NCBI GenBank assembly: GCA_011947345.1
Contig: JAAVTG010000489.1
Location: 1 to 64,000, forward strand
Length of the DNA stretch: 64,000 bases
Direction of reading: 5' to 3'
Source of the DNA: Phytophthora quininea
Taxonomy: Eukaryota; Oomycota; Peronosporomycetes; Peronosporales; Peronosporaceae
The notes beneath the pieces were generated by a model, which searched no databases, was not told the origin of the DNA, and worked only from the letters and a program-made list of their open reading frames with translations. The translations under genes were made by a program, and so were the position numbers. This document shows positions 1 to 64,000 of this stretch, piece by piece. How positions within the stretch are numbered: the stretch's first letter is position 1; each line of letters opens with the position of its first letter.

Positions 1-858
1 GTCGACACGTTGACTGAGATCGACGACGACGCGCAGAAAGTGTCGGTAGCCAGCACCACCTCGGAGCTTCCAGCGTCCAGTCCGTCGACGTCCGCGATCG
101 TAAGTTGGGCGCCGTCATGGTCCCCACGCTGGCGAAATTGGACTGCGTGCTGCCACCCACCGTCACGCCGACGATCAGTGCCGTGCTGCCGGTGGACCCG
201 TCACAGGGCAGACTCTGACTCAACGCCACGGTTCCTGTGCAGGACTCGCCGTTGCAGCTCACCTCCCCACCGTGGCGGTCGACAGCTGCGTCGTGCACGC
301 CGTGTCTGTGCTCGCTCCTCGACAGACCTGCGCTACGTTGCACTCGTCCAGCGTCGAGAACCGGGACCCGGAGACGCCGAAGCCAGTCGCACACACCGAC
401 ACGTCGCCCGTGCCGCTGGTCACCACGGCCGCCGCCACGGTCGCGAACGTGGCCACCGTCACGATGCCGCTGTTGCCGCCCTTGGTCAGCTGCGCCGTGA
501 GCGTGTTGGCGACGCCGTTGTTCTGCAGGGCGATGGCCCAGTCGATGCCTTGCTTGAGCGTGGCGGTGACGCTGCAGGACTCGGCGGTGCAGCCGTCGGC
601 CGCCGCCAGCGACTGCACCACCGGCAGCGACGCGTTCTGCGCGTCACAGGAGGGCACCGACGACGCGCCGAAGCTCACCGCGTACGAGTCGTTGCTGCTG
701 CTGTCGAAGTTGCAGAAGGACAGTGTGACGGTGGCGTCCCCGCCGTTGACGGACGTGGCGGTGGTGTCCAGCAGACACGTCTGGCCGTTGCAGTCTGCGC
801 AGGATGCCGCGGCGCGCGCAGGGCAGCAGAGCCCCAGCAGCAGCAGCGGACGCAGCAT
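1..858 (-). CDS. Secreted cysteine-module protein, partial (runs off left edge)
   Basis: The start at 858 gives MLRPLLLLGLCCPARAAAS, a clear signal peptide with likely cleavage after the alanines, so the product is probably secreted. The mature part is rich in T, V, S, G and A, as in beta-sandwich domains, and carries repeated short CxxxxC loops (CNGQTC, CTAESC, CNGESC), suggesting repeated extracellular modules with local disulphides. The frame breaks twice, at the C-run 265-268 and the G-run 107-109; adding one base at each keeps a coherent T/V-rich protein open to position 1. An upstream in-frame extension to 1008 lacks signal-peptide character and I take it as 5' leader. I do not recognise the family; a cell-wall or apoplastic protein is possible. 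The C-terminus lies outside the window. Confidence 0.6.
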
Positions 859-2514
859 ATATCGATCGAGGCAGAGCGGGGTTGTACAGTACTCGAGTCT
901 CTCGAGCCGAGTGATACTTGGAGAAGCGGGGATTAGCGCTTGGTGCTCGTTCGCGTCGTCGCTGTGGAAACGACTGAAAGAGCCCGTCCAAAAAACAACC
1001 CTACCCACGGCAAATGCGATATTGCCCCGGCTATGTGCTCATGGGACACGACGAGAATCCATCCGATGCACACTTGTTGCCATCCAGCAAGAACCTGCTG
1101 CTGCATTTCGTCGCCGACCGATGCCGACGCAACGTTTGAGGCAGAAGCTGTGCGGACACTAGGGGGCTGCGCGTCGTCGCGCTAGCTGTGTATCGCTCCA
1201 AGACAATTTACGTGGAGGATCCCATGAGCGAGTTACTAAAAGAGCCAGATACACATCCCACTCTTGTATTTTCAACCAATCATGTCTGCTGCAATGCAGC
1301 CTGCATGGAGATCGAAGTGCAGTTGCAAGCAGAATATCGTATTATGTTCTTTATGCTTTTACAAATATAAATACTGGGCAAAAAGCGTCTCTCCGAAACA
1401 CGCGCACATATTAAAGATGGCGACAAGAGACTTCCAAACGGGAGCCCACTACTGGAACGCGTACATCCTGTCGAGATCCCTAATAATGCGTAGCAGTCTC
1501 ATTATCGCCATGAGTTGAAGTAGCGAGGCAAAGTCGCTCATTCCTGTATCTGCGCTCCGTCGCTGGGGGTTGGTTGACGTGTTGGCAAGGTAGCATTCCC
1601 ACTTCTCTGTATGCAGGTTTTCGTGGTTTCAAATATTATTATCACGTGAGAGGAGCTAGTGCCTGAAGTCTGAATTCCTCTCGTTTGCTAAGCAGATGCG
1701 GCAAGAGACACCGAGAGGCTCACGAACGAGCGCAAGTGCGTAGGAGTGTCAGCCTCGAGGGACGACGCCGTAGACGATCATCTTGACCACCTCCAGCCGC
1801 CCTTTAGTAGTGGTAAATACGAATGCACCGTGCTTGCACGTTCGCCTGGTGCAGCTATTAATTTCACTCCGCAATAAACACTTCCGTTCTGGGCCTCTGT
1901 TGACAGCCGCTATCAATTATTGCTCCTGAGAAAATGGCACTTTATCTACGGCGACAGGGCCGTCGTAGGGAATGACCCAAAGCAAAACCAGCGAGACTTG
2001 CAGGGAACCTATAGCCGCCTTGAAGGTCTCGGAGACACCGGGTGTCTCCGTACGTGGTGTAATTGGGGTCGGTGGTATCTGTGCGGTCAGCGATGTCCTT
2101 GAGGTCCTTGAGGTGCGTATGGTCGACGAAGTGGTAGGCTTTACTTACTCCCCTGCCTAAAGTCACTTAACACATGCTCGTTCAATCGATCACCGGCTGC
2201 CATCGTCCTTGCTTCGAAGATAGTTCCCACCACCTCGAGCCATTGGAGGAGATTCACGCTGCCACAGGCCCACGATGTCGGCGTGAGAGTGATCATGTCA
2301 CCGTAATCGCTCGATGGCCACCGTTACCAGTGTGCCATTGGCCCTTCTCCGCCAGCGAGTTCTTGGTTTCTCCGGGCATGTGGTACGTGCCACCACTTTC
2401 TTTCCGGTAGAGTTGGAGAACCACTTCCAATTGACGAAATATTAGCCGTCACTACTCGTGCATATGCGGGAAATCAGCTAGCTGAAATGCTGGTATCATC
2501 CCTACCGTTCTTCG
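859..2514. other. Gene-poor interval
   Basis: No convincing gene is visible. Short open frames occur but lack start context, domain character or codon bias. The most notable item is a 21-base near-perfect palindrome at 2030-2050. The interval lies between the secreted-protein gene, transcribed leftward from 858, and the transposon-damaged frame starting near 2515, and may hold old repeat debris. Confidence 0.4.
2030..2050. repeat. 21-base palindrome
   Basis: Ten-base arms CGGAGACACC and GGTGTCTCCG surround a single central G. The arms are perfectly complementary. It may be a cruciform or protein-binding site, or a transposon-end remnant; no gene start lies next to it. Confidence 0.7.
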
Positions 2515-2904
2515 ATGCTAAACCACACAATGTACCGTAACATTTATGCCTCCTCCTCCTCCCATGAAATCACCGTGATGGAATCAACCTCGACCGAGAA
2601 TAAGACCGCTGATATCGGCTGTTCTCCTATCGCGTCCTCCTCGCTCGCTATGGGACTAGCGATGAATAACCTCCCCACCCCCAATATCAAGCATCGTCGA
2701 TCCTGCGCATTCAACAACAACTTGTAGAGTGCGAACGCCGCAATCGTGACGAAGGCTTCGTCAACAAGATACCTCGGGCAATCGATCTACAGCGTGATGA
2801 TCGGTCTCCTGCGAGATGTTTTCGGGCCTGAGAACAGCCGCATTCCACTGCACGAGATCATCGGGATCACCATCACCGCGGAGGTCGTCAATCTGGACGA
2901 CGGC

Positions 2905-2913
2905 TGCATCATG
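2905..2913. repeat. Target-site duplication, left copy, outer MULE
   Basis: TGCATCATG at 2905-2913 is repeated exactly at 8327-8335. A perfect 9-base direct repeat immediately outside both inverted ends is the hallmark of Mutator-type insertion. Confidence 0.9.
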
Positions 2914-2990
2914 GGAGAAACTATCGAGGAGCATCAGCAAGGATAGAGAAAGTGAAGCAGGTTGATGGGCCACGTAATGGTTTTGCTTGT
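2914..2990 (+). repeat. Left terminal inverted repeat of MULE-B
   Basis: Matches the reverse complement of 8219-8326 almost base for base, apart from extra bases in the right copy. The outermost 15 bases are identical at both ends. Confidence 0.88.
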
Positions 2991-3062
2991 GTAACGTCTT
3001 TAGTGATGCACAATAGATGTAGTATGCATTGGAGCATACAGTACCAACAATTACATGAGCGA

Positions 3063-3765
3063 CTAGTGGAGGCCTGCGTAGCTCCAGTTTCTTGCTGGCG
3101 CGTAATGCTCGTGGTAGCCGTCTTCATTGACACGCTCCTGCGGGTCTTGACGAGCGGTAATTTGATCTCCAGGATGAGTGCCATAGAGTTGTAGGTCGGT
3201 GACCGTGGCTGTTGGCTCGGCAGGAGGCGTAGCTGGGTGATTGCGATCTGTCCTCTCCACCATGATAAGGGCTCGTCTTGTGCCGGAGATACCATCGTTG
3301 CGTTTGCGACTGGGGGCAACGCTACGTCGATTGCCCACGATAGCAGGTTCCCGAAGCCGCGGCTCTTGCGTTGAAACTCCTCTTTGAATCCACCAGTGCT
3401 CGTCAAAATGGTCTGGCAGCAGTTGTAAAATGCCGTTGGACTCGATGATCTTGATGATGTCGTGCAGGCAAGGCCTGCACTTCACCCTGCGATACGTTCC
3501 GTCACATTCACTTCTAGCCCGATTATTAAAGACAATGTTAGAGGCATCTACCCACAGCTTTTCCGTTTCCGTCAAAGCATAGTTAGTGATGATACGAACT
3601 ACGCTAGCGTAGCGATTACCTTGAAGCTTGCGTGGCGTGATGGTCCGATTGCGTTCAACGAGCAAACTGTGATCTTTCGCGTTCGTCTCCCACCACAGAA
3701 GCAACTTGGTAAACACGGTCAGCAGATCCCCACGACTAGAATCCAGCCAACGCTTGACTTTTGCG
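3063..3765 (-). pseudogene. MULE-B transposase, C-terminal part
   Basis: Reading leftward from the MULE-A junction, the frame begins AKVKRWLDSS and continues through GDLLTVFTKLLLWW, the helical tail of MULE transposases, to a SWIM-like zinc-binding region (SECDGTYRR, RPCLHDI) and DEHWWIQRG. It ends at 3063 with a low-complexity tail. It is the direct continuation of the fragment ending at 7210, from which it was cut by MULE-A insertion. The first canonical SWIM cysteines and the CLH pair are visible. It cannot be expressed as one protein now. Confidence 0.75.
3755..3765. repeat. Target-site duplication, left copy, inner MULE
   Basis: TGACTTTTGCG here and CGACTTTTGCG at 7210-7220: 10 of 11 bases match. 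On the minus strand both encode the HAKV/AKV junction of the host transposase, which proves the insertion point. Confidence 0.85.
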
Positions 3766-3850
3766 AGTAACGGTGGTAAGTACCCCCAGATCGGCCCGCA
3801 GCAACCTCGGATGGGTCTTCTACACCACTGAGCTGGCTGCGTAAACCCGA
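3766..3850 (+). repeat. Left terminal inverted repeat of MULE-A
   Basis: Begins AGTAACGGTGGTAAG. Reverse-complement match to the right end around 7130-7209, strongest over 3805-3827. Confidence 0.75.
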
Positions 3851-3979
3851 AGCCGTCTCTGGTCGAACACACCACCAGATTGGCTGGCAGTACCCTACTA
3901 TTATCCTTCTACACACTCTAGCTAACAATCTCTTACTGCGTGTAAATTTATGCTTGCTGTGATTCTTTCGATTTCCTAC

Positions 3980-6240
3980 CTAACGTCGGCGTCGTTTTGT
4001 TTCCTCACATGAGGCACGAACGATCGATTCTTGTCGATCTAGGTGCTCCGGTGACAATGTGCTATAGAGTTCGCTCAAATTTGCGTTCATCAGACCAGTA
4101 AAGCCACTCGTTGCCCTCTCCGATACGTTGCCGAGCAAAAGCATGGATTGATCTCGTGGTACTTGGCTGGGGGTATCGCAATGAAAAGATGAACGAGCAT
4201 CATCGAGTTCGTAAGCTGGGGAATATGAATGGTCCGCCTCGTAAACAGAGCTAGAGGAAGTCCGCGCCTCGGAACCTGCAGTTGTTTCCTCATCAGAGGG
4301 TGCAGCAGAGTCATCTCGTCGGTTTAATCCTAGCTGTAGTTCTGAACGAGCCGCACGCTTCCGCGAGATTTTCTTGCGTCTCGCTTTGGGTCGCGATTCT
4401 GTAGGTGAAATGAATCTAGGTACTACAGGAGGCATCCCTGGACACGACAACCCAGCCTTTGTTGTGGCGTGAATAACATGCACGCAGATGCCGTAGTTGA
4501 AAAATATCTACACCCGCACGAGTTTTTACCAAGTCAACCGTCCAACCGCAGCTTGGCATACCCAGTCACTGCATTCGCCGTATATGCGGTGACTTAATAG
4601 GTTTCGTAACATCATCAGGATTTTCATCATCCATGTCGAGTTTTGCACCATGATCAGTTGTTTGCACTTCGGCTAGGTGGTACACAAGTGATGTACTGGT
4701 ATCCCCCGATGAAGGTTGAGTATCGGCAGTAAGATCCCCACCTTTGGCATGTCCGTTGTACAGAGCTCGAAGCCGTGATGAAACTGCGAGCACGGTGTGA
4801 AAAGTAGTCCTGCTGTGAATAAAAGCCAAACGAGATGCGTCCAACCCGTGTACTAACTCAGTGGGCGTGGCTTTCGACGAGTCATTGACCAGTTTGAGCG
4901 TCCGATGATAGGTTTCCACCGGATTATTGGTTGCTGCGTGGTCAGATTTGGTCATGAACGCTTGCCAATTCGCGAATCGCTTGCTATTTATCCACTGCTT
5001 TTGAAGTGCAAACTGATCTTACGGCAAGAAGCACATCTTAATTCTTCACGAGACCATCGCTCCATTGCTTGCTTTTTTTTTTCGAGAAATTCGCCTTGTG
5101 AACGTGCGAAATGCATCGCATTGAAATCCCGAAAAACACTCCAACATCTCGGGGAGGTTGGCCTATGGTATGCTTTCGCGCGTTTAGAAGTACGTGAAAC
5201 CAGCACATTAAAATTGTAGAGTTGGGGAGTTCTGACGCGCATGCGTTATAGTGAGCATCGTCCGCATCGGTCATCACAAACATCGGATTGAAGTCAACGT
5301 TGAACAGATCTTTCACAACTTCTTTCAAACTCCGAAGCAACCTAGCAACGTCTTCGTTCCGTCGTTTTGAAGTACAGCAATATGCAAGAGGGAAAAAGCA
5401 CCCTCGTCGATTCGATATCCCCAAAATGAAAACGGGGTAATTCTGGTGAACTATTTTGTGAGTACTATCAAGGTGTAAGATAGTATTGCAGTCTTCATTT
5501 TCTTGGGCCTTGACATAGGCTTTCAAAAACGACAAACATGTCAAACCGATGCGAAACGGAGAGCTTGGAGATCCGTTCCCCAGTTTTGGCGACATTCCGG
5601 AATCGCTATGTTCTTTGTCGCACAGAATTATTAGCTCTTCAGGTCCCCGAGGTAGCGATACCAGGGGTGTGTACATGTATCCTGAGCAGATATCAATCAC
5701 TGGCTGCATCGTATCCTTTTGTTCTTCGATCTCCATCGCTTCACAAAGCCAGCCACCTGTTGCGGCTTAGGCGCTGGTGTCGAAAACTCGCCATTGCTGA
5801 TCTTTCTACTGAGTAAAGCGAACAATTTGCTTGCCACTATAGAAGAATTCTCCTCTAGCCTATCGCGAAGGTAGCCCTTCATTTCCACCGTTAATTTAGG
5901 AGACTCAGGCAGATCTACACCTGAAACATCCACGACATGCTCACCTTGCACATACACCTCTGCAAATAAGACTTCTTCGCAGGAAAGAAAGCGGTATCGA
6001 CAAGGACAACGGTGGGAGCAATGCTTTGACCTGCACGCGGTTATAATCCTCCTCATCAAGTGTTGTTGTAGATGCAACTTGTCTTCGTTTCGAGACAAAT
6101 GATCCATTGTGCACTTCCTGGAATCACTTTGGGGTCGTCTAAAACTCGGAAGTGTTTTTAAATACTCTTCCCAAGACTCGCAAGGAACATCGCCGACATT
6201 ATCACCTACTTTCCACACGCGAATCCAAGACCCATTGACA
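3980..6240 (-). CDS. MULE-A transposase (MULE domain), frame broken
   Basis: Order of parts: a zinc-containing DNA-binding region with CRSKHCSHRCPCRYRF near 6070-6000; the MULE DDE core with first aspartate in LHLDSTHK, second in FVMTDADDAHYNA and the CWFHVLLNARKH motif (5736-5140); NAMHFARSQGEF; QWINSKRFANWQAF; and TNNPVETYHRTLK (about 5010-4880), followed by a variable basic tail to 3980. Breaks lie at the T-run 5717-5720, the A-run 5132-5136 and near 4995-5005; each is repaired by one added base. A further frame change or intron separates 4566 from 4483. The start is uncertain: the first ATG in frame is 6218, but coding character begins near 6245. The protein would cut and paste the element in the nucleus. 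Confidence 0.75.
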
Positions 6241-6260
6241 ACCAGCCCCAGTTGCTATTA

Positions 6261-6899
6261 TCACACACACCGTCGGATAGATACTATATCATTTAAAGTG
6301 TCACGTCTTACCGGTGTTTGCTCGGTCGGACGACCTGAGGATGTACTGCTACTTTCATTAATATTCCCACCTTCTAGTCCTTCAGTGTTGGAGCGATCAG
6401 AGGTTACGCCACTACTTGAGAGTAAGTTTCTTTGGAGAAAAGCTGAAGACATACCATCCGCAATAACGCTTGCCAGTGATTCAAGTAAAGCGTCACGGCG
6501 AGTAACCCCAGATGCCTCGCCTGCAACTAGATCAAACGTCCGAATTGATCGCCATCCACTCTGGTTAGCGGGATCTACAATTCCGCCGCCATCACAATAC
6601 CACTTGATCTTATTAATCATACAGTCGATTTTGTCGTGACTGTAGAGGTGCAGCGGGTATTTCATGCCAGGTTCTACGCGCAGCACACGAGCAGTCCTAA
6701 GCCACTGCGGCTCCATAACCGTGTTTGGAACGTAGTACATGATGTAGTCCCCAGCTACGATACTCTTTTGGCCGATCTCTTCGATGAGTTCAAGTAGCCA
6801 TGGAGGTCGGTCTGTATATCTTGTTTCCATCCCCGAGATCACGCCGCTGGCGGTGTAGCTGGTGTCGTTTCCGGATGTGTTAGTGAAGCAATTCCCCAT
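6261..6899 (-). CDS. Unidentified frame carried by MULE-A (212 aa)
   Basis: Intact ATG-to-stop frame between the right inverted repeat and the transposase, same strand. The middle (VAGDYIMYYVPNTVME, TARVLRVEPGMKYPLHLYS) resembles a small beta-barrel of SH3 or chromo-shadow style, and the C-terminal third is Ser/Thr/Glu-rich and probably disordered. No zinc finger or catalytic motif is visible. It could be a second element protein, a captured host fragment or the first exon of the transposase; the 20-base spacing to the transposase coding region fits the last option only if an unusually short intron is present. Confidence 0.45.
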   Translation of the reverse strand: MGNCFTNTSGNDTSYTASGVISGMETRYTDRPPWLLELIEEIGQKSIVAGDYIMYYVPNTVMEPQWLRTARVLRVEPGMKYPLHLYSHDKIDCMINKIKWYCDGGGIVDPANQSGWRSIRTFDLVAGEASGVTRRDALLESLASVIADGMSSAFLQRNLLSSSGVTSDRSNTEGLEGGNINESSSTSSGRPTEQTPVRRDTLNDIVSIRRCV

Positions 6900-7129
6900 A
6901 GCTATTTTGGAGTCGTAGTAAGATAAGAATGCTGCAGAGAAACCAAAACCACTGAATCCGCAGCATTACCAGCAGATCGACATGCTGCGCATCCAGCAAA
7001 ACTTGGTCGAAGCAATGCTTAGCATATGTACGTGCAAGTGAACCGATGCGATCAACACTGCTATTTAATGTTACCGGTATCTACAACGACTATCAAATCA
7101 TGGGTGCATTAGCCCTGGTCGTGGTAAGG

Positions 7130-7209
7130 TAGGCCAGCCCACATCGAGGGTGTAGAAGACCCATACGAGGGCACTGCAGTCCAATGTTGGGTTGTTTCCG
7201 ACTTTTCCT
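7130..7209 (-). repeat. Right terminal inverted repeat of MULE-A
   Basis: Reading inward on the minus strand it begins AGGAAAAGTCGG, and it contains the shared ATGGGTCTTCTACACC core. Confidence 0.75.
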
Positions 7210-7220
7210 CGACTTTTGCG
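7210..7220. repeat. Target-site duplication, right copy, inner MULE
   Basis: CGACTTTTGCG, 10 of 11 identical to 3755-3765. Confidence 0.85.
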
Positions 7221-7960
7221 TGTGTGCCTTCAACGCTTGAGGTATCACGAATACCAAAATGCGTAAACGCATCTGTCCAGCAGTGCACAATCTGGTACTT
7301 ATAGCGCCACCACTGCTTGTCAAGATAGTCAGCTAGTGTAGCGCTTTGCTGACGTTTCTCGATTACCTCTAATTCGAACTCAGACTCGGTTTTCGCGCAC
7401 ACAGCGCGAAGAAACGTAGCCATGAAAGTGTGTCGCGACTGAGTTTTCAAATTTGGGCTGGGTTGGCGCGGGGTTTTCAACAAGCACCTGTCCCAAAACT
7501 AACCGCGTCTTGCTCAGAACGTTGCGGTTCATGTGCCACCTGCAAATGAGATGAGTGACGAGGGGAAAACTCGTTTCACGGCGTTGATTCCTGCCACTGC
7601 ACGGTCCGTCAAAATCACTTTTGGCAATTTCCCATGGACCGAATACGTCATTTTTGTGGATTGCGCGAATACCAATCCGCATTGGACACCCTATACGCTT
7701 GGAGCCGCGCTCTGGTCGCTGACGAGTATTCTGAGCAAGCCGGCGGGTATTTTTGGGTGCACCAGCGCGATAGCATTCGTAGTTGCGAGCCCAAATTGGG
7801 GTGTCAGGGCCATCTAGATGGCGTGCGCGACACCGTGACACATTGTAGCCGTGGTCTCTTGTCCATGCTTGTAGTACCGACTCCGCTGTGTCATGAGAGT
7901 GAAATACCTCTCTTGGAGGGGGTCGATGGAAATAAGGAGTCTCTCCATGAAGTTGTGAAT
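7210..7960 (-). pseudogene. MULE-B transposase, N-terminal and middle parts
   Basis: From about 7930 the frame reads REVFHSHDTAESVLQAWTRD and then the FAR1-like zinc region (YECYRAGAPK, SKRIGCPMRI), which binds the element's own ends. It then jumps to ICRWHMNRNVLSKTR, the C/H motif that normally follows the DDE core, and after one frame change to FGIRDTSSVEGTHAKV, where MULE-A cuts in. The segment that should hold the first two catalytic aspartates is missing, an internal deletion of roughly 100-150 residues, so this transposase is dead. No ATG could be fixed. Confidence 0.7.
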
Positions 7961-8102
7961 TGGAAAGTGAATTGTGGACTAGCTGCTACTACACGTATTC
8001 CGGTTTGGGAGAGTCTTATCCCGCAAATAGCTCTATTCCGCAGTTAGAAGAAACAGACCGGTGCGACACATGCGCGAAATAGCAATGAAGCATGGCCAGG
8101 TA

Positions 8103-8218
8103 GACTTGTACGTTCTGCTACGTGACACTAGACTTGTACGTCCAGCTTCATGGACTCGTACGTCCTACTACATGGACTTGTACGTCCTGCTACGCGACTC
8201 TAGACTTGTACGTCCACA
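8103..8218 (+). repeat. Short tandem repeat inside MULE-B
   Basis: Five imperfect units of about 22-28 bases, each starting GACTTGTACGT or GACTCGTACGT and followed by CCTGCTAC-like sequence. The array sits directly inside the right inverted repeat, the usual place of subterminal transposase-binding arrays. Confidence 0.8.
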
Positions 8219-8326
8219 TACAAGCAAAACCATTACGTGGCCCTTCAACCTGCTTCACTTTCTCTATCCTTGCTGATACTCATTTTCTGCGAGAGCCCTC
8301 CCGGGAGGGCCCTCGATAGTTTCTCC
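8219..8326 (-). repeat. Right terminal inverted repeat of MULE-B, with palindromic insertion
   Basis: Inverted match to 2914-2990. About 28 bases within 8284-8312 are absent from the left copy and centre on a palindrome (GGCCCTCCCGGGAGGGCC). They separate the outer 15 bases from the rest of the repeat. Confidence 0.85.
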
Positions 8327-8335
8327 TGCATCATG
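8327..8335. repeat. Target-site duplication, right copy, outer MULE
   Basis: TGCATCATG, identical to 2905-2913. Confidence 0.9.
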
Positions 8336-8613
8336 CACGGCGTGGAGATGTGCTTTCCAGGCGACATTAACTTCCCTAGCAGATCGCACTGGGAGTTTCT
8401 ACGGGCCATAACTATGGCGACAGTGAGAATGCTGGGCATCACCAGGGATCTCGAGGATGAACGCGTTCTAGAAGTGGGCTACTCCTTGGAAGTCTCTCCT
8501 GGTCAAGCGTGTGGGTGATTCGGTGAGATGCTAGTCTTTATTTTTTAAATAAATGTTTTTGTTTATAAATAAGATTTGAAATAAAACATACAGACTTGAA
8601 GAATTCCCAGACG

Positions 8614-10337
8614 ATGATCCGCGAGGTGTGGCGCATCGAGCTGGGCGTGGGCGTGGGGCCCTTCCGCTTGGGCGCGAGCATCGCCGAGGTGCTGCACGCG
8701 CTCAAGAGCCGCCTGCCGGTGCGGCCCTTCGAGATCGCGTACGACGCCGCCGAGCCGTACAAGCGCGACGTGACCTTGCACTCGGCAGAAGACGGCTTGA
8801 AGGTAGCTAGGGTGGCGGAATGGGTGCTAAACATGTACAATTTTACTGACGCCATTCTGCTTGCAGCTGCACTTTGACCCCGTGCAGCAGACGCTCAAGA
8901 GCATCGACTTTTACGATGTGAACCGCGTCGCCCTCAAGTTTGGTCGAGTGGTGATCTTTGGCGGAGATATCTCGGCCACATTCATGTCAGTGTACAATGT
9001 ACGACCACCGGTATCTTCCTACTTTTGCAGCAATATTCTGATATCACTGTGGTGTTGCAGTTATTCGGACCGACATTCCCAGGATGCTACGACGCTGCAG
9101 AGCAGGTGACAATATTTTTATGGTATGGATTGATGAATTGAAGAGCTAATTTGAAGCTCTATTTGATGCCCCAGAGCTACTTTTTGAGTTACGAGGGTGG
9201 CTGCGTGAAGTTCCCGATCCCGGCCGAGTATCGGGATTTATACCAGAATGGCACGGATCTGCCTATGGAGTTCCCGGTGCGTTTGGCTCTACTTTTATCA
9301 TAATTTCTTTTATTTTGTACTGATACTGGAGTGACGCTTTAGAACGGAGCGACGCCAGCAGCTACGGGGTTTATGGTCTTTGTGGGCGATGACTACCGAT
9401 CTCCTGGAATGCCTGTTCCCTCCAAAAGTTGGTGTCGTAAAGATGAAGCTTTTATGACGGTTGTGCTAATATTTCTGGTCTTGTGTAGGCACTACTTTGA
9501 AGAGGTTGACGTTGAAGTTGGTGAAGAACGCACCTCGCTCGTCTTCACCGGTCGAAAGCAACGCATTGAGCTGGGGTGGTCGCCACAGGTAACTTCTTCT
9601 ATGGTGTTATTTTAACTATAGAAGATTGATATTCATCGGGCTATCGATGTTGTTTGCAACACTCAGGAGGTGATCAGTGAGCTGGGTGCTCCAGTATCCG
9701 TGTTCCGCAAGGCTGAGGACCCCAATGACGGGTAATTATGGTGCAGCGAGCTCTCTGCTGACGCATTATAATGCTAACATGTTTTCATTCCGTCGGCTGT
9801 AGTGCCACCGTCGCTGGAGGACTAGTGAGCGACTACTTTCACAACTATCCTCACCTTGGCATCGACATTTTGTATGACTCGCTGCACCGAGCCTCGAAAG
9901 TCATTCTGAAGACGAACGCGTTGGGGTAGGGCGGTTTGAGGTATGGGATCTGTTGAGTTGCTAAACCTGTGTTTGGGTTGCAGTCATCCCGAATTTGGTG
10001 CATACCACAAGTGCAATTTCCGGCTGAGTTTCCCAACTTGTGCTGCTCTGCAAAAGTCGGGGATTTCAAACCGAACAAGCTCCGAGATCACTCCCCAAAC
10101 ACCTGTACGTCTGTAGATCTCGAGTTATCACCTATGACTGATCAAAATGTGTTGTAGTGGAAGGACATTCGATTGATATTCGGAGGTCCATCCGACTTGC
10201 GGCCGATCGTCCACGATAACGGCCTGGGGCTTCACCCGTTCGGCTCGACCCTGTGCTACTCGCCAACACCCGGCTGCACCTTTGAAGTGATGAAGAACGG
10301 CTACATTGCGAGTGTCACGCTCACGACGCCAATCTAG
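8614..10337 (+). CDS. PHAF1/UPF0183 family protein, ten exons
   Basis: Exons: 8614-8802, 8867-8989, 9061-9105, 9175-9276, 9343-9431, 9489-9588, 9667-9731, 9803-9925, 9984-10104, 10158-10337. All junctions are GT-AG and all phases agree, giving 378 residues with no frame break. The protein matches the PHAF1 (UPF0183, C16orf70) family throughout: GVGVGPFRLGASIAEVLHAL at the start, GPTFPGCYDAAEQ, NDG..DYFHNYPHLGIDILYD, and the C-terminal HPFGSTLCYSPTPGCTFEVM and NGYIASVTL. In animals the family member acts with FAM43A-like partner BCAS3 on autophagic membranes; I infer a similar phagophore role here. Introns are 53-78 bases. The start is the first ATG in a strong coding frame; a TTG-led extension to 8596 is ignored. 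Confidence 0.9.
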
Positions 10338-10454
10338 ACGGTAAGGGTGTCCTGTTGCGTCTAGTCTCGATCCACATTATGTGTTGAATAATCTATTCTA
10401 CATTTTCAAAAGCGTGAGGCAAGAAAAGTTGGGAAAGAACTCTATACGTCTCTA

Positions 10455-10486
10455 CTAATAACGCCGTTGGTCGTAGGGTCCACGAG

Positions 10487-10518
<32 letters not shown>

Positions 10519-12019
10519 GGTTGCTGCTGGCCGTTCGCTCCGTAGTAGCCATTCGAACGCGGAGGTGGAGGCTGCGTTTGCGTGTACCGGGATGGAGGCT
10601 GTTGCGCATAGCCGTTAGGTTGCGGCGGATATTGCTGGTATTGGGGAGGAGGTGGGGCTTGCGGGGATACGGCGGCAGGTTGTGCGCATGATGATACTGT
10701 GGTGGAGGTGGCTGGTAGTACCCCTGGCCAGGCATTTGCTGTCCTGGACGCGGTTGAGGCATGCCCATTGTGTTGTACGAAGGCATAGGCGGCTGAGGAC
10801 CTCCGTAATATTGGGGCGACGTGTAGTTCGTGTTTCCGTATGCCATGGGTGCTCTTGGGGCGCCGTAGCTTCCAGGTCCTTGCGTGTACTTGGTAACACC
10901 GCCATACGGCTGCGTCTGCATTGCTGGTTGTTGTGACTGTCCGTAGTTGCCGCGTCCTGCGTGGAACGAAGCACCCTGTCCCGAACGGTAGTCGGAAAAA
11001 TTGCCATTTCCTCGACCACCACGGCTGCCACCAGGCGATGCCGAGTAGTTGGAGCCTTGGCCCCCAACTGGCGCAGCATTCGCTCCGTTTCGATTACGTT
11101 TCCGGCTGCGTTTTGCAGCAGCTTCGGCCTCGTCGTCCGAGAAATCAGCGTCGTCCGCTTCTTCGTCGAAAATATTGGAAGCGTCAGTGCCCTTGTCCTT
11201 GATGTTCTCCGGTACAATGTACGTGACGCTGTCCGTCGGATAAAACACTGCAGCATTCACAGCAGCTTTCTCCGACATCTTGGCGGCGTTTTCAAAGCGG
11301 ATGAGGTACATGGGCATCAAAACGGGACCAAAGATCTCGTCTACACATCCGAGCACGGTGCGGTCCTCCAGACACAGCACACTGCCCTCTTCCAGCGGCT
11401 TGGCGTTCGGGTTGGACTTGATAGTCATCATGAGCCCCGGCACGCTCACATTGAGGACGGTGCCGCATTGGGCGATGGCGCAGTCCGGCGTCAGCTCCAC
11501 ACTGGGCTCGCGAACAGGCGCGTCCACCTCATTCGCAGTCTTTAGCGGCCCGTCCACCTTGGCGTCCTCCTTTTCCATTGCAGCTTCGATGTCCGCACGC
11601 AGCTTGGCTCGGTCTTCTTCCTCTTCATCATCACTGGAGCTCTCGTCTTCCTCTTTAGCAACAGAAGGAGGAGCTTCCGGCGTTTGCTTGGCGTCCTCCT
11701 TTTCCTCCTCCGAGTCGGAGCTGCTCTCGTCCATGGAATCATCAGCTGTAGTAGTAGTAGCAGCAGTAGGCGTAGTGGTGACCTTTGTACTCTCGAATTG
11801 AGCCACCACCGACTGCATCTCAATGTCTGCGTACTGGGCTGCAACGGCCAGGTCCGAGATGGGCTCCTCGGACGCCGGTGGCGCGACATTCGCTGGTTCT
11901 GCAGGTGTCTGTTGGTCGACCACATCGCTGCGCTGCTGGTCGTTGGTCACAGGCTCCGTCTTGACGCGGTCCGCGTCCATGGCGGCGCTGGAGGCGGCGG
12001 CGGCGGCGGCGGCGTCCAT
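10455..12019 (-). CDS. NAF1-like H/ACA snoRNP assembly factor, frame broken near 10690
   Basis: About 521 residues. Start ATG at 12019, followed by an alanine run. An acidic Ser/Glu/Asp region precedes the Gar1/Naf1-type RNA-binding core (IAQCGTVLNVSVPGLMM, EEGSVLCLEDRTVLGCVDE, IFGPVLMPMYLIRFEN), then the NAF1 signature KGTDASNIFDEEADD and FSDDEAE, and a Gly/Arg then Gln/Pro-rich tail. NAF1 binds dyskerin and loads H/ACA RNPs in the nucleus before GAR1 replaces it. The frame shifts near 10690; adding one base yields a Q/P/Y-rich tail with a polyglutamine run encoded at 10488-10519 and a stop at 10455. Without repair the tail is basic nonsense ending at 10442. Divergent from the superoxide dismutase gene. 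Confidence 0.82.
10488..10519. repeat. CAG/CTG trinucleotide run
   Basis: Uninterrupted GCT repeats on the plus strand. They encode polyglutamine in the repaired NAF1 tail, or polyserine in the unrepaired frame. Confidence 0.9.
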
Positions 12020-12430
12020 TGATGCTCTTGTGCGTGGCCAGTCAAAAATGGGAAACTTACCCAAAACGGTGCCAAATTCTGATGACGCAAACAGATGGTC
12101 ATCATTCTGAATTCTGAGAATGAGTACTGTTAAACAACATTGAAGCAACTTTGAGCAGCGATTCCGCACCGGACAGCGCCGCCGAGCTCTTGATGAGTGA
12201 CCTCGACAGATACCTTTATCTTTAGCCTGCGCAGCTGTATGTGCTGCCGGGTGCAGCGTCGTCGGCATCGCCCCGCAATCGGCGCGTATCGTCTTCCCCT
12301 CTCTCATTGGCGGAAATGGATGGTGGGATTGTCCGACCCGAATTTGGGTCAAAGATACCTCCGACACCCCCACTCTTCAATCTGCCAAGTCCAGCGCAAC
12401 AAAAGTAGAAGTCTTCCCCTCCCTGTCAAG
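12020..12430. promoter_or_regulatory. Shared divergent promoter, NAF1-like / Mn-SOD
   Basis: The 411 bases between the two divergent start codons must hold both promoters. On the plus strand CTCTCTCATTGGCGG near 12297 resembles the oomycete initiator (TCATT-type) and includes an inverted CCAAT. Motif-based only. Confidence 0.4.
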
Positions 12431-13072
12431 ATGCCGTTCGAGCTGCCCAAGATCACGTACGACTACAACGCGCTGGAGCCGTTCGTGGACACGGAGACCA
12501 TGAACATCCACCACACCAAGCACCACCAGGCCTACGTCAACAACATCAACAACTACATCGCCTCGGACAAGGGCGCCGCGCTGCAGGGTCAGTCCATCCT
12601 CGAGGTGGTGCAGAAGGCCACGGAGGCTCCCGTGCGCAACAACGGCGGCGGCCACTACAACCACTCGCTCTTCTGGACGTGGATGACCAAGCCCGGCAGC
12701 ACCAACACGGCCCCCTCGGGCGCCCTCAAGACCCGCATCGACGAGGACTTTGGCTCGCTCGACCAGATGAAGCAGGAGTTCAACGCCGCCGCCTCGTCGC
12801 GCTTCGGCTCGGGCTGGGCCTGGCTGGGCGTCAAGGCCGACGGCAAGCTCGCCATCACGTCGACGCCCAACCAGGACAACCCGCTCATGCCCGGCGTGGA
12901 CCAGCCTTTGATCCCCATCCTGGGTCTGGACGTGTGGGAGCACGCGTACTACCTCAAGTACCAGAACCGCCGCCCCGAGTACATCTCGGCCTTCTGGAAC
13001 GTGGCCAACTGGGACAAGGTGGTCGAGTACTACGACGAGTTCGCCTCCAAGGGCAAGCCCGTGGAGATCTGA
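12431..13072 (+). CDS. Manganese superoxide dismutase
   Basis: 213 residues, single exon, intact. It converts superoxide to hydrogen peroxide and oxygen. Metal ligands are visible: His in [13 protein letters not shown], His in [11 protein letters not shown], and Asp and His in [10 protein letters not shown]. The glutamine in TPNQDNPLM occupies the position typical of Mn rather than Fe enzymes, and the C-terminal [15 protein letters not shown] is Mn-type. The ATG at 12431 (AAGATGCC) begins exactly at the conserved domain, so this form has no targeting peptide. The same frame stays open upstream without a stop, with an ATG near 12238 that would add an arginine-rich, acid-poor leader able to target mitochondria; see findings. 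Strong GC3 codon bias suggests high expression. Confidence 0.95.
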
Positions 13073-13326
13073 AGCGGAGAGCAACAGGACGCGGCGGCCA
13101 GACGCTCGTTACTGTGATGAGGGTTCTTTGTCTGTGAAGTTCCCTTGTTGCAGTGCTGTAAGCTGACGTAGCTCTGCCTTTTTATCTGTTGTGTCCATCC
13201 TCCTTCATGTCCATCGAGCCCAAGACGGACCTGCACCAGGATCTTCGAGTCGCTCGCTGTTCCTCGGAGCTCGCCCCGCAAAATAAAAACTTTTAATCTA
13301 GCAGACGAAATGCAATTCTCTCTCAA

Positions 13327-14261
13327 CTAACGCAAGTTGTTGAGTGTGTTGTAGAGCAATGTGTTCTGGTGTCTAAGATGCTGTGGGTATTGTTGTGTGC
13401 GTTGCAGCACTGCTAGGTCGAGATGCCATTTCTGCTGCAGGTTCTTCTGGAGTGAACTTCTGCAGCTTGAAGAGTAACGGCGTGACATGATGAGCTCCTC
13501 TTTCGTTTGTTGCTGAGCATGTGTCACGAAAGGTAAGACAAGAGCGACCAGCAAGAGCAAATTGACGAGGAACGTACTGACGGCCACGGCGGTGTAGTGC
13601 GCCCGGGGCTTGACGAGTGTGTTGGCTTTGGCGTCGTTGGCTTCGTCCAGCTTCAGGCGCGTGTTGTGCTCGTCTGCGAGGTCAACGATCGCAGTCCCTG
13701 CCGCCAACTCTACTCCACCGAAAGCAGCAACACTCCTGTCAAAGAAGTGGCGTCGTAGAACTCATTTCCAATAGCTAAATCCTACCTTTGGCGAGCTTGG
13801 ACGCTGCCGCCACCACCTCCAGCTGAGCTTCAGTGGCGGCTTTCTTAGCCAGCGCCTCGGTTATTTCGTCGTCGTCGACTGCAGCGTGTACTGTCGGCGT
13901 GATCGGACGCGAGGACGTGGCTCCGCTCGGTGGTCGAGAGCCCGCTGCTTTCAAAGAAGGCGTCGACCGGCCCGACGCCTGCAGCATCCGGTTGATCGCG
14001 TCCAGCTCGATGCTCAGCTGGATACTCTTCTGCTTGCACATGTCCTCGATCTCCCGGGCGCACGTGTTCTTCACGAAGCTTTGCAGGATCGCACACGACA
14101 CGTTGGCGTTGTACATTTTCGGCGGCGTCACGTGGTCTGACACAGGCAGGAGGCCACGGAGAGGAGCGTAAGCGCGTTGCGTACGTTCGGGTAGAGGACA
14201 AGCAAGCGAACGCACCGAAACCATATTTCATCCAGAAGAACGGGGCAGTCCCCGAAGACAT
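13327..14261 (-). CDS. Unidentified tail-anchored membrane protein, three exons
   Basis: Exons 14261-14216, 14136-13786 and about 13697-13327 join in phase to about 255 residues. It opens MSSGTAPFFWMKYGFDHV, continues with a cysteine-containing helix (SCAILQSFVKNTCAREIED, MCKQKSIQLSIELDAIN), a Ser/Thr/Pro linker, an alanine-rich helix, then one strong membrane helix (VAVSTFLVNLLLLVALVLPF) followed by a basic Gln-rich tail. The second intron has a good-looking acceptor at 13736 that would cause an immediate stop; the acceptor at 13698 keeps the frame, so I chose it. One membrane span near residue 175 and a soluble N-terminus suggest anchoring on an organelle surface. I do not recognise the family. 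Confidence 0.65.
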
Positions 14262-15383
14262 CGCCCCAAAGTTATCTGCGGCGCTTCACGGCGCTATCAA
14301 TGGCGGCGAATCCGTCGTTTCAAGGCCCGAGGCGATTGACGGGGTATGCGATCAAGCTTTTGTCGTGGCAGCTCCGCATGAAGTGTTGACGGGGTTCATC
14401 CAGGCTGGGGTGATTACAAGGACCAACAAGAAGCTTCGGAGTGCAGCGACATCGTGCTCTATGCGGAGGTGCACTGCAAGCAAGCGTGTCATGCAAAGCA
14501 ATTGATTGGTGTCATGATCGTTGCAGGTTGGTCTGACCGACGCGAACGTGCTTTCCCTGCCTGCTGGACACAGTAGCGAGTCGAGCGCTTTAGGCTCGCT
14601 AGATGATCGTCGAGCTCCTCAGACCTGGACCGGACCTGAAAGCCGGCGACGTTGGTTGCCGTTTCCTCCTCGGGCTCTCTTGCAGGAAACACACAAAGGC
14701 TTGGAGCAAGCTGGCGCCGAAGAAGGAAGCGCGGGTGGGGGTTTCAAAGGCTCGAGCGTTTCAAAGCTGCTCGCTGTGCCACGACTCCAGCGCAAGCTTT
14801 GCATTCTGTTGGGAGGCAGACTGCAACGCGGTCCGGTGTTGATGTAGCGCCTGTCACTGCGTGACTGAAGCGTGGCCGGCTGGTCCCGCGCAAACGTGAC
14901 GCACGCCATGTCTCGTGGACCCGCTTCAAGTTCAGAGAGCGTGTTCGGCCCAACGGCTCGCTAGCGTAGCGTAGCGCGGAGCCGCAGCCAGCTCTTTCGT
15001 TAACTGCAGCAACACAACGGACGACCCGACGAAGACGCTATCAAAGAATCAATGCTATCGATGCGAGCGCAACGGAGAGCTCAAGCACTGGTGGTGGCGG
15101 GTGGTGGGTGTGGGGCGGAACGCGACCACGTCACACGTGGCATCGCCGGCGGAAGGAGGTCACCAATCGAGGACGAGGCGGTCTCCGCTAGGACAGTTGC
15201 AGCAGGCGCCTTGCCACAGCAATGCTCGCAGGCATTAGCCTGCTTGATCAGGAGACTCGTGTCTTTGTCGATGCTGGATCTCGTCCGGTCGTTGACTAAT
15301 TGGTCTGCACTCCACCCCACATCCAGTCTTTGCTGGTGGTGGTGAAGCTCGAAGCACTTTTCTTTTTGTCCACAGCAGAGACC
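14262..15383. other. Intergenic, 1.1 kb
   Basis: No well-supported gene. An ATG at 14300 starts a 28-codon open stretch (MAANPSFQGPRRLTGYAIKL) followed by possible GT and AG splice signals near 14370 and 14526, which might be the first exon of a small gene, but the continuation is not convincing. Otherwise only short frames. The right part must include the promoter of the START/FYVE gene at 15384. Confidence 0.35.
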
Positions 15384-16588
15384 ATGGCGTTCCGGAAAGT
15401 GCAGCTCGGCTCCAGCAAGGCGCCGTATTCGAGTCCGTACGCGCCGTTGGAGCTGTCCGAGAAGGAGAAGAAGCAGCTCCGACAGCTCGCCAAGGAGCTC
15501 GTGGAAGTCAACATCGACAGCTACGAAGAGTTCCTGACCGTGCACGACGGCAAGCTGCCCGAGCACGAGTGGAAGTTCTCTCGGCGCGACGAGCAAGTCG
15601 AGACGTTCGTGCGTCGTCGCGAGAAGTACAATCTGCGCGGCTTCGGGTCGCCGCACAACCTGCACGCCGAGTCGTTCACGCGCACGGCCACCAGTCTCAG
15701 CAGTACACGCAGCGAAGACTTCTCGTCGCTTAATGTGGCCGACATCCGATCCATCGGGTCGAGAGATGGCACGATCGAAGAAGCGCTGCACGGCTCCATG
15801 TGCACCACCACGGACTCCATGCGCATCAACTCGGAGTACATCGAAGACGGCGTGGTCGACTGCTGCGTGCTCGCCATCATTGAAAACGTCACCCCAGAAG
15901 ACCCTTTCTCTTCGCTCAGTGTCCGGTGGGGAGTCAACGAGAACTCAAAGCTCATCCGCAGCATCGTCAAGAAGTACGACCACGTCTACCTCGACGCCAC
16001 CGGGTTCACTCATTTGAGCAACGGGGAGCGCGTAGCCTACCACTTGGTGCACTCGATCGACTTTAAAGGCACGACCCCGCCGTTGTCGCAGTACTTCCGC
16101 GGTCAAGTGGCGTCGATCGGCTTTGGCGACAGGTAGAGCCCAACGTCGTGGAGATCCACGGCCACGGAGTGTTTGCTCTGCCCAGTGAACGAGCTCGTCA
16201 CCTGTTCATCCCTGCGCTCGCGACTTCACTGTCCAAATCGATGGTGCATGTCTTCCACTCGTCGCAAATGAAGCGGTTGGCTTGGGCTGTCCGACAGCAG
16301 AAAATGCAAATGCTGTTTCGGCCGCAGTGGAGCTCGCAGCATCCGTGCAGTGTCTGCAAGAAGAGACGCAAAATGCACAAAGGCTCGAGCTGCGATCTCT
16401 GCGGTGAACATGTGTGCAAGTTGTGCCGCATCACCCACAAGACAGCGTCCGTGGAGCTGGACAACAAGCTGCATTGGACCAAGGTGCACGTGTGTCCGTT
16501 TTGCATGCTCAACAGTGTCACGAACGCCAGTGCAGCGGACACGGTGCGTGCAGAGATCGAGACCGGGCAGTATGGCTCAATCCAGTAG
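15384..16588 (+). CDS. START-like / FYVE-type zinc-finger protein 1, one frame break
   Basis: About 401 residues after repair. The N-terminal 250 residues form a START-like lipid-binding fold typical of oomycete FYVE proteins (FLTVHDGKLPEHEWKF, RRDEQVETFVRRREKY, YLDATGFTHL, VHSIDF). The rest ends in a zinc finger with four CxxC-type pairs (CSVCKKRR, CDLCGEHVCKLC, VCPFC), FYVE-like but without the classic RRHHCR box. Such proteins are expected to bind phosphoinositides or lipids on endosomal membranes. The break lies in the T-run 16122-16124: the family motif FWRQ has become FGDR followed by a stop; one added T restores FWRQ and the downstream frame to 16588. START residues at 15384 follow a pyrimidine-rich CAG, so an upstream exon is possible. 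Divergent paralogues lie on the other strand at 16713-17893 and 18222-19424. Confidence 0.75.
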
Positions 16589-16712
16589 TCGACGATGAGT
16601 CAAAACATTCCCAGCGAATATGCGTCCGATCGAAGGACCGAGTTTATTAGCACAGCCACCTGTGAAGCTGTACAATGAGTGCAAAATACATGAACTTTGA
16701 GTGATCCTCTTG

Positions 16713-17893
16713 CTAAGGGAAGCGTTCGTACCAGCCTGCTTGGATCTCGCCTCGTATTGTAGCGCCAGTGTCCGAGGTCGTCACCGTGGTCATGCAGAAT
16801 GGGCACACCTGCGCTTTGTTCCAATGCATTTTGTTTGCTGCTTTAACTGCCGCCACCTTGTGCGTGATGCAGCATGCCGAGCACACCATTTTGCCACACA
16901 GTTGACAGCTCTCGCTCTTGTGAACTAGCCGCTTCTTTTCGCACACACTGCAGACATCTTCGGGCTGGGTTTTCCACTGCTTTTGTCGCTGGTGCAATGC
17001 CCAACGGAGCTTCTTCATGTGCGCTGCGAACAAGACATGCATGACTGACTTGGACATGGAGGCTGCAATCACAGGCACGAAAAGCGCTCGCGCTCGCTCG
17101 AACGGCAGTGCAAACACTCCGTGGCCGTGTATTTGCACGATCCTCGGCGCTGTTTGACGCCAGAAGCCGATTGCAGCGACTTGGCCTCGAGAGAAGTTGG
17201 GCAGCGGAGGTGTCGCCTTGGGGAAGTCGACAGAGTGCAGGAGATGAAAACCCACACGCTCTCCATTATTCAGCTGCGTGAAACCCGTCGCGTCAAGGTA
17301 GACGTGGTCGTAGCTCTTGAGGATGCTACGCAGCACTGGCGGGTTCTCAGTCACTCGCCATCGGATTGTCAACGTTGTGAATGGTTCGTCCTTCGTGACG
17401 TTGTCGATAATCGCCAACACGTTGCAGTCCTCAATGCCGTCCTGCACATACACGGACTTGTAGCGCATGGTCTCCGTAGTTGGTCCCATCGCTCCGTAGA
17501 CAGCGTCTTCAATGTGCCGTCGGTCGATCCGATCGACCGAATGTCAACGACGTCCAACGACGACGCGTCTTCATGGCTGGAATTTGAGCTCGTAGTGTCT
17601 GCAGAGTCCTGACGGACTCGCTGCGTCTCTCCAAAGCCTTGCAGCGCGTACTTTTCCCGACGACGTAAGAACGTCTCGACCTGTTCATCGCGTCGTTCGA
17701 ATTTCCACTCCGTCACTGGCAGTTTGCCGCCGTGTTCGAACAGGAACTCTTCGTAGCCCTCGACGTTGACCTGGACGAGGTCCTTCGCCAACTTCCTCAA
17801 CTGCTCCTTCTCCGTCGACGTCAACACCATCGGCGGGTATGGACTCGTAAACCGAGCCTTCTCTAGAGGATGTCGAAGGTCTTTGAACTCCAT
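16713..17893 (-). CDS. START-like / FYVE-type zinc-finger protein 2, one frame break
   Basis: About 393 residues. Same layout as its neighbours: N-terminal PYPPMVLTSTEKEQLRKLA, RRDEQVETFLRRREKY, START-like core with YLDATGFTQL and LLHSVDF, the intact FWRQ motif, then IHGHGVFALPFERAR, a helix, and a zinc finger (CSVCEKKR, CQLCGKMVCSAC, VCPFC). This copy is the only one of the three with an undamaged FWRQ region and shows what the others should read. Its own break is near 17510, where GGCACATTG should be GGCACAATTG by comparison with paralogue 3. Convergent with paralogue 1 (124 bases between stops). Likely a membrane-lipid-binding peripheral protein. Confidence 0.75.
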
Positions 17894-18221
17894 CGCTCGT
17901 GAACAAGAATGGCAATGAAGCGAGCAATCTTGCAGCTCCGATGGAGGTTGGCAACCGCTACGTGAGACATCGGTCGTCTTGAAAACGCTCCCTCTCTACG
18001 CGATAAGATCGCTTCATGGCTCACCAAGACGACGATGGCCATTCCACTCGACTTGACAGACTCGTCTGGTGATCTTGTCGGCTATCCAAAGCAGCAACTT
18101 CTAGCGTTGGAAAGCCTTGCCGACGATGATGTCGGAGCATTGCTTTAGCAGATAAACACTCGACTGACGAACGGCTTGTAAAGTAAAGGAATCTTTGAAC
18201 GCTACATGCATGCTACAGTAT
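17894..18221. other. Intergenic between START/FYVE paralogues 2 and 3
   Basis: 328 bases between the start of paralogue 2 and the stop of paralogue 3. No gene seen. It should contain the promoter of paralogue 2. Confidence 0.4.
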
Positions 18222-19424
18222 TCACGGGAAGCGGTCGTACCATCCTGCTTCAATCTCGCTGCGAACGACCGCAGCCGTGTCGGAGTTGACGGCTTTCGTC
18301 ATGCAGAACGGACACACGTGCACTTTGGTCCAATGCATCTTGTTGTCGAGCTCCACCGACGCCACCTTGTGCGTGATGCAACACGTCGAGCAGACGATCT
18401 CGCCACACAGGTCGCAGCTATCGCTCTTGTGGAACATGCGCTTCTTATTGCAGACGCTGCAGACCCGATCGGCAGTCGATTGCGACCGAGGGATGGTTTG
18501 TGTTCTGCGCTCGTTCAGCGCCCAACGGAGTTTCTTCATGTGCGCGGCGTAGAAGATGTGCATGACCGACTTGGACATGGACGTCGTCACCACCGGCACG
18601 AACAGAGCGCGAGCACGTTCGAACGGGAGCGCGAAGACCCCGCGGCCGTGGATTTCAACGGCGTTTGGTCCGGTTTGTCGCCAAAGCCGATGGCCGCAAC
18701 TTGACCACGCGAGTAGTCCGGTAGTGGCGGTGTCACCGATGGAAAGTCGACCGAGTGCAGCAGGTGGAAGCCTACAGGTTCACCGTTGCTCAACTGCGTA
18801 AAGCCCGTCGCTTCCAAGTAGATGTGGTCGTAGCTCTTGAGGATGTTGCGTAGCACCGGCGGGTTCTCGGTCACCCGCCAACGGATCGACAGCGACGTGA
18901 ACGGCTGCTCCGGAGTCACATTGTCAATGATCGCCAGTACGTTGCAGTCTTCGATGCCGTCTTGTACATACACGGACTTGTAGCGCATGGTCTCCGTTGT
19001 CGGCCCCATAGCCCCGTAGACGGCGTCTTCGATAGTGCCATCCCTTGCTCCGATGGATCTGATGTCGGCCACGTCCAGCGACGACAGCTCCTCACTACGG
19101 GTGCTGCTGTTACTGGCAGTGCTGGAGGTGTCCGACCCGCGACGAAACTTTTGGTGGCGCCGAAGCCTCGCAAATTGTACCGCTCGCGGCGACGCAAGTA
19201 CGTCTCGACCTGTTCGTCGCGACGGAAGAACTTCCATTCGCTTTCAGGCAGTTTGCCGTGGTTGTCGTACAGAAACTCTTCGTACGCGTCGATGTTGACT
19301 TCGACCAAGTCTTTGGCGAGCTTTCGAAGTTGCTTCTTCTCCTTGCACTCAGAGCCATCGGCGGGTACGGACTCGTGAATGGCGCCTTCTTGGCGCCGGG
19401 AGAGCGGAAGTTCTTGAACTCCAT
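18222..19424 (-). CDS. START-like / FYVE-type zinc-finger protein 3, three frame breaks
   Basis: About 401 residues after repair. N-terminus MEFKNFRSPGAKKAPFTSPY, START-like core (SVYVQDGIEDCNVLAIIDNV, YLEATGFTQL), zinc finger (CSVCNKKR, CDLCGEIVCSTC, VCPFC). Breaks lie near 19345, near 19145-19150 and at the FWRQ site near 18672-18682; each is repaired by adding one base. The FWRQ break is the same lost T as in paralogue 1. The middle of the protein is closer to paralogue 2 than to paralogue 1, so 2 and 3 are probably the younger pair. Function as for the other two: inferred lipid and membrane binding. Confidence 0.72.
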
Positions 19425-20133
19425 CTCGTTGCTCACTCGGCCGGACGCGAAGTGAAAGACCCGCACGAGAGTCTCGTGACGAGGCCCCGCAGTCGACTCG
19501 TTGTCAAATAATTCCCGGCCGCATAGAGTATCCGTCTACAGTCTTCGTGGTGGGGCAGGTGGCTGGGTGCGGTGGGCCTTTACTCGCAGACCACGGCCTG
19601 GAGCGACTGGATGTCGACGTTACTTGCAAGCAGGCAAGTGGGTCGGCCTCGAGGCACTCGACGCTGACCGGAATGCTACCATTCGGCGACAAACTATCGT
19701 GCGCATGGCTCCTGAGCATTGAAAACGTGGCGATGACGGCAAAGTTGCGTCTCCTCGCTTCATCCAAACGTCTCCACATCTCCGAGGTTGCGTTGGTAAG
19801 CGAAGCGTTATCATGTTGGGTCGCGAAAAAGTTGGCGGCCGGCAGATGGAGACCACAAATGCGACCTCATTGCTCCAGTCGCGAGCTGTACGTATATCAG
19901 TTCACGCAGTCGGCAAGTTGTCTGGTGCCACCACCGGCTCTCGAGGTTGATCGGCTCAACCACAAGCTCATCGTGAGCAGGTGAAAGCGGCTTTAGCGGA
20001 GACCATGCACTGCAAGGATCGCCGTGGGAGACCGCGGGCGAGAGACCTGGAGACGTGTGGGAATCGTGACCCCCACGCCAGTCGCCAAAGCCGGGCAACG
20101 CCGGCGGCCACTCTTGTATTCTCCTCAAGTGCC
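19425..20133. other. Intergenic, 0.7 kb, divergent promoters
   Basis: Between divergent START/FYVE 3 and hydrolase 1. Open frames of 90-145 codons occur on both strands but none shows a domain, coding bias or good start; I take them as chance frames in GC-rich DNA. Promoters of both flanking genes must lie here. Confidence 0.4.
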
Positions 20134-21415
20134 ATGAGCGGCTCCGTAGTCTCGCTTGGTGTCAACTGCGCCATTGTCGGTGCGCTGCTCGCTTACTGCA
20201 ATCTGATGGAGGTCGGACTCACCGTCGCCATCTCCGTCGTGGCCGCCGTGCTGGTCATTGGGTATCTGTTGGTGTTTTGCGGCTTCTGCTTTATAGGCCG
20301 AACGCTCGTCCGGTCACCGCTGGAAGTCCCGCTCGCTGGTATTAAGCTGCAGCTCAACATTTGCTACACCATTGCGCGCTACGTGCGACGCGGATTCAAG
20401 CCCCGGTTCCCGCAGTGGACGTTGACGTTCGAGATCACGGCGTCGATGATGCGCTACATGTTCGAGGAGTTCGGCCAAGTCATCGCGCTCGAGAACGCTC
20501 ACTTGCTGCGGGAACCGTTCGCCATGCACGGTCGGCTGATCCTCAAGTCGAACTGCAAGACGCACGGCACGGTCCCGGAGAAGCTAATTGCCAACGGCAT
20601 GGAGCACATGTGGCTACGTGACCCGGTGAAGAAGCCGCACCGCGTGGTGGTGATCCACTTCCACGGTGGTGGGTTTGCGATGTCACACCCGCTGCAGGAC
20701 GTGGAACTGGCCAACCAGACACACTCGATGCTGCAGCAGATTCTGAAAGACACGTACGGCCTGGACGTGTCGGTGGACGTGCTGCTCGCGAACTACCGTA
20801 AGAGTCCTGAAAACCCCTTCCCGGCACCTGACGACGACTGCCTCGCCATGTACCGGTACGTTTTGAAGCACGAGGGTATCTCGCCCAAGCACATTGTGTT
20901 TAGCGGGGACAGTGCCGGCGCCAAGATGTCGCTCTTCAACTGCATGCGTATGCGCGACTCAACGCCGGATGGCTCCTCTCGGCTGCTTGTTGTACTCGCC
21001 GAGTGTGGATTTCGAGGAGAAGGGTGGGGACGAAAAGACCCCGGACTGCATCATGCCGAGTGCTTTCGTCGACGCAGTGCATCAGACGTATCTGGCCAAC
21101 GTGACAGACCCGAAGGAGCGGCTGCTGGTGTCGCCTATCAACCGCGATCTGCGCAACTTGCCGCCGATGTTCGTGCAGTACGGCACTCTCGAGCGCTTCT
21201 ACGAGCAAGGCAAGCGAATTATCGCTGAGGCCAAGGAGCAAGGAGTGACCAACTGGGAGGTGGACTTCTTGGAGAACATGCCGCACGACGTTGTCATGCT
21301 GCCCACCAATGTCAGTCCCGCTGCCAAGGAAGGGATTCGTCATGGTTGTGAGTTTGCTGCTAAGCTGTTTGCTGGGGTGCTGGCTGGAGAACCCGAGCCG
21401 GAAGTTGGACACTAA
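20134..21415 (+). CDS. Membrane-anchored alpha/beta hydrolase 1 (HSL type), one frame break
   Basis: About 427 residues. Two N-terminal membrane helices (roughly residues 10-55) precede a hormone-sensitive-lipase-type alpha/beta hydrolase domain, so the enzyme probably sits on the ER or a related membrane and hydrolyses ester lipids or xenobiotic esters. Oxyanion motif HFHGGGF and nucleophile motif FSGDSAGAKM are visible; the catalytic His is likely in MPHDVVML. The usual acid site (G..E.l.D) reads GTLERFYEQG, with Glu where Asp is expected. The break is near 20970: the frame should run from DSTPD to PLGCLLYSPSVDF, needing two added bases or one removed. First of five tandem copies on the same strand. 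An upstream in-frame extension to 19981 has no family match. Confidence 0.82.
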
Positions 21416-21596
21416 GAAATATAGGTCAGGTCGAACACAATAAGACATGTCAAGTACACGCCGTTGCTTGATGACATAAAATCGAAGTCAACAGGGTCCT
21501 TGACTGGTGGTGGTTAGTACTGCTGCAACTTGCAGTCGGATTCAGGTGAGAGGCTGTCAAACCCTCCTCCATTTCGATATTTGAGGCTTGGTGATC

Positions 21597-22855
21597 ATGA
21601 GTGGAGATCTGGTAGAACTCGGGCTGCACGTGGCCCTCATCGGCGTCTTCTTCGCGTCGCTGAATGCCTTGAGCATTAGTCTTCAAGTCCTTGTCGGCGG
21701 AATCGCTGTACTCTTGGCGGTGGTCTTCGCTGTCTTCTGCGTCGCAGCGATACCGTTCTCAAGTTCTTTCGTGGTCATCCCATACGTCGCCGTCCTGATG
21801 CAGCTCAAGGTCGTGTCGGTACTTGCTGCCTACGTCGCTCGAGGATTCCAGCCCACCTTCCCAGAATGGACGCTCGCGTACGAGATGACCGTCAGCATGA
21901 TGCGCTTCGTGCTCATGCAGTTCGGGGAAGTCGTCCCAGTCCAAAATGCGCATCTACTCCGCGAGCCGTTCGCGATGCATGGCAAGTTAATCCTCAAGTC
22001 GAACTGCAAGAAACACGGCACCGTTCCCGATAAGCTCGTCGCCAATGGAATGGAGCACATGTGGCTGCGTGATATCGAGGAAGAGCAGCACCGCGTGGTG
22101 GTGATCCACTATCACGGCGGAGGCTACAGCATCTCGGACCCGCTGCAAGATGTGGAGCTGGCCAACTTGACCCACACCCACCTCAAGAAGACCCTCAAGA
22201 CTAAGACCGGCCTTGATGTGGCGGTGGATGTGCTGCTGGCCAACTACCGCAAGAGTCCAGAACACCAATACCCGACGGCGTTGAACGACTGCTTCGACAT
22301 ATACCGATACGTGTTGAAGCACGACCACGTCGTCTTGAGTGGAGACAGCGCCGGTGGCGAAATGTCGTTGACGAACTGCATTCGACTACGAAAGGAAGAT
22401 CCAAGTCAATTCCCCGCGGCTGCGCTGTGCTACTCGCCGTGCGTTGATTTAGCGAGACTGGTGGCGACGACAAGACCCCGTACTGCATACTGGCCGCCAA
22501 CTTTGCAGACACGTGCCTCGAGACGTACATACGTAACGTGGCGGACCCGGAGCAGCGTCGGTTGGTGTCTCCGATCAACCAAAATCTGAATGGTCTACCG
22601 CCGGTCTTCCTGCAGTGGGGGTCGCTTGAACGGTTCTACGAGCAGGGTCTTCGCTTCAAGGCAAAGGCAGACGCCGAGGGTGTGACAAACATGGAGCTGG
22701 ACGTGCTGAAGAACATGGTGCACGACCCGGTGATGTTCCCGACGGCGGTGAGTCCTGCGGCCGAGAAGGGTATTCGCCACGCGTGTGAGTTTGCCGCGAA
22801 GCACTTGGCTCCGGTGCTGAGTGCCACCGACCCGGAGCCCGAACCTGCCAAGTGA
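21597..22855 (+). CDS. Membrane-anchored alpha/beta hydrolase 2 (HSL type), one frame break
   Basis: About 419 residues. Two N-terminal membrane helices, HYHGGGY oxyanion motif, LSGDSAGGEM nucleophile motif and MVHDPVMFP near the end. It is five residues shorter than its paralogues between YVLKH and the GDSAG motif (about position 22322), an in-frame deletion next to the nucleophile loop. The break is at 22452-22453: AGCGAGACT should be AGCCGAGACT as in the other copies, restoring VDLAETGGDDKTPYC. The last 130 bases are almost identical to hydrolase 3, consistent with recent conversion. Spacing to hydrolase 1 is 181 bases. Confidence 0.82.
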
Positions 22856-23178
22856 TGCAGTCGCTGCAGTGGCCACCAGCATTTTAATGAAACTGCGCTT
22901 TGAATCGGAACGTTGTTGCTGTTGGTACGAGAGCTTACTTTGCCAGGCACACCGTTTCAGTGCGCAAATGCCACCCGATGTCACCGTTATCATCAACTGG
23001 CGAAAACAGCCTATCCACGCGGAAACCTGTACAGCCGGGGCAGTTTGGACAGTTCTCTTGTGCGAAAATCACATCGGGCGTTGCTGCTGGTCTTGGGGAC
23101 CGCTCGGCATCAGCTGGTGGGTGGCTGGTACCCTGCCGCGATCCCTTCATTTCGTTATTCGCCAGGGCTAGAGCAAGT
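22856..23178. other. Intergenic between hydrolases 2 and 3
   Basis: 323 bases, no gene seen. An open frame runs through it into hydrolase 3 but shows no conservation with the other paralogues before the ATG at 23179. Confidence 0.45.
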
Positions 23179-24463
23179 ATGGGCGGCGGTCTTGTGGAGC
23201 TGGGCTTGCAATTGGCCCTCGTCGGCGTCTTGCTTGCGTACTTCGACGTCCATCACATGAGCTTCCAGCTCGTTATCCCCATCGTTTTCCTTTCGATTGT
23301 GGTTACGTACGCATTTGTGTTCGCCGGGTTCTGCTACGCCGCGTGGCCGTTCGCCACCTCCATCGTCATGGTCCCGTACATCGCCCTCAAGATGCAGGTC
23401 AAGCTCGTCTCGCTGATCGCCACGGCCGCCGCTAGAGGATTCAAGCCCACCTTCCCGGAGTGGACGTTCACGTACGAGATCGTCATCTCCATGATGCGCT
23501 ACGTGTTTGCGGACTACGGCCACGTGGTGGCGGACGCGAACGCGGAACGCCTGCGACCTCCGTTCGAGATGCACGGCCGGCTGATTCTCAAGTCGAACTC
23601 CAAGACGCACGGCACGGTCCCGGAGAAGCTAATTGCCAACGGCATGGAGCACATGTGGCTACGTGACCCGGTGAAGAAGCCGCACCGCGTGGTGGTGATC
23701 CACTACCACGGCGGCGGCTACTGCATCTCGGACCCGCTGCAGGACGTGGAGCTGGCCAACCAGACGCACACGCTGCTGCAGAAGACGCTCAAAGACTCGT
23801 ACGGCCTGGACGTGTCCGTGGACGTGCTGCTGGCCAACTACCGCATGGCGCCCAAGTATCTCTACCCGACGGCGCTGAACGACTGCTTCGACATGTACCA
23901 GTTCGTGCTGAAGCACGAGAACATTGCTCCAAACCACGTCGTGTTCAGCGGCGACAGCGCCGGCGCCGAGATGTCCATGACGAACTGCATGCGTCTGCGC
24001 AAGGAGAGTCCGGACAAGTTCCCGGTGGCGGCGCTGTGCTACTCGCCGGTGGTGGACTTCAGCGAGACCGACAACGACGACAAGACCCCGTACTGTATCC
24101 TGGCCGCCAACTTCGCCGATAACTGTCTGCGGACGTACTTGCGCGAGGTGACGGACCCGGAGCAGCGTCGACTGGTGTCTCCGATCAACCACAGTCTGAA
24201 GGACCTGCCTCCGATCTTCCTACAGTGGGGGTCGCTTGAACGGTTCTACGAACAGGGTCTTCGCTTCAAGGCGAAGGCAGACGCCGAGGGTGACGAATAT
24301 GGAGCTGGACGTGCTGGAGAACATGGTGCACGACCCAGTGATGTTCCCGACGGCGGTGAGTCCTGCGGCCGAGAAGGGTATTCGCCACGCGTGTGAGTTT
24401 GCCGCGAAGCACTTGGCGCCGGTGCTTCGTTCTGTTGGTGAGCCTGAAGCGGAGCCCAACTAG
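23179..24463 (+). CDS. Membrane-anchored alpha/beta hydrolase 3 (HSL type), one frame break
   Basis: About 428 residues. N-terminal membrane helices (LVELGLQLALVGVLLAYF and the next helix), then HYHGGGY and FSGDSAGAEM. From 23323 to 24427 it is nearly identical in DNA to hydrolase 5, while the first 145 bases of the gene and the 3' flank are unrelated to it: a conversion tract that covers the catalytic domain. The break at 24290-24293 (GAGGGTGACG, against GAGGGGTGACG in copy 5 and an inferred GAGGGGGTGACG) removes two Gs; unrepaired, the protein ends 67 bases early with an unrelated tail and loses the catalytic His. Active-site acid region GSLERFYEQG. Confidence 0.82.
23323..24427 (+). repeat. 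Gene-conversion tract, hydrolase 3 copy
   Basis: About 1.1 kb aligned with 27024-28129; the few differences I saw include ATGATG/ACGATG near 23491 and the G-run at 24290. The boundaries are abrupt at both ends. Confidence 0.8.
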
Positions 24464-25195
24464 AATGGAATATAATGGAAGTGGTGGCACAAAAGCAAAG
24501 TGGAGTGTTGTGCGTCTTGCGGCCAAAATGGTTGTCATGGAAGTCTGTTGTACGAGGTAAGCAGAATTCGAGAGAGCTCGCTGCTTTTTCATCGTGAACA
24601 GCTCATCGACCCAAAGGGATTGCTTTTCGACGAGAATTTCTCGTCGTGCACGCTGTTCGCAGAAATTAAGTCCATTTGATGAAGACCACACTTGCACTGC
24701 ACCAACAGCACTGCTTGAAGCAACCAGTTCTCATCTCCAAGTCTAAGTTCTCCGGCCCGGAGAACTCGACCACCATGCACATCGTAGCAGTTGTGCCTTG
24801 CCTGTGGACCACCCCACGCGAACCGGACATATCGAGTGCTTGTCAGTGCATAAGAAGGCATTTCGTTGGAACTCGGGCTATCGGTTGCAGCCATCGGTGA
24901 GTGCTGGACGACGAAAACTGTGATCAACCCTCAGCAGATACGACTCCAGTCGCACTGCCATTTGCATTCCTACCTCCTGCAACACCTTCCCATCCGTTTC
25001 CTGGTGCTGCTGTTTTTGAAAACAATGTTGTTTTCTTGATGGTCAAGTTCTGCATTCAACACCGCGCAAAGGCATTGCGCTCGCAGAGCACACACACCGC
25101 GGCGGAGATCGGCCCCCTCGATTTGCGTTCTCGCTCGCCTTCTGCTGATGAGCGGGTCCACTCAGACTCCAATTTACTCGAGAAGGAGAGACACC
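24464..25195. other. Intergenic between hydrolases 3 and 4
   Basis: 732 bases. No gene seen. Only short open frames without recognisable features. Presumably terminator of copy 3 and promoter of copy 4. Confidence 0.45.
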
Positions 25196-26505
25196 ATGTC
25201 TGACTACGGTTCGCTGGACAACACCAAGGGCGCCAAGACCCTCCCGGGCGAGCAGTCGTACGGACTTCCGGTCGTCTTCGCGATCGCAACGATCGCCATC
25301 ATCGTGACGCTGTTTGCGCTGTGGATCGGCCCTATCATCGTGTCGGCCTTCTTCACCCTGTTGGTGGTGCTGCTGGTGGTGACGTACCTCTCGTTCTGCA
25401 TCGCCGCGGTCCCGTACTCAAGTTCGGCCATCAAGATCCCGTTCGTCGCCTTCAAGTTGCTGTTCTTCGTCGTCGGTCAAGTCATCGCCTACGCTGCTCG
25501 CGGATTCAAGCCGACCTTCCCGCAGTGGACGTTCGGCTACGAAGTGACCAACAAGTTGCTGCGCTACACGTTCGAGCAGTGGGGACACTTGCTCGCCGAC
25601 CAAAATGCTCACCTGCTGCGTTCCCCATTCGAGATGCACGGCAAGCTCATTCTCCAGTCCAACAGCCGCGCGCACGGCACCGTCCCGGAGAAACTCATTG
25701 CGAACGGCATGAAGCACATGTGGCTGCGCGACCCCATCAAGAGAGACCATCGCGTGGTGGTGATCCACTTCCACGGTGGTGGTTACACGGTGTCGGACCC
25801 GCTACAGGACGTCGAGCTGGCGAACATCACCCACACCAAGCTGCAGCAAGCTCTTAAGAACAAGTACGGCTTGGAGGTGTCTGTGGACGTGCTGCTGGCC
25901 AACTACCGCATGGCCCCGCAGTTCCTGTACCCTACCGCTATCGACGACTGCTTCGACATGTACAAGTACGTGCTCCAGCACGAAAACATCTCCCAGACCA
26001 CGTCGTTCTCAGCGGTGACAGCGCCGGTGGTGAGATGACCATCTCCAACTGCATGCGTCTCCGTGACACGACCCCGGAACTGAAGCCTGCAGCTGCACTC
26101 TGCTACTCTCCGTTCGTCGATCTTGCCGAGACCGGTGGCGACGATGTCACCCCATACTGCTGCTTGGCCGCCAACTGGCTGGACAACGCCGGCAAGACGT
26201 ACCTGCGCAGTGTCGACGACCCGAACGCGGCGTTCAACGTGTCGCCGATCAACAAGAGCCTAAAGGACCTGCCCCCGACGTTCCTGCAGTTCGGTACGCT
26301 CGAGCGGTTCTACCAGCAGGGTCTGCGTTTCAAGGCCAAGGCTGACGAGCAGGGTGTTACCAACATGGAGCTGGATCTGCTCGAGAACATGGTGCACGAC
26401 CCCGTTATGCTGCCAACGATGGTGAGCCCTGCCGCCGAGGGCGCCATCCAGAACGCGTGCGAATTCGCTGCCAAGTACTTGGACCCCATTCTCAAGGTGG
26501 AGTAG
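25196..26505 (+). CDS. Membrane-anchored alpha/beta hydrolase 4 (HSL type), one frame break
   Basis: About 436 residues. A 20-residue hydrophilic leader precedes the two membrane helices (VVFAIATIAIIVTLFALWI and a following hydrophobic stretch). HFHGGGY oxyanion motif; the GDSAGGEM nucleophile motif falls in the second frame. The break is near 25997 in CCAGACCACGTCG, where one added base restores Q-x-HVVLSGDSAGGEM. The acid-site region reads GTLERFYQQG, so even the Glu of the other copies is Gln here. The sequence is less affected by conversion than copies 3 and 5. The start at 25196 was preferred over 25148 because it follows a typical ACC ATG context. Confidence 0.82.
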
Positions 26506-26822
26506 GTCACAAGTGTAGGTAACCAGGAAGTGAATACATCGCACACTTGAAAGCGCCGATGTCTGCAGAGTACACCCAGTAGGCTCTGAGGTTCTCCAAG
26601 AGCATCAAGGCGGTGGAGGGTGTTTGCCCACGCACCATTTGGTGCCGAGCGGAGAGTTTGAAGCACCGCCTTGACCGACACGTTTTTGAGCAGTGCCGCG
26701 CGGTCGACTACCCAGAGACGCAGCAATTATCCACGGCGATTAGAGAGAAACTGATGAATTTCCTCTACGTTTCCGCCTTCGACGCCACTCAAACTCGGTT
26801 TTGCCCGTGGACGCAACAAGCG
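26506..26822. other. Intergenic between hydrolases 4 and 5
   Basis: 317 bases, no gene seen. A 70-codon open frame leads into hydrolase 5 but has no counterpart in the paralogues. Confidence 0.45.
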
Positions 26823-28153
26823 ATGTCGTCGGACACCGCGTACGGCTCCCTCCCTCTGAAGGAAGAAGGCAGCGCGAAATCGTCGAGGTGCCTCACCGCT
26901 TTCAAAGCGGCGGCTATATTCGTCGTGCTCGCCGCAGTATTTGTTTTGCTTGGGATCAATTTCGGTATGATCGTCTTGTACATCGTCCTGGGCCTGCTGG
27001 CTTTCATCTATGTGCTGGTATTTGCCGGGTTCTGCTACGCCGCGTGGCCGTTCGCCACCTCCATCGTCATGGTCCCGTACATCGCCCTCAAGATGCAGGT
27101 CAAGCTCGTCTCGCTGATCGCCACGGCCGCCGCTAGAGGATTCAAGCCCACCTTCCCGGAGTGGACGTTCACGTACGAGATCGTCATCTCCACGATGCGC
27201 TACGTGTTTGCGGACTACGGCCACGTGGTGGCGGACGCGAACGCGGAACGCCTGCGACCTCCGTTCGAGATGCACGGCCGGCTGATTCTCAAGTCGAACT
27301 CCAAGACGCACGGCACGGTCCCGGAGAAGCTAATTGCCAACGGCATGGAGCACATGTGGCTACGTGACCCGGTGAAGAAGCCGCACCGCGTGGTGGTGAT
27401 CCACTACCACGGCGGCGGCTACTGCATCTCGGACCCGCTGCAGGACGTGGAGCTGGCCAACCAGACGCACACGCTGCTGCAGAAGACGCTCAAAGACTCG
27501 TACGGCCTGGACGTGTCCGTGGACGTGCTGCTGGCCAACTACCGCATGGCGCCCAAGTATCTCTACCCGACGGCGCTGAACGACTGCTTCGACATGTACC
27601 AGTTCGTGCTGAAGCACGAGAACATTGCTCCAAACCACGTCGTGTTCAGCGGCGACAGCGCCGGCGCCGAGATGTCCATGACGAACTGCATGCGTCTGCG
27701 CAAGGAGAGTCCGGACAAGTTCCCGGTGGCGGCGCTGTGCTACTCGCCGGTGGTGGACTTCAGCGAGACCGACAACGACGACAAGACCCCGTACTGTATC
27801 CTGGCCGCCAACTTCGCCGATAACTGTCTGCGGACGTACTTGCGCGAGGTGACGGACCCGGAGCAGCGTCGACTGGTGTCTCCGATCAACCACAGTCTGA
27901 AGGACCTGCCTCCGATCTTCCTACAGTGGGGGTCGCTTGAACGGTTCTACGAGCAGGGTCTTCGCTTCAAGGCGAAGGCAGACGCCGAGGGGTGACGAAT
28001 ATAGAGCTGGACGTGTTGGAGAACATGGTGCACGACCCGGTGATGTTCCCGACGGCGGTGAGTCCTGCGGCCGAGAAGGGTATTCGCCACGCGTGTGAGT
28101 TTGCCGCGAAGCACTTGGCGCCGGTGCTTAGCGCGAAGGCCGACTTTGTGTAG
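26823..28153 (+). CDS. Membrane-anchored alpha/beta hydrolase 5 (HSL type), one frame break
   Basis: About 443 residues after repair. Unique N-terminus (MSSDTAYGSLPLKEEGSAK) with its own membrane helices, then from 27024 the tract shared with hydrolase 3 to 28129, then a unique C-terminal SAKADFV. Motifs HYHGGGY, FSGDSAGAEM and MVHDPVMFP. The break at 27989-27993 (GAGGGGTGA) creates an immediate stop after KADAEG; one added G restores the last 52 residues including the catalytic His. The break is at the same site as in copy 3, which argues for a shared hard-to-read G-run. Confidence 0.82.
27024..28129 (+). repeat. Gene-conversion tract, hydrolase 5 copy
   Basis: Partner of 23323-24427. Both flanks diverge completely outside the tract. 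Confidence 0.8.
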
Positions 28154-28966
28154 ACGTACAGACGTTGCATCTGTTTTTAATAGCAAGAGTGATGGTCAGT
28201 TGGTTGCAGTTGTTGAAAACGTTATGCTGTCTGTGTGGGTCAGCGTAAGTCACAGTCACAATGTGTGACTTACCTTCTTCCTTGTCATCTCTTGGCTGTT
28301 GCCGAAGAAGATCGCTTGATACATGTAGACCCCTTGCCTTGGACTTCATTAGCGTCCGCCCCGAACTGAAGCCCACCACACTCGGTCGCCGCGTCGTCGC
28401 GAAGAGTTCCACTGACATCAATACTTGAAGTGCCGCCGAGTTGTGATCAGCGTTGTCGGCCCGCATCGAGTGCTCGCCGAGTTGGGCATCAACGATCGCC
28501 TTCTGTCGACTGGGCAAAGCGACACGGGACGTCGGAACTGGTGGCCGGCAGCGGCACTCGGTCCGCCGTTCCACACCAGTCTCCCTAGCGCGAGATCGCA
28601 GGTGGCAGCGCCAAAACAATGTCGGTGTGCAGCCATTCGGAGTGCACGGGCGAACGGATGTGCCGGGGCCATAAAACCCCGACTTGGGTCCTTACGGAGG
28701 GAAGAGGAGGCGCTTCCAGGACGAGCGCTCGCCGAGAGGAACCCGACGCGCTCGAGCTCGACGCTCTCTAGCAGCAGCAGGCAGTTCTTACTTGAGTGAA
28801 GCGCTGTCCACACTCTGATCTTGGCAGTTGCTACTGAAAAATCAACAGCTGGTTTCCTCCCTTGATGGCGCCAGTCATGAGCGCGTCTCTACTTCTCGTC
28901 CTGATCATTTTCAAATCGCCTCGCCCTCGTCCAGTGTATGCCTCAACGCGCTGTCACTCCACGACT
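28154..28966. other. Intergenic, 0.8 kb
   Basis: No gene supported. Open frames of 120-160 codons on both strands show no domain features. The right end holds the leader of the next gene, including an alternative in-frame ATG at 28865. Confidence 0.4.
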
Positions 28967-30078
28967 ATGAGCGGGTATCTGCAGGGCCTCGGCAGCTACT
29001 CGCCCCACGCGCATTACCACCCGCCGCTGTCTGCGGGCCCCTTGACCGCCTACGACTCGGACGACGACCTGTCCTCGGACTTTGACGTGTTCGAGCGCGA
29101 CATCGACGCCGAGATGGAGGCCCGGGAACGGGAGCGACGTCAGCAGCGCCGAGCCACGCCTCAGCCAGAGCCAGAGCCAGCCTTCCAGCCCACACTTTCG
29201 CAGAGGATGCTGCACTCGCTCAAGCAGAGCCGAGTGGCGACCCACAGTGCCAGTCGCCGAGCCAACACGAGGGAAGACTCCATGTACGACCTGCGCTCCG
29301 TTATGGACGAGTCGATGGCCAGTACCGACCGACTGACAGGGTCGACGCGCCGCTGTCGTCGCGATCGGGCTCCTCGTGCACCGACCGACTGGAGGCGCGC
29401 ATCTCCAAGAGCTTCTTGTCCACCAAGGCGGACAACGGCGGGCTGGAGGCCGTGGACGAGACGCACAACGCGTCCACCATGTACTCGGGACGACGCACGT
29501 ATCCGGCCGAGAGCTTGAGGACGACGGAGCACTCGCGGCTGAGCGACAACCCACCGGCTGCCACCCCACAGGAGACCAAGATGATGGGCATCCTGGAGAA
29601 GGAACGAGCCACTCGAGTGTTTAGCAGCCAGAGATCGACCCCAGAGGTACAGAGGATGAAGGACAGCGGAGTGAGATTCCACTTCAGAAGAGGGTCCAGT
29701 GTGGATGTGGAAGCGGCCAGTCGAGGTATGAGCAGAATGGCCTTGACGCCGAGCAGGAATGATGCACTAGTGCGTGCCCAACCAGAGTACACGACTTTGG
29801 CCTCGCAATTGGCGGAGATTGAGTCGCTCGTGGATGGGATTGAGACCTGCATGGACGCCCCGGCGTTCGGAACCCTGGCGGCACGTGTGGTGCAGGAGAT
29901 GGAGTTGTTGACGAAGACGACCCTGCAGATCCGCACGAACGGAACGACGGTGATCCTTGCAAATATGGGCCAGCAAAATGAGTTTACGCAGGCGTTGCGT
30001 CGTCTCGTGGCGAGAGCTGCTGCTGTTCAGAACCGCATCGGCTACCTCAAGGAGGAGGTCAAGGCCTTGGCGCTGTGA
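28967..30078 (+). CDS. Unidentified helical protein, one frame break
   Basis: About 370 residues. The N-terminal part is acidic then charged (SDDDLSSDFDVFERDIDAEM, followed by an Arg/Glu-rich helix), the middle is Ser/Thr/Arg-rich and probably disordered, and the last 110 residues are predicted helical (LASQLAEIESLVDGIETCM, ALRRLVARAAAVQNRIGYL). No membrane span, zinc site or catalytic motif. The break is near 29335: adding one base leads from ASTDRL into RVDAPLSSRSGSS and the long downstream frame. An upstream ATG at 28865 would add MSASLLLVLIIFKSPRPRP, which looks like a signal sequence; I prefer 28967 because the rest resembles a cytosolic protein. Family not recognised. Confidence 0.65.
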
Positions 30079-30453
30079 AGCCCTTATGTATTGTGAGCCC
30101 GTCCCTGGATTCAGCTACCCTGACCAGTGTCTTCCATGGTCGAGCCACACAAGTTGCCGTATTCCTATTTACCCCCACCTTTTGCTTCGTGATCAAGACA
30201 ACGGCTGAGATGGTTGCGGTTGTAGCAACGATTACGCCGCAGACGCTGTTAGCGTATATAGTGCCGTGTATGTCAAGTCTCGTCCCCAGACGAATCGTAA
30301 CTTTTAGTAAGCAATGACTACCTAGTGTTTTCGTGCGCTGTCAGTGGAGGAGCATGTCTGTGAATGGTGGACTGCATTTCCTTGGGCCTCTTGGAAAAGC
30401 TGTTTGGGTTCGTGTCGTGTTGCCGGTTTGTCCTAGCACCCGATCGAAAAGCA
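30079..30453. other. Convergent intergenic region
   Basis: 375 bases between two convergent stops. No gene seen; presumably two terminators. Confidence 0.5.
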
Positions 30454-33400
30454 TTAGATCGCACTTGCGCTTTGCATTACCATTTCCCCCACACCTTTTT
30501 GTTTTGAAGCTTCTTGGTCACGCTTGTGGATCAGCGCTAGTTCTTGTTGGTTCCGCTTGTTTTGGATCTTCAATTCCGCAAGCTGCAAAAGCACGCGAGA
30601 AGATATAGAAGATGTTTTTGACAGACAAAAGCTGTAACTATAATACCTCGTCAACAATCCGCCGTCTTTCGATAGCCTGTGTGATTAGAGCATCTGGGCG
30701 TTGGAGTCTACATGCGTTGAAAGTGAGACGAATAATTCTTAAACCTGATCAAACTCACTGGTATCTCTGTAAAACGCGTGGTTTACATGACGATCGAGCG
30801 CCAGTCTGTCGTCAAAATGAGTTTATGTCAGAACGCATGCCTTGTTAGTGTGGTGCTAACAACGTACCTTGAATATCTTGGGCGAAGCTTCCAGCGGCGC
30901 TAACAGATTGGGTGCTCGAACTGAAACAAGGGAATTTCTAGAAGTTGGGGATTGCCGTAGACCACCTTGTTCAGGGTCTACTTGTCCGACGGATGCTAAC
31001 GCGACGTCGGTCGAGAGATCGCCAATATCTGCAATTTCTAGCCTCAACTCAGGTAGACTCACTCGACTGCTCGAATTGGTGTTCGGTCCGAATGGGGAAT
31101 CACCAATAATTGCGTTGGGATCAAATGGCACATTCGATTCCACGACAAGTTTCTTCACGGCTTTGAGACTGGAGGCTGGACACTGTTTAACAGGACGGTG
31201 ATCGATCGCTACGACGTCGTCGGATAGTTCAAATAATGGCTTTGCCCTCTGTATTGCACTGCCTGGAGAAAATACTGGTCTCGTCATGCGTTGCGTTCTC
31301 AAGCGAATATGTCGTCTTCGCGTGAACGATGCAACTAAAATAGTTGATGCGTCGTCGATAAGATTTTCCCAGTCAACTCAGGGGTTCGCTACATGTGGAA
31401 AGTTGGTCTACCATCACATAGTGTGGTATTGTTAGCAAGTATGGTGTGCACACGAATGCACTTTACCTTTTGGAGAGGAACCCCAGTCGCTGAGTCACTT
31501 GAGTCGGCGTTTTCGGTCGTACAATACGAGTTCTTGCCCCAGGTATGGGCTGGATAGTAGGGCGCGACGACACTCCTACACACAGCAAAGCCAGCGCTTT
31601 TTAACTTTTCAAAAGGCAAACACGTCATCGACGAAATGCACACACCAATTTGAGGCCTGGCAAACCGCTCGAACATCCCGACATTGGGTCGTTGAATTCC
31701 TCGTGGCGTCTCAGGTCTCGACATGCCGCTCATCGGATTGCGTAGTGATACGTTGGATGCATCCACTCCGTAACATCTAGCCATCGGACGCATCGATGGT
31801 CTTCCAAATTGACCAGATTGAGCAATAAGAGCGCCACCATCTTGTTGAGGCATCCCACCACCAGATCCCGTGGATTCTCCAGGTGATGGAAATTGTCGAG
31901 CGCTTGGTTGGGCTTTCAAAGTTTTGCACTGATAATAACAAATGTTAGAGATCATCTCATGTTTTGCTTGCCGTCGCGGCCTAAAGGAACTCGCCATTTT
32001 TTCCCAGTTGCGGCATTTTCGTGATTTTTCCTTGTAGGCCTGCTCTCGATCAACCCCCGTGTAAGCAGAGACGAATTTGATAAATCATGGTGAACGCACC
32101 TCGCGCAACTCGTCGTTTGACGCAGTTAGCATTTGCATCTTCGCCTTTGTTTCGCGCAGCTCCGCTTCAAGTTGATCCGTGTAGTTCTTCAACTGAATGT
32201 ACTTTTCGCCATGTTGAATCTGGAATACTTTTGCTCCTCCGCTGATTGCCAACTGCGATAAGTGCATCGCTTCTCGCTAGAACCGTGCATTGGACGAACC
32301 TTGCTGGCGTCGGATTTCCTCCTGTCTCAACGCAGAAGAATGCCATTCGTGAGCGGGTGCTTCAGGTTGTACCAATAGATACCGTTTATACCTGTCTGTT
32401 GGACGGAACGAGGATTGATAACGTTAGGGGTTATTGTCTTTTCATGTTTGATTCTCCCTTGCGCACCTGAAGGAGTCTTGAGCGAGTTGGAACTGCCAAA
32501 AAATGATTAGGAATCCCTTCGCAGCCTTGGCAGACGACACAATTTTTGACACACCAAAATGAAGTCTGGCATGATTGGTTTTAGCAAGACAATCCAGCTA
32601 TGCCTCGCACCGAAAACGAGAAGCGCACCTAGAGCCCGTTGAAAATGCTCTGTTCGAAAGGAATGCGAGAATTGTCAGACAGCCATTATTTTCCCGTGGC
32701 AACATTTACCGAAACACGACGATGGATCTGCCATCATCTCCTCCCAGATCGCCTATTCACCACGACACACACTGAGAACATGAAGCTTTCCACCAGAATC
32801 TCCTCGGAAACCAAACCTCCGTCCTCTGAACCACAAAACAGAAACAGTTAAAGTCACATCTAAAGTCCACAAGTCCACTCTTGTTGCCTGCCTTGGGATC
32901 TGTAACGCCATGCATCGTCCTGTAGTCCTGTTAGTTATCTACACACACCATAACCTCCTTGCAAGGCATACGTCTCGGAAATCCCGCTGCGCCTAAAGAG
33001 AAAAGGTCAAAACATGACACAACAGCCAAACACCCTCTCCAAACCCTTACGCTTGGCTCAGATCTACATGAAGCGCGTCATATGAGTTTCTACAGTAGCT
33101 AAAACGCCATAAAATCCTACCCGCCCTGCAGGAGGGGCACAGTAGTCGCCCCTGCCCGAAGTGCTTGTACGCGCATTTCTCCTGCAGCAGCAACGCGTTT
33201 CAAGCTCGTTGTCCCCACACAGATAATTGGGACGCACACAAAAGAGATGGCCGCAGCTGGTGCGGTAGCATGTCTCGGCGGACTGCGCGTCGGGCAGGAT
33301 GGGCTCCCAGCACGCGTTGCAGCGCAGCTGCGGGCGGACGTGCGTCGGCAGCGAGCCGCTGCCCCCGCTTCCAGCTCCTCCAGCCTCGATGTGGCGGGGC

Positions 33401-33455
33401 GTGGTCCTCTGTTGCAGACGCTCGATGTGTCGCTCATACGGCTGTCGTCGTCCAT
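30454..33455 (-). CDS. HEI10/CCNB1IP1-like RING coiled-coil protein, multi-exon
   Basis: Exons I can fix: 33455-33238, 33181-33121, 32252-32100, 32039-31467, about 31330-30868 and 30582-30454; one or two small exons lie between 33121 and 32252. Splicing at 33237/33182 fuses SCGHLFC to EKCAYKHFGQGRLLCPSC, giving a complete C3HC4 RING that starts at LRCNACWEPILP. A coiled coil follows (LKNYTDQLEAELRETKAKMQ) and then AYKEKSRKCRNWEKM, as in HEI10 and CCNB1IP1. That family comprises E3 ligases that mark meiotic crossover sites along chromosomes; the role here is inferred. One frame break lies between the ATG at 33455 and the RING, probably in the G-run near 33365. Splice phases between 32252 and 31300 are not fully resolved. 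Alternatives: another Zip3/RNF212-type RING protein. Confidence 0.55.
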
Positions 33456-33594
33456 GGTGTGCCCGAGAATGCGGAATTGGCCTGCGAACGCACCCAGGAG
33501 TGTTGGTCCTTCAACTTACCCTTGATTGGTGTAAAATAGGCGACGAAGTTTTAACCAATAAAAAGTGACTCACCACATTAGCGCCGTGATCGCC
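33456..33594. promoter_or_regulatory. Short divergent promoter, RING gene / coiled-coil gene
   Basis: 139 bases separate the two divergent start codons. An AACCAATAAAA element (CCAAT plus A/T) lies near 33553. Position-based inference. Confidence 0.4.
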
Positions 33595-35634
33595 ATGGCG
33601 GACGCGACTGCGGCCGCCGCGCAGGATGCTACAGGCTGGCACGAGGTGGAGCAGACCCTGACAGCGCTGGAGCTTCCCCAGTGCCCCCGACCTCGGACCC
33701 ACAGCGGCTTCTGGGCTACGTGCTGCACATCTTGCCGCGCTACACCGAGATGGAGATGCTGGCGACCCACTTGCGACTATATGCGTCGACGCTGGAGCAA
33801 GACATGGAGCAGGTGAAGAGCCACGTGCGGCTGCTGACACGGGAAGCCGCTGGCGAGCGGGAAAAGAAGCAGTTCCTGGAGAGATACGCGGCGCAGGTGG
33901 TGAAGGAGCGCAACGAGTTGCTGCACTCGCGTGGATCCTCCAAGAAGAAGACCGCAGGAGCGTCGCATTTTGTGTGGCATTCGTGCTGCAAGAAGAGCAC
34001 GACTCATGCTATGGATTTGGCGCCTTCTATCTTGGCCTTTAGGGGTGAAAAGTTGCAGGAGGCGACTAAGAAGATGGAGAGTTTACAGGAAGAAGTGCAC
34101 AATCAAGAACTGTTGAGGAAAGAGTTGGACTTCTTGCTGAAGAAGACACAGAGGGACCATGACAGCAAGACAACGGCAGATAGGAAACATATTCAGCAGC
34201 TGGAGAAGCAGATCGTGCAACGTTCGACGCTGCATTCCAGTTTGGAGAGGAAACTGTACGAAGTTGAGTCGGCGCTTGCGAAGCACGATGAAAACAAAGA
34301 CAACGAACTAGGTGTTGTGAGCAATCATATCAGGGAAGCTCAGGGACGGATCTCTATCCTGGAGAAGGAGAATGCAAGTTTGCAAGAGCAAGTTGCAACT
34401 GTGAGTTCGGATCGTGATCGCCTGGCAAAGTTGCTAGAAGGGACGACGGAATCGAAGGATGTGTTTGCAGAGCAAATTGATGTGTTGTCGGAGAAATGCA
34501 TTTCACTAGAGGCAGAAGTGGAGGCTTTGCGCTCCGAAATCGATCTGCTGCAAGCAAAGGACATTAATGATATTCGTTCGCAGTATGCAGCGAGAATAAA
34601 TCGGCTGCAACAAGACAACGCGGCCAACGAGCAGAAACTTCGTCAGGAAATTGATCGGCTGAACGGCGAGCTCAAGAAGCAAGGTGAATCATTGGTGCAG
34701 ACCCTCAGTATGCGTCCGACCGAAGTAAAACGAGAATCATCACGTCTATCGTCTCAACAGGCCAATGCTCTAGCTACTAAGCCCGCATCGATTGGCGACA
34801 GTAAGTGGAGTGATGGTATTTTTGACGACGATCGTGAGGCAGTGGGGTCTTCTCTCTCGCGAAGTCAGTTGTCAAATTCTCATGGATCCTTCAGTTTTAC
34901 ATCTTCTGCCAGTCGCAGTCACTTTAAACTCTCGAAAGAAATTGGTGCGGATAGGAAGGACATTTCTACCAGAAGTTTTCAAGAACTTGAAGTAAAAACT
35001 CTGATTCCTCAGACGAAGAAAATGGAGGCAGTAGTACTATCGATCAACAGACCAGTGCCAATGAAGCGCCGTTCGATTGGGATACATTTATCGACAGCGC
35101 GTCGGAGTTGTCTATCCCGGCAAAGCAGAGCCCGCCGCACTCTATTACATCCACTGTTGGGAGGTCTTTGAACTTCAGCAGTAGCACAATACCACGCCAC
35201 GACAGTTCGGCTCAGTCCTCCGGCTCCAGCGATGGAGAAACTAGTCATATCAGCAATATTGAGGATGGTAGCGCTGATAGCAATGCTAGTGCTCACACAT
35301 CTGATACTGTCGATCATCCTTCAGGATCCGAGAGCGCAAAATCTGCTGGAGTCGATGGTACTGGAGATGATGAAGAAAAGGACGATGCTGAAGATGCATC
35401 ATCGATCGAAGATAAGGAAAAGGAGAGCACAACGATGATCACGAAGACAGCATTGTCGTTGAAAGCAAACCCGAACAAACCGATCTGGCTCGGGATTTAT
35501 ACGAAATGCTTAACGGACTCGCTCAAAAGCGGAAAGAAGAAGAGCAAAAGGCCTCGCAAGCGGAGCAGGCGCTTCTGAAGTTCCAACAGATGCAGCAAGG
35601 GGTTCAGAGTCTGGAACTGTCCCCAGACTCTTGA
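33595..35634 (+). CDS. Long coiled-coil protein, three frame breaks
   Basis: About 680 residues after repair. An N-terminal helical region (LLGYVLHILPRYTEMEMLA) is followed by about 330 residues of nearly continuous coiled coil with heptads of Leu, Ile and Lys/Glu, then a Ser/Asp/Glu-rich disordered region and a final Gln/Glu helix ending SLELSPDS. Breaks near 33675, 35000 (A-run) and 35430 are each repaired by one base. The stretch 33973-34060, rich in Cys, His and Phe, breaks the coiled coil and begins GTGTGG and ends TTGCAG in phase, so it is probably a retained intron. Structural or tethering role likely (centrosome, cilium or vesicle); family not recognised. Confidence 0.65.
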
Positions 35635-35660
35635 CTTGCAGCTCGATCCACCTGAGCGTC

Positions 35661-36453
35661 TTAGATTAGCGAGGTCGATCCGATCGTGTCCTTGACTTTG
35701 TGGTCTGATGGCTGTGGTTGGGCCTCGTACACACATTCCACGACTCCGTGGCGCCACTTTTGTTTTCTCCCTTCAAGCCAATGTAATAGACCTTCGTTTC
35801 ATCTCCGCCGAAACTGTCTTCGAAGAAGAGCGTCACATTGCTAACTCCCTGGAACTTTCTTACTCTGAAAAAATGAACAAGTTAGTATCGACTTTTAACC
35901 AGTATTGCCAACCAAGAAGTAATAAACATACTGCAGCGGGTAGTCGATATTCGCCGTGTCGTCTTCCACAAGATCCAATTTCTGCTGTCCTGGCAGCTCA
36001 TTTGCATTGGAAAAGTCGATATCATCCCTGTTTGTGAATCTGCAACAATAAATTTACATGTCAAATTCATATCCAAAAAGATTCCTAAAAAGTTATACGA
36101 ACAGTAACTTACAACTTGACCACTTTCGGGTGAGTGCCGTCTCCAGCGCTGCCCGAGATGCAGATGGACTTGATGCTCACGGCTTCTGTGAACGGGATGA
36201 ACAAGATCATCTCCGGGTCGTCGTCGTTGCTGGCCAGGAAGCGAGAGCGGTCCTGGCGCTCGTGGAACGGCTTGAACGGGTGCGCGGCCACCTGCGGGTC
36301 CAGCGCGTTCAGCACGCGCACCTTGCTGGTGTCGATGAACGGGTACAGAGAGTCGCCGTTAGCATCTTCCGGGTCGTCCTCGTGACTGTGGTCGTGGCTG
36401 TGATCGTGGCTGTGCCCGCCCAGCTCCTCGTGCTCGTCGTGGCAATGCTGCAT
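35661..36453 (-). CDS. PITH domain protein (PITHD1 family), three exons
   Basis: Exons 36453-36113, 36039-35932 and 35864-35661; all introns GT-AG with matching phases, giving 217 residues against about 211 in human PITHD1. The N-terminus is a His/Asp/Glu repeat (GGHSHDHSHDHSHEDD), comparable to the MSHGHSHG start of animal PITHD1 and possibly metal-binding. PITH domain signatures: LNALDPQVAAHPFKPFHERQ, DRSRFLASNDDDPEMILFIP, VTLFFEDSFGGDETKVYYIG. The domain binds the proteasome in TXNL1. One break in the A-run near 35750: one added base changes the tail from an Arg/Ser-rich nonsense end to WRHGVVECVYEAQPQPSDHK, matching the family, with the stop at 35661. Convergent with the coiled-coil gene, 26 bases apart. 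Confidence 0.85.
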
Positions 36454-36660
36454 CGTCCAGAATGTGCAAACTATGTAACTGCCTATTAGCCACAAGTTTC
36501 CAACGATAGGCTGATGCTACTGCTCTTCTTTTTGGGGCATACGAACATGACGATCTGATGCTATTCTGGTGAGGTGCTCCCTCAGGACGAGAAACCGCTT
36601 CGTTTGCGCTCACGCCTCCTCATTCGAAAACCTTCAACAACTCGTAGGGACCAACTCACT
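36454..36660. promoter_or_regulatory. Divergent promoter, PITHD1 / membrane protein 1
   Basis: 207 bases between divergent start codons; position-based inference only. Confidence 0.35.
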
Positions 36661-38807
36661 ATGACTGAAGGAGCTGCGATCCAGACGCTACGTGTGAAGC
36701 CTCAGCATGGCAACCACCTAGAATCGACGCGATCAAACAATTCCAACCGCTCGTCGCGTATGCTGCGGTCCGTGCGGGTCAGTCGCGGCAACCAGTACAT
36801 GGTCGGCAATCGGGCTCGCAGGAAGATCATCTTTTGGCAGATCGTGACAGTCATCCGTCGACTCGTGGTGATTGCTGCTGCCATCCAGTACATCTACATC
36901 TCTTCAGCAGCTACTGTGCGGACGCTGCAGTCTCTGAGTGGCGTGCACAACCCACGCGAGTCGTTTAGAATTTTCACGACGACGCTGATTACCGGCTACA
37001 CTGGCAACGGTCTCATTAAAGACAGCCCCTTGGTGAACAAGGTATTGGGAGGAGACATGACTCCGAGGAACTACTCGATTTTCCTCGAGTCTAAGAACAA
37101 AACGTCGCACACGAACTGCTCGTCCGTGGCGAAGTTTAACCCGGCGATCTACAACTACACCTTTTGACTCACTCCTACAAGGAAATGGTGCAGGACGCGC
37201 AGTACAATTTTACAATTCTCTCGCAATTAGAACTCGTGGCGGCGGTGGTGGACTGCTCATTTACGCAGTTGAAAGCGGGCGACAAAGCGATGGTACGATT
37301 TTTTAACGTAGTACGCTCTCGGAGCGACCCGACCGACCTGTATCTGGTCACCGTGTCGATGAATGTGCAGGAATACGAAATTGCCGAGCACAACAAGAAA
37401 GGCCCCGGTCTTTTGGCGATGCTAACGATCATCCGAGACATGAGCGAAACCAACGTGAAGCAACACACGCTATACGCGACAACGTACCCGTACCAGCGTT
37501 CGATGAGTTTCGAAGCTTGTGAATGGCTTGGTATTACACCCGATAGTTATCTGGAGTTGCGAACAATTCCTCGAGATCCACTCACCCAGCCCCCGAAGCA
37601 CTTGATCACTGCACGAAAGCGAGGCTTCTTCGACGGCGAGGACCAGTCCAATATTCGCTACATGTACTCGATTGTAGGCAACACGAACGCGAAGAATGCA
37701 GTGACGAACTGGGAGTGGCTGGGCGAAGCTGTCATTGCAGACTCGTGGGCGTGGGTTCACGGAATTCACTTGTACTTTGGTCTGCAAACCATCCGATCCC
37801 TCGTCGTGCTTGGCCTCGTCACGTACCAGCAAATTCGTTCTGGTAAAATGTGGATCGGTGACCCCTTTGCGTCAGTCTCCACAGCGGGTCTTTTTATTCG
37901 TGGCATTCTAGTGTGGCTGTCGTGGTATATAGATTCCTTCTGGACACCGTTTGAATTCTCCATGATGGAAGGTGGTTTGATCTCGAAGACGCAAATTGTT
38001 CGCGTTCATGACGAGCTGGAGCATGCAGATGTGCTGTCAGTATTTCTGAGTTTGGTGGGCGTTCTTAGCACTATCATTCGAGAACGGATTGATCCCTCGA
38101 TAGCGATTTTCTCGTTCGAGGCGGTTCATGCACACCGATTGCAAATGGTCAATGAAACTGCAGCAATTCACAACGAAGTTGTGGCGTACTCTAACAGTAT
38201 ATTCTACATCGGTGTTGCACAAATGGCACCTGTCATTACCAAGATGGCACCGCTGCGGTTGTGGACTGATTTCCAAATCCCCAAATCCAAGAGCTCAACG
38301 TTCCTCGCTAATTCCTTCTTCCCCGAGTTCATGCTTTTGGTGAGCGTTGCGGGCTTTGGCGTCCTCCGTAAAATCTACCGCCGTTTTTACCCAGAGAAGA
38401 TTCATACACGATCGAGTATCCAAAGTACCGACCGATCTATGAATGAGAAGACTGCACTGACGATGAAAGGCACCGTCACCAACTTTGAGATTTCTACTGG
38501 AGCTGAACTACAAACGCGCTTTGGGTTGGTATCAGATTATAGCAACTACGTTTACTTCAAGGGCATGAAGTTTGCATCGGCGGATGGCGTCTACTGCTCC
38601 GGGTATGTGATCGTCAACGGGAAGTATCTGGTGAGTTCGAAAGATCTGCTGGCAATCATATTGATCAAGGTCGTGCGCGCTCGCTTCACAAACGTTTACA
38701 TCTACGAGGTGGACGGGAATACGGTCAAGGACACGGCACGTTTGGCGTATCCGACGACCTTTATGTGGTCTGATCTATGGCGCTTAAACATTACCGTGTT
38801 GCTGTAA
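36661..38807 (+). CDS. Array membrane protein 1 (large polytopic family)
   Basis: About 715 residues. A basic N-terminal tail is followed by membrane helix 1 (RRLVVIAAAIQYIYISSAA), then a non-cytosolic region of about 280 residues with NKTSHTNCSS, VVDCSFTQL and several N-glycosylation sites. Helices follow at HGIHLYFGLQTIRSLVVLG, near WLSWYIDSFW, at VLSVFLSLVGVLSTI, IDPSIAIFSFE and FMLLVSVAGFGVLRKIYR. The C-terminal domain has the array signature FEISTGAELQTRFG, SDYSNYVYFKGMKFASADG, GVYCSGYVI, FTNVYIYEVDGNTVKDTARL, ending LNITVLL. The break is at the T-run 37162-37165, where one added T restores NYTFLTHSYKEM. Function unknown; the shape suggests a receptor or transporter-like surface protein. 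Confidence 0.75.
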
Positions 38808-38978
38808 GTTATTCCGCCATGAATCCTGTTTGAATAGACTTAGCTTTTCTATCAGAGTCGACATAACAGACTAACTGCCACGAATCGATAAATAGCGCTC
38901 CAGCAGTTAGTATTTTGGCCGTGGTCACATTATTTATTTTGGCTAAGGAAGCGCCGGCAGCACTGTCGGCCATTCAGC

Positions 38979-41138
38979 ATGACTGCAATCACCGCGATAG
39001 CAAAGATGAGGGTTAAGCCCCTAGCTGGCCAAGTAACCAAGCCATCAGCTCGCTCAGGGCACTCGAGACGATCCAGTATGTCGTATCGGTCTTTTCGGTC
39101 AACAGTCTTCCGGGAGAATAAGTATGTGGTGCGTGGCCTATCCAGTAAGAAAAGCAAACGAGTTTCACTGTGGTCGATGTTCAATGTCGCGCGTCGACTT
39201 GTGGTGATCGCTGCAGCCATCCAGTACATCTACATCTCCATGATAGCAACGTGGCGCACAATGGACGTACTGCGCAGTATTCACAACCCACCGACATCTT
39301 TTGCGGTTTTCACGACATCGCTCATAGCTGGCTATGCCGGTGATGGTTCCATTTACGACAGCCCACTTGTCCAGGATGTCTTGCAAGGCAACACGACTCC
39401 CGAGACTACGCGATTTATCTCGAGTCGGCCAACCAAACTTCGACGGAGAACTGTTCGGCGGTGCCTCTTTCGACCCAGACATTTACAACTACGAATTCCT
39501 GCGTCATGGCTTTGAAGAAATGGCCAACGACTCCCAGTACAATATCGCTTTTCTAGCAGATGTGGAACTTGTCGTGGTGGTGGTGGACTGCACTTTTACT
39601 CAACTGGAAACAGGAGATCCATCCATGGTGCGCGTCTTCAACGTGGTGCGCTCCCTTATCGACCCAACGGATGTCTACTTGATCTCCGTGGCATTGAACG
39701 TCCAAGACTACGAAATTCCTGCGCACAGCAAATCGGGGCCTGCGACTGTCGCCATCCTGACGATCATCCAGGACATGAGCGAGTACAGCGTGGAGCAGTA
39801 CTACTTGGTGGCAATGACATATCCGTACCAACGCTCGTTAGAATTTTTAGTTTTCGAGTTCGTCGAGATCACGGCAGATAGCTTCCTGGAGTTACGCAAC
39901 ATTCCACAAGACCCACTGACTGAGCCAGTAAAACCTTGATCACTGCACGAGAGCGTGGTTTCTACAATGGCGAAGACCAATCCAACATTTGCTACACATA
40001 CTCGCTTCTGAACGCGAACGACGCCAAAAACGCGTTAACCAACTGGGAGTGGCTGGGCGAAGCAGTGATTTCGGACTCGTGGGCTTGGGTGCATGGTATC
40101 CACTTCTTCTTCGGCCTGCAAACCACCTTCTCACTGATCGTGGTCTGCATTGTGGCGTATCAAAACTTCCGTTCTGGAAAAATGTGGATCGGCGACCCGT
40201 TCGCGTTTCTGTCGACTGCGAGTTTGATCTTACGTGGCTGCCTCGTGGTCGTTTCGTGGTATTTGAATTTCTTCTGGACATTGTACGAGTTTGCGATCTC
40301 AAACGCGTCCATTCTTGCCGACGCCGAGCCGGTCCCTGTTCACAAGGAGCTAGTGCATGCGGATGTGCTTGTCGTGTACCTCAGCTTGGTGGGGGTTATC
40401 AGCATTCTTTTTCGCGAACGGATCGACCCGTCCATCGCCATTTTCCTGTTCGAGATCGTCCACAAGCACCGTCTAACCTTCATCCGAGCGGCACCAGCCA
40501 TTTTCAAAGAGGTGACGACGTACGTGGTCAGCTTCTTCGAGCTCGGTATCGCGCCGATGGCCCCCGACGTCGCCGTCATGTCGCCGCTGTGGCTCTGGAC
40601 GGCGTTCCAAATCCCATCAAAGGACGGCGTCTTCCTCGCCGCCTCGTTCTTCCCCAAAGTATTCCTGCTGTCGATGATCGCGTTCTACGCCATCCTGCGC
40701 AAGGTTTATCGCTATTACCACCCCGTCCCGACCTCGCAGCGTGGTAGTCAAGGCAACGGTCTATCGGCGAACGAGAACGAGAACGCTCTGTCGATGAAAG
40801 GCAACCTCACCAACTTTGAGCTCTCGACCGGCGCGGAGCTGCAAAGCCGCTTCGGACTCATCTCGGACTACAGCAACTACGTGTTTTTCAAAGGCATGAA
40901 GTTTGCATCGGCCGACGGCGTCTACTGCTCTGGATACGTGATTGTCAACAAAAAGTTCCTCGTGGGCTCGAAAGATCTGCTGGCGGTGGTGCTGATCAAA
41001 CTTTTCCGCGTTCGACTGACCAATGTGTACGTCTACGATGTGGACGGTAACACGGTGAAGGACACGGCTCGACTGGTGTATCCGCACTCGTTGACGTGGA
41101 CCGACTTGTGGCATCTCAACGTCTCGGTGCTGTTGTAA
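38979..41138 (+). CDS. Array membrane protein 2
   Basis: About 720 residues. Closest in layout to member 1, from which it is separated by only 171 bases in the same direction, so the two look like a tandem duplication. Helix 1 is at RRLVVIAAAIQYIYISMIA; the non-cytosolic region has VVDCTFTQL; WIGDPFAFLSTASLILRG and ERIDPSIAIFLFE mark the membrane core. The C-terminal domain is complete (FFKGMKFASADG, GVYCSGYVI, ending LNVSVLL). Three one-base losses: near 39404 (ACTCCCGAG), near 39465 (CTCTTTCGAC) and at the A-run 39930-39933. Start ATG 38979; the second ATG at 39006 is a possible alternative. Confidence 0.75.
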
Positions 41139-41246
41139 ACACAATCTTATTTCGGTCCAGATGGTTCGACGTCGCTGATTGGCGGAGGGGATTTTTCGAA
41201 TGATTCGGGCGGGCAAAACCTGATTTTTCCGCTGGAATTGTGGGGG

Positions 41247-43203
41247 ATGGAGCAGAGCAAGCGGCAGCCCGAGGAGCACGAGGTGCTGCAGCAGATCCAC
41301 GAGGTCATTTCCGAGAACCCCGACTTCGGCAGCAAGCGCGTGGCCAGCAGCCTCAAGAGCAGCAACCCGCACTGGACCATCGGCGACAAGCGAGGTAGAG
41401 GCCGCAAGCTCTTAGCTATTTATAGACACGCTCTGTTGTGCTCCTCTCCCTTTTGCGGGTTCCTTTCGACTGTGTGCCATTCTCACTTTATCCCGAAATC
41501 TTTTATATGTTTGCAGTGAGCAAACTTCTGAAAAAGTACAAGAGTTCCACCAGCATGAGCTCCGAGGACACGTCGGCCGCCAGTCCGTGGAACGTGGCGC
41601 CGGCCAGCACCAGCCCGCAGACGTCGAGCCCCTGGGCCGTGTCGCCCTTCCAGACCAGCAACCCCTTCAAGAAGAGCCCCGGGACACCGCCCACGGACAG
41701 CGAGCCAGAGCCGGATGTGGTCAACCACGCCGTGATGGAGGAGCTGTCCCCCGCAGGAGGAGGAGACGGTGGTGGCCTCGGCCTTTGAGTCCACGCAGCA
41801 GGAGCAGGTGTCGTCGGCCTGGACGGCAGAGAAGCCCAAGCAGGAGACCCCAGAGCCAGTGAAAGAGGTTGTTGTTGAAGAGCCAAAGGAGGAGACGCAG
41901 GCGAGTCCCTGGATGACAACGCCGGTGGAAGAAGCGACGAGTCCGTGGACTTCAACTCCAGTTGTTGAGAAGGCTGTAGAGCCTGCGAAGGCAGTTGAAG
42001 AGACCAAACCTGTAGTGCAGGAGCCGGAGGAAGTTGTCCATGAAGTTGTGGTCGAGCACTTGGACGAGACGCCGGTTGAGAAGGAGGTGGTCACTGCTGC
42101 TGTGGTTGAGGAGGCGAACGAAGCTGTTGAAGAAGCTCCTGTTAGTCCGTGGACTGCGGCTACGATGCAGGAAGAGGTCGTTGAGATCCCAGCCGTCGTG
42201 GAAGAGACCCCCGCACCTGTAGTTGAAGAGGTTGAAGAGGTTGCTGAAGAGCAACAGGTGTCGGCTCCAATGGAGGTCGAGGAAGCGCCTGTCAAGGAAG
42301 AACCTGTGGAAGCTGCGAGTCCGTGGACGACTGCGCCTGTGGAGGAGCCCCTGTCAGCACACCAGCGAAGGAGGAAGTTGTGGAAGAAGTCCACGAGGAG
42401 CCGCCGACACCTGTTGTTGAAGAGCCTGCTCCAGTGGTCGAGGAGGTTGCTGAAGTTGTTGAAGAGACCCCGTCGTAGAGGAAACTCCAGCAGTTAGCGC
42501 ATGGAACACGACGCCAGTCCAGGACGAAGTGGCAAAGAAGGAGGAGGTCGTTGACATTGCGGTCGCTGTCGAATCGACTCTTGTAAAGGAGACGGTGGTG
42601 GCCGAGGTAGACACGAAAGCGCCAGTCGAAGTGGTGGCCGAGCCAACGACTAGTGCATGGACCACAGCCCCAGTGCAGGAGGTCATTGTGGCTGCTCCCG
42701 TCAAGGAGGAACTCGTAAAGGAAGAGGTCCTTGCCGTCGTTGAAGAAGTTGCAGCCCCCATCGAGCAGGTTGTTGCTGCTGTGGAGACCAAGGTCGAGGA
42801 AGAGGTGCCCGCTCTGTCCTCTGCGTGGAACTCGACGCCTGTGCAGGAAGAAGTAAAGCCTGTTGTTGCTAAGGTTGAGAAGGTGGTGGCGCCCGTGAAG
42901 AAGGAGGTGAAGGTGGTGGAGCCTGTGAAGGAGGTCGTCGTGGAGGAGAAGCAGGTTGCGGTCGAGCAGCCCAAGCAGACGCCCGCGGCTGCTGTCCAGG
43001 AGGTGGTCGTGGCCACGGAGGCCGTCGTAGAGGACGCAAAGCTGGACAAGAAGGCCGTCGCCAACGCCTTCGACGGCGTGGCGAGCTACCAGACCGACAG
43101 TGTGGCGCCAGCGATCAAGAAGGTCCCGAGCGTCGAGGCCCGAGCCGCCAAGGCGACGGACGCTCCTGGCGCCTGCGGAGCCTGCGCCTGTACGATCCAG
43201 TAA
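41247..43203 (+). CDS. SPW-repeat protein with helical N-terminus and CaaX end
   Basis: Exon 1 41247-41394, intron 41395-41516, exon 2 41517-43203; about 612 residues. The first 60 residues form a compact basic helical domain (EVLQQIHEVISENPDFGSKR, NPHWTIGDKRVSKLLKKYK) of a kind I associate with oomycete regulatory proteins. The rest is a long Glu/Val/Pro-rich disordered chain punctuated by about ten SPW or SAW motifs (SPWNVAP, SPWMTTPVEE, SPWTTAPVEE, SAWNTTPVQD). The C-terminus is GACGACACTIQ: the last four residues form a CaaX box (CTIQ), with upstream cysteines available for palmitoylation, so membrane anchoring of a long flexible tether is likely. Frame breaks near 41758, 42350 and 42470. 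No known family. Confidence 0.72.
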
Positions 43204-43460
43204 GTCTGCTCGGTTGGTTAGTTGTGCATATCGTCCCTTGTCGCAGTAGGAGGCCTGGTGTCATCATCATTGTACGTGGGGCAAGGAGAGTTGATTCTTG
43301 TGGTTTGCACAATTTGAGTCAGAAAAGTGATTTACGACAAATGTAGCCACCTTCTGGATTCATGATTCCAGCTCGACAGCAAGATAAGATATCTTTTTTC
43401 ATTCCCAGATTCGCCTCGGACGGCACAGACAGCCCAGTACCGTAACCAGCCTCAATCGCC

Positions 43461-43849
43461 ATGTCGGACTCTCCGTGGAACGCCAACCCCGTGCCCGGCC
43501 AGGAGCCGCCCAAGCCAAGCCAGCGCAGCAGCAGCACCACCACGCGTCGGCCCCCAAGGAGGAGGAGCACGTGGTGTGGAACGCCGCGCCGAAGCCCAAC
43601 GCCAGCACGGGCGAGAAGCTCAAGGACAAGACGCGCCACGCCGTGGAAGACGTCAAGGACAAGGCCGCCAAGGTGACGAGCACCATCGAGGGCTACAAGA
43701 ACGACAGCGTGGCCAAGGTGAAGAAGGTGAAGGAAGAGCACAAGGTGGCCAAGGAGGACAAGAAGAAGCAGGAGAAGCAGGCCAAGAAGGACAAGAAGCA
43801 CGAGGAGTCGGCCGGCGCCTGCGGCCTGTGCGGCTGCACCGTCATGTAA
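43461..43849 (+). CDS. Short SPW-motif protein with CaaX end
   Basis: About 129 residues after one repair near 43505. It starts MSDSPWNANPVPGQ, has a second W motif (VVWNAAPKP), a Lys/Glu-rich amphipathic helix of about 60 residues (KVTSTIEGYKNDSVAKVKKV) and ends SAGACGLCGCTVM, a CaaX box (CTVM) with adjacent cysteines. It shares both the N-terminal SPW motif and the C-terminal lipidation cassette with the larger protein immediately upstream (257 bases away, same strand), so the two probably derive from one ancestor and may act at the same membrane. Antisense frames here are GC-rich shadows. Confidence 0.72.
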
Positions 43850-44033
43850 GACATGGCCACACTGCGAGTCAGTCAGTCCTCTCTGGCTGGATCTATTTCT
43901 TTTGCAGAAGATCTGGACGTGTCTTTAAAGACTACGTAGCTTCCCGACCAGATCGTCGCTCCTTCGACGTTGCCATTAACCAACATGCCGTGGATTGCAA
44001 GTGTTTATTAAGGAGAGTTGTGTTGCTGCTTGT

Positions 44034-45078
44034 TCATTCTTGTAGGAGAAGCGCGTGCGAGTGGCCAGCCGATACCTTATCCACTCGACCGTCGACGTCA
44101 TTTGCGGCTGGCTGTTGCCCCCACCACTGGACGGATCCGTCTCGACACAAGCCCAACGTGAAGCGCGCGCCACAAGCGACCTGCTCGACGTCCTGGATGT
44201 CTTCGGCACGGGCTGATTCAGTCACGACACGTGGGAGCACTTGGGTGCTGGAGCTGTAGCCCAACTGGCCATCTCGGCCCCAGCCCCACGTGTACAAGTC
44301 GCCCGAAGCAGTCAGCGCTGCCGTGTGCCAGTTGCCGCATGCGGCCTGGACGATGTTGCTGTCGAGCCCTTGCAGAGCGTCGACTAGTGTCGGAGCGTGT
44401 TCGTCTTGTGTGCTGCCATGGCCGAGCTGGTTGTACAGTCCCCAGCCAAACGTGAAGAGGCCGCCCGACCTCGACACGACCGCCGAGTGGCCAAAACCCG
44501 CAGCGATTTGCTCTACGTATACACGCGACGGCAACGCGACGGGGGTTGGAACGTGGCGACAGCGATCCGCTTCTGGTCCGAGACCCAACTGGCCGTAGTC
44601 GTTGCTGCCCCAGGACCAAGCTCGACCAGTCGAGTCAACCGCCAACGAGTGCATTCCCCAGCAGCGACTGCAGTGATCGTCACACTCGTCGGGAACTGGA
44701 CGACCGTCGGAACTCGAACGATTTCCCCACGTGCTGCAGTCGCCACCTGACCAAATCGGTTCCAGCCCCACACCAAGACCCGTCCCGAATACATCACTGC
44801 TAGTACGTGGTTACACCCGCAAGCTACGTAGCTGCATTTCTCGGGAAGCTCGATCTGAGCGCAGGACGAAGCGTCGAGCTCAGCCAACTCGCCGTAAAGG
44901 CGCGTCCCCACCCAACCACGTCGCCGCTGTCGAGTACGCCGATGGAGAAGCCATCTCCTCCGTCGACAGCTTTGAGCTTGCGTCCTGGTGGGGAGTACAC
45001 TCGTTGAATAAGCCGCCGCTGCGGAGCGGGATACAGACGCACTCCATTCAGTCGATTTGGAGTGCAGCAACAGTCCAA
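44034..45078 (-). CDS. RCC1-repeat (beta-propeller) protein, two frame breaks
   Basis: About 348 residues. RCC1 repeats are clear: VLVWGWNRFGQV, AWSWGSNDYGQLGLG, LFTFGWGLYNQLGHG, LYTWGWGRDGQLGYSSS, with linking GxxHSA/T motifs (AAGFGHSAVVS, ACGNWHTAALT, SAGHSHALLLQE). At least five blades can be counted. Breaks near 44905 and near 44660 are each repaired by one added base. No ATG is in frame at the 5' end (the frame opens at a TTG near 45078), so either a short first exon or another lost base is missing. RCC1-type propellers act as exchange factors or protein-interaction platforms; there is no evidence here for a specific GTPase partner. Confidence 0.72.
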
Positions 45079-45125
45079 ACGTATTGATCCAAGGCGTGTA
45101 TTGAAAGGGGGGGATACTTGCTATC

Positions 45126-47209
45126 TTACAGCAGCACGGTGACGTTGAGCCGCCACAAATCGGACCAAGTCAAAGTCCCCGGGAACACTAACCTAGCCGT
45201 CTCCTTGACCGAGTAGCCGTCTACCTCGTACGCGTAGACGTTCTTGAAGCGCACCCGCAGGATCTTCATGAAGGCGATGACTGGCAAGTCTTTGGTGCTC
45301 ACCAGCAATTTCCCGTTCACAATGACGTATCCGGAGCAGTAGACGCCGTCGGCGGACGCGAACTTCATGCCTTTGAAGTAGACGTAGTTGCTGTAGTCCG
45401 AGATGAGGCCGAAGCGCGTCTGCAACTCCGCTCCAGTGGAGATCTCGAAGCGAGTGATGATGTCAGTGGGGTCGACGTTTCCGACGAAGACGAATTGCTG
45501 ATGGTCGTGGGATGGTTTCGCTGCTGGGACTTGTCCGGGTAGTAGCTCCGGTAGATCTTGTGCAGGATCGTGTAACCTGCGACGACGGCCAAGAGCACGG
45601 CTTTGGGGAAGAAGGACATGATGAGGAACTTGGCGTTTCTCGGGGGCAGTTGGTAAGTCGTCCAGAACCGGAGTGGGGTCATATTAGCGATCGTAGAAGT
45701 CACATCCACCACTCCCTGAAAATATTGGGCGTTTGAATACGTGACGATCTCGTTGAGCACGGCGGGCGAGGATTTCACGATGGCCAAACGGTGGCTGTGG
45801 ATGATCTCGAAGAGGGCGATGGCGACCGAAGGATCGATTCTCTCGCGTAGGACTGCACTGAGAAGTCCCACGACTCCGAGATACACGTCCTGGATATCGG
45901 CGTGCAGCATTTGCTGGTGGATTTGGATGTTCTGCGTGCCTGTAGCGGCGGCGGAGAAGGAAAGAGCGTACTCATTGATCATCCAGAAGGAATTCACGGC
46001 CATCGATATCACCACCAGAGCGCCTCGCATCACCAACGTCGCTGTCGACATGGACGCGAACGGGTCCCCGACCCAAAGCTTTCCAGAGCGGCCCTTCTGG
46101 TACGTCACGAGGATCAAAACGACGATATAGTAGATGGTCTGCAGAGCGAATACGAGGTGGACGCCGTGGGCCCAAGCGTACGAGTCAAAGCTCACGGTCT
46201 CGCCAACCCATTCCCAGTACGTCAACGTGCGTTTAGCGTCGCTCGTGTCCTGCACCGTGTGCATGCAGCGCACATTTGCTTGCTCCTGGCCGTTGTAAAA
46301 TCCACGCTCTCGACCGACTACCAAGTTCTTGACGGGCTGGTCGGACGTGTCAGCGATGATACTGCGGAGCTCCAGCAAGTTATGGTCGGTAATTCCTACC
46401 GACTCGTACAGTTCGAACTCCATGTCGCGCTGGTACGGATACCGCAGCGCCATGAGGTAGAACTGCTCTGCAACACCTTTACTCATGTCTTTGACGATGT
46501 TCATCGTTGCCAAAGCGCCCGGTCCACGACGTTTGTGGTCGTGAATCTCGTAGTTTTGGACGTTGAGCGACATCATGACCAGGGATAAGTCGCTGGGGTC
46601 GTCACGTGAGCGCACCAAGTTGTACGCTCGGACTCCAGACGGGTCTCCTTTCACGAGCTGACTGAAGCTGCAGTCGACCACGACTGCGACCGGTTCCAAG
46701 TTGCCGAGCGTCGAGATGTTGCTGTTCTGGATGCCTCGCACCATCTCGTCGTAGGCGAGACCCAAGAAGGTGTTGTTATAGATGTCAGGGTTGAACAGCG
46801 GCGTGTCGGAGCAGTTAGTGGTGGACGTTTTTGTGCCACTCTCAAGGTAGATAGCAAAGTCCCTCGGCGTGGAGTCGCCGGCCAGCACGTTTTGTACCAG
46901 TGGACTGTTGTTGATGAGCCCAGTCCCCATGTAGTCGGCGATGAGTGGGGACGAGAACACTTTAAGCGTCTCGGTTGGGTTCGGAGTCGCCATGAGCACG
47001 ATGTAGGCGAAGTACGAAGCGGACAGAGAGACTTGGATGTACCGGATGGCAGCGGCGATGACCAAAACCCGACGGAAGACGTTGAAGAACGGCCAGAACT
47101 CGAACTTCTTGTGCGATTTCCGGTGCTTGGAATGTTGCGGCTCATGTGGACCGACCGACATCATCGACCGGGCTGGGGGCCCCTTAGTTTGGGGTTGGAC
47201 CCGAGCCAT
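45126..47209 (-). CDS. Array membrane protein 3
   Basis: About 694 residues. Helix 1 near residues 45-75 (FRRVLVIAAAIRYIQVSLSA); non-cytosolic region with TNCSDTPLFNPDIYNNTF and VVVDCSFSQLVKGDPSG; membrane core with WVGDPFASMSTATLVMRG, LGVVGLLSAVLRERIDPSV and FFPKAVLLAVVAGYTILHKI. The C-terminal domain carries GVYCSGYVI and ends LNVTVLL. A single break near 45478 (GAAACGTCGACCCC) is repaired by one base and joins VDPTDIITRFEIST to the last 100 residues. First of four consecutive leftward members (3 to 6). The basic N-terminal tail keeps the N-terminus cytosolic by the positive-inside rule. Confidence 0.77.
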
Positions 47210-47437
47210 GGTCGCTGCTAGAAATGAACGAAGCTATTCGCCAGGGAAGGAATCGCGGTCCGCCCTGCCGTGTCGAGATGAACCGATGTGGTAATTCAAC
47301 GCACTGCCAAGACGTTTTGGCGTTTGTCGGCAGCAAGAATAGTTTGCCTTCGAGCTTTATTTGCAGATGCGAAGGATCAGGGGTGTCCTGCGATGTACAT
47401 GGATTCAAAGACGGCGGCAACGTGTTACGTTTCGCTG

Positions 47438-49541
47438 TCATAGCAATACGATGACATTGAGCTGCCACAGATCCGACCACATGAAGGTCTTTGGCGACAC
47501 CAACCGAGCCGTCTCTTTCACCGAGTTGCCGTCCACTTCGTAGACGTACACGCTCTTGAACCGGAAGCCCACGATCTTCATCGTCACCACCGCCAGTAAA
47601 TCTTTCGAACTCACCAAGAACTTCCCGTTCGCGATCACATATCCAGAGCAGTAGACGCCGTCGGCGGAAGCGAACTTCATGCCTTTGAAGTAGACGTAGT
47701 TGCTGTAGTCCGAGATGATACCAAATCGCGTCTGCAGCTCGGCTCCCGTGGACAGTTCAAAGTGCGTGACGACGCCTCTCTGGGAGACAACCGCCCTCTC
47801 GTTGTTGGAATTGTCGGTCGTTTGTTGACTCAACCGCCTCTGGGTCTTCTCCGGATAACAACGGCGATACAGCTTGCGCAGAATTGCATAACCGGCGATG
47901 ATCGCCAGCAGAACCGCTTTCGGGAAGAAGGACGAGATGAGGAATACTGCGTCTCTCTTGGGTAATTGGTACGACGTCCAGAATCGCAGTGGGGACATGG
48001 AAGCGATCGACGATGTCACCGCTGCCACTCCTCGGAAATATTGGGCGTCCGAATACGTAGTGATCTCGTGGAGAATCGCCGGCGCAGACTTGACGATGGC
48101 TAGGCGATGGCTGTGGATGATTTCGAACAGGAAGATGGCCACGGACGGATCAATTCTCTCGCGGAAGATGGCGCTAAGAAGACCCACCAACCCGAGATAC
48201 ACGACCATAATATCGGCGTGGAGCAGTTCGGGGTGGATCCGTACGCTTTGGGTGCCAGTGACCGAAGCTGCAAAGGATACAGCGTACTCGTTGACCATCC
48301 AGAAGGAGTTGACAACCATGGAGAGCACCACGACAACCCCGCGCAGAACTAACGTAGCGGTGGATACCGACGCGAACGGGTCACCGATCCACACTTTCCC
48401 TGACCGGAGCTTTCGGTACGTTACAAGTGCAAGTACGATCAGTGAAGAGATCGACTGGATGGCGAAGATAAGGTGGACGCCATGCGCCCATGCGTACGAG
48501 TCGAAGCTGACAGTTTGGCCCATCCACTCCCATTGCGCTAGCGTCCGGTGGGCGTCCGAAGCATCCTGTAGCGTGTGCATGTAGCGTACGTTTGCTTGCG
48601 CTTCGCCGTTGTAAAACCCCGTTGGCGTGCCGCGGTGACGTGCTTTACGGGATCGACACGTGGGTCTTGCGGGACACTTTGCAGCTCGAGAAAGCTTTCA
48701 GTCGTGATCCCCACTGGGTTGAGCACTTCAAACTCAACTTCTTGTTGGTAGGGATACGTTTCGGCCAGCATATAGTACTGGTCCACTACCCCGTCGCTCA
48801 TATCTTGTACGAGGGTCAGCATGGCCAACAGACCGGGGCCTTTTTCACGTGGTCGGTGATCTCGTAGTTCTGGATGTTCCACGATGCCATGGCCACGTAT
48901 ACATCGCTTGGGTCGTCCCGTGAACGTAGCAAATTGTACGTCCGCAGCGCAGAAGGGTCCCCTTTCACAAGCTGGCTGAAGCTGCAGTCCACCACGACCA
49001 CCACCGGCTCCAAGGTGCTGAGAATGGTGATGTTGTACTGGGTGTCGTTCTCCATTTCGTAGTACACACGGCTCAAGTACTCGTAATTGTAGATGGACGA
49101 GTCGAACAGCTTCACGCCCGAACATTTGTCGGTGGACGTCTTGGAGTCCGACTCGAGATATAGGACAAAGTCTCGTGGAGTGGTGTCGCCATTGAGAACA
49201 GTCTGCACCAGCGGACTATCCCGAATCAAACCATCGCCCAAGTACGAAGTGATCCAACTCGACGTGAACACTTTCAGCGTTTCTTGAGGATTGGGGTACC
49301 TACGCAGGAGTTTCCACGCGAACCACGTGGCCGACAAGGACACGTAGATGTACTGGATGGCGGCAGCGATGACTGCTAGTCGGCGTATCACGTTAAAATG
49401 CTGCCACAGCCCGCTTTTCTTGTGCGACTTGGACCCAAGTCCGTCGTGCATCATGACCGAGAACATTGACCGAGTAGCTGGAAGCCGACCACCGTTGCTT
49501 TCTGGCACCACACTGACCGAAGTCTTGGACATCCGGGACAT
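47438..49541 (-). CDS. Array membrane protein 4
   Basis: About 701 residues. Start at 49541 (MSRMSKTSVSVV), matching the MSRxS start of member 5. Helix 1 at RRLAVIAAAIQYIYVSLSA; ectodomain TDKCSGVKLFDSSIYNYEYL and VVVVDCSFSQL; core WIGDPFASVSTATLVLRG; C-terminal domain intact, ending LNVIVLL. Breaks near 48842 (HVKK/GPGLLAML) and in the T-run near 48615 (RGF/YNGEAQAN). The last 340 bases are about 98 percent identical to member 5 and very close to member 6, while upstream regions are clearly diverged, which indicates conversion of the 3' ends. Confidence 0.76.
47457..47795 (-). repeat. Homogenised 3' segment, member 4 copy
   Basis: About 340 bases nearly identical to 49763-50099 (member 5) and similar to 52313-52560 (member 6), covering most of the C-terminal domain. 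Confidence 0.75.
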
Positions 49542-49751
49542 CGTGAATACGTTAAACCTCACACCAAACTTTTCTCTTGATGAAACCTCGGAAAAGGTCA
49601 AATGCAAGACGGGAACTGGGGTCCTTCTTCGGTGTCTGCTCGACAATATAAGGCGCTGGTCTATTTTGTTGCGGGGTGAGTTGAAACCACAGAGAACTGT
49701 TGCGTTTTCCGTCGCATGCTTTACCAACTATCGTGTCGCCGACGATAGAAT

Positions 49752-51846
49752 TTATAACAGCACAGTGACGTTGAGCCGCCACAGATCCGACCACATGAAG
49801 GTCCTTGGCGACACCAACCGAGCCGTCTCTTTCACCGAGTTGCCGTCCACTTCGTAGACGTACACGCTCTTGAACCGGAAGCCCACGATCTTCATCGTCA
49901 CCACCGCCAGTAAATCTTTCGAACTCACCAGGAACTTCCCGTTCGCGATCACATATCCAGAGCAGTAGACGCCGTCGGCGAAGCGAACTTCATGCCTTTG
50001 AAGTAGACGTAGTTGCTGTAGTCCGAGATGATACCAAATCGCGTCTGCAGCTCGGCTCCCGTGGACAGCTCAAAGTGCGTGACGATGCCTCTCTGAGTCA
50101 TCGCGCTCTTTTCGCTAGCAGACGATCGGTCTGTGACTTGACTCGATCGCAGCCGTATTTCGTCAGGATGGCGACGGAGATGGTAGATCTTGCGTAGAAT
50201 CGCATAACCAGCGATGATCAAGATCAAGATTAGCGTCGGGAAGAAGGACGAGACGATGAACAGACCATCTCTCGATGGAAGTTGGTACGCGGTCCAAAAC
50301 CTCAGCGGGGTGATGGTAGCAAGGGTTGAACTTACGTGGGCAACGCCTGCGCTGCTTAGGGAGCTGGAATACGCAGTGATCTCATGCACAACGGCCGCCG
50401 ACATCCGAACGATGGCCAATCGGTGGCTGTGGACGATCTCGAACAAGAAAATCGCTACTGCAGGATCGATCCGTTCTCGAAAGAAGGAGCTCACTAGAGC
50501 CGCCAGACCGAGGTAGATGTCCAAGATATCTGCGTGTACAAGCTCCTGGTGGATCAACACGCTCTGGCTGCTGGTGACGGTGGACGCAAATGCCAAACAG
50601 TACTCGGTGATGGACCAGAACGAGTTGACGTACATGGTGAAGACCACGACGATCGCTCGAATGACGAGAGTTGCCGTCGACACGGACGCGAACGGATCGC
50701 CGATCCACATTTTCCCGACCGAACTTTCTGGTAAGTCACGAGACTCAGCACGACGAGGTTGTAGACGGTCTGCATGCCAAAGACCAAGTGAATGCCGTGG
50801 ACCCAGGCGTACGAGTCAAGCTCCACGGTCTGTCCGACCCACTCCCACTGCGTCAACGTCCGTGTAGCATCACTTTGGTCCTGAACCGTGTGCATATTCC
50901 TCGTATTAGCCTGCTCTTCGCCATTGTAGAAGCCTCGCTTCCTAGCGGCAATTAAGTTTTCGACGGACTCGGTCGAATCGCGGGGAATGCTGCGGAGTTG
51001 TTGGAAGCTGTCATTCGTGATCCGTCAGGTTGATACACTTGAAACTCCACGGATCGTTGATAGGGGTATTGCTGAGCTAGCAAGTAGACCTGCTCGAGAA
51101 CTCCAGCCTGCATATCCTTCACCACCGTGAGGAAGGCTAAGAGACCGACGCCTTGCTTGTTCTGTTCGGGTATCTCGAAGTTTTGCACGTTGAGAGACAT
51201 CATCACCACGTACAGCAGGCTTGGGTCTTCCTGTGACCGAGCCACGTTGAAAACCCTCGTACGACGCGTCTCCTTTAATGATTTGCGTGAAGGAACAGTC
51301 CACGACGAACAGAACGGTCTCCAGCTCGCCAAGAACGGTGGCGTTGTATTCGGCGTCCTTGATCATCCCATCGTAGGTACGCCTGAGGAAATCGTGGTTG
51401 TAAATCTTCGCGTTGAACAGCGGGACGGACGAGCAGTTCTTGGTTGATGTTTTCTTAGCCGACTCGAGGAACAGCACGTAGTCTCGAGGGGTTGAATTGC
51501 CTTGAAGGATGTTCTGAACCAGCGGACTGTGTTGGATGAGACCGTCACCCAAGCAGCCAGCAATCAGCGACGTTGAGAAAATCCTGAGCGTCTCTGGGGG
51601 ATTGGGCGTCGCTCGCAGCATCTGCCACGCGTAGCTGATGGCCGTCAACGAGATGTAGACGTACTGGATGGCGGCAGCGATGACTGCGAGACGGCGTAAA
51701 ATGTTGATGTACGGCCACAGTGAGACTCGGCGGTGATACCTGCCAGAGTGTTGGGTCTCGTTCAGGATAATTGACGAGAGCAGAGTGCGAGCTGGCGGTT
51801 TGTTTTCTGGTGGGTTGCTGACCGATGCTCGAGACGCTCGCGACAT
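49752..51846 (-). CDS. Array membrane protein 5, four frame breaks
   Basis: Start at 51846 (MSRASRASVS). All family parts are present in order across frames: helix 1 RRLAVIAAAIQYVYISLTA, TKNCSSVPLFNAKIYN, FVVDCSFTQIIKGD, MHTVQDQSDATRTLTQWEWV, WIGDPFASVSTATLVIRA, ERIDPAVAIFLFE, FFPTLILILIIAGYAILRKI and the C-terminal domain to 49752. Breaks near 51262 (needs two bases added or one removed), 51028, 50718 and 49980; the last is a lost G in GTCGGCGAAGCG where members 4 and 6 read GGCGGAAG or GGCTGAAG. This is the most damaged member, so a true pseudogene is possible. Confidence 0.68.
49763..50099 (-). repeat. Homogenised 3' segment, member 5 copy
   Basis: Partner of 47457-47795; I saw only a handful of substitutions plus the single lost G near 49980. 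Confidence 0.75.
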
Positions 51847-52299
51847 TTCCGGTACTTGGAAGAGCTTGAGCTTGCAGTCGATGTGTTGGAATTGGCAATG
51901 AAAGCGATTAACGAGATGTTAACGCTTGACTCTGAGCCAGCTAAGAACTTGAATTGGTGTGAAGGCTTCCATCAAGGCGAGGCAGTCGCTTGAAACCTCT
52001 GTGCTGCACGACAACTCGGTCGATCAATATTGCAGTCGACAGGAACGAGGGCGAGTTCTAATGCGAGCACATCTGGTCGGTCGGAAGAGAACCCGTACTT
52101 GTGACAAAGTACTACTTGTCAACGGCATGAACCGCTTGGGAAGTTTATTGGTCCTCTGTCTTTGCCGCAACAATAAGAATAGGAAAGCCTGGTCTGGTCA
52201 AGATGGAAATTAACGCGATCTGAGCGAACACTGCCTTTGCGAGGATCCTCGTTCCTCAGGACGCGAGCAGTTTGACGAGGGATTATCATATTATTGGGT
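51847..52299. other. Intergenic between array members 5 and 6
   Basis: 453 bases; no gene supported. Contains the promoter of member 5 and the terminator of member 6. Confidence 0.45.
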
Positions 52300-54392
52300 T
52301 TATAGCAGCACAGTGACGTTGAGCCGCCACAGATCCGACCACATGAAGGTCTTTGGCGATACCAACCGAGCCGTCTCTTTCACCGAGTTGCCGTCCACTT
52401 CGTAGACGTACACGTTCTTGAACCGGAAGCCCACGATCTTCATCACCACCACCGCCAGTAAATCTTTCGAACTCACCAAGAACTTCCCGTTCGCGATCAC
52501 ATATCCAGAGCAGTAGACGCCGTCGGCTGAAGCGAACTTCATTCCTTTGAAGTAAACGTAGTTGCTGTAGTCTGAAATAAGACCGAACCGCGTCTGCAGC
52601 TCGGCTCCTGTGGAAATTTCAAAGTGCGTAAGAACTCCCTTCAGAGTCGTTGTTGATTCACCAACAGAGGACGTTTGGTACTGACTTAATCGTCGCCGCA
52701 TGGCCTCGTCGGGATGCAAACGGCGATAGATTTTCCGTAAGATAGCAAACCCTGCGATGATCGAGATCAAGATTAGCGTCGGGAAGAAGGACATGATGAG
52801 GAATTTGGCGTCTTTCGCAGGGATCTGGTACGCAGTCCAGAACTTTAATGGGGACATGGTGGCAAGCACTGGCGTCACGGTGGCCACCCCTCGGGAGTTT
52901 AGAGCGTTTGAATACGTCGTAATCTCGGTCACCACCGCGGACGAAGCCTTGACGAGATGGATCCGATACTGGTGGATGAACTCGAACAGGAAAATCGCCA
53001 CGGACGGATCGATCCGCTCTTGAAATAAAGCGCTAACCAGACCCACTAGAGCGAGGTAGAAGACCATGACGTCAGCTCGCATTATTTCGCGATGGATTCG
53101 AATGCTTTGCGCGCCAGTAATCGTCGCGGCAAATGAGAGGCAGTACTCATTCATTGTCCAGAAGGAATTCACGTACAACGAGAAGACTACCAATACCCCA
53201 CGAAACACGAGACTTGCAGTCGATAAGGTCGAGAATGGGTCCCCAATCCACAGTTTACCGGAACGGAGCTTCTGGTACATGACGAGGAATAAAACCAGCA
53301 GCGAGTAAATCGTCTGCAGTGCAAAGATGAAGTGGATGCCATGCACCCAGGCGTACGAGTCAAACGTGATCGCTTGTCCGGCCCATTCCCATTTTGTCAA
53401 CGTCCTTGTGGCATTTGCCGAGTCGACAAACGTATGCATGCTGCGGATATTGGCTTGCTCTGCGCCATCATAAAAGCCTCTTTCCCTTGCGGTCACTAAA
53501 ACCTTGAACGGTTGAGTCGATGGATCCTCGGGAATACTTTTCAACTGCAGGAAACTTTTGTCGGTGATTCCCAAGGGCTCAAACACTTCGAACTCCATGG
53601 AACGCTGGTACGGATACCGCTCTGCTAGCAGATAATATTGCTGAAGGTTGTCTCCGCTCATGTCTTGTACAATCGTCAGCATCGCGAATAATCCCGGACC
53701 GAGCTTGTTTTGGTCCGGCACTTCGTAGTTTTGGACGGACAGCGATACCATGACTAAAGAGATATCGGTCGGGTCTTCACGCGACCGCATGACGTTGAAC
53801 ACCCGAACGGAGGAGCGGTCCCCACGTACAAGCTGGGAAAAGCTACAGTCGACCACCACCACCACGAGTTCCAAGTCTGATAGTTCAGTGACGTTATGCT
53901 GGCTGTCGTTTACCATATCGAGGTAGCTACGACGAAGGAAGTCAACATTGTAGATGTCAGAGCTAAAGAGCGGCACACTGGAGCAGTTCTGCGTCGATGT
54001 CTTCGTCTTGGACTCAAGAAACAACGAGAAATTCCTCGGAGTCGTGTCGCCTTGTAAAGTTTTCGTCACTAAAGGACTGTCACGGATGAGGCCGTCGCCC
54101 AAGTAGCCGGCAATTAGTGACGACGTGAAAACCCGCAAGGTTTCTTGTGGATTGGCCACACCCGCAGAACTGCCGTCGCGTACCAACACGCCGACAGGGA
54201 AATGTAGACATACTGGACTGCAGCGGCAACGACCGCAAGTCGCCGTGCCAAGGTGAAGACCGGCAGGTTGAAAATCTTGCGGTGGAGTCTGCCAAACTTG
54301 CGGAACTGGTTATCTTGAAGCGTCAGCGTCGACCGCGGCTGTGCAGAAGGTGCGCTGGTGTCTGCTGTAATACTCACCGATGTTCTCCCCAT
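52300..54392 (-). CDS. Array membrane protein 6
   Basis: About 697 residues, with one break near 54153 (VLRV/ANPQETL). Helix 1 RRLAVVAAAVQYVYISLSA; ectodomain TQNCSSVPLFSSDIYNVDFL, VVVVVDCSFSQLVRGD; helix 2 HGIHFIFALQTIYSLLVLF; then STASLVFRGVLVVFSLYVN, FYLALVGLVSALFQERIDPS, FFPTLILISIIAGFAILRKI; C-terminal domain YSNYVYFKGMKFASADGVYC, ending LNVTVLL. Because 90 percent of the gene is in one frame, this is the best model of the main sub-type (members 1 to 6). Hydropathy by eye gives six helices with both ends cytosolic. Confidence 0.8.
52313..52560 (-). repeat. Homogenised 3' segment, member 6 copy
   Basis: Third copy of the segment, slightly more diverged, losing similarity at synonymous sites beyond about 52560. 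Confidence 0.65.
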
Positions 54393-54638
54393 TTTCGATG
54401 TTTGTCTGCGAAGTGACCACGTTTAAACGTCTGCTTACGGCTCCGTTCGCGATAAAAGCTCATGCCAGCAGGAATAGCCATCCTACTTTCGTTAACCCGA
54501 CCATACTTTTTGTCACGCAGTCGCGGGGAAGTTAGAAACGGACGACTTGTCATATCCCCGAGAGTTTTTGCAGTCACCACAAGCTCTTGGTCTTTGAAGG
54601 GTCCACGTACTACGTACTCGTTAGAAGACCACGGTGTC

Positions 54639-56687
54639 ATGACGGCGGGTCCTGATGGGAAAGTCTTAACCGAGCAGTCTGGCGGTCCTCAACTCCAGAG
54701 CAGGACGCCGATGGGTCGAGCGTTCCGGCTCGTCCATCGAGTTTTTGTGTTTGGCGCCGCAGTTTGGTACGTGGTGATCTCGTTGATGGCCACCGACGCA
54801 TCGCTGAAGATCCTCAGAGACCAAGAGCGCTTCGACAGCGGAGCGATCCCATTCGAGTCGCCGTTAATTGCTGGATACGTTGGTACTGACTCGATCCGCA
54901 AGAGTTCGCTGGTCGTGACTGCTCTTGGAGACTCGACCGCGCCGCGTAATGGCACGTTGTATCTGGAATCGGCTTCAAGCTCGTCGTTCAACCAATGTAC
55001 CGCGGTGGTGCAAAGCGACTCGGCAGGGATCTACACGGACACTTTTCTGCGTTGGATCTGGAACGACTTGCAGGACAAAGTCGCATACAACATCACGCTG
55101 ATGAACGACGTGGAGCTGGTCGTTCCGGTCGTCGACTGCGGCTTCGAAGGCCTCGTTGAAGCGGGTGCTGCCGCCGCACGGATCAACTACCTCGTGCGCT
55201 ACAAGAACGACACGGACCGAGTGTTGATTCTACCAACCTCGATGGGAGTTCAGGACTACTACATCGGCGACCAATATGAGAGCGGATCGGCGCTTTTGTT
55301 GGTCTTCTCGGCCATCGAAACGCTGGCATCTTCTGACCCAGTTCCGCACTACTTTGCGTTGGCTTTGGACTACCCGTACGAGTACAAACCCGACTTTGAA
55401 GTGTGCACATTCTTCAACTACACGAGCGCGGGCTTCTGGTCGTTGCAGACCATTCCGCGTGACTCGTTTCTAAGACCGCCGAAGCCCGTGCTGACAGCGA
55501 GACAATTGGGGTTTTATCTGGACAAGGAGACGTCGCAAGTGAACCAAATCAATTTCCACTGGTGGCTAACGGAGGACGCGGCAACTGAGCTGTCCACCTG
55601 GACCTGGCACGGCAACGCCGTGATCCGAGACAACTGGGCGTGGGTGCACATGATCCACCTGCTCTTCGCTATCGACGTCATATTCCAGCTCTGTCTGCTG
55701 CTGTTCTTGGTGTACCGCAGCATGTTGCTCATGAGGTTCTGGATCGGCGACGCGTTCGCCTCCATCTCCAACGCGCTGCTGTATCGAGGCATCTACGTGA
55801 TTATCTCGAACCACATTAACGGGTACTGGACTCTGACCGAGTTCAGTCTGGCGTTGGCCGACGGTCTCGGCGGGGAGTCACACGTCATGTATCGTCCGGA
55901 AATGGCCCACGCCGACATGTTAACCATCTACTTCAACCTCGTGAGCTTGCTGAGCTACATGTTCCGAGAGAAAGTAGACCCGATTTTCGTCATGGTCTGC
56001 TTCGAGGTGGGTTTCTACTGCCGCAAAGGGTTGGCAGCGATGATCCCGGCGTTGAAACGTGCCCTTATCAACTACTCAAATGTGGAGAGCGATTACGGAC
56101 GGGTGGCAGTGAGCGACTTCCTGTCCAAACTGTCTCCGATGCGGCTCTGGACCGTGCATCCGGTCCACCAGAATGTTTGGCCGCTGCTGGTCAATACGTT
56201 TATGGTCATCTACAGCACGTTGATCGTCATCGTGCTGTACATGGTCATTCGGAAGCTGCTTAAATGCAGACACCCGGAGCAAGTAGGCAGTCAAAACTCG
56301 AAGAAGCGGCAAAACTCCGGGCTGTTTAACCGAGACTCGGAACCGCGGGAGCTCATGCAGTTCGAGACAGCCACGGGTTCCGTGCTCAAGAACCGCTTTG
56401 GTATCATCTCGACGTACGAGAACTACACGATCAAGAACGGCCAGCGGTTCACGTCAGGTGACGCCATTTACTGCAACGGCTTCGTGGTGGCCAACGACAA
56501 GTTTGTGATTTCGACCGAGGACTTGATGTCGCTCATTGCCATGAAGATCACCCGTGCGAGGTTTGTCAATATCTACGTGTACACATTAAAGAACGGCACA
56601 GACGTTAACCAGACGGCTCGGTTGGTGTACCCGGGGACGATCTCCTGGCACGACCTCGCCAAACTAGCAGTCAGTCACCTCGGCTAG
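54639..56687 (+). CDS. Array membrane protein 7 (intact, second sub-type)
   Basis: 682 residues from the ATG at 54639, or 741 from an in-frame ATG at 54462; the shorter form matches the tail length of the relatives. No frame break. Helix 1 FGAAVWYVVISLMA; ectodomain with FNQCTAVVQSD, VVPVVDCGFEGL and many N-glycosylation sites (NGT, NIT, NDT, NYT); core FWIGDAFASISNALLYRG, YFNLVSLLSYMFREKVDP and TLIVIVLYMVIRKLL. The C-terminal domain is a diverged form (FETATGSVLKNRFGIIS, ENYTIKNGQRFTSGDAIYCN, FVNIYVYTLKNG). It shares the LLYRG and ATG(S/A) variants with members 9 and 10. Divergent from member 6; starts are 69 or 246 bases apart. Confidence 0.8.
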   Translation: MTAGPDGKVLTEQSGGPQLQSRTPMGRAFRLVHRVFVFGAAVWYVVISLMATDASLKILRDQERFDSGAIPFESPLIAGYVGTDSIRKSSLVVTALGDSTAPRNGTLYLESASSSSFNQCTAVVQSDSAGIYTDTFLRWIWNDLQDKVAYNITLMNDVELVVPVVDCGFEGLVEAGAAAARINYLVRYKNDTDRVLILPTSMGVQDYYIGDQYESGSALLLVFSAIETLASSDPVPHYFALALDYPYEYKPDFEVCTFFNYTSAGFWSLQTIPRDSFLRPPKPVLTARQLGFYLDKETSQVNQINFHWWLTEDAATELSTWTWHGNAVIRDNWAWVHMIHLLFAIDVIFQLCLLLFLVYRSMLLMRFWIGDAFASISNALLYRGIYVIISNHINGYWTLTEFSLALADGLGGESHVMYRPEMAHADMLTIYFNLVSLLSYMFREKVDPIFVMVCFEVGFYCRKGLAAMIPALKRALINYSNVESDYGRVAVSDFLSKLSPMRLWTVHPVHQNVWPLLVNTFMVIYSTLIVIVLYMVIRKLLKCRHPEQVGSQNSKKRQNSGLFNRDSEPRELMQFETATGSVLKNRFGIISTYENYTIKNGQRFTSGDAIYCNGFVVANDKFVISTEDLMSLIAMKITRARFVNIYVYTLKNGTDVNQTARLVYPGTISWHDLAKLAVSHLG

Positions 56688-56726
56688 TGATGCATCAAGT
56701 CTATTAGCTTTTTAAAACACCCCCTC

Positions 56727-58818
56727 CTAGGCAAGAATGTTAATGTTGAGGTGGGTGAAGTCGTTCCAGGTGAAAGTGTTGGGATACACGAGTCTGGCCG
56801 TGCGTTGCACCGTGTAGGCGTCCACTTCGTAAGCGTATACGTTGATGAAGCGCGTCTGTACGGCTTTGATCATGGCGATCGTTAGCAAGTCCTCGGTCGC
56901 GACCAAGAACTTGCCGTTGATGATCACGTAGCCCGAGCAGTAAACTCCGTCGGGCGATGCGAACTTGAGACCTTTGAAAAGACATAGTTCTTGTAGTCGG
57001 AGATAAGACCGAAGCGAGCTTGTAACTCGGCGCCCGTAGAGATCTCGAAGTTGGTCAGGTTGCCTTTCTGCGCTGTCGCTGCCCGCTCGTTGGTCGATCG
57101 CTCAGCGCTGCTCCTGCCGGTGAGACTTGGCGCCAAAGCGTCCGGATAGAAGCGCTTGTAGGTTTTGCGGACCACCACAAACAAGCAGAGCGTCCCCATT
57201 AAGATGTACTTGGGGTAGAACGACGCGACCACGAACTGGTTGTCGACACCGGCGAGTTTGTCGGTCGTCCACAACCGCATGGGGGACATTTCCTGTTGCA
57301 GGGCAGTGACCGTGGCGATTCCTTGCCGATACTCCATATTTGAGAATTTTGCCACGATCTTCAACACCCCCGGCGCCATCTTGACGATCGGCTGACGGTT
57401 ATCGTGGATGGCCTCATAGAGGAACACCCCGATGGTGGGGTCGATCCGTTCCTTGGTAATGTGGCCGACAACGCCAAACAAGGCGAGGAACATGACCATC
57501 AAGTCGGCGTGGACGATCTCCGAGTGGATCGGAACCAATTGTGTGCCCGTGAGATCGTTGGCGTTGGAGAGACAAAACTCGAGCAACGTCCACTCGCCGT
57601 TGACGTACCACGATGCAAACACCAGCAGTCCACGCAACATGAGTGTGCTGTTCGACAGCGCCGCAAACGCGTCTCCAATCCACACTTTTCCTTCGAGGAC
57701 GTTGCGGTAAACGATGACGGCAAGAACTCCCAGGGAGAAGAGCGTCTGCACGGTAAAGATGAGGTGAATACCGTGCACCCAAGCCCACGAGTCGAGGATG
57801 ACCGGCTGGCCGCGCCATGCCCATTCGGACATGGCCGTCGCCGGACTTGAGCGCTCCACCGTCCACACCAAATTGCGGATATTCGACTGCTCCGTTTCAG
57901 CGCCAAGGTAGAAGCCACGTCTCCGTGCTGTTAGAACAGTCTTCACGGGGTTTTCGACAACGTCTTCCGGGATACTCGTGAGGTTCCAGTAGCCGCTGGC
58001 CGACGTGCCTTCCAGCGAGTAGACCTCGAACAACGGGTCGTGCGTGAAGGCGTAGTCCAGGCCAATAACGACGTACTGCTCCACTGTGGTCTCGCGCATG
58101 TCGGCGACCGTGAACAAGGTCGTAACCTGGGCAGGTCCGTATCGATTCGCCTCCGGGATGCGGTAGTCTTGCAGTGACACGGACGTGGTGACGAGCTCGA
58201 TTTGACTGGGGTCGCTCTTGTGACGCACCAGGTTGAACACCCGTAGCAGTGACGGGTCTGCATCTACCAGTGGCGGCGTTGTGCAGTCGATGACAGGGGC
58301 AATCAGCTCCAAGTCGCTCAGCTGCGTCAAGTTGTAGGAACTCTTGGCAATGAGCGTCTCGAAGTTCGACCGCAGGAATGAGTTGCTGTAGATGTTGGCG
58401 TCGAACAATTCCACGTGGCTGCAGTTGACGAATGACGTGGTGTTGGCCGATTCTAGAAAGACCGGGTAGTCACGTGGGGTGGTGTCACCGCCGAGAACCG
58501 AGTGCACCAGCGCACTGTCCGCAATCGCGGCTTGGCCGAGATACCCGAGGATCAGCTCGGACTCCATAGTCCCGAACGATCTGGAAGCGATGGGGTGCCT
58601 CCCAGGACTTGGAACGTGACGAACGTGGCTCGTTGGTAGTTGGTCAGACACATGAGAGCGGCTCCCACGCCCGTGACTCGGCGGACAAGGTTGAAAAGCT
58701 GCACTCGAGTGACCCGCTTCTTCTTGATGCGTTGACCGCCGCTATTTGTCCGGTCAGTTGAGATGCCCGACGTCATGGCACTTTTGTTGGGCGACACTTG
58801 CGCGTTCGGTTGCCCCAT
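56727..58818 (-). CDS. Array membrane protein 8 (third sub-type)
   Basis: About 697 residues after two repairs. Start at 58818 (MGQPNAQVSPNKS). Helix 1 near VTGVGAALMCLTNYQRAT is weaker than in the relatives. Ectodomain NTTSFVNCSHVELFDANIYS and APVIDCTTPPLVDADPS; core WIGDAFAALSNSTLMLRG, MFLALFGVVGHITKERIDPT, YILMGTLCLFVVVRKTYKRF; C-terminal domain FEISTGAELQARFG, SGYVIINGKFL, ending LNINILA. Breaks near 58575 and at the T-run near 56978 (VFFKG to VFSKV). The ending NINILA is shared with the partial member 11. Convergent with member 7, 39 bases between stops. Confidence 0.75.
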
Positions 58819-59094
58819 GGTGGAGGTCACTTGGCTGCTGGACGGGCTAAAGGGGAATGCAGTGTGTGACCAAGGAATTCCGAGTGCTTCAGACCAGAAC
58901 TCGGTGTCTCGAAGCCCCAAATAGTTGTTACTGCAATCTCAATCTGCCTCGAGTCATGACACGGAGGGCTCGAATTAGAACCATCATACAAGAAACGTCG
59001 ACACAAGAGCCTATTTCCTCAATCAACCTGTCGATCAAATATTCATCGCATAAGAAAATGTCCGTCTGGCTGACTAGCCTGGCCGAAATGCCTC

Positions 59095-61229
59095 TCAGCA
59101 CAGCACCGACACGTCAAGACGCGCCAGATCCGACCACGTCAGAGTCGTCGGGTATACGAGTCTCGAGGTTTCTTTGACCGCGCATCCCTTGATGATCTCA
59201 TAGACGTAAATGTTGGTGAATCGGACACGCGTCAGTTTCATCAGCACCAACGGGATCAAATCTTGCGTGGCCACCAAAACTTGCCGTTCACGACCAGGAA
59301 GCCGTTCCCGTAGACGGCGTCGATGGTCGCGAGCAGCTGGTTGTCTTGCATAATGTAATTTTCGTAGCCTGCGATGATCCCGTAGCGTTTCCGCAATGCC
59401 GAGCCCGTGGCGGCCTCAAACGACGTCAAATCGATCTGCTGGGAGTCCACTTTGTATGCACTTGGCCGTCGGCCGTTCATCCCATCGCTGTGGTGTTCGT
59501 ACCGAGCGATTTTCTGGGCCACGATGTACGCCATGACGAGCACGATGGGGCTGAAGATCGCCAGCGAGATCGAAGCAACGACCGGCATGCGATCGATACG
59601 AAGTCCGTACGCAGTCAGGAGCTTCATGGGCGACAGTTTGTCGAGCCCGGGGCTAATGTTCAGAAGTCCTCGCGTCGTGTCGACTATGGCGAAATTGGTG
59701 ATGTTGTCCCTGAGTGTCGGGAACAGACTCGCCAACGCCACGCGGTAGCCCCAGCCGAGCTCAAACGTGCCGAACGCCAGCAACGGGTCGATGCGTTCGC
59801 GGGTCAAGTAGCTCAAGAGGGCGACGATGTTCAAGTAGATCGACAGCAGATCGGCTTGCACGAGCTCCGGCTTGTAAAAGATAACGTGCAGACCCGTGAC
59901 TGAGTCGCCGATAGAGATCGTCATCTTGGTGATGGTCCAGAAGCCGTTCAACTGCATGCATATGAGCACCACCACACCACGATATAGCAGCAGGTTGGAG
60001 ATACCGGAGAACGCATCACCCACCCAGATGTGGCCCTGGCAAAGCCGACGGTAGATCACGAATGCTAGCACGGTCAAGTGGAAGATGACACCAAGCGCGA
60101 AAAAGCCGTGAATAGCATGTGCCCAAGCCCATGAGTCATGGAGCACAGCGCGACTGTACCATCGCCACTCTTGCAGCTCTTCCAACGGGGTTTTGGGGAT
60201 ATCCCAATGCGCCGTCTCGATGTTGGACTGAGCGGTGGGGTCATTCAAGTAGCGACCAAATCGACGAGCCATGCGGATGACCTTCGCTGGATCGTTATTA
60301 CGCTCGTTCGGCATCACCTTGAGCATCCAGTAGTTGTCTTCGTTGATGCCTTCGAGCTCCGCGTACTCGAAGACCGGTTCGGACACGTACGGGTAATTCA
60401 AAGCGACAGCAACATGGTGGACGAGATTGGTAGCCTGGAGATCGTCAATAGCAGCGACCATCACCACCAACCCCGCACCTTTCTGGAACTGCTGGTCCAC
60501 AGCGTAGTCTTGGATGGAGAGTGAGGTTGACAGTAGAAACACTTTTGTGGGGTCGCTCTTTTGTCGTGTGAGATAAAACACTCGAGCGATGGTACGGTCT
60601 CCCGAAATGAGCAAGTCGAACACGCAGTCGACGACGGGGACGATCAGCTCCAAGTCCTGGACATAGCTGAGGTTGTACGATGCGTACGTCTGCAGACTCG
60701 AGAATATGGAGCGTAGATATTCGTTACTGTAAATGTCGGCGTCGAAGCTCGACACGTCCGAGCAGCCCGTGAACGACTGCGCTGTGGCCGTCTCGAGATA
60801 CAAAGAATCGTTGCGTGGGGTGGTCGATCCTGCGAGCACGTTCTTCACCAAGTGACTGTCTTGGATTGTTGTGGTGCCCACGTAGCCACCGATGAGCTTG
60901 GACATGTGAGTTTCAATCGGGAGATCGTGCGACACGACCCCGCGTAGCACTAGTATTGCCGTCGAGAACGACTGCAGTGAGATCATGACATACATGACCG
61001 CAGCCACGAACACGGCAGTGCGGTACAACACAAACCCGACTGTGGCCGTTGAAAGACGCTCGTTTGGTTGGACAAACATCTCCATTGGCGATGGTGGAGT
61101 CCCCAAACCGATCTGCGACGGGATCGTCGTCGAGTCCCCGTCTTGCTCCACGTCTTGTTCGCTTTCGTCGTCGATGGGAACGTCCTCCATCTGCACGTCA
61201 TTTCTCGAGATGCTTTTCAGCGATTTCAT
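59095..61229 (-). CDS. Array membrane protein 9 (second sub-type)
   Basis: About 711 residues. ATG at 61229 (MKSLKSISRND); a TTG-led extension is ignored. A long acidic N-terminal tail (DESEQDVEQDGD) distinguishes it. Helix 1 VFVAAVMYVMISLQS; ectodomain FTGCSDVSSFDADIYSNEYL and VVDCVFDLL; core WVGDAFSGISNLLLYRG, YLNIVALLSYLTRERIDPLL; C-terminal FEAATGSALRKRYGIIAGYE, ending LDVSVLC. Single break near 59277: the T-run in AAGTTTTGG has lost one T, splitting NGKFLVATQDL. Very similar to member 10 in the ectodomain (SLQTYASYNLSYV is shared). Confidence 0.78.
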
Positions 61230-61504
61230 CCGGCCGATTGAGTTACTAAGTGTTGCGAGTTCCGAGGAGCGATAAGACACAGCGTGGGCAGAGCTCGTCC
61301 CCAAGAACGGAGGAGAGGTTTTGGTGTATTTGCGGAGAAAACAAATCGGTCTCGGGGCATAACTGCCGATGAGCTTCGAACGACGTATAACAAGACACCT
61401 TTCACTGCTATCTTATCGCGTCCATGAAGATACGTGTCAAAATGCAAAGCTTACGTGTTTTTCCATTAGCATTATTTACTGCTCGCAAAGGCGGGAAGCA
61501 TTTC

Positions 61505-63766
61505 TTATGGCAGCGTGGAGACGTCGAGGTTTCGTAGGTCGGTCCACGATATGGTGGTTGGATACACCAGTTGAGCAGTCTGGTTGACTCCGTCCTTGAT
61601 GATCTCGTAGACGAAGATGTTGGTGAAGCGGATTCGCGTCACCTTCATCAAAAGCAGCGGCAGTAAGTCCTGAGCACCGACTAGAAATTTCCCGTTCACA
61701 ACAAGGAATCCGTTGCTATACACGGCGTCGATCGTCGCCATCGTGCGCGTGCCATTCGCCACGTAGTTGTCGTAGCCTGAAACAACTCCAAACCGCTTGC
61801 TCAGTGCTGCTCCCGTTGCCACTTCGAACGTAGTGAGTTGCTCCGGATCGGTCTGCGCTGCATCTTTCAAGTACGTCGTGGACGTACGGCGACCCACCCT
61901 GATGCCCCCACCGTCTGAAAACTCAATGTACCGGATCGCTTTTCGGGCGATAATGTACGCAACGACAGCAAGTATTGGGGTGAAGATGGACACCACCACA
62001 GAGAACACGACCGGTCTTCGGTTCGCCCCCAGTCCATACGCTGTCAATAGATCCATCGGCGAGAGGTTGCCCAAGCCGGAACTCACTTCCAGAAGCCCCG
62101 ACGTCGCGTCTCTGATGGCAAAGTTTGCGATGTGAGTCCTCAGCGACGGGTACAACTGCGCCAGCTCGACTCGGTGGTTCCAGCCCAACTCGAACGTACA
62201 GAACGTCACTAATGGGTCCAATCGCTCTCGAAACAAGTAGCTGAGTACGCTAACGATATTCAAATACAATGCCAGCAGATCTGCGTGCACGAGCTCAGGC
62301 TTGTAGTAGATGGTGTAGCTCTTAGAGATTGTATCTCCGATGGCAATGCTCATTTTCGTGATGGTCCAGTATCCGTTCAAGTGGTTGCATACGAGCACGA
62401 TCACGCCGCGGTACAGCAGCAAGTTGGAGATTGTGGCGAACGCGTCGCCCACCCAGAAGTGACCCATTCGCAGACGTCGGTAGATAACAAACGCCAAGAC
62501 GAGCAAATTGAAGATGACGCTCGCCGCGAACAAGCCGTGGATGGCATGCGTCCAGGCCCACGTGTCGTGCAGCACGGTCCTGCCTTTCCACCGCCACTCG
62601 CTCACCTCCATCGCCGGCGTATTCGGCAGGTCCCAGTGGGCGATTTCGATGTTGGACTGCGAGGTCGGATCGCTCAAGTACCGACCAAAGCGACGTGCCA
62701 TCCGAACGTCCTTGGCCGGGTCTTGATTCTGTTCGTTCGCGAGAGTTTTCAGCAGCCAAAAGTTGTCCTTGTCAGTGCCCTCGAGCTCCGAGTACTCGAA
62801 GACCGGCTCGATGACGTACGGGTAGTTGAAGGCGACGGCCATGTGGTGATTTAAACCCGTTGTGTTCATGTCCTCGATGGCCGCAACCTTGAGAATCACC
62901 GCGGACCCTCGTTGAAATTGCTCGTCGGTCATGTAGTCCTGGGCCGATAATGACGTTGATAGCAGCAACACCTTTGACGAATTGGTTGCTTGTCGAGTCA
63001 AGTAGTACACCCGCACAAGTGTGGTGTCACCCGACACGAGATAATCGAACGTGCAGTCCACAACGGGTGCGATTAATTCCAACTCTTTAACGTAGCTGAG
63101 GTTGTACGACGCATACGTTTGTAGTCTTGAAAAGATGTACCGTAAGTAGTTGTTGCCGTACATTTCAGTGTCGAAGTTCGATACACCCCAGCAGCCAACG
63201 TTCGAGTGCACCCACGGCGTGACGAGATAGATGGTGTCGTTGCGAGTACTGGAGTCGCCTTTGAGAACTTGCTGGATCAATGGCCCGTCAAGAATTGTGG
63301 TCGTACCAGCATAGCCAGCCATGAGTTTGGTCGTGTGGATTTGGAGCGGTAGGTCGTGCGACACTGAGTTTTCCAGGATCTTGACTGCCGTCGAGAACGA
63401 ATGGAGCGAAATCTCCACATACCACACGGCGACCCCAAATACTGCTAGACGGTGGAGTAGCCGAAGGAAGCGCAAGATCGAAGCGCTTTGAGACGTCTTC
63501 AAGAAGTTGTTGTTGCTGTCCAGAGCGCGATGAGAGGAGCTGAGACTGCTATTTGACGGCGGGTCGGTGGCGAGGTCAGCAAACTTTTCCATCTTGACCG
63601 ATGGCTCGCGTATTGAGAACTGAGGTGGATGCAAAGTTGTCGCTGTTTTCCTCACTTCTGAGCTAACTCCAAATCTTAGACACGAATTAATAGCATGTTG
63701 CCGTCTGCATAAGAACTGCTGTGTCGACATTGCAAAGTTAGCCCTTCCACATTTCTTGTCGGACAT
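61505..63766 (-). CDS. Array membrane protein 10 (intact, second sub-type)
   Basis: 753 residues from the ATG at 63766; an alternative start at 63592 (MEKFADLATD) gives 695 residues, nearer to the family norm. No frame break. Helix 1 VFGVAVWYVEISLHS; ectodomain with NVGCWGVSNFDTEMYGNNYL, NLSYVKELELIAPVVDCTFD and several N-glycosylation sites; core WVGDAFATISNLLLYRGVIV, YLNIVSVLSYLFRERLDP, FTPILAVVAYIIARKAIRYI; C-terminal FEVATGAALSKRFGVVSGYD, NGFLVVNGKFLV, FTNIFVYEIIKDG, ending LDVSTLP. With member 7 it proves that the family is maintained as full-length proteins. Confidence 0.82.
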   Translation of the reverse strand: MSDKKCGRANFAMSTQQFLCRRQHAINSCLRFGVSSEVRKTATTLHPPQFSIREPSVKMEKFADLATDPPSNSSLSSSHRALDSNNNFLKTSQSASILRFLRLLHRLAVFGVAVWYVEISLHSFSTAVKILENSVSHDLPLQIHTTKLMAGYAGTTTILDGPLIQQVLKGDSSTRNDTIYLVTPWVHSNVGCWGVSNFDTEMYGNNYLRYIFSRLQTYASYNLSYVKELELIAPVVDCTFDYLVSGDTTLVRVYYLTRQATNSSKVLLLSTSLSAQDYMTDEQFQRGSAVILKVAAIEDMNTTGLNHHMAVAFNYPYVIEPVFEYSELEGTDKDNFWLLKTLANEQNQDPAKDVRMARRFGRYLSDPTSQSNIEIAHWDLPNTPAMEVSEWRWKGRTVLHDTWAWTHAIHGLFAASVIFNLLVLAFVIYRRLRMGHFWVGDAFATISNLLLYRGVIVLVCNHLNGYWTITKMSIAIGDTISKSYTIYYKPELVHADLLALYLNIVSVLSYLFRERLDPLVTFCTFELGWNHRVELAQLYPSLRTHIANFAIRDATSGLLEVSSGLGNLSPMDLLTAYGLGANRRPVVFSVVVSIFTPILAVVAYIIARKAIRYIEFSDGGGIRVGRRTSTTYLKDAAQTDPEQLTTFEVATGAALSKRFGVVSGYDNYVANGTRTMATIDAVYSNGFLVVNGKFLVGAQDLLPLLLMKVTRIRFTNIFVYEIIKDGVNQTAQLVYPTTISWTDLRNLDVSTLP

Positions 63767-63835
63767 GTTTATTGTCGTCGAATAGTTTATGGACTCTATC
63801 TCTATGGGTGGACATCGACGAATGAACTATGCAGT

Positions 63836-64000
63836 CTATGCAAGGATGTTAATGTTGAGGAAGACCAGGTCCTGCCAAGTCAGCGTCTCTGGGTATACCA
63901 ATCGAGCTGTCCGCTGGACAGTGTTGCCTTCCACTTCGTACACGTACACGTTCGTGAATCGTGACCGGAAGGCCTTGATCATAATGATGGACAGCAAGTC
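63836..64000 (-). CDS. Array membrane protein 11, C-terminal end only
   Basis: The last 54 codons of another member enter from the right edge: DLLSIIMIKAFRSRFTNVYV, YEVEGNTVQRTARLVYPETL and the end LNINILA, stop at 63836-63838. The NINILA ending and VQRTARLVYP match member 8, so it belongs to the third sub-type. It shows that the array continues beyond the window. Confidence 0.8.
   Translation of the reverse strand, partial: DLLSIIMIKAFRSRFTNVYVYEVEGNTVQRTARLVYPETLTWQDLVFLNINILA

Follow-up and report, generated by a model that had tools for sequence, protein, structure and literature searches.

Polycystin and TRPML channels share a layout in which a first helix (S1) is followed by a large non-cytosolic domain and by the helices S2 to S6. 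Oomycete PKDRR proteins are counted with these channels (PMC7399828). In the window analyzed here, the whole stretch of 64,000 nucleotides that forms bases 1–64,000 of the 106-kb contig C473 in a eukaryotic assembly of 87.2 Mb and 993 contigs, we find an array of genes (family A) whose products likewise consist of S1, a large predicted non-cytosolic domain, S2–S6 and cytosolic ends, according to hydropathy and an AlphaFold2 model. Family A has no sequence match to the channels, the PKD_channel matches lie elsewhere in the genome and no fold match is convincing. Entries from Phytophthora (e.g. PITG_07343, PITG_07344, F441_17556), Nothophytophthora, Plasmopara, Globisporangium and Pythium that are recorded as “transmembrane protein” or “hypothetical protein” belong to the same family. 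Their listings give neither a family name nor a function.

Organization of the array

The family A HMM was built from 81 aligned sequences and run on all six-frame pieces. Between 36.76 and 64.0 kb of the window it recovers ten members, together with the C-terminal end of an eleventh (Table 1); three of these lie on the forward and eight on the reverse strand. This bears out the initial annotation, which had counted ten genes and a partial one on both strands. It had also called the ten genes full, but only M7 and M10 consist of one open frame and the remaining eight are split into two to five pieces. The tandem arrangement is present as described, with the restriction that two unrelated genes interrupt it between M2 and M3, one for an acidic repeat protein (approximately 41.2–43.2 kb, read by eye) and one for an RCC1-repeat protein (approximately 44.0–45.0 kb). 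Beyond the window the array continues, as had been expected, with M11 and then M12 to approximately 68.1 kb of C473, which gives 12 members on the contig in all.

Identity over the profile columns yields four sub-types where at least three had been recognized: M1–M6 (I), M8 and M11 (II), M9, M10, M12 and the C693 gene (III), and M7 (IV). Outside C473 further family A places occur on C854 (1–4,315), C693 and C290. As C854:1–4,808 is a 99.7% copy of 36.8–41.6 kb of the window, i.e. a second assembled M1–M2, and the end of C290 reproduces the C693 place at 99.6%, the distinct family A genes found amount to at least 13, namely 12 on C473 and a 13th elsewhere.

Table 1. Members of the array and neighboring features in the window, with the parts of M7.
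Feature	Sub-type	Position	Strand	Remarks
M1	I	36661..38807	+	two frame pieces, jump near 37.16 kb
M2	I	38979..41138	+	four frame pieces, jumps near 39.40, 39.47 and 39.93 kb
Non-family genes interrupting the array		41200..45000	.	acidic repeat protein and RCC1-repeat protein
M3	I	45126..47209	-	two frame pieces
M4	I	47438..49541	-	three frame pieces; C-terminal part common to M5/M6 by conversion
M5	I	49752..51846	-	five frame pieces
M6	I	52300..54392	-	a long frame plus a short N-terminal piece; start determined by eye
M7	IV	54639..56687	+	one open frame, 682 aa from likely start; AlphaFold2 model
M7 ectodomain, residues 61–333		54819..55637	+	cysteines C120, C167; sequon N151
M7 helices 2–6, residues 334–544		55638..56270	+	carry conserved polar and aromatic positions
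M7 C-terminal cytosolic domain, residues 574–682		56358..56684	+	homologous to that of family B
M8	II	56727..58800	-	three frame pieces; N-terminal start approximate
M9	III	59098..61304	-	two frame pieces
M10	III	61505..63766	-	one open frame
M11, C-terminal end	II	63836..64000	-	goes on to approximately 65.86 kb of C473

The second assembled copy provides a check on the broken frames of M1–M2. Window and C854 copy differ by 4 substitutions and 9 gapped bases, seven of which lie within or beside base runs of at least 3. Eight breaks were counted in M1–M2. Those near 37.16 and 39.47 kb occur in both copies; of the others, two are confined to the window and four to C854. Broken frames are numerous at the loci of family B (see below) as well. 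These copy differences and the many broken family B frames suggest that the breaks in M1–M2 are mostly assembly indels and not decay, while real breaks are possible, above all the two shared ones. That the array as a whole consists of decaying pseudogenes, as eight of ten members in several pieces and the two breaks common to both copies might indicate, is highly improbable: the other six breaks are single-copy and mostly at short base runs in copies that are 99.7% identical, the frames of M7 and M10 are open, many species have long annotated relatives, and dN is lower than dS in the measured pairs.

Membrane topology and predicted structure

Hydropathy and AlphaFold2 agree on a basic N-terminal tail, helix 1, a β-rich ectodomain of approximately 270 residues, about five more helices and a C-terminal domain, the layout originally proposed. 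In the model of M7 (682 residues, 81 sequences; pLDDT 91.1, pTM 0.87) the first helix spans residues 24–59 and the β-rich domain 64–331. The later helices follow at 334–363, 374–393, 397–410 (short), 420–442, 448–485 (in three pieces) and 513–544, and a small α/β domain occupies 574–674.

According to the hydropathy and charge pattern, lysine and arginine are dense ahead of helix 1 and beyond the last helix, and both ends are therefore taken as cytosolic. N-glycosylation sequons occur 254 times in the ectodomain compared to 152.7 expected from shuffling, and the sequon column N151 is filled in 88% of the rows. There is no such excess in the N-terminal tail (8 vs 14.4 expected), in S3–S4 (11 vs 23.1) or in S5–S6 (14 vs 20.6). 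The sequon excess and the charge pattern together support the predicted non-cytosolic position of the ectodomain. The loops on the non-cytosolic side of the model carry no surplus of sequons, and there is a mild surplus (123 vs 99.7 expected) in the C-terminal region, which is taken as cytosolic; both observations count against the channel- or transporter-like reading given below.

The ectodomain cysteines of the NC and DC motifs, noted before as conserved, are present in all 119 sequences with more than 600 of the 688 profile columns filled, and it is likely that the two form a disulphide. For the C-terminal domain pLDDT is mostly 85–96 within the whole of M7 (one block at 71) and on average 67.7 if the domain is modeled alone. 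This drop would fit a domain docked on the helix bundle; the smaller alignment may be another cause.

Known families and relatives

Pfam gave no match of weight in four frames and 18 aligned members, the best score being DUF6377 (E 0.0076) in one of the 18. NCBIfam gave no match, which is weak evidence as this collection is prokaryotic, and sequence searches of the PDB yielded isolated weak scores and no match of weight. In these three collections the proteins thus belong to no recognized family, as had been stated. Fold searches against the PDB returned nothing trustworthy; for the C-terminal domain this is weak evidence, since the poor isolated model was used. No transporter or channel profile matched and no pore or transport motif was recognized.

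The family is no product of chance, as relatives reach E = 0 and occur in many species. Three protein searches gave 23, 113 and 15 matches, corresponding to 149 distinct proteins, where each search scored approximately 8,000 candidates sharing short words, so that distant relatives, e.g. in Saprolegnia or Albugo, could be missed. All relatives listed with an organism are from Phytophthora, Nothophytophthora, Plasmopara, Pythium or Globisporangium, i.e. Peronosporales or Pythiales throughout; other listings carry no organism. The name “Ankyrin-1” on the record of one relative (P0042) is probably a misnomer.

In a FastTree tree of helices 2–6 the database sequences nearest to M4–M7 are those of Phytophthora kernoviae, so that the genome is presumably Phytophthora-like, and M7, M8, M11 and M12, judged by distances alone, adjoin proteins of other species. 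Because of this position beside proteins of other species, family A appears by tree distance to be old and tandemly duplicated. Serial locus names bear on the gene order. In Nothophytophthora BBJ28_00010779 is of sub-type I, 10780 is M7-like and 10781 is of sub-type II, and PITG_07343 is M7-like and PITG_07344 M8-like. Judged by these names, sub-type I, M7 and sub-type II would follow one another in a conserved order.

Conservation by region and gene conversion

We compared the regions in 22 within-sub-type paralogue pairs, omitting a single short frame piece from each of M2, M4, M6 and M8. The C-terminal domain, reported earlier to diverge least, is indeed the most conserved part in 21 pairs, with M9–M10 as the exception. 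The ectodomain had been thought to diverge most, but only 10 of the 22 pairs show it as the least conserved part, with two ties at printed precision, and helices 2–6 of the array paralogues have diverged about as much. Among 162 sequences with 7,417 well-covered, non-independent pairs, identity peaks in the C-terminal domain in 7,381, and ectodomain identity is lower than that of helices 2–6 in 4,184. The expected order of ectodomain and helices is seen in most orthologue pairs (43 of 66 for M7, 36 of 36 for M8, 10 of 10 for M11 and 3 of 3 for M12; hand-picked sets, counting pairs with enough coverage).

The pairs among M4, M5 and M6 have a C-terminal dS of 0.12–0.28, compared to values of at least 1.57 or saturation in the ectodomain and in helices 2–6. 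In the M4–M6 comparison nucleotide identity rises where the C-terminal domain begins, most sharply in M4–M5. As the low dS is confined to the C-terminal part and identity rises at its start, the C-terminal parts of M4–M6 have been homogenized by gene conversion, and the array provides a clear example of conversion that is largely limited to one domain. Among the remaining 12 sub-type I pairs the C-terminal domain has a dN of 0.09–0.17 at a dS of at least 0.94, which indicates purifying selection.

Fifteen polar, aromatic, Gly or Pro positions of the membrane helices (hydrophobic letters were not listed) are kept in at least 90% of the rows with letters: R34, W335, H337, H340, S377, R383, G384, W397, E401, H424, D426, P448, E456, R462 and K539. 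Many of the best-kept polar residues thus sit in the helix bundle. In the M7 model R383 and E456 are found mid-helix, and H337, H340, H424, D426 and E401 near the non-cytosolic ends.

Families B and C

If the own genome is searched with the C-terminal domain, two weak matches (E 0.22 and 0.46) appear below family A. These lie in twin loci of a second family, B (reference L036; also L050). The C-terminal piece of L036 in turn gave 45 matches, of which 7 are family A (E 0.048–0.90), one is unclear (C90) and 37 are family B; these 37 include the query, lie on 16 contigs and represent fewer genes, as some are twin contigs or split genes. Family B, for which Pfam gave no match, consists of one N-terminal helix, approximately 340 ectodomain residues compared to 270 in family A, a hydrophobic part and the C-terminal domain.

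With a family B C-terminal HMM 91 of the 149 family A proteins outscore every one of 3,129 decoys, the matches starting at a median of 85% of the length (lowest 36%, so that some may lie elsewhere). Conversely, when the family A HMM is used, 14 of the 27 family B pieces outscore every shuffle (20,640) and every other frame (1,005). The profile-profile score between the C-terminal domains is 31.5, compared to a mean of 12.8 (sd 3.0, maximum 28.2) in 60 shuffles and 13.0 for the reversed profile; the scores of the helices and of the ectodomain do not exceed those of column shuffles. By these sequence comparisons the C-terminal domain is homologous between families A and B, and we propose that it marks an uncharacterized superfamily. 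Family B is larger than A and divergent, and the shared domain is newly found here; we regard this link as the most interesting result. The polar helix-bundle residues of family A are not evidently kept in family B, which, like the lack of a transport motif or profile, does not favor a channel or transporter.

Family C is small and is represented by L066, an open frame of 852 aa, with matches on C443, C419, C586, C267 and C316. The L066 search gave no family A or B match at E 0.01. The profile score between B and C is 18.3 bits compared to at most 4.1 in 500 shuffles, and by this measure C is related to B; the family A HMM ranks family C below shuffles. Hydropathy of L066 shows one helix, approximately 320 residues, five more peaks and two weaker C-terminal peaks, and families B and C thus resemble A in having a helix, a long ectodomain, a helical part and a C-terminal domain. 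It is possible, albeit somewhat doubtful, that A, B and C represent three branches of a single oomycete six-helix superfamily with an unsolved fold, a new transport or sensing class of several dozen genes per genome. If true, the annotation of its members as nothing more than “transmembrane” or “hypothetical” proteins would explain why this class has been overlooked.

Possible function

While existence and structure of the family are well supported, its mechanism is not. Pure membrane anchors seldom keep conserved polar or charged residues in their helices. Because of the conserved charged residues and histidines in the bundle, our best guess, which we hold tentatively, is a channel- or transporter-like role and not that of a pure receptor. 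The helix bundle would be the working part, and its conserved His, Asp, Glu and Arg would line a pathway. The glycosylated, β-rich and likely disulphide-bonded ectodomain could sense or admit a ligand or ion, and the C-terminal domain might dock beneath the bundle and serve in regulation or assembly. Paralogues might differ in ligand or in stage of use.

Next in rank, and rather unlikely in our view, is the initial reading of a surface receptor family that varies outside and signals through a constant inside part. The number of paralogues, the sequon-rich ectodomain, its lower identity compared to helices 2–6 in most orthologue pairs and a C-terminal domain that is the most conserved part in nearly all pairs of both comparisons are in agreement with it. 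The analogy is weak, however: in fewer than half of the paralogue pairs is the ectodomain clearly the least conserved part, helices 2–6 being about as diverged, part of the C-terminal sameness stems from conversion (M4–M6), conserved residues lie in the membrane helices, and Pfam and PDB sequence searches found no known signaling domain at the C-terminus. A far-diverged cation channel of the polycystin/TRPML type would explain the common S1 – ectodomain – S2–S6 layout, yet it is improbable. PF08016 (PKD_channel) is absent from the Pfam scans of the four frames and 18 aligned members, and its 50 matches in the genome include none on C473, C854, C693 or the listed family B places; the fold comparison with TRPML2 reached a TM-score of 0.11 with Z far below the trust level, aligning only the chain stretch 286–403. 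We give equally little weight to an intramembrane enzyme, whose His/Asp/Glu set could be formed by H337, H340, H424, D426 and E401 on what the model topology predicts to be the non-cytosolic side; neither a known enzyme motif nor a Pfam match was found.

Significance

The array adds a family, and probably a superfamily, without named relatives outside Peronosporales and Pythiales in the searches made. If the family transports or senses, it would be a candidate explanation for oomycete-specific physiology, and if it is truly lineage-restricted, its members may represent targets for selective control.

Other features of the window

Besides the family A array, a further tandem array was observed in the window, consisting of open frames that match alpha/beta hydrolases, some of which cover the Abhydrolase_3 domain only in part. 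The acidic protein that interrupts the family A array is spread over several frames rather than a single one.

Features outside family A (window coordinates)
Feature	Position	Strand	Remarks
Gar1/Naf1 RNA-binding region protein	10445-12373	-	TGC repeat, ~14 units
FYVE-like zinc finger	16716-17489	-	E 0.0025, under the Pfam cut-off
Five open frames, alpha/beta hydrolase array	19981-27992	+	Abhydrolase_3, steryl acetyl hydrolase-like
Acidic Val/Glu-rich protein	41200-43200	+	repeated SPWTT-like units

Related sequences in the assembly

Near-identical second copies of parts of the window's contig (C473) and of contig C693 were found at C854:1-4808 and at the end of contig C290, indicating that duplicate or haplotype contigs are present in the assembly. 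The same genome holds two more unnamed families with a layout similar to that of family A, namely family B (L036, L050-L065) and family C (L066), and four contigs (C643, C517, C586 and C764) each carry several family B matches.
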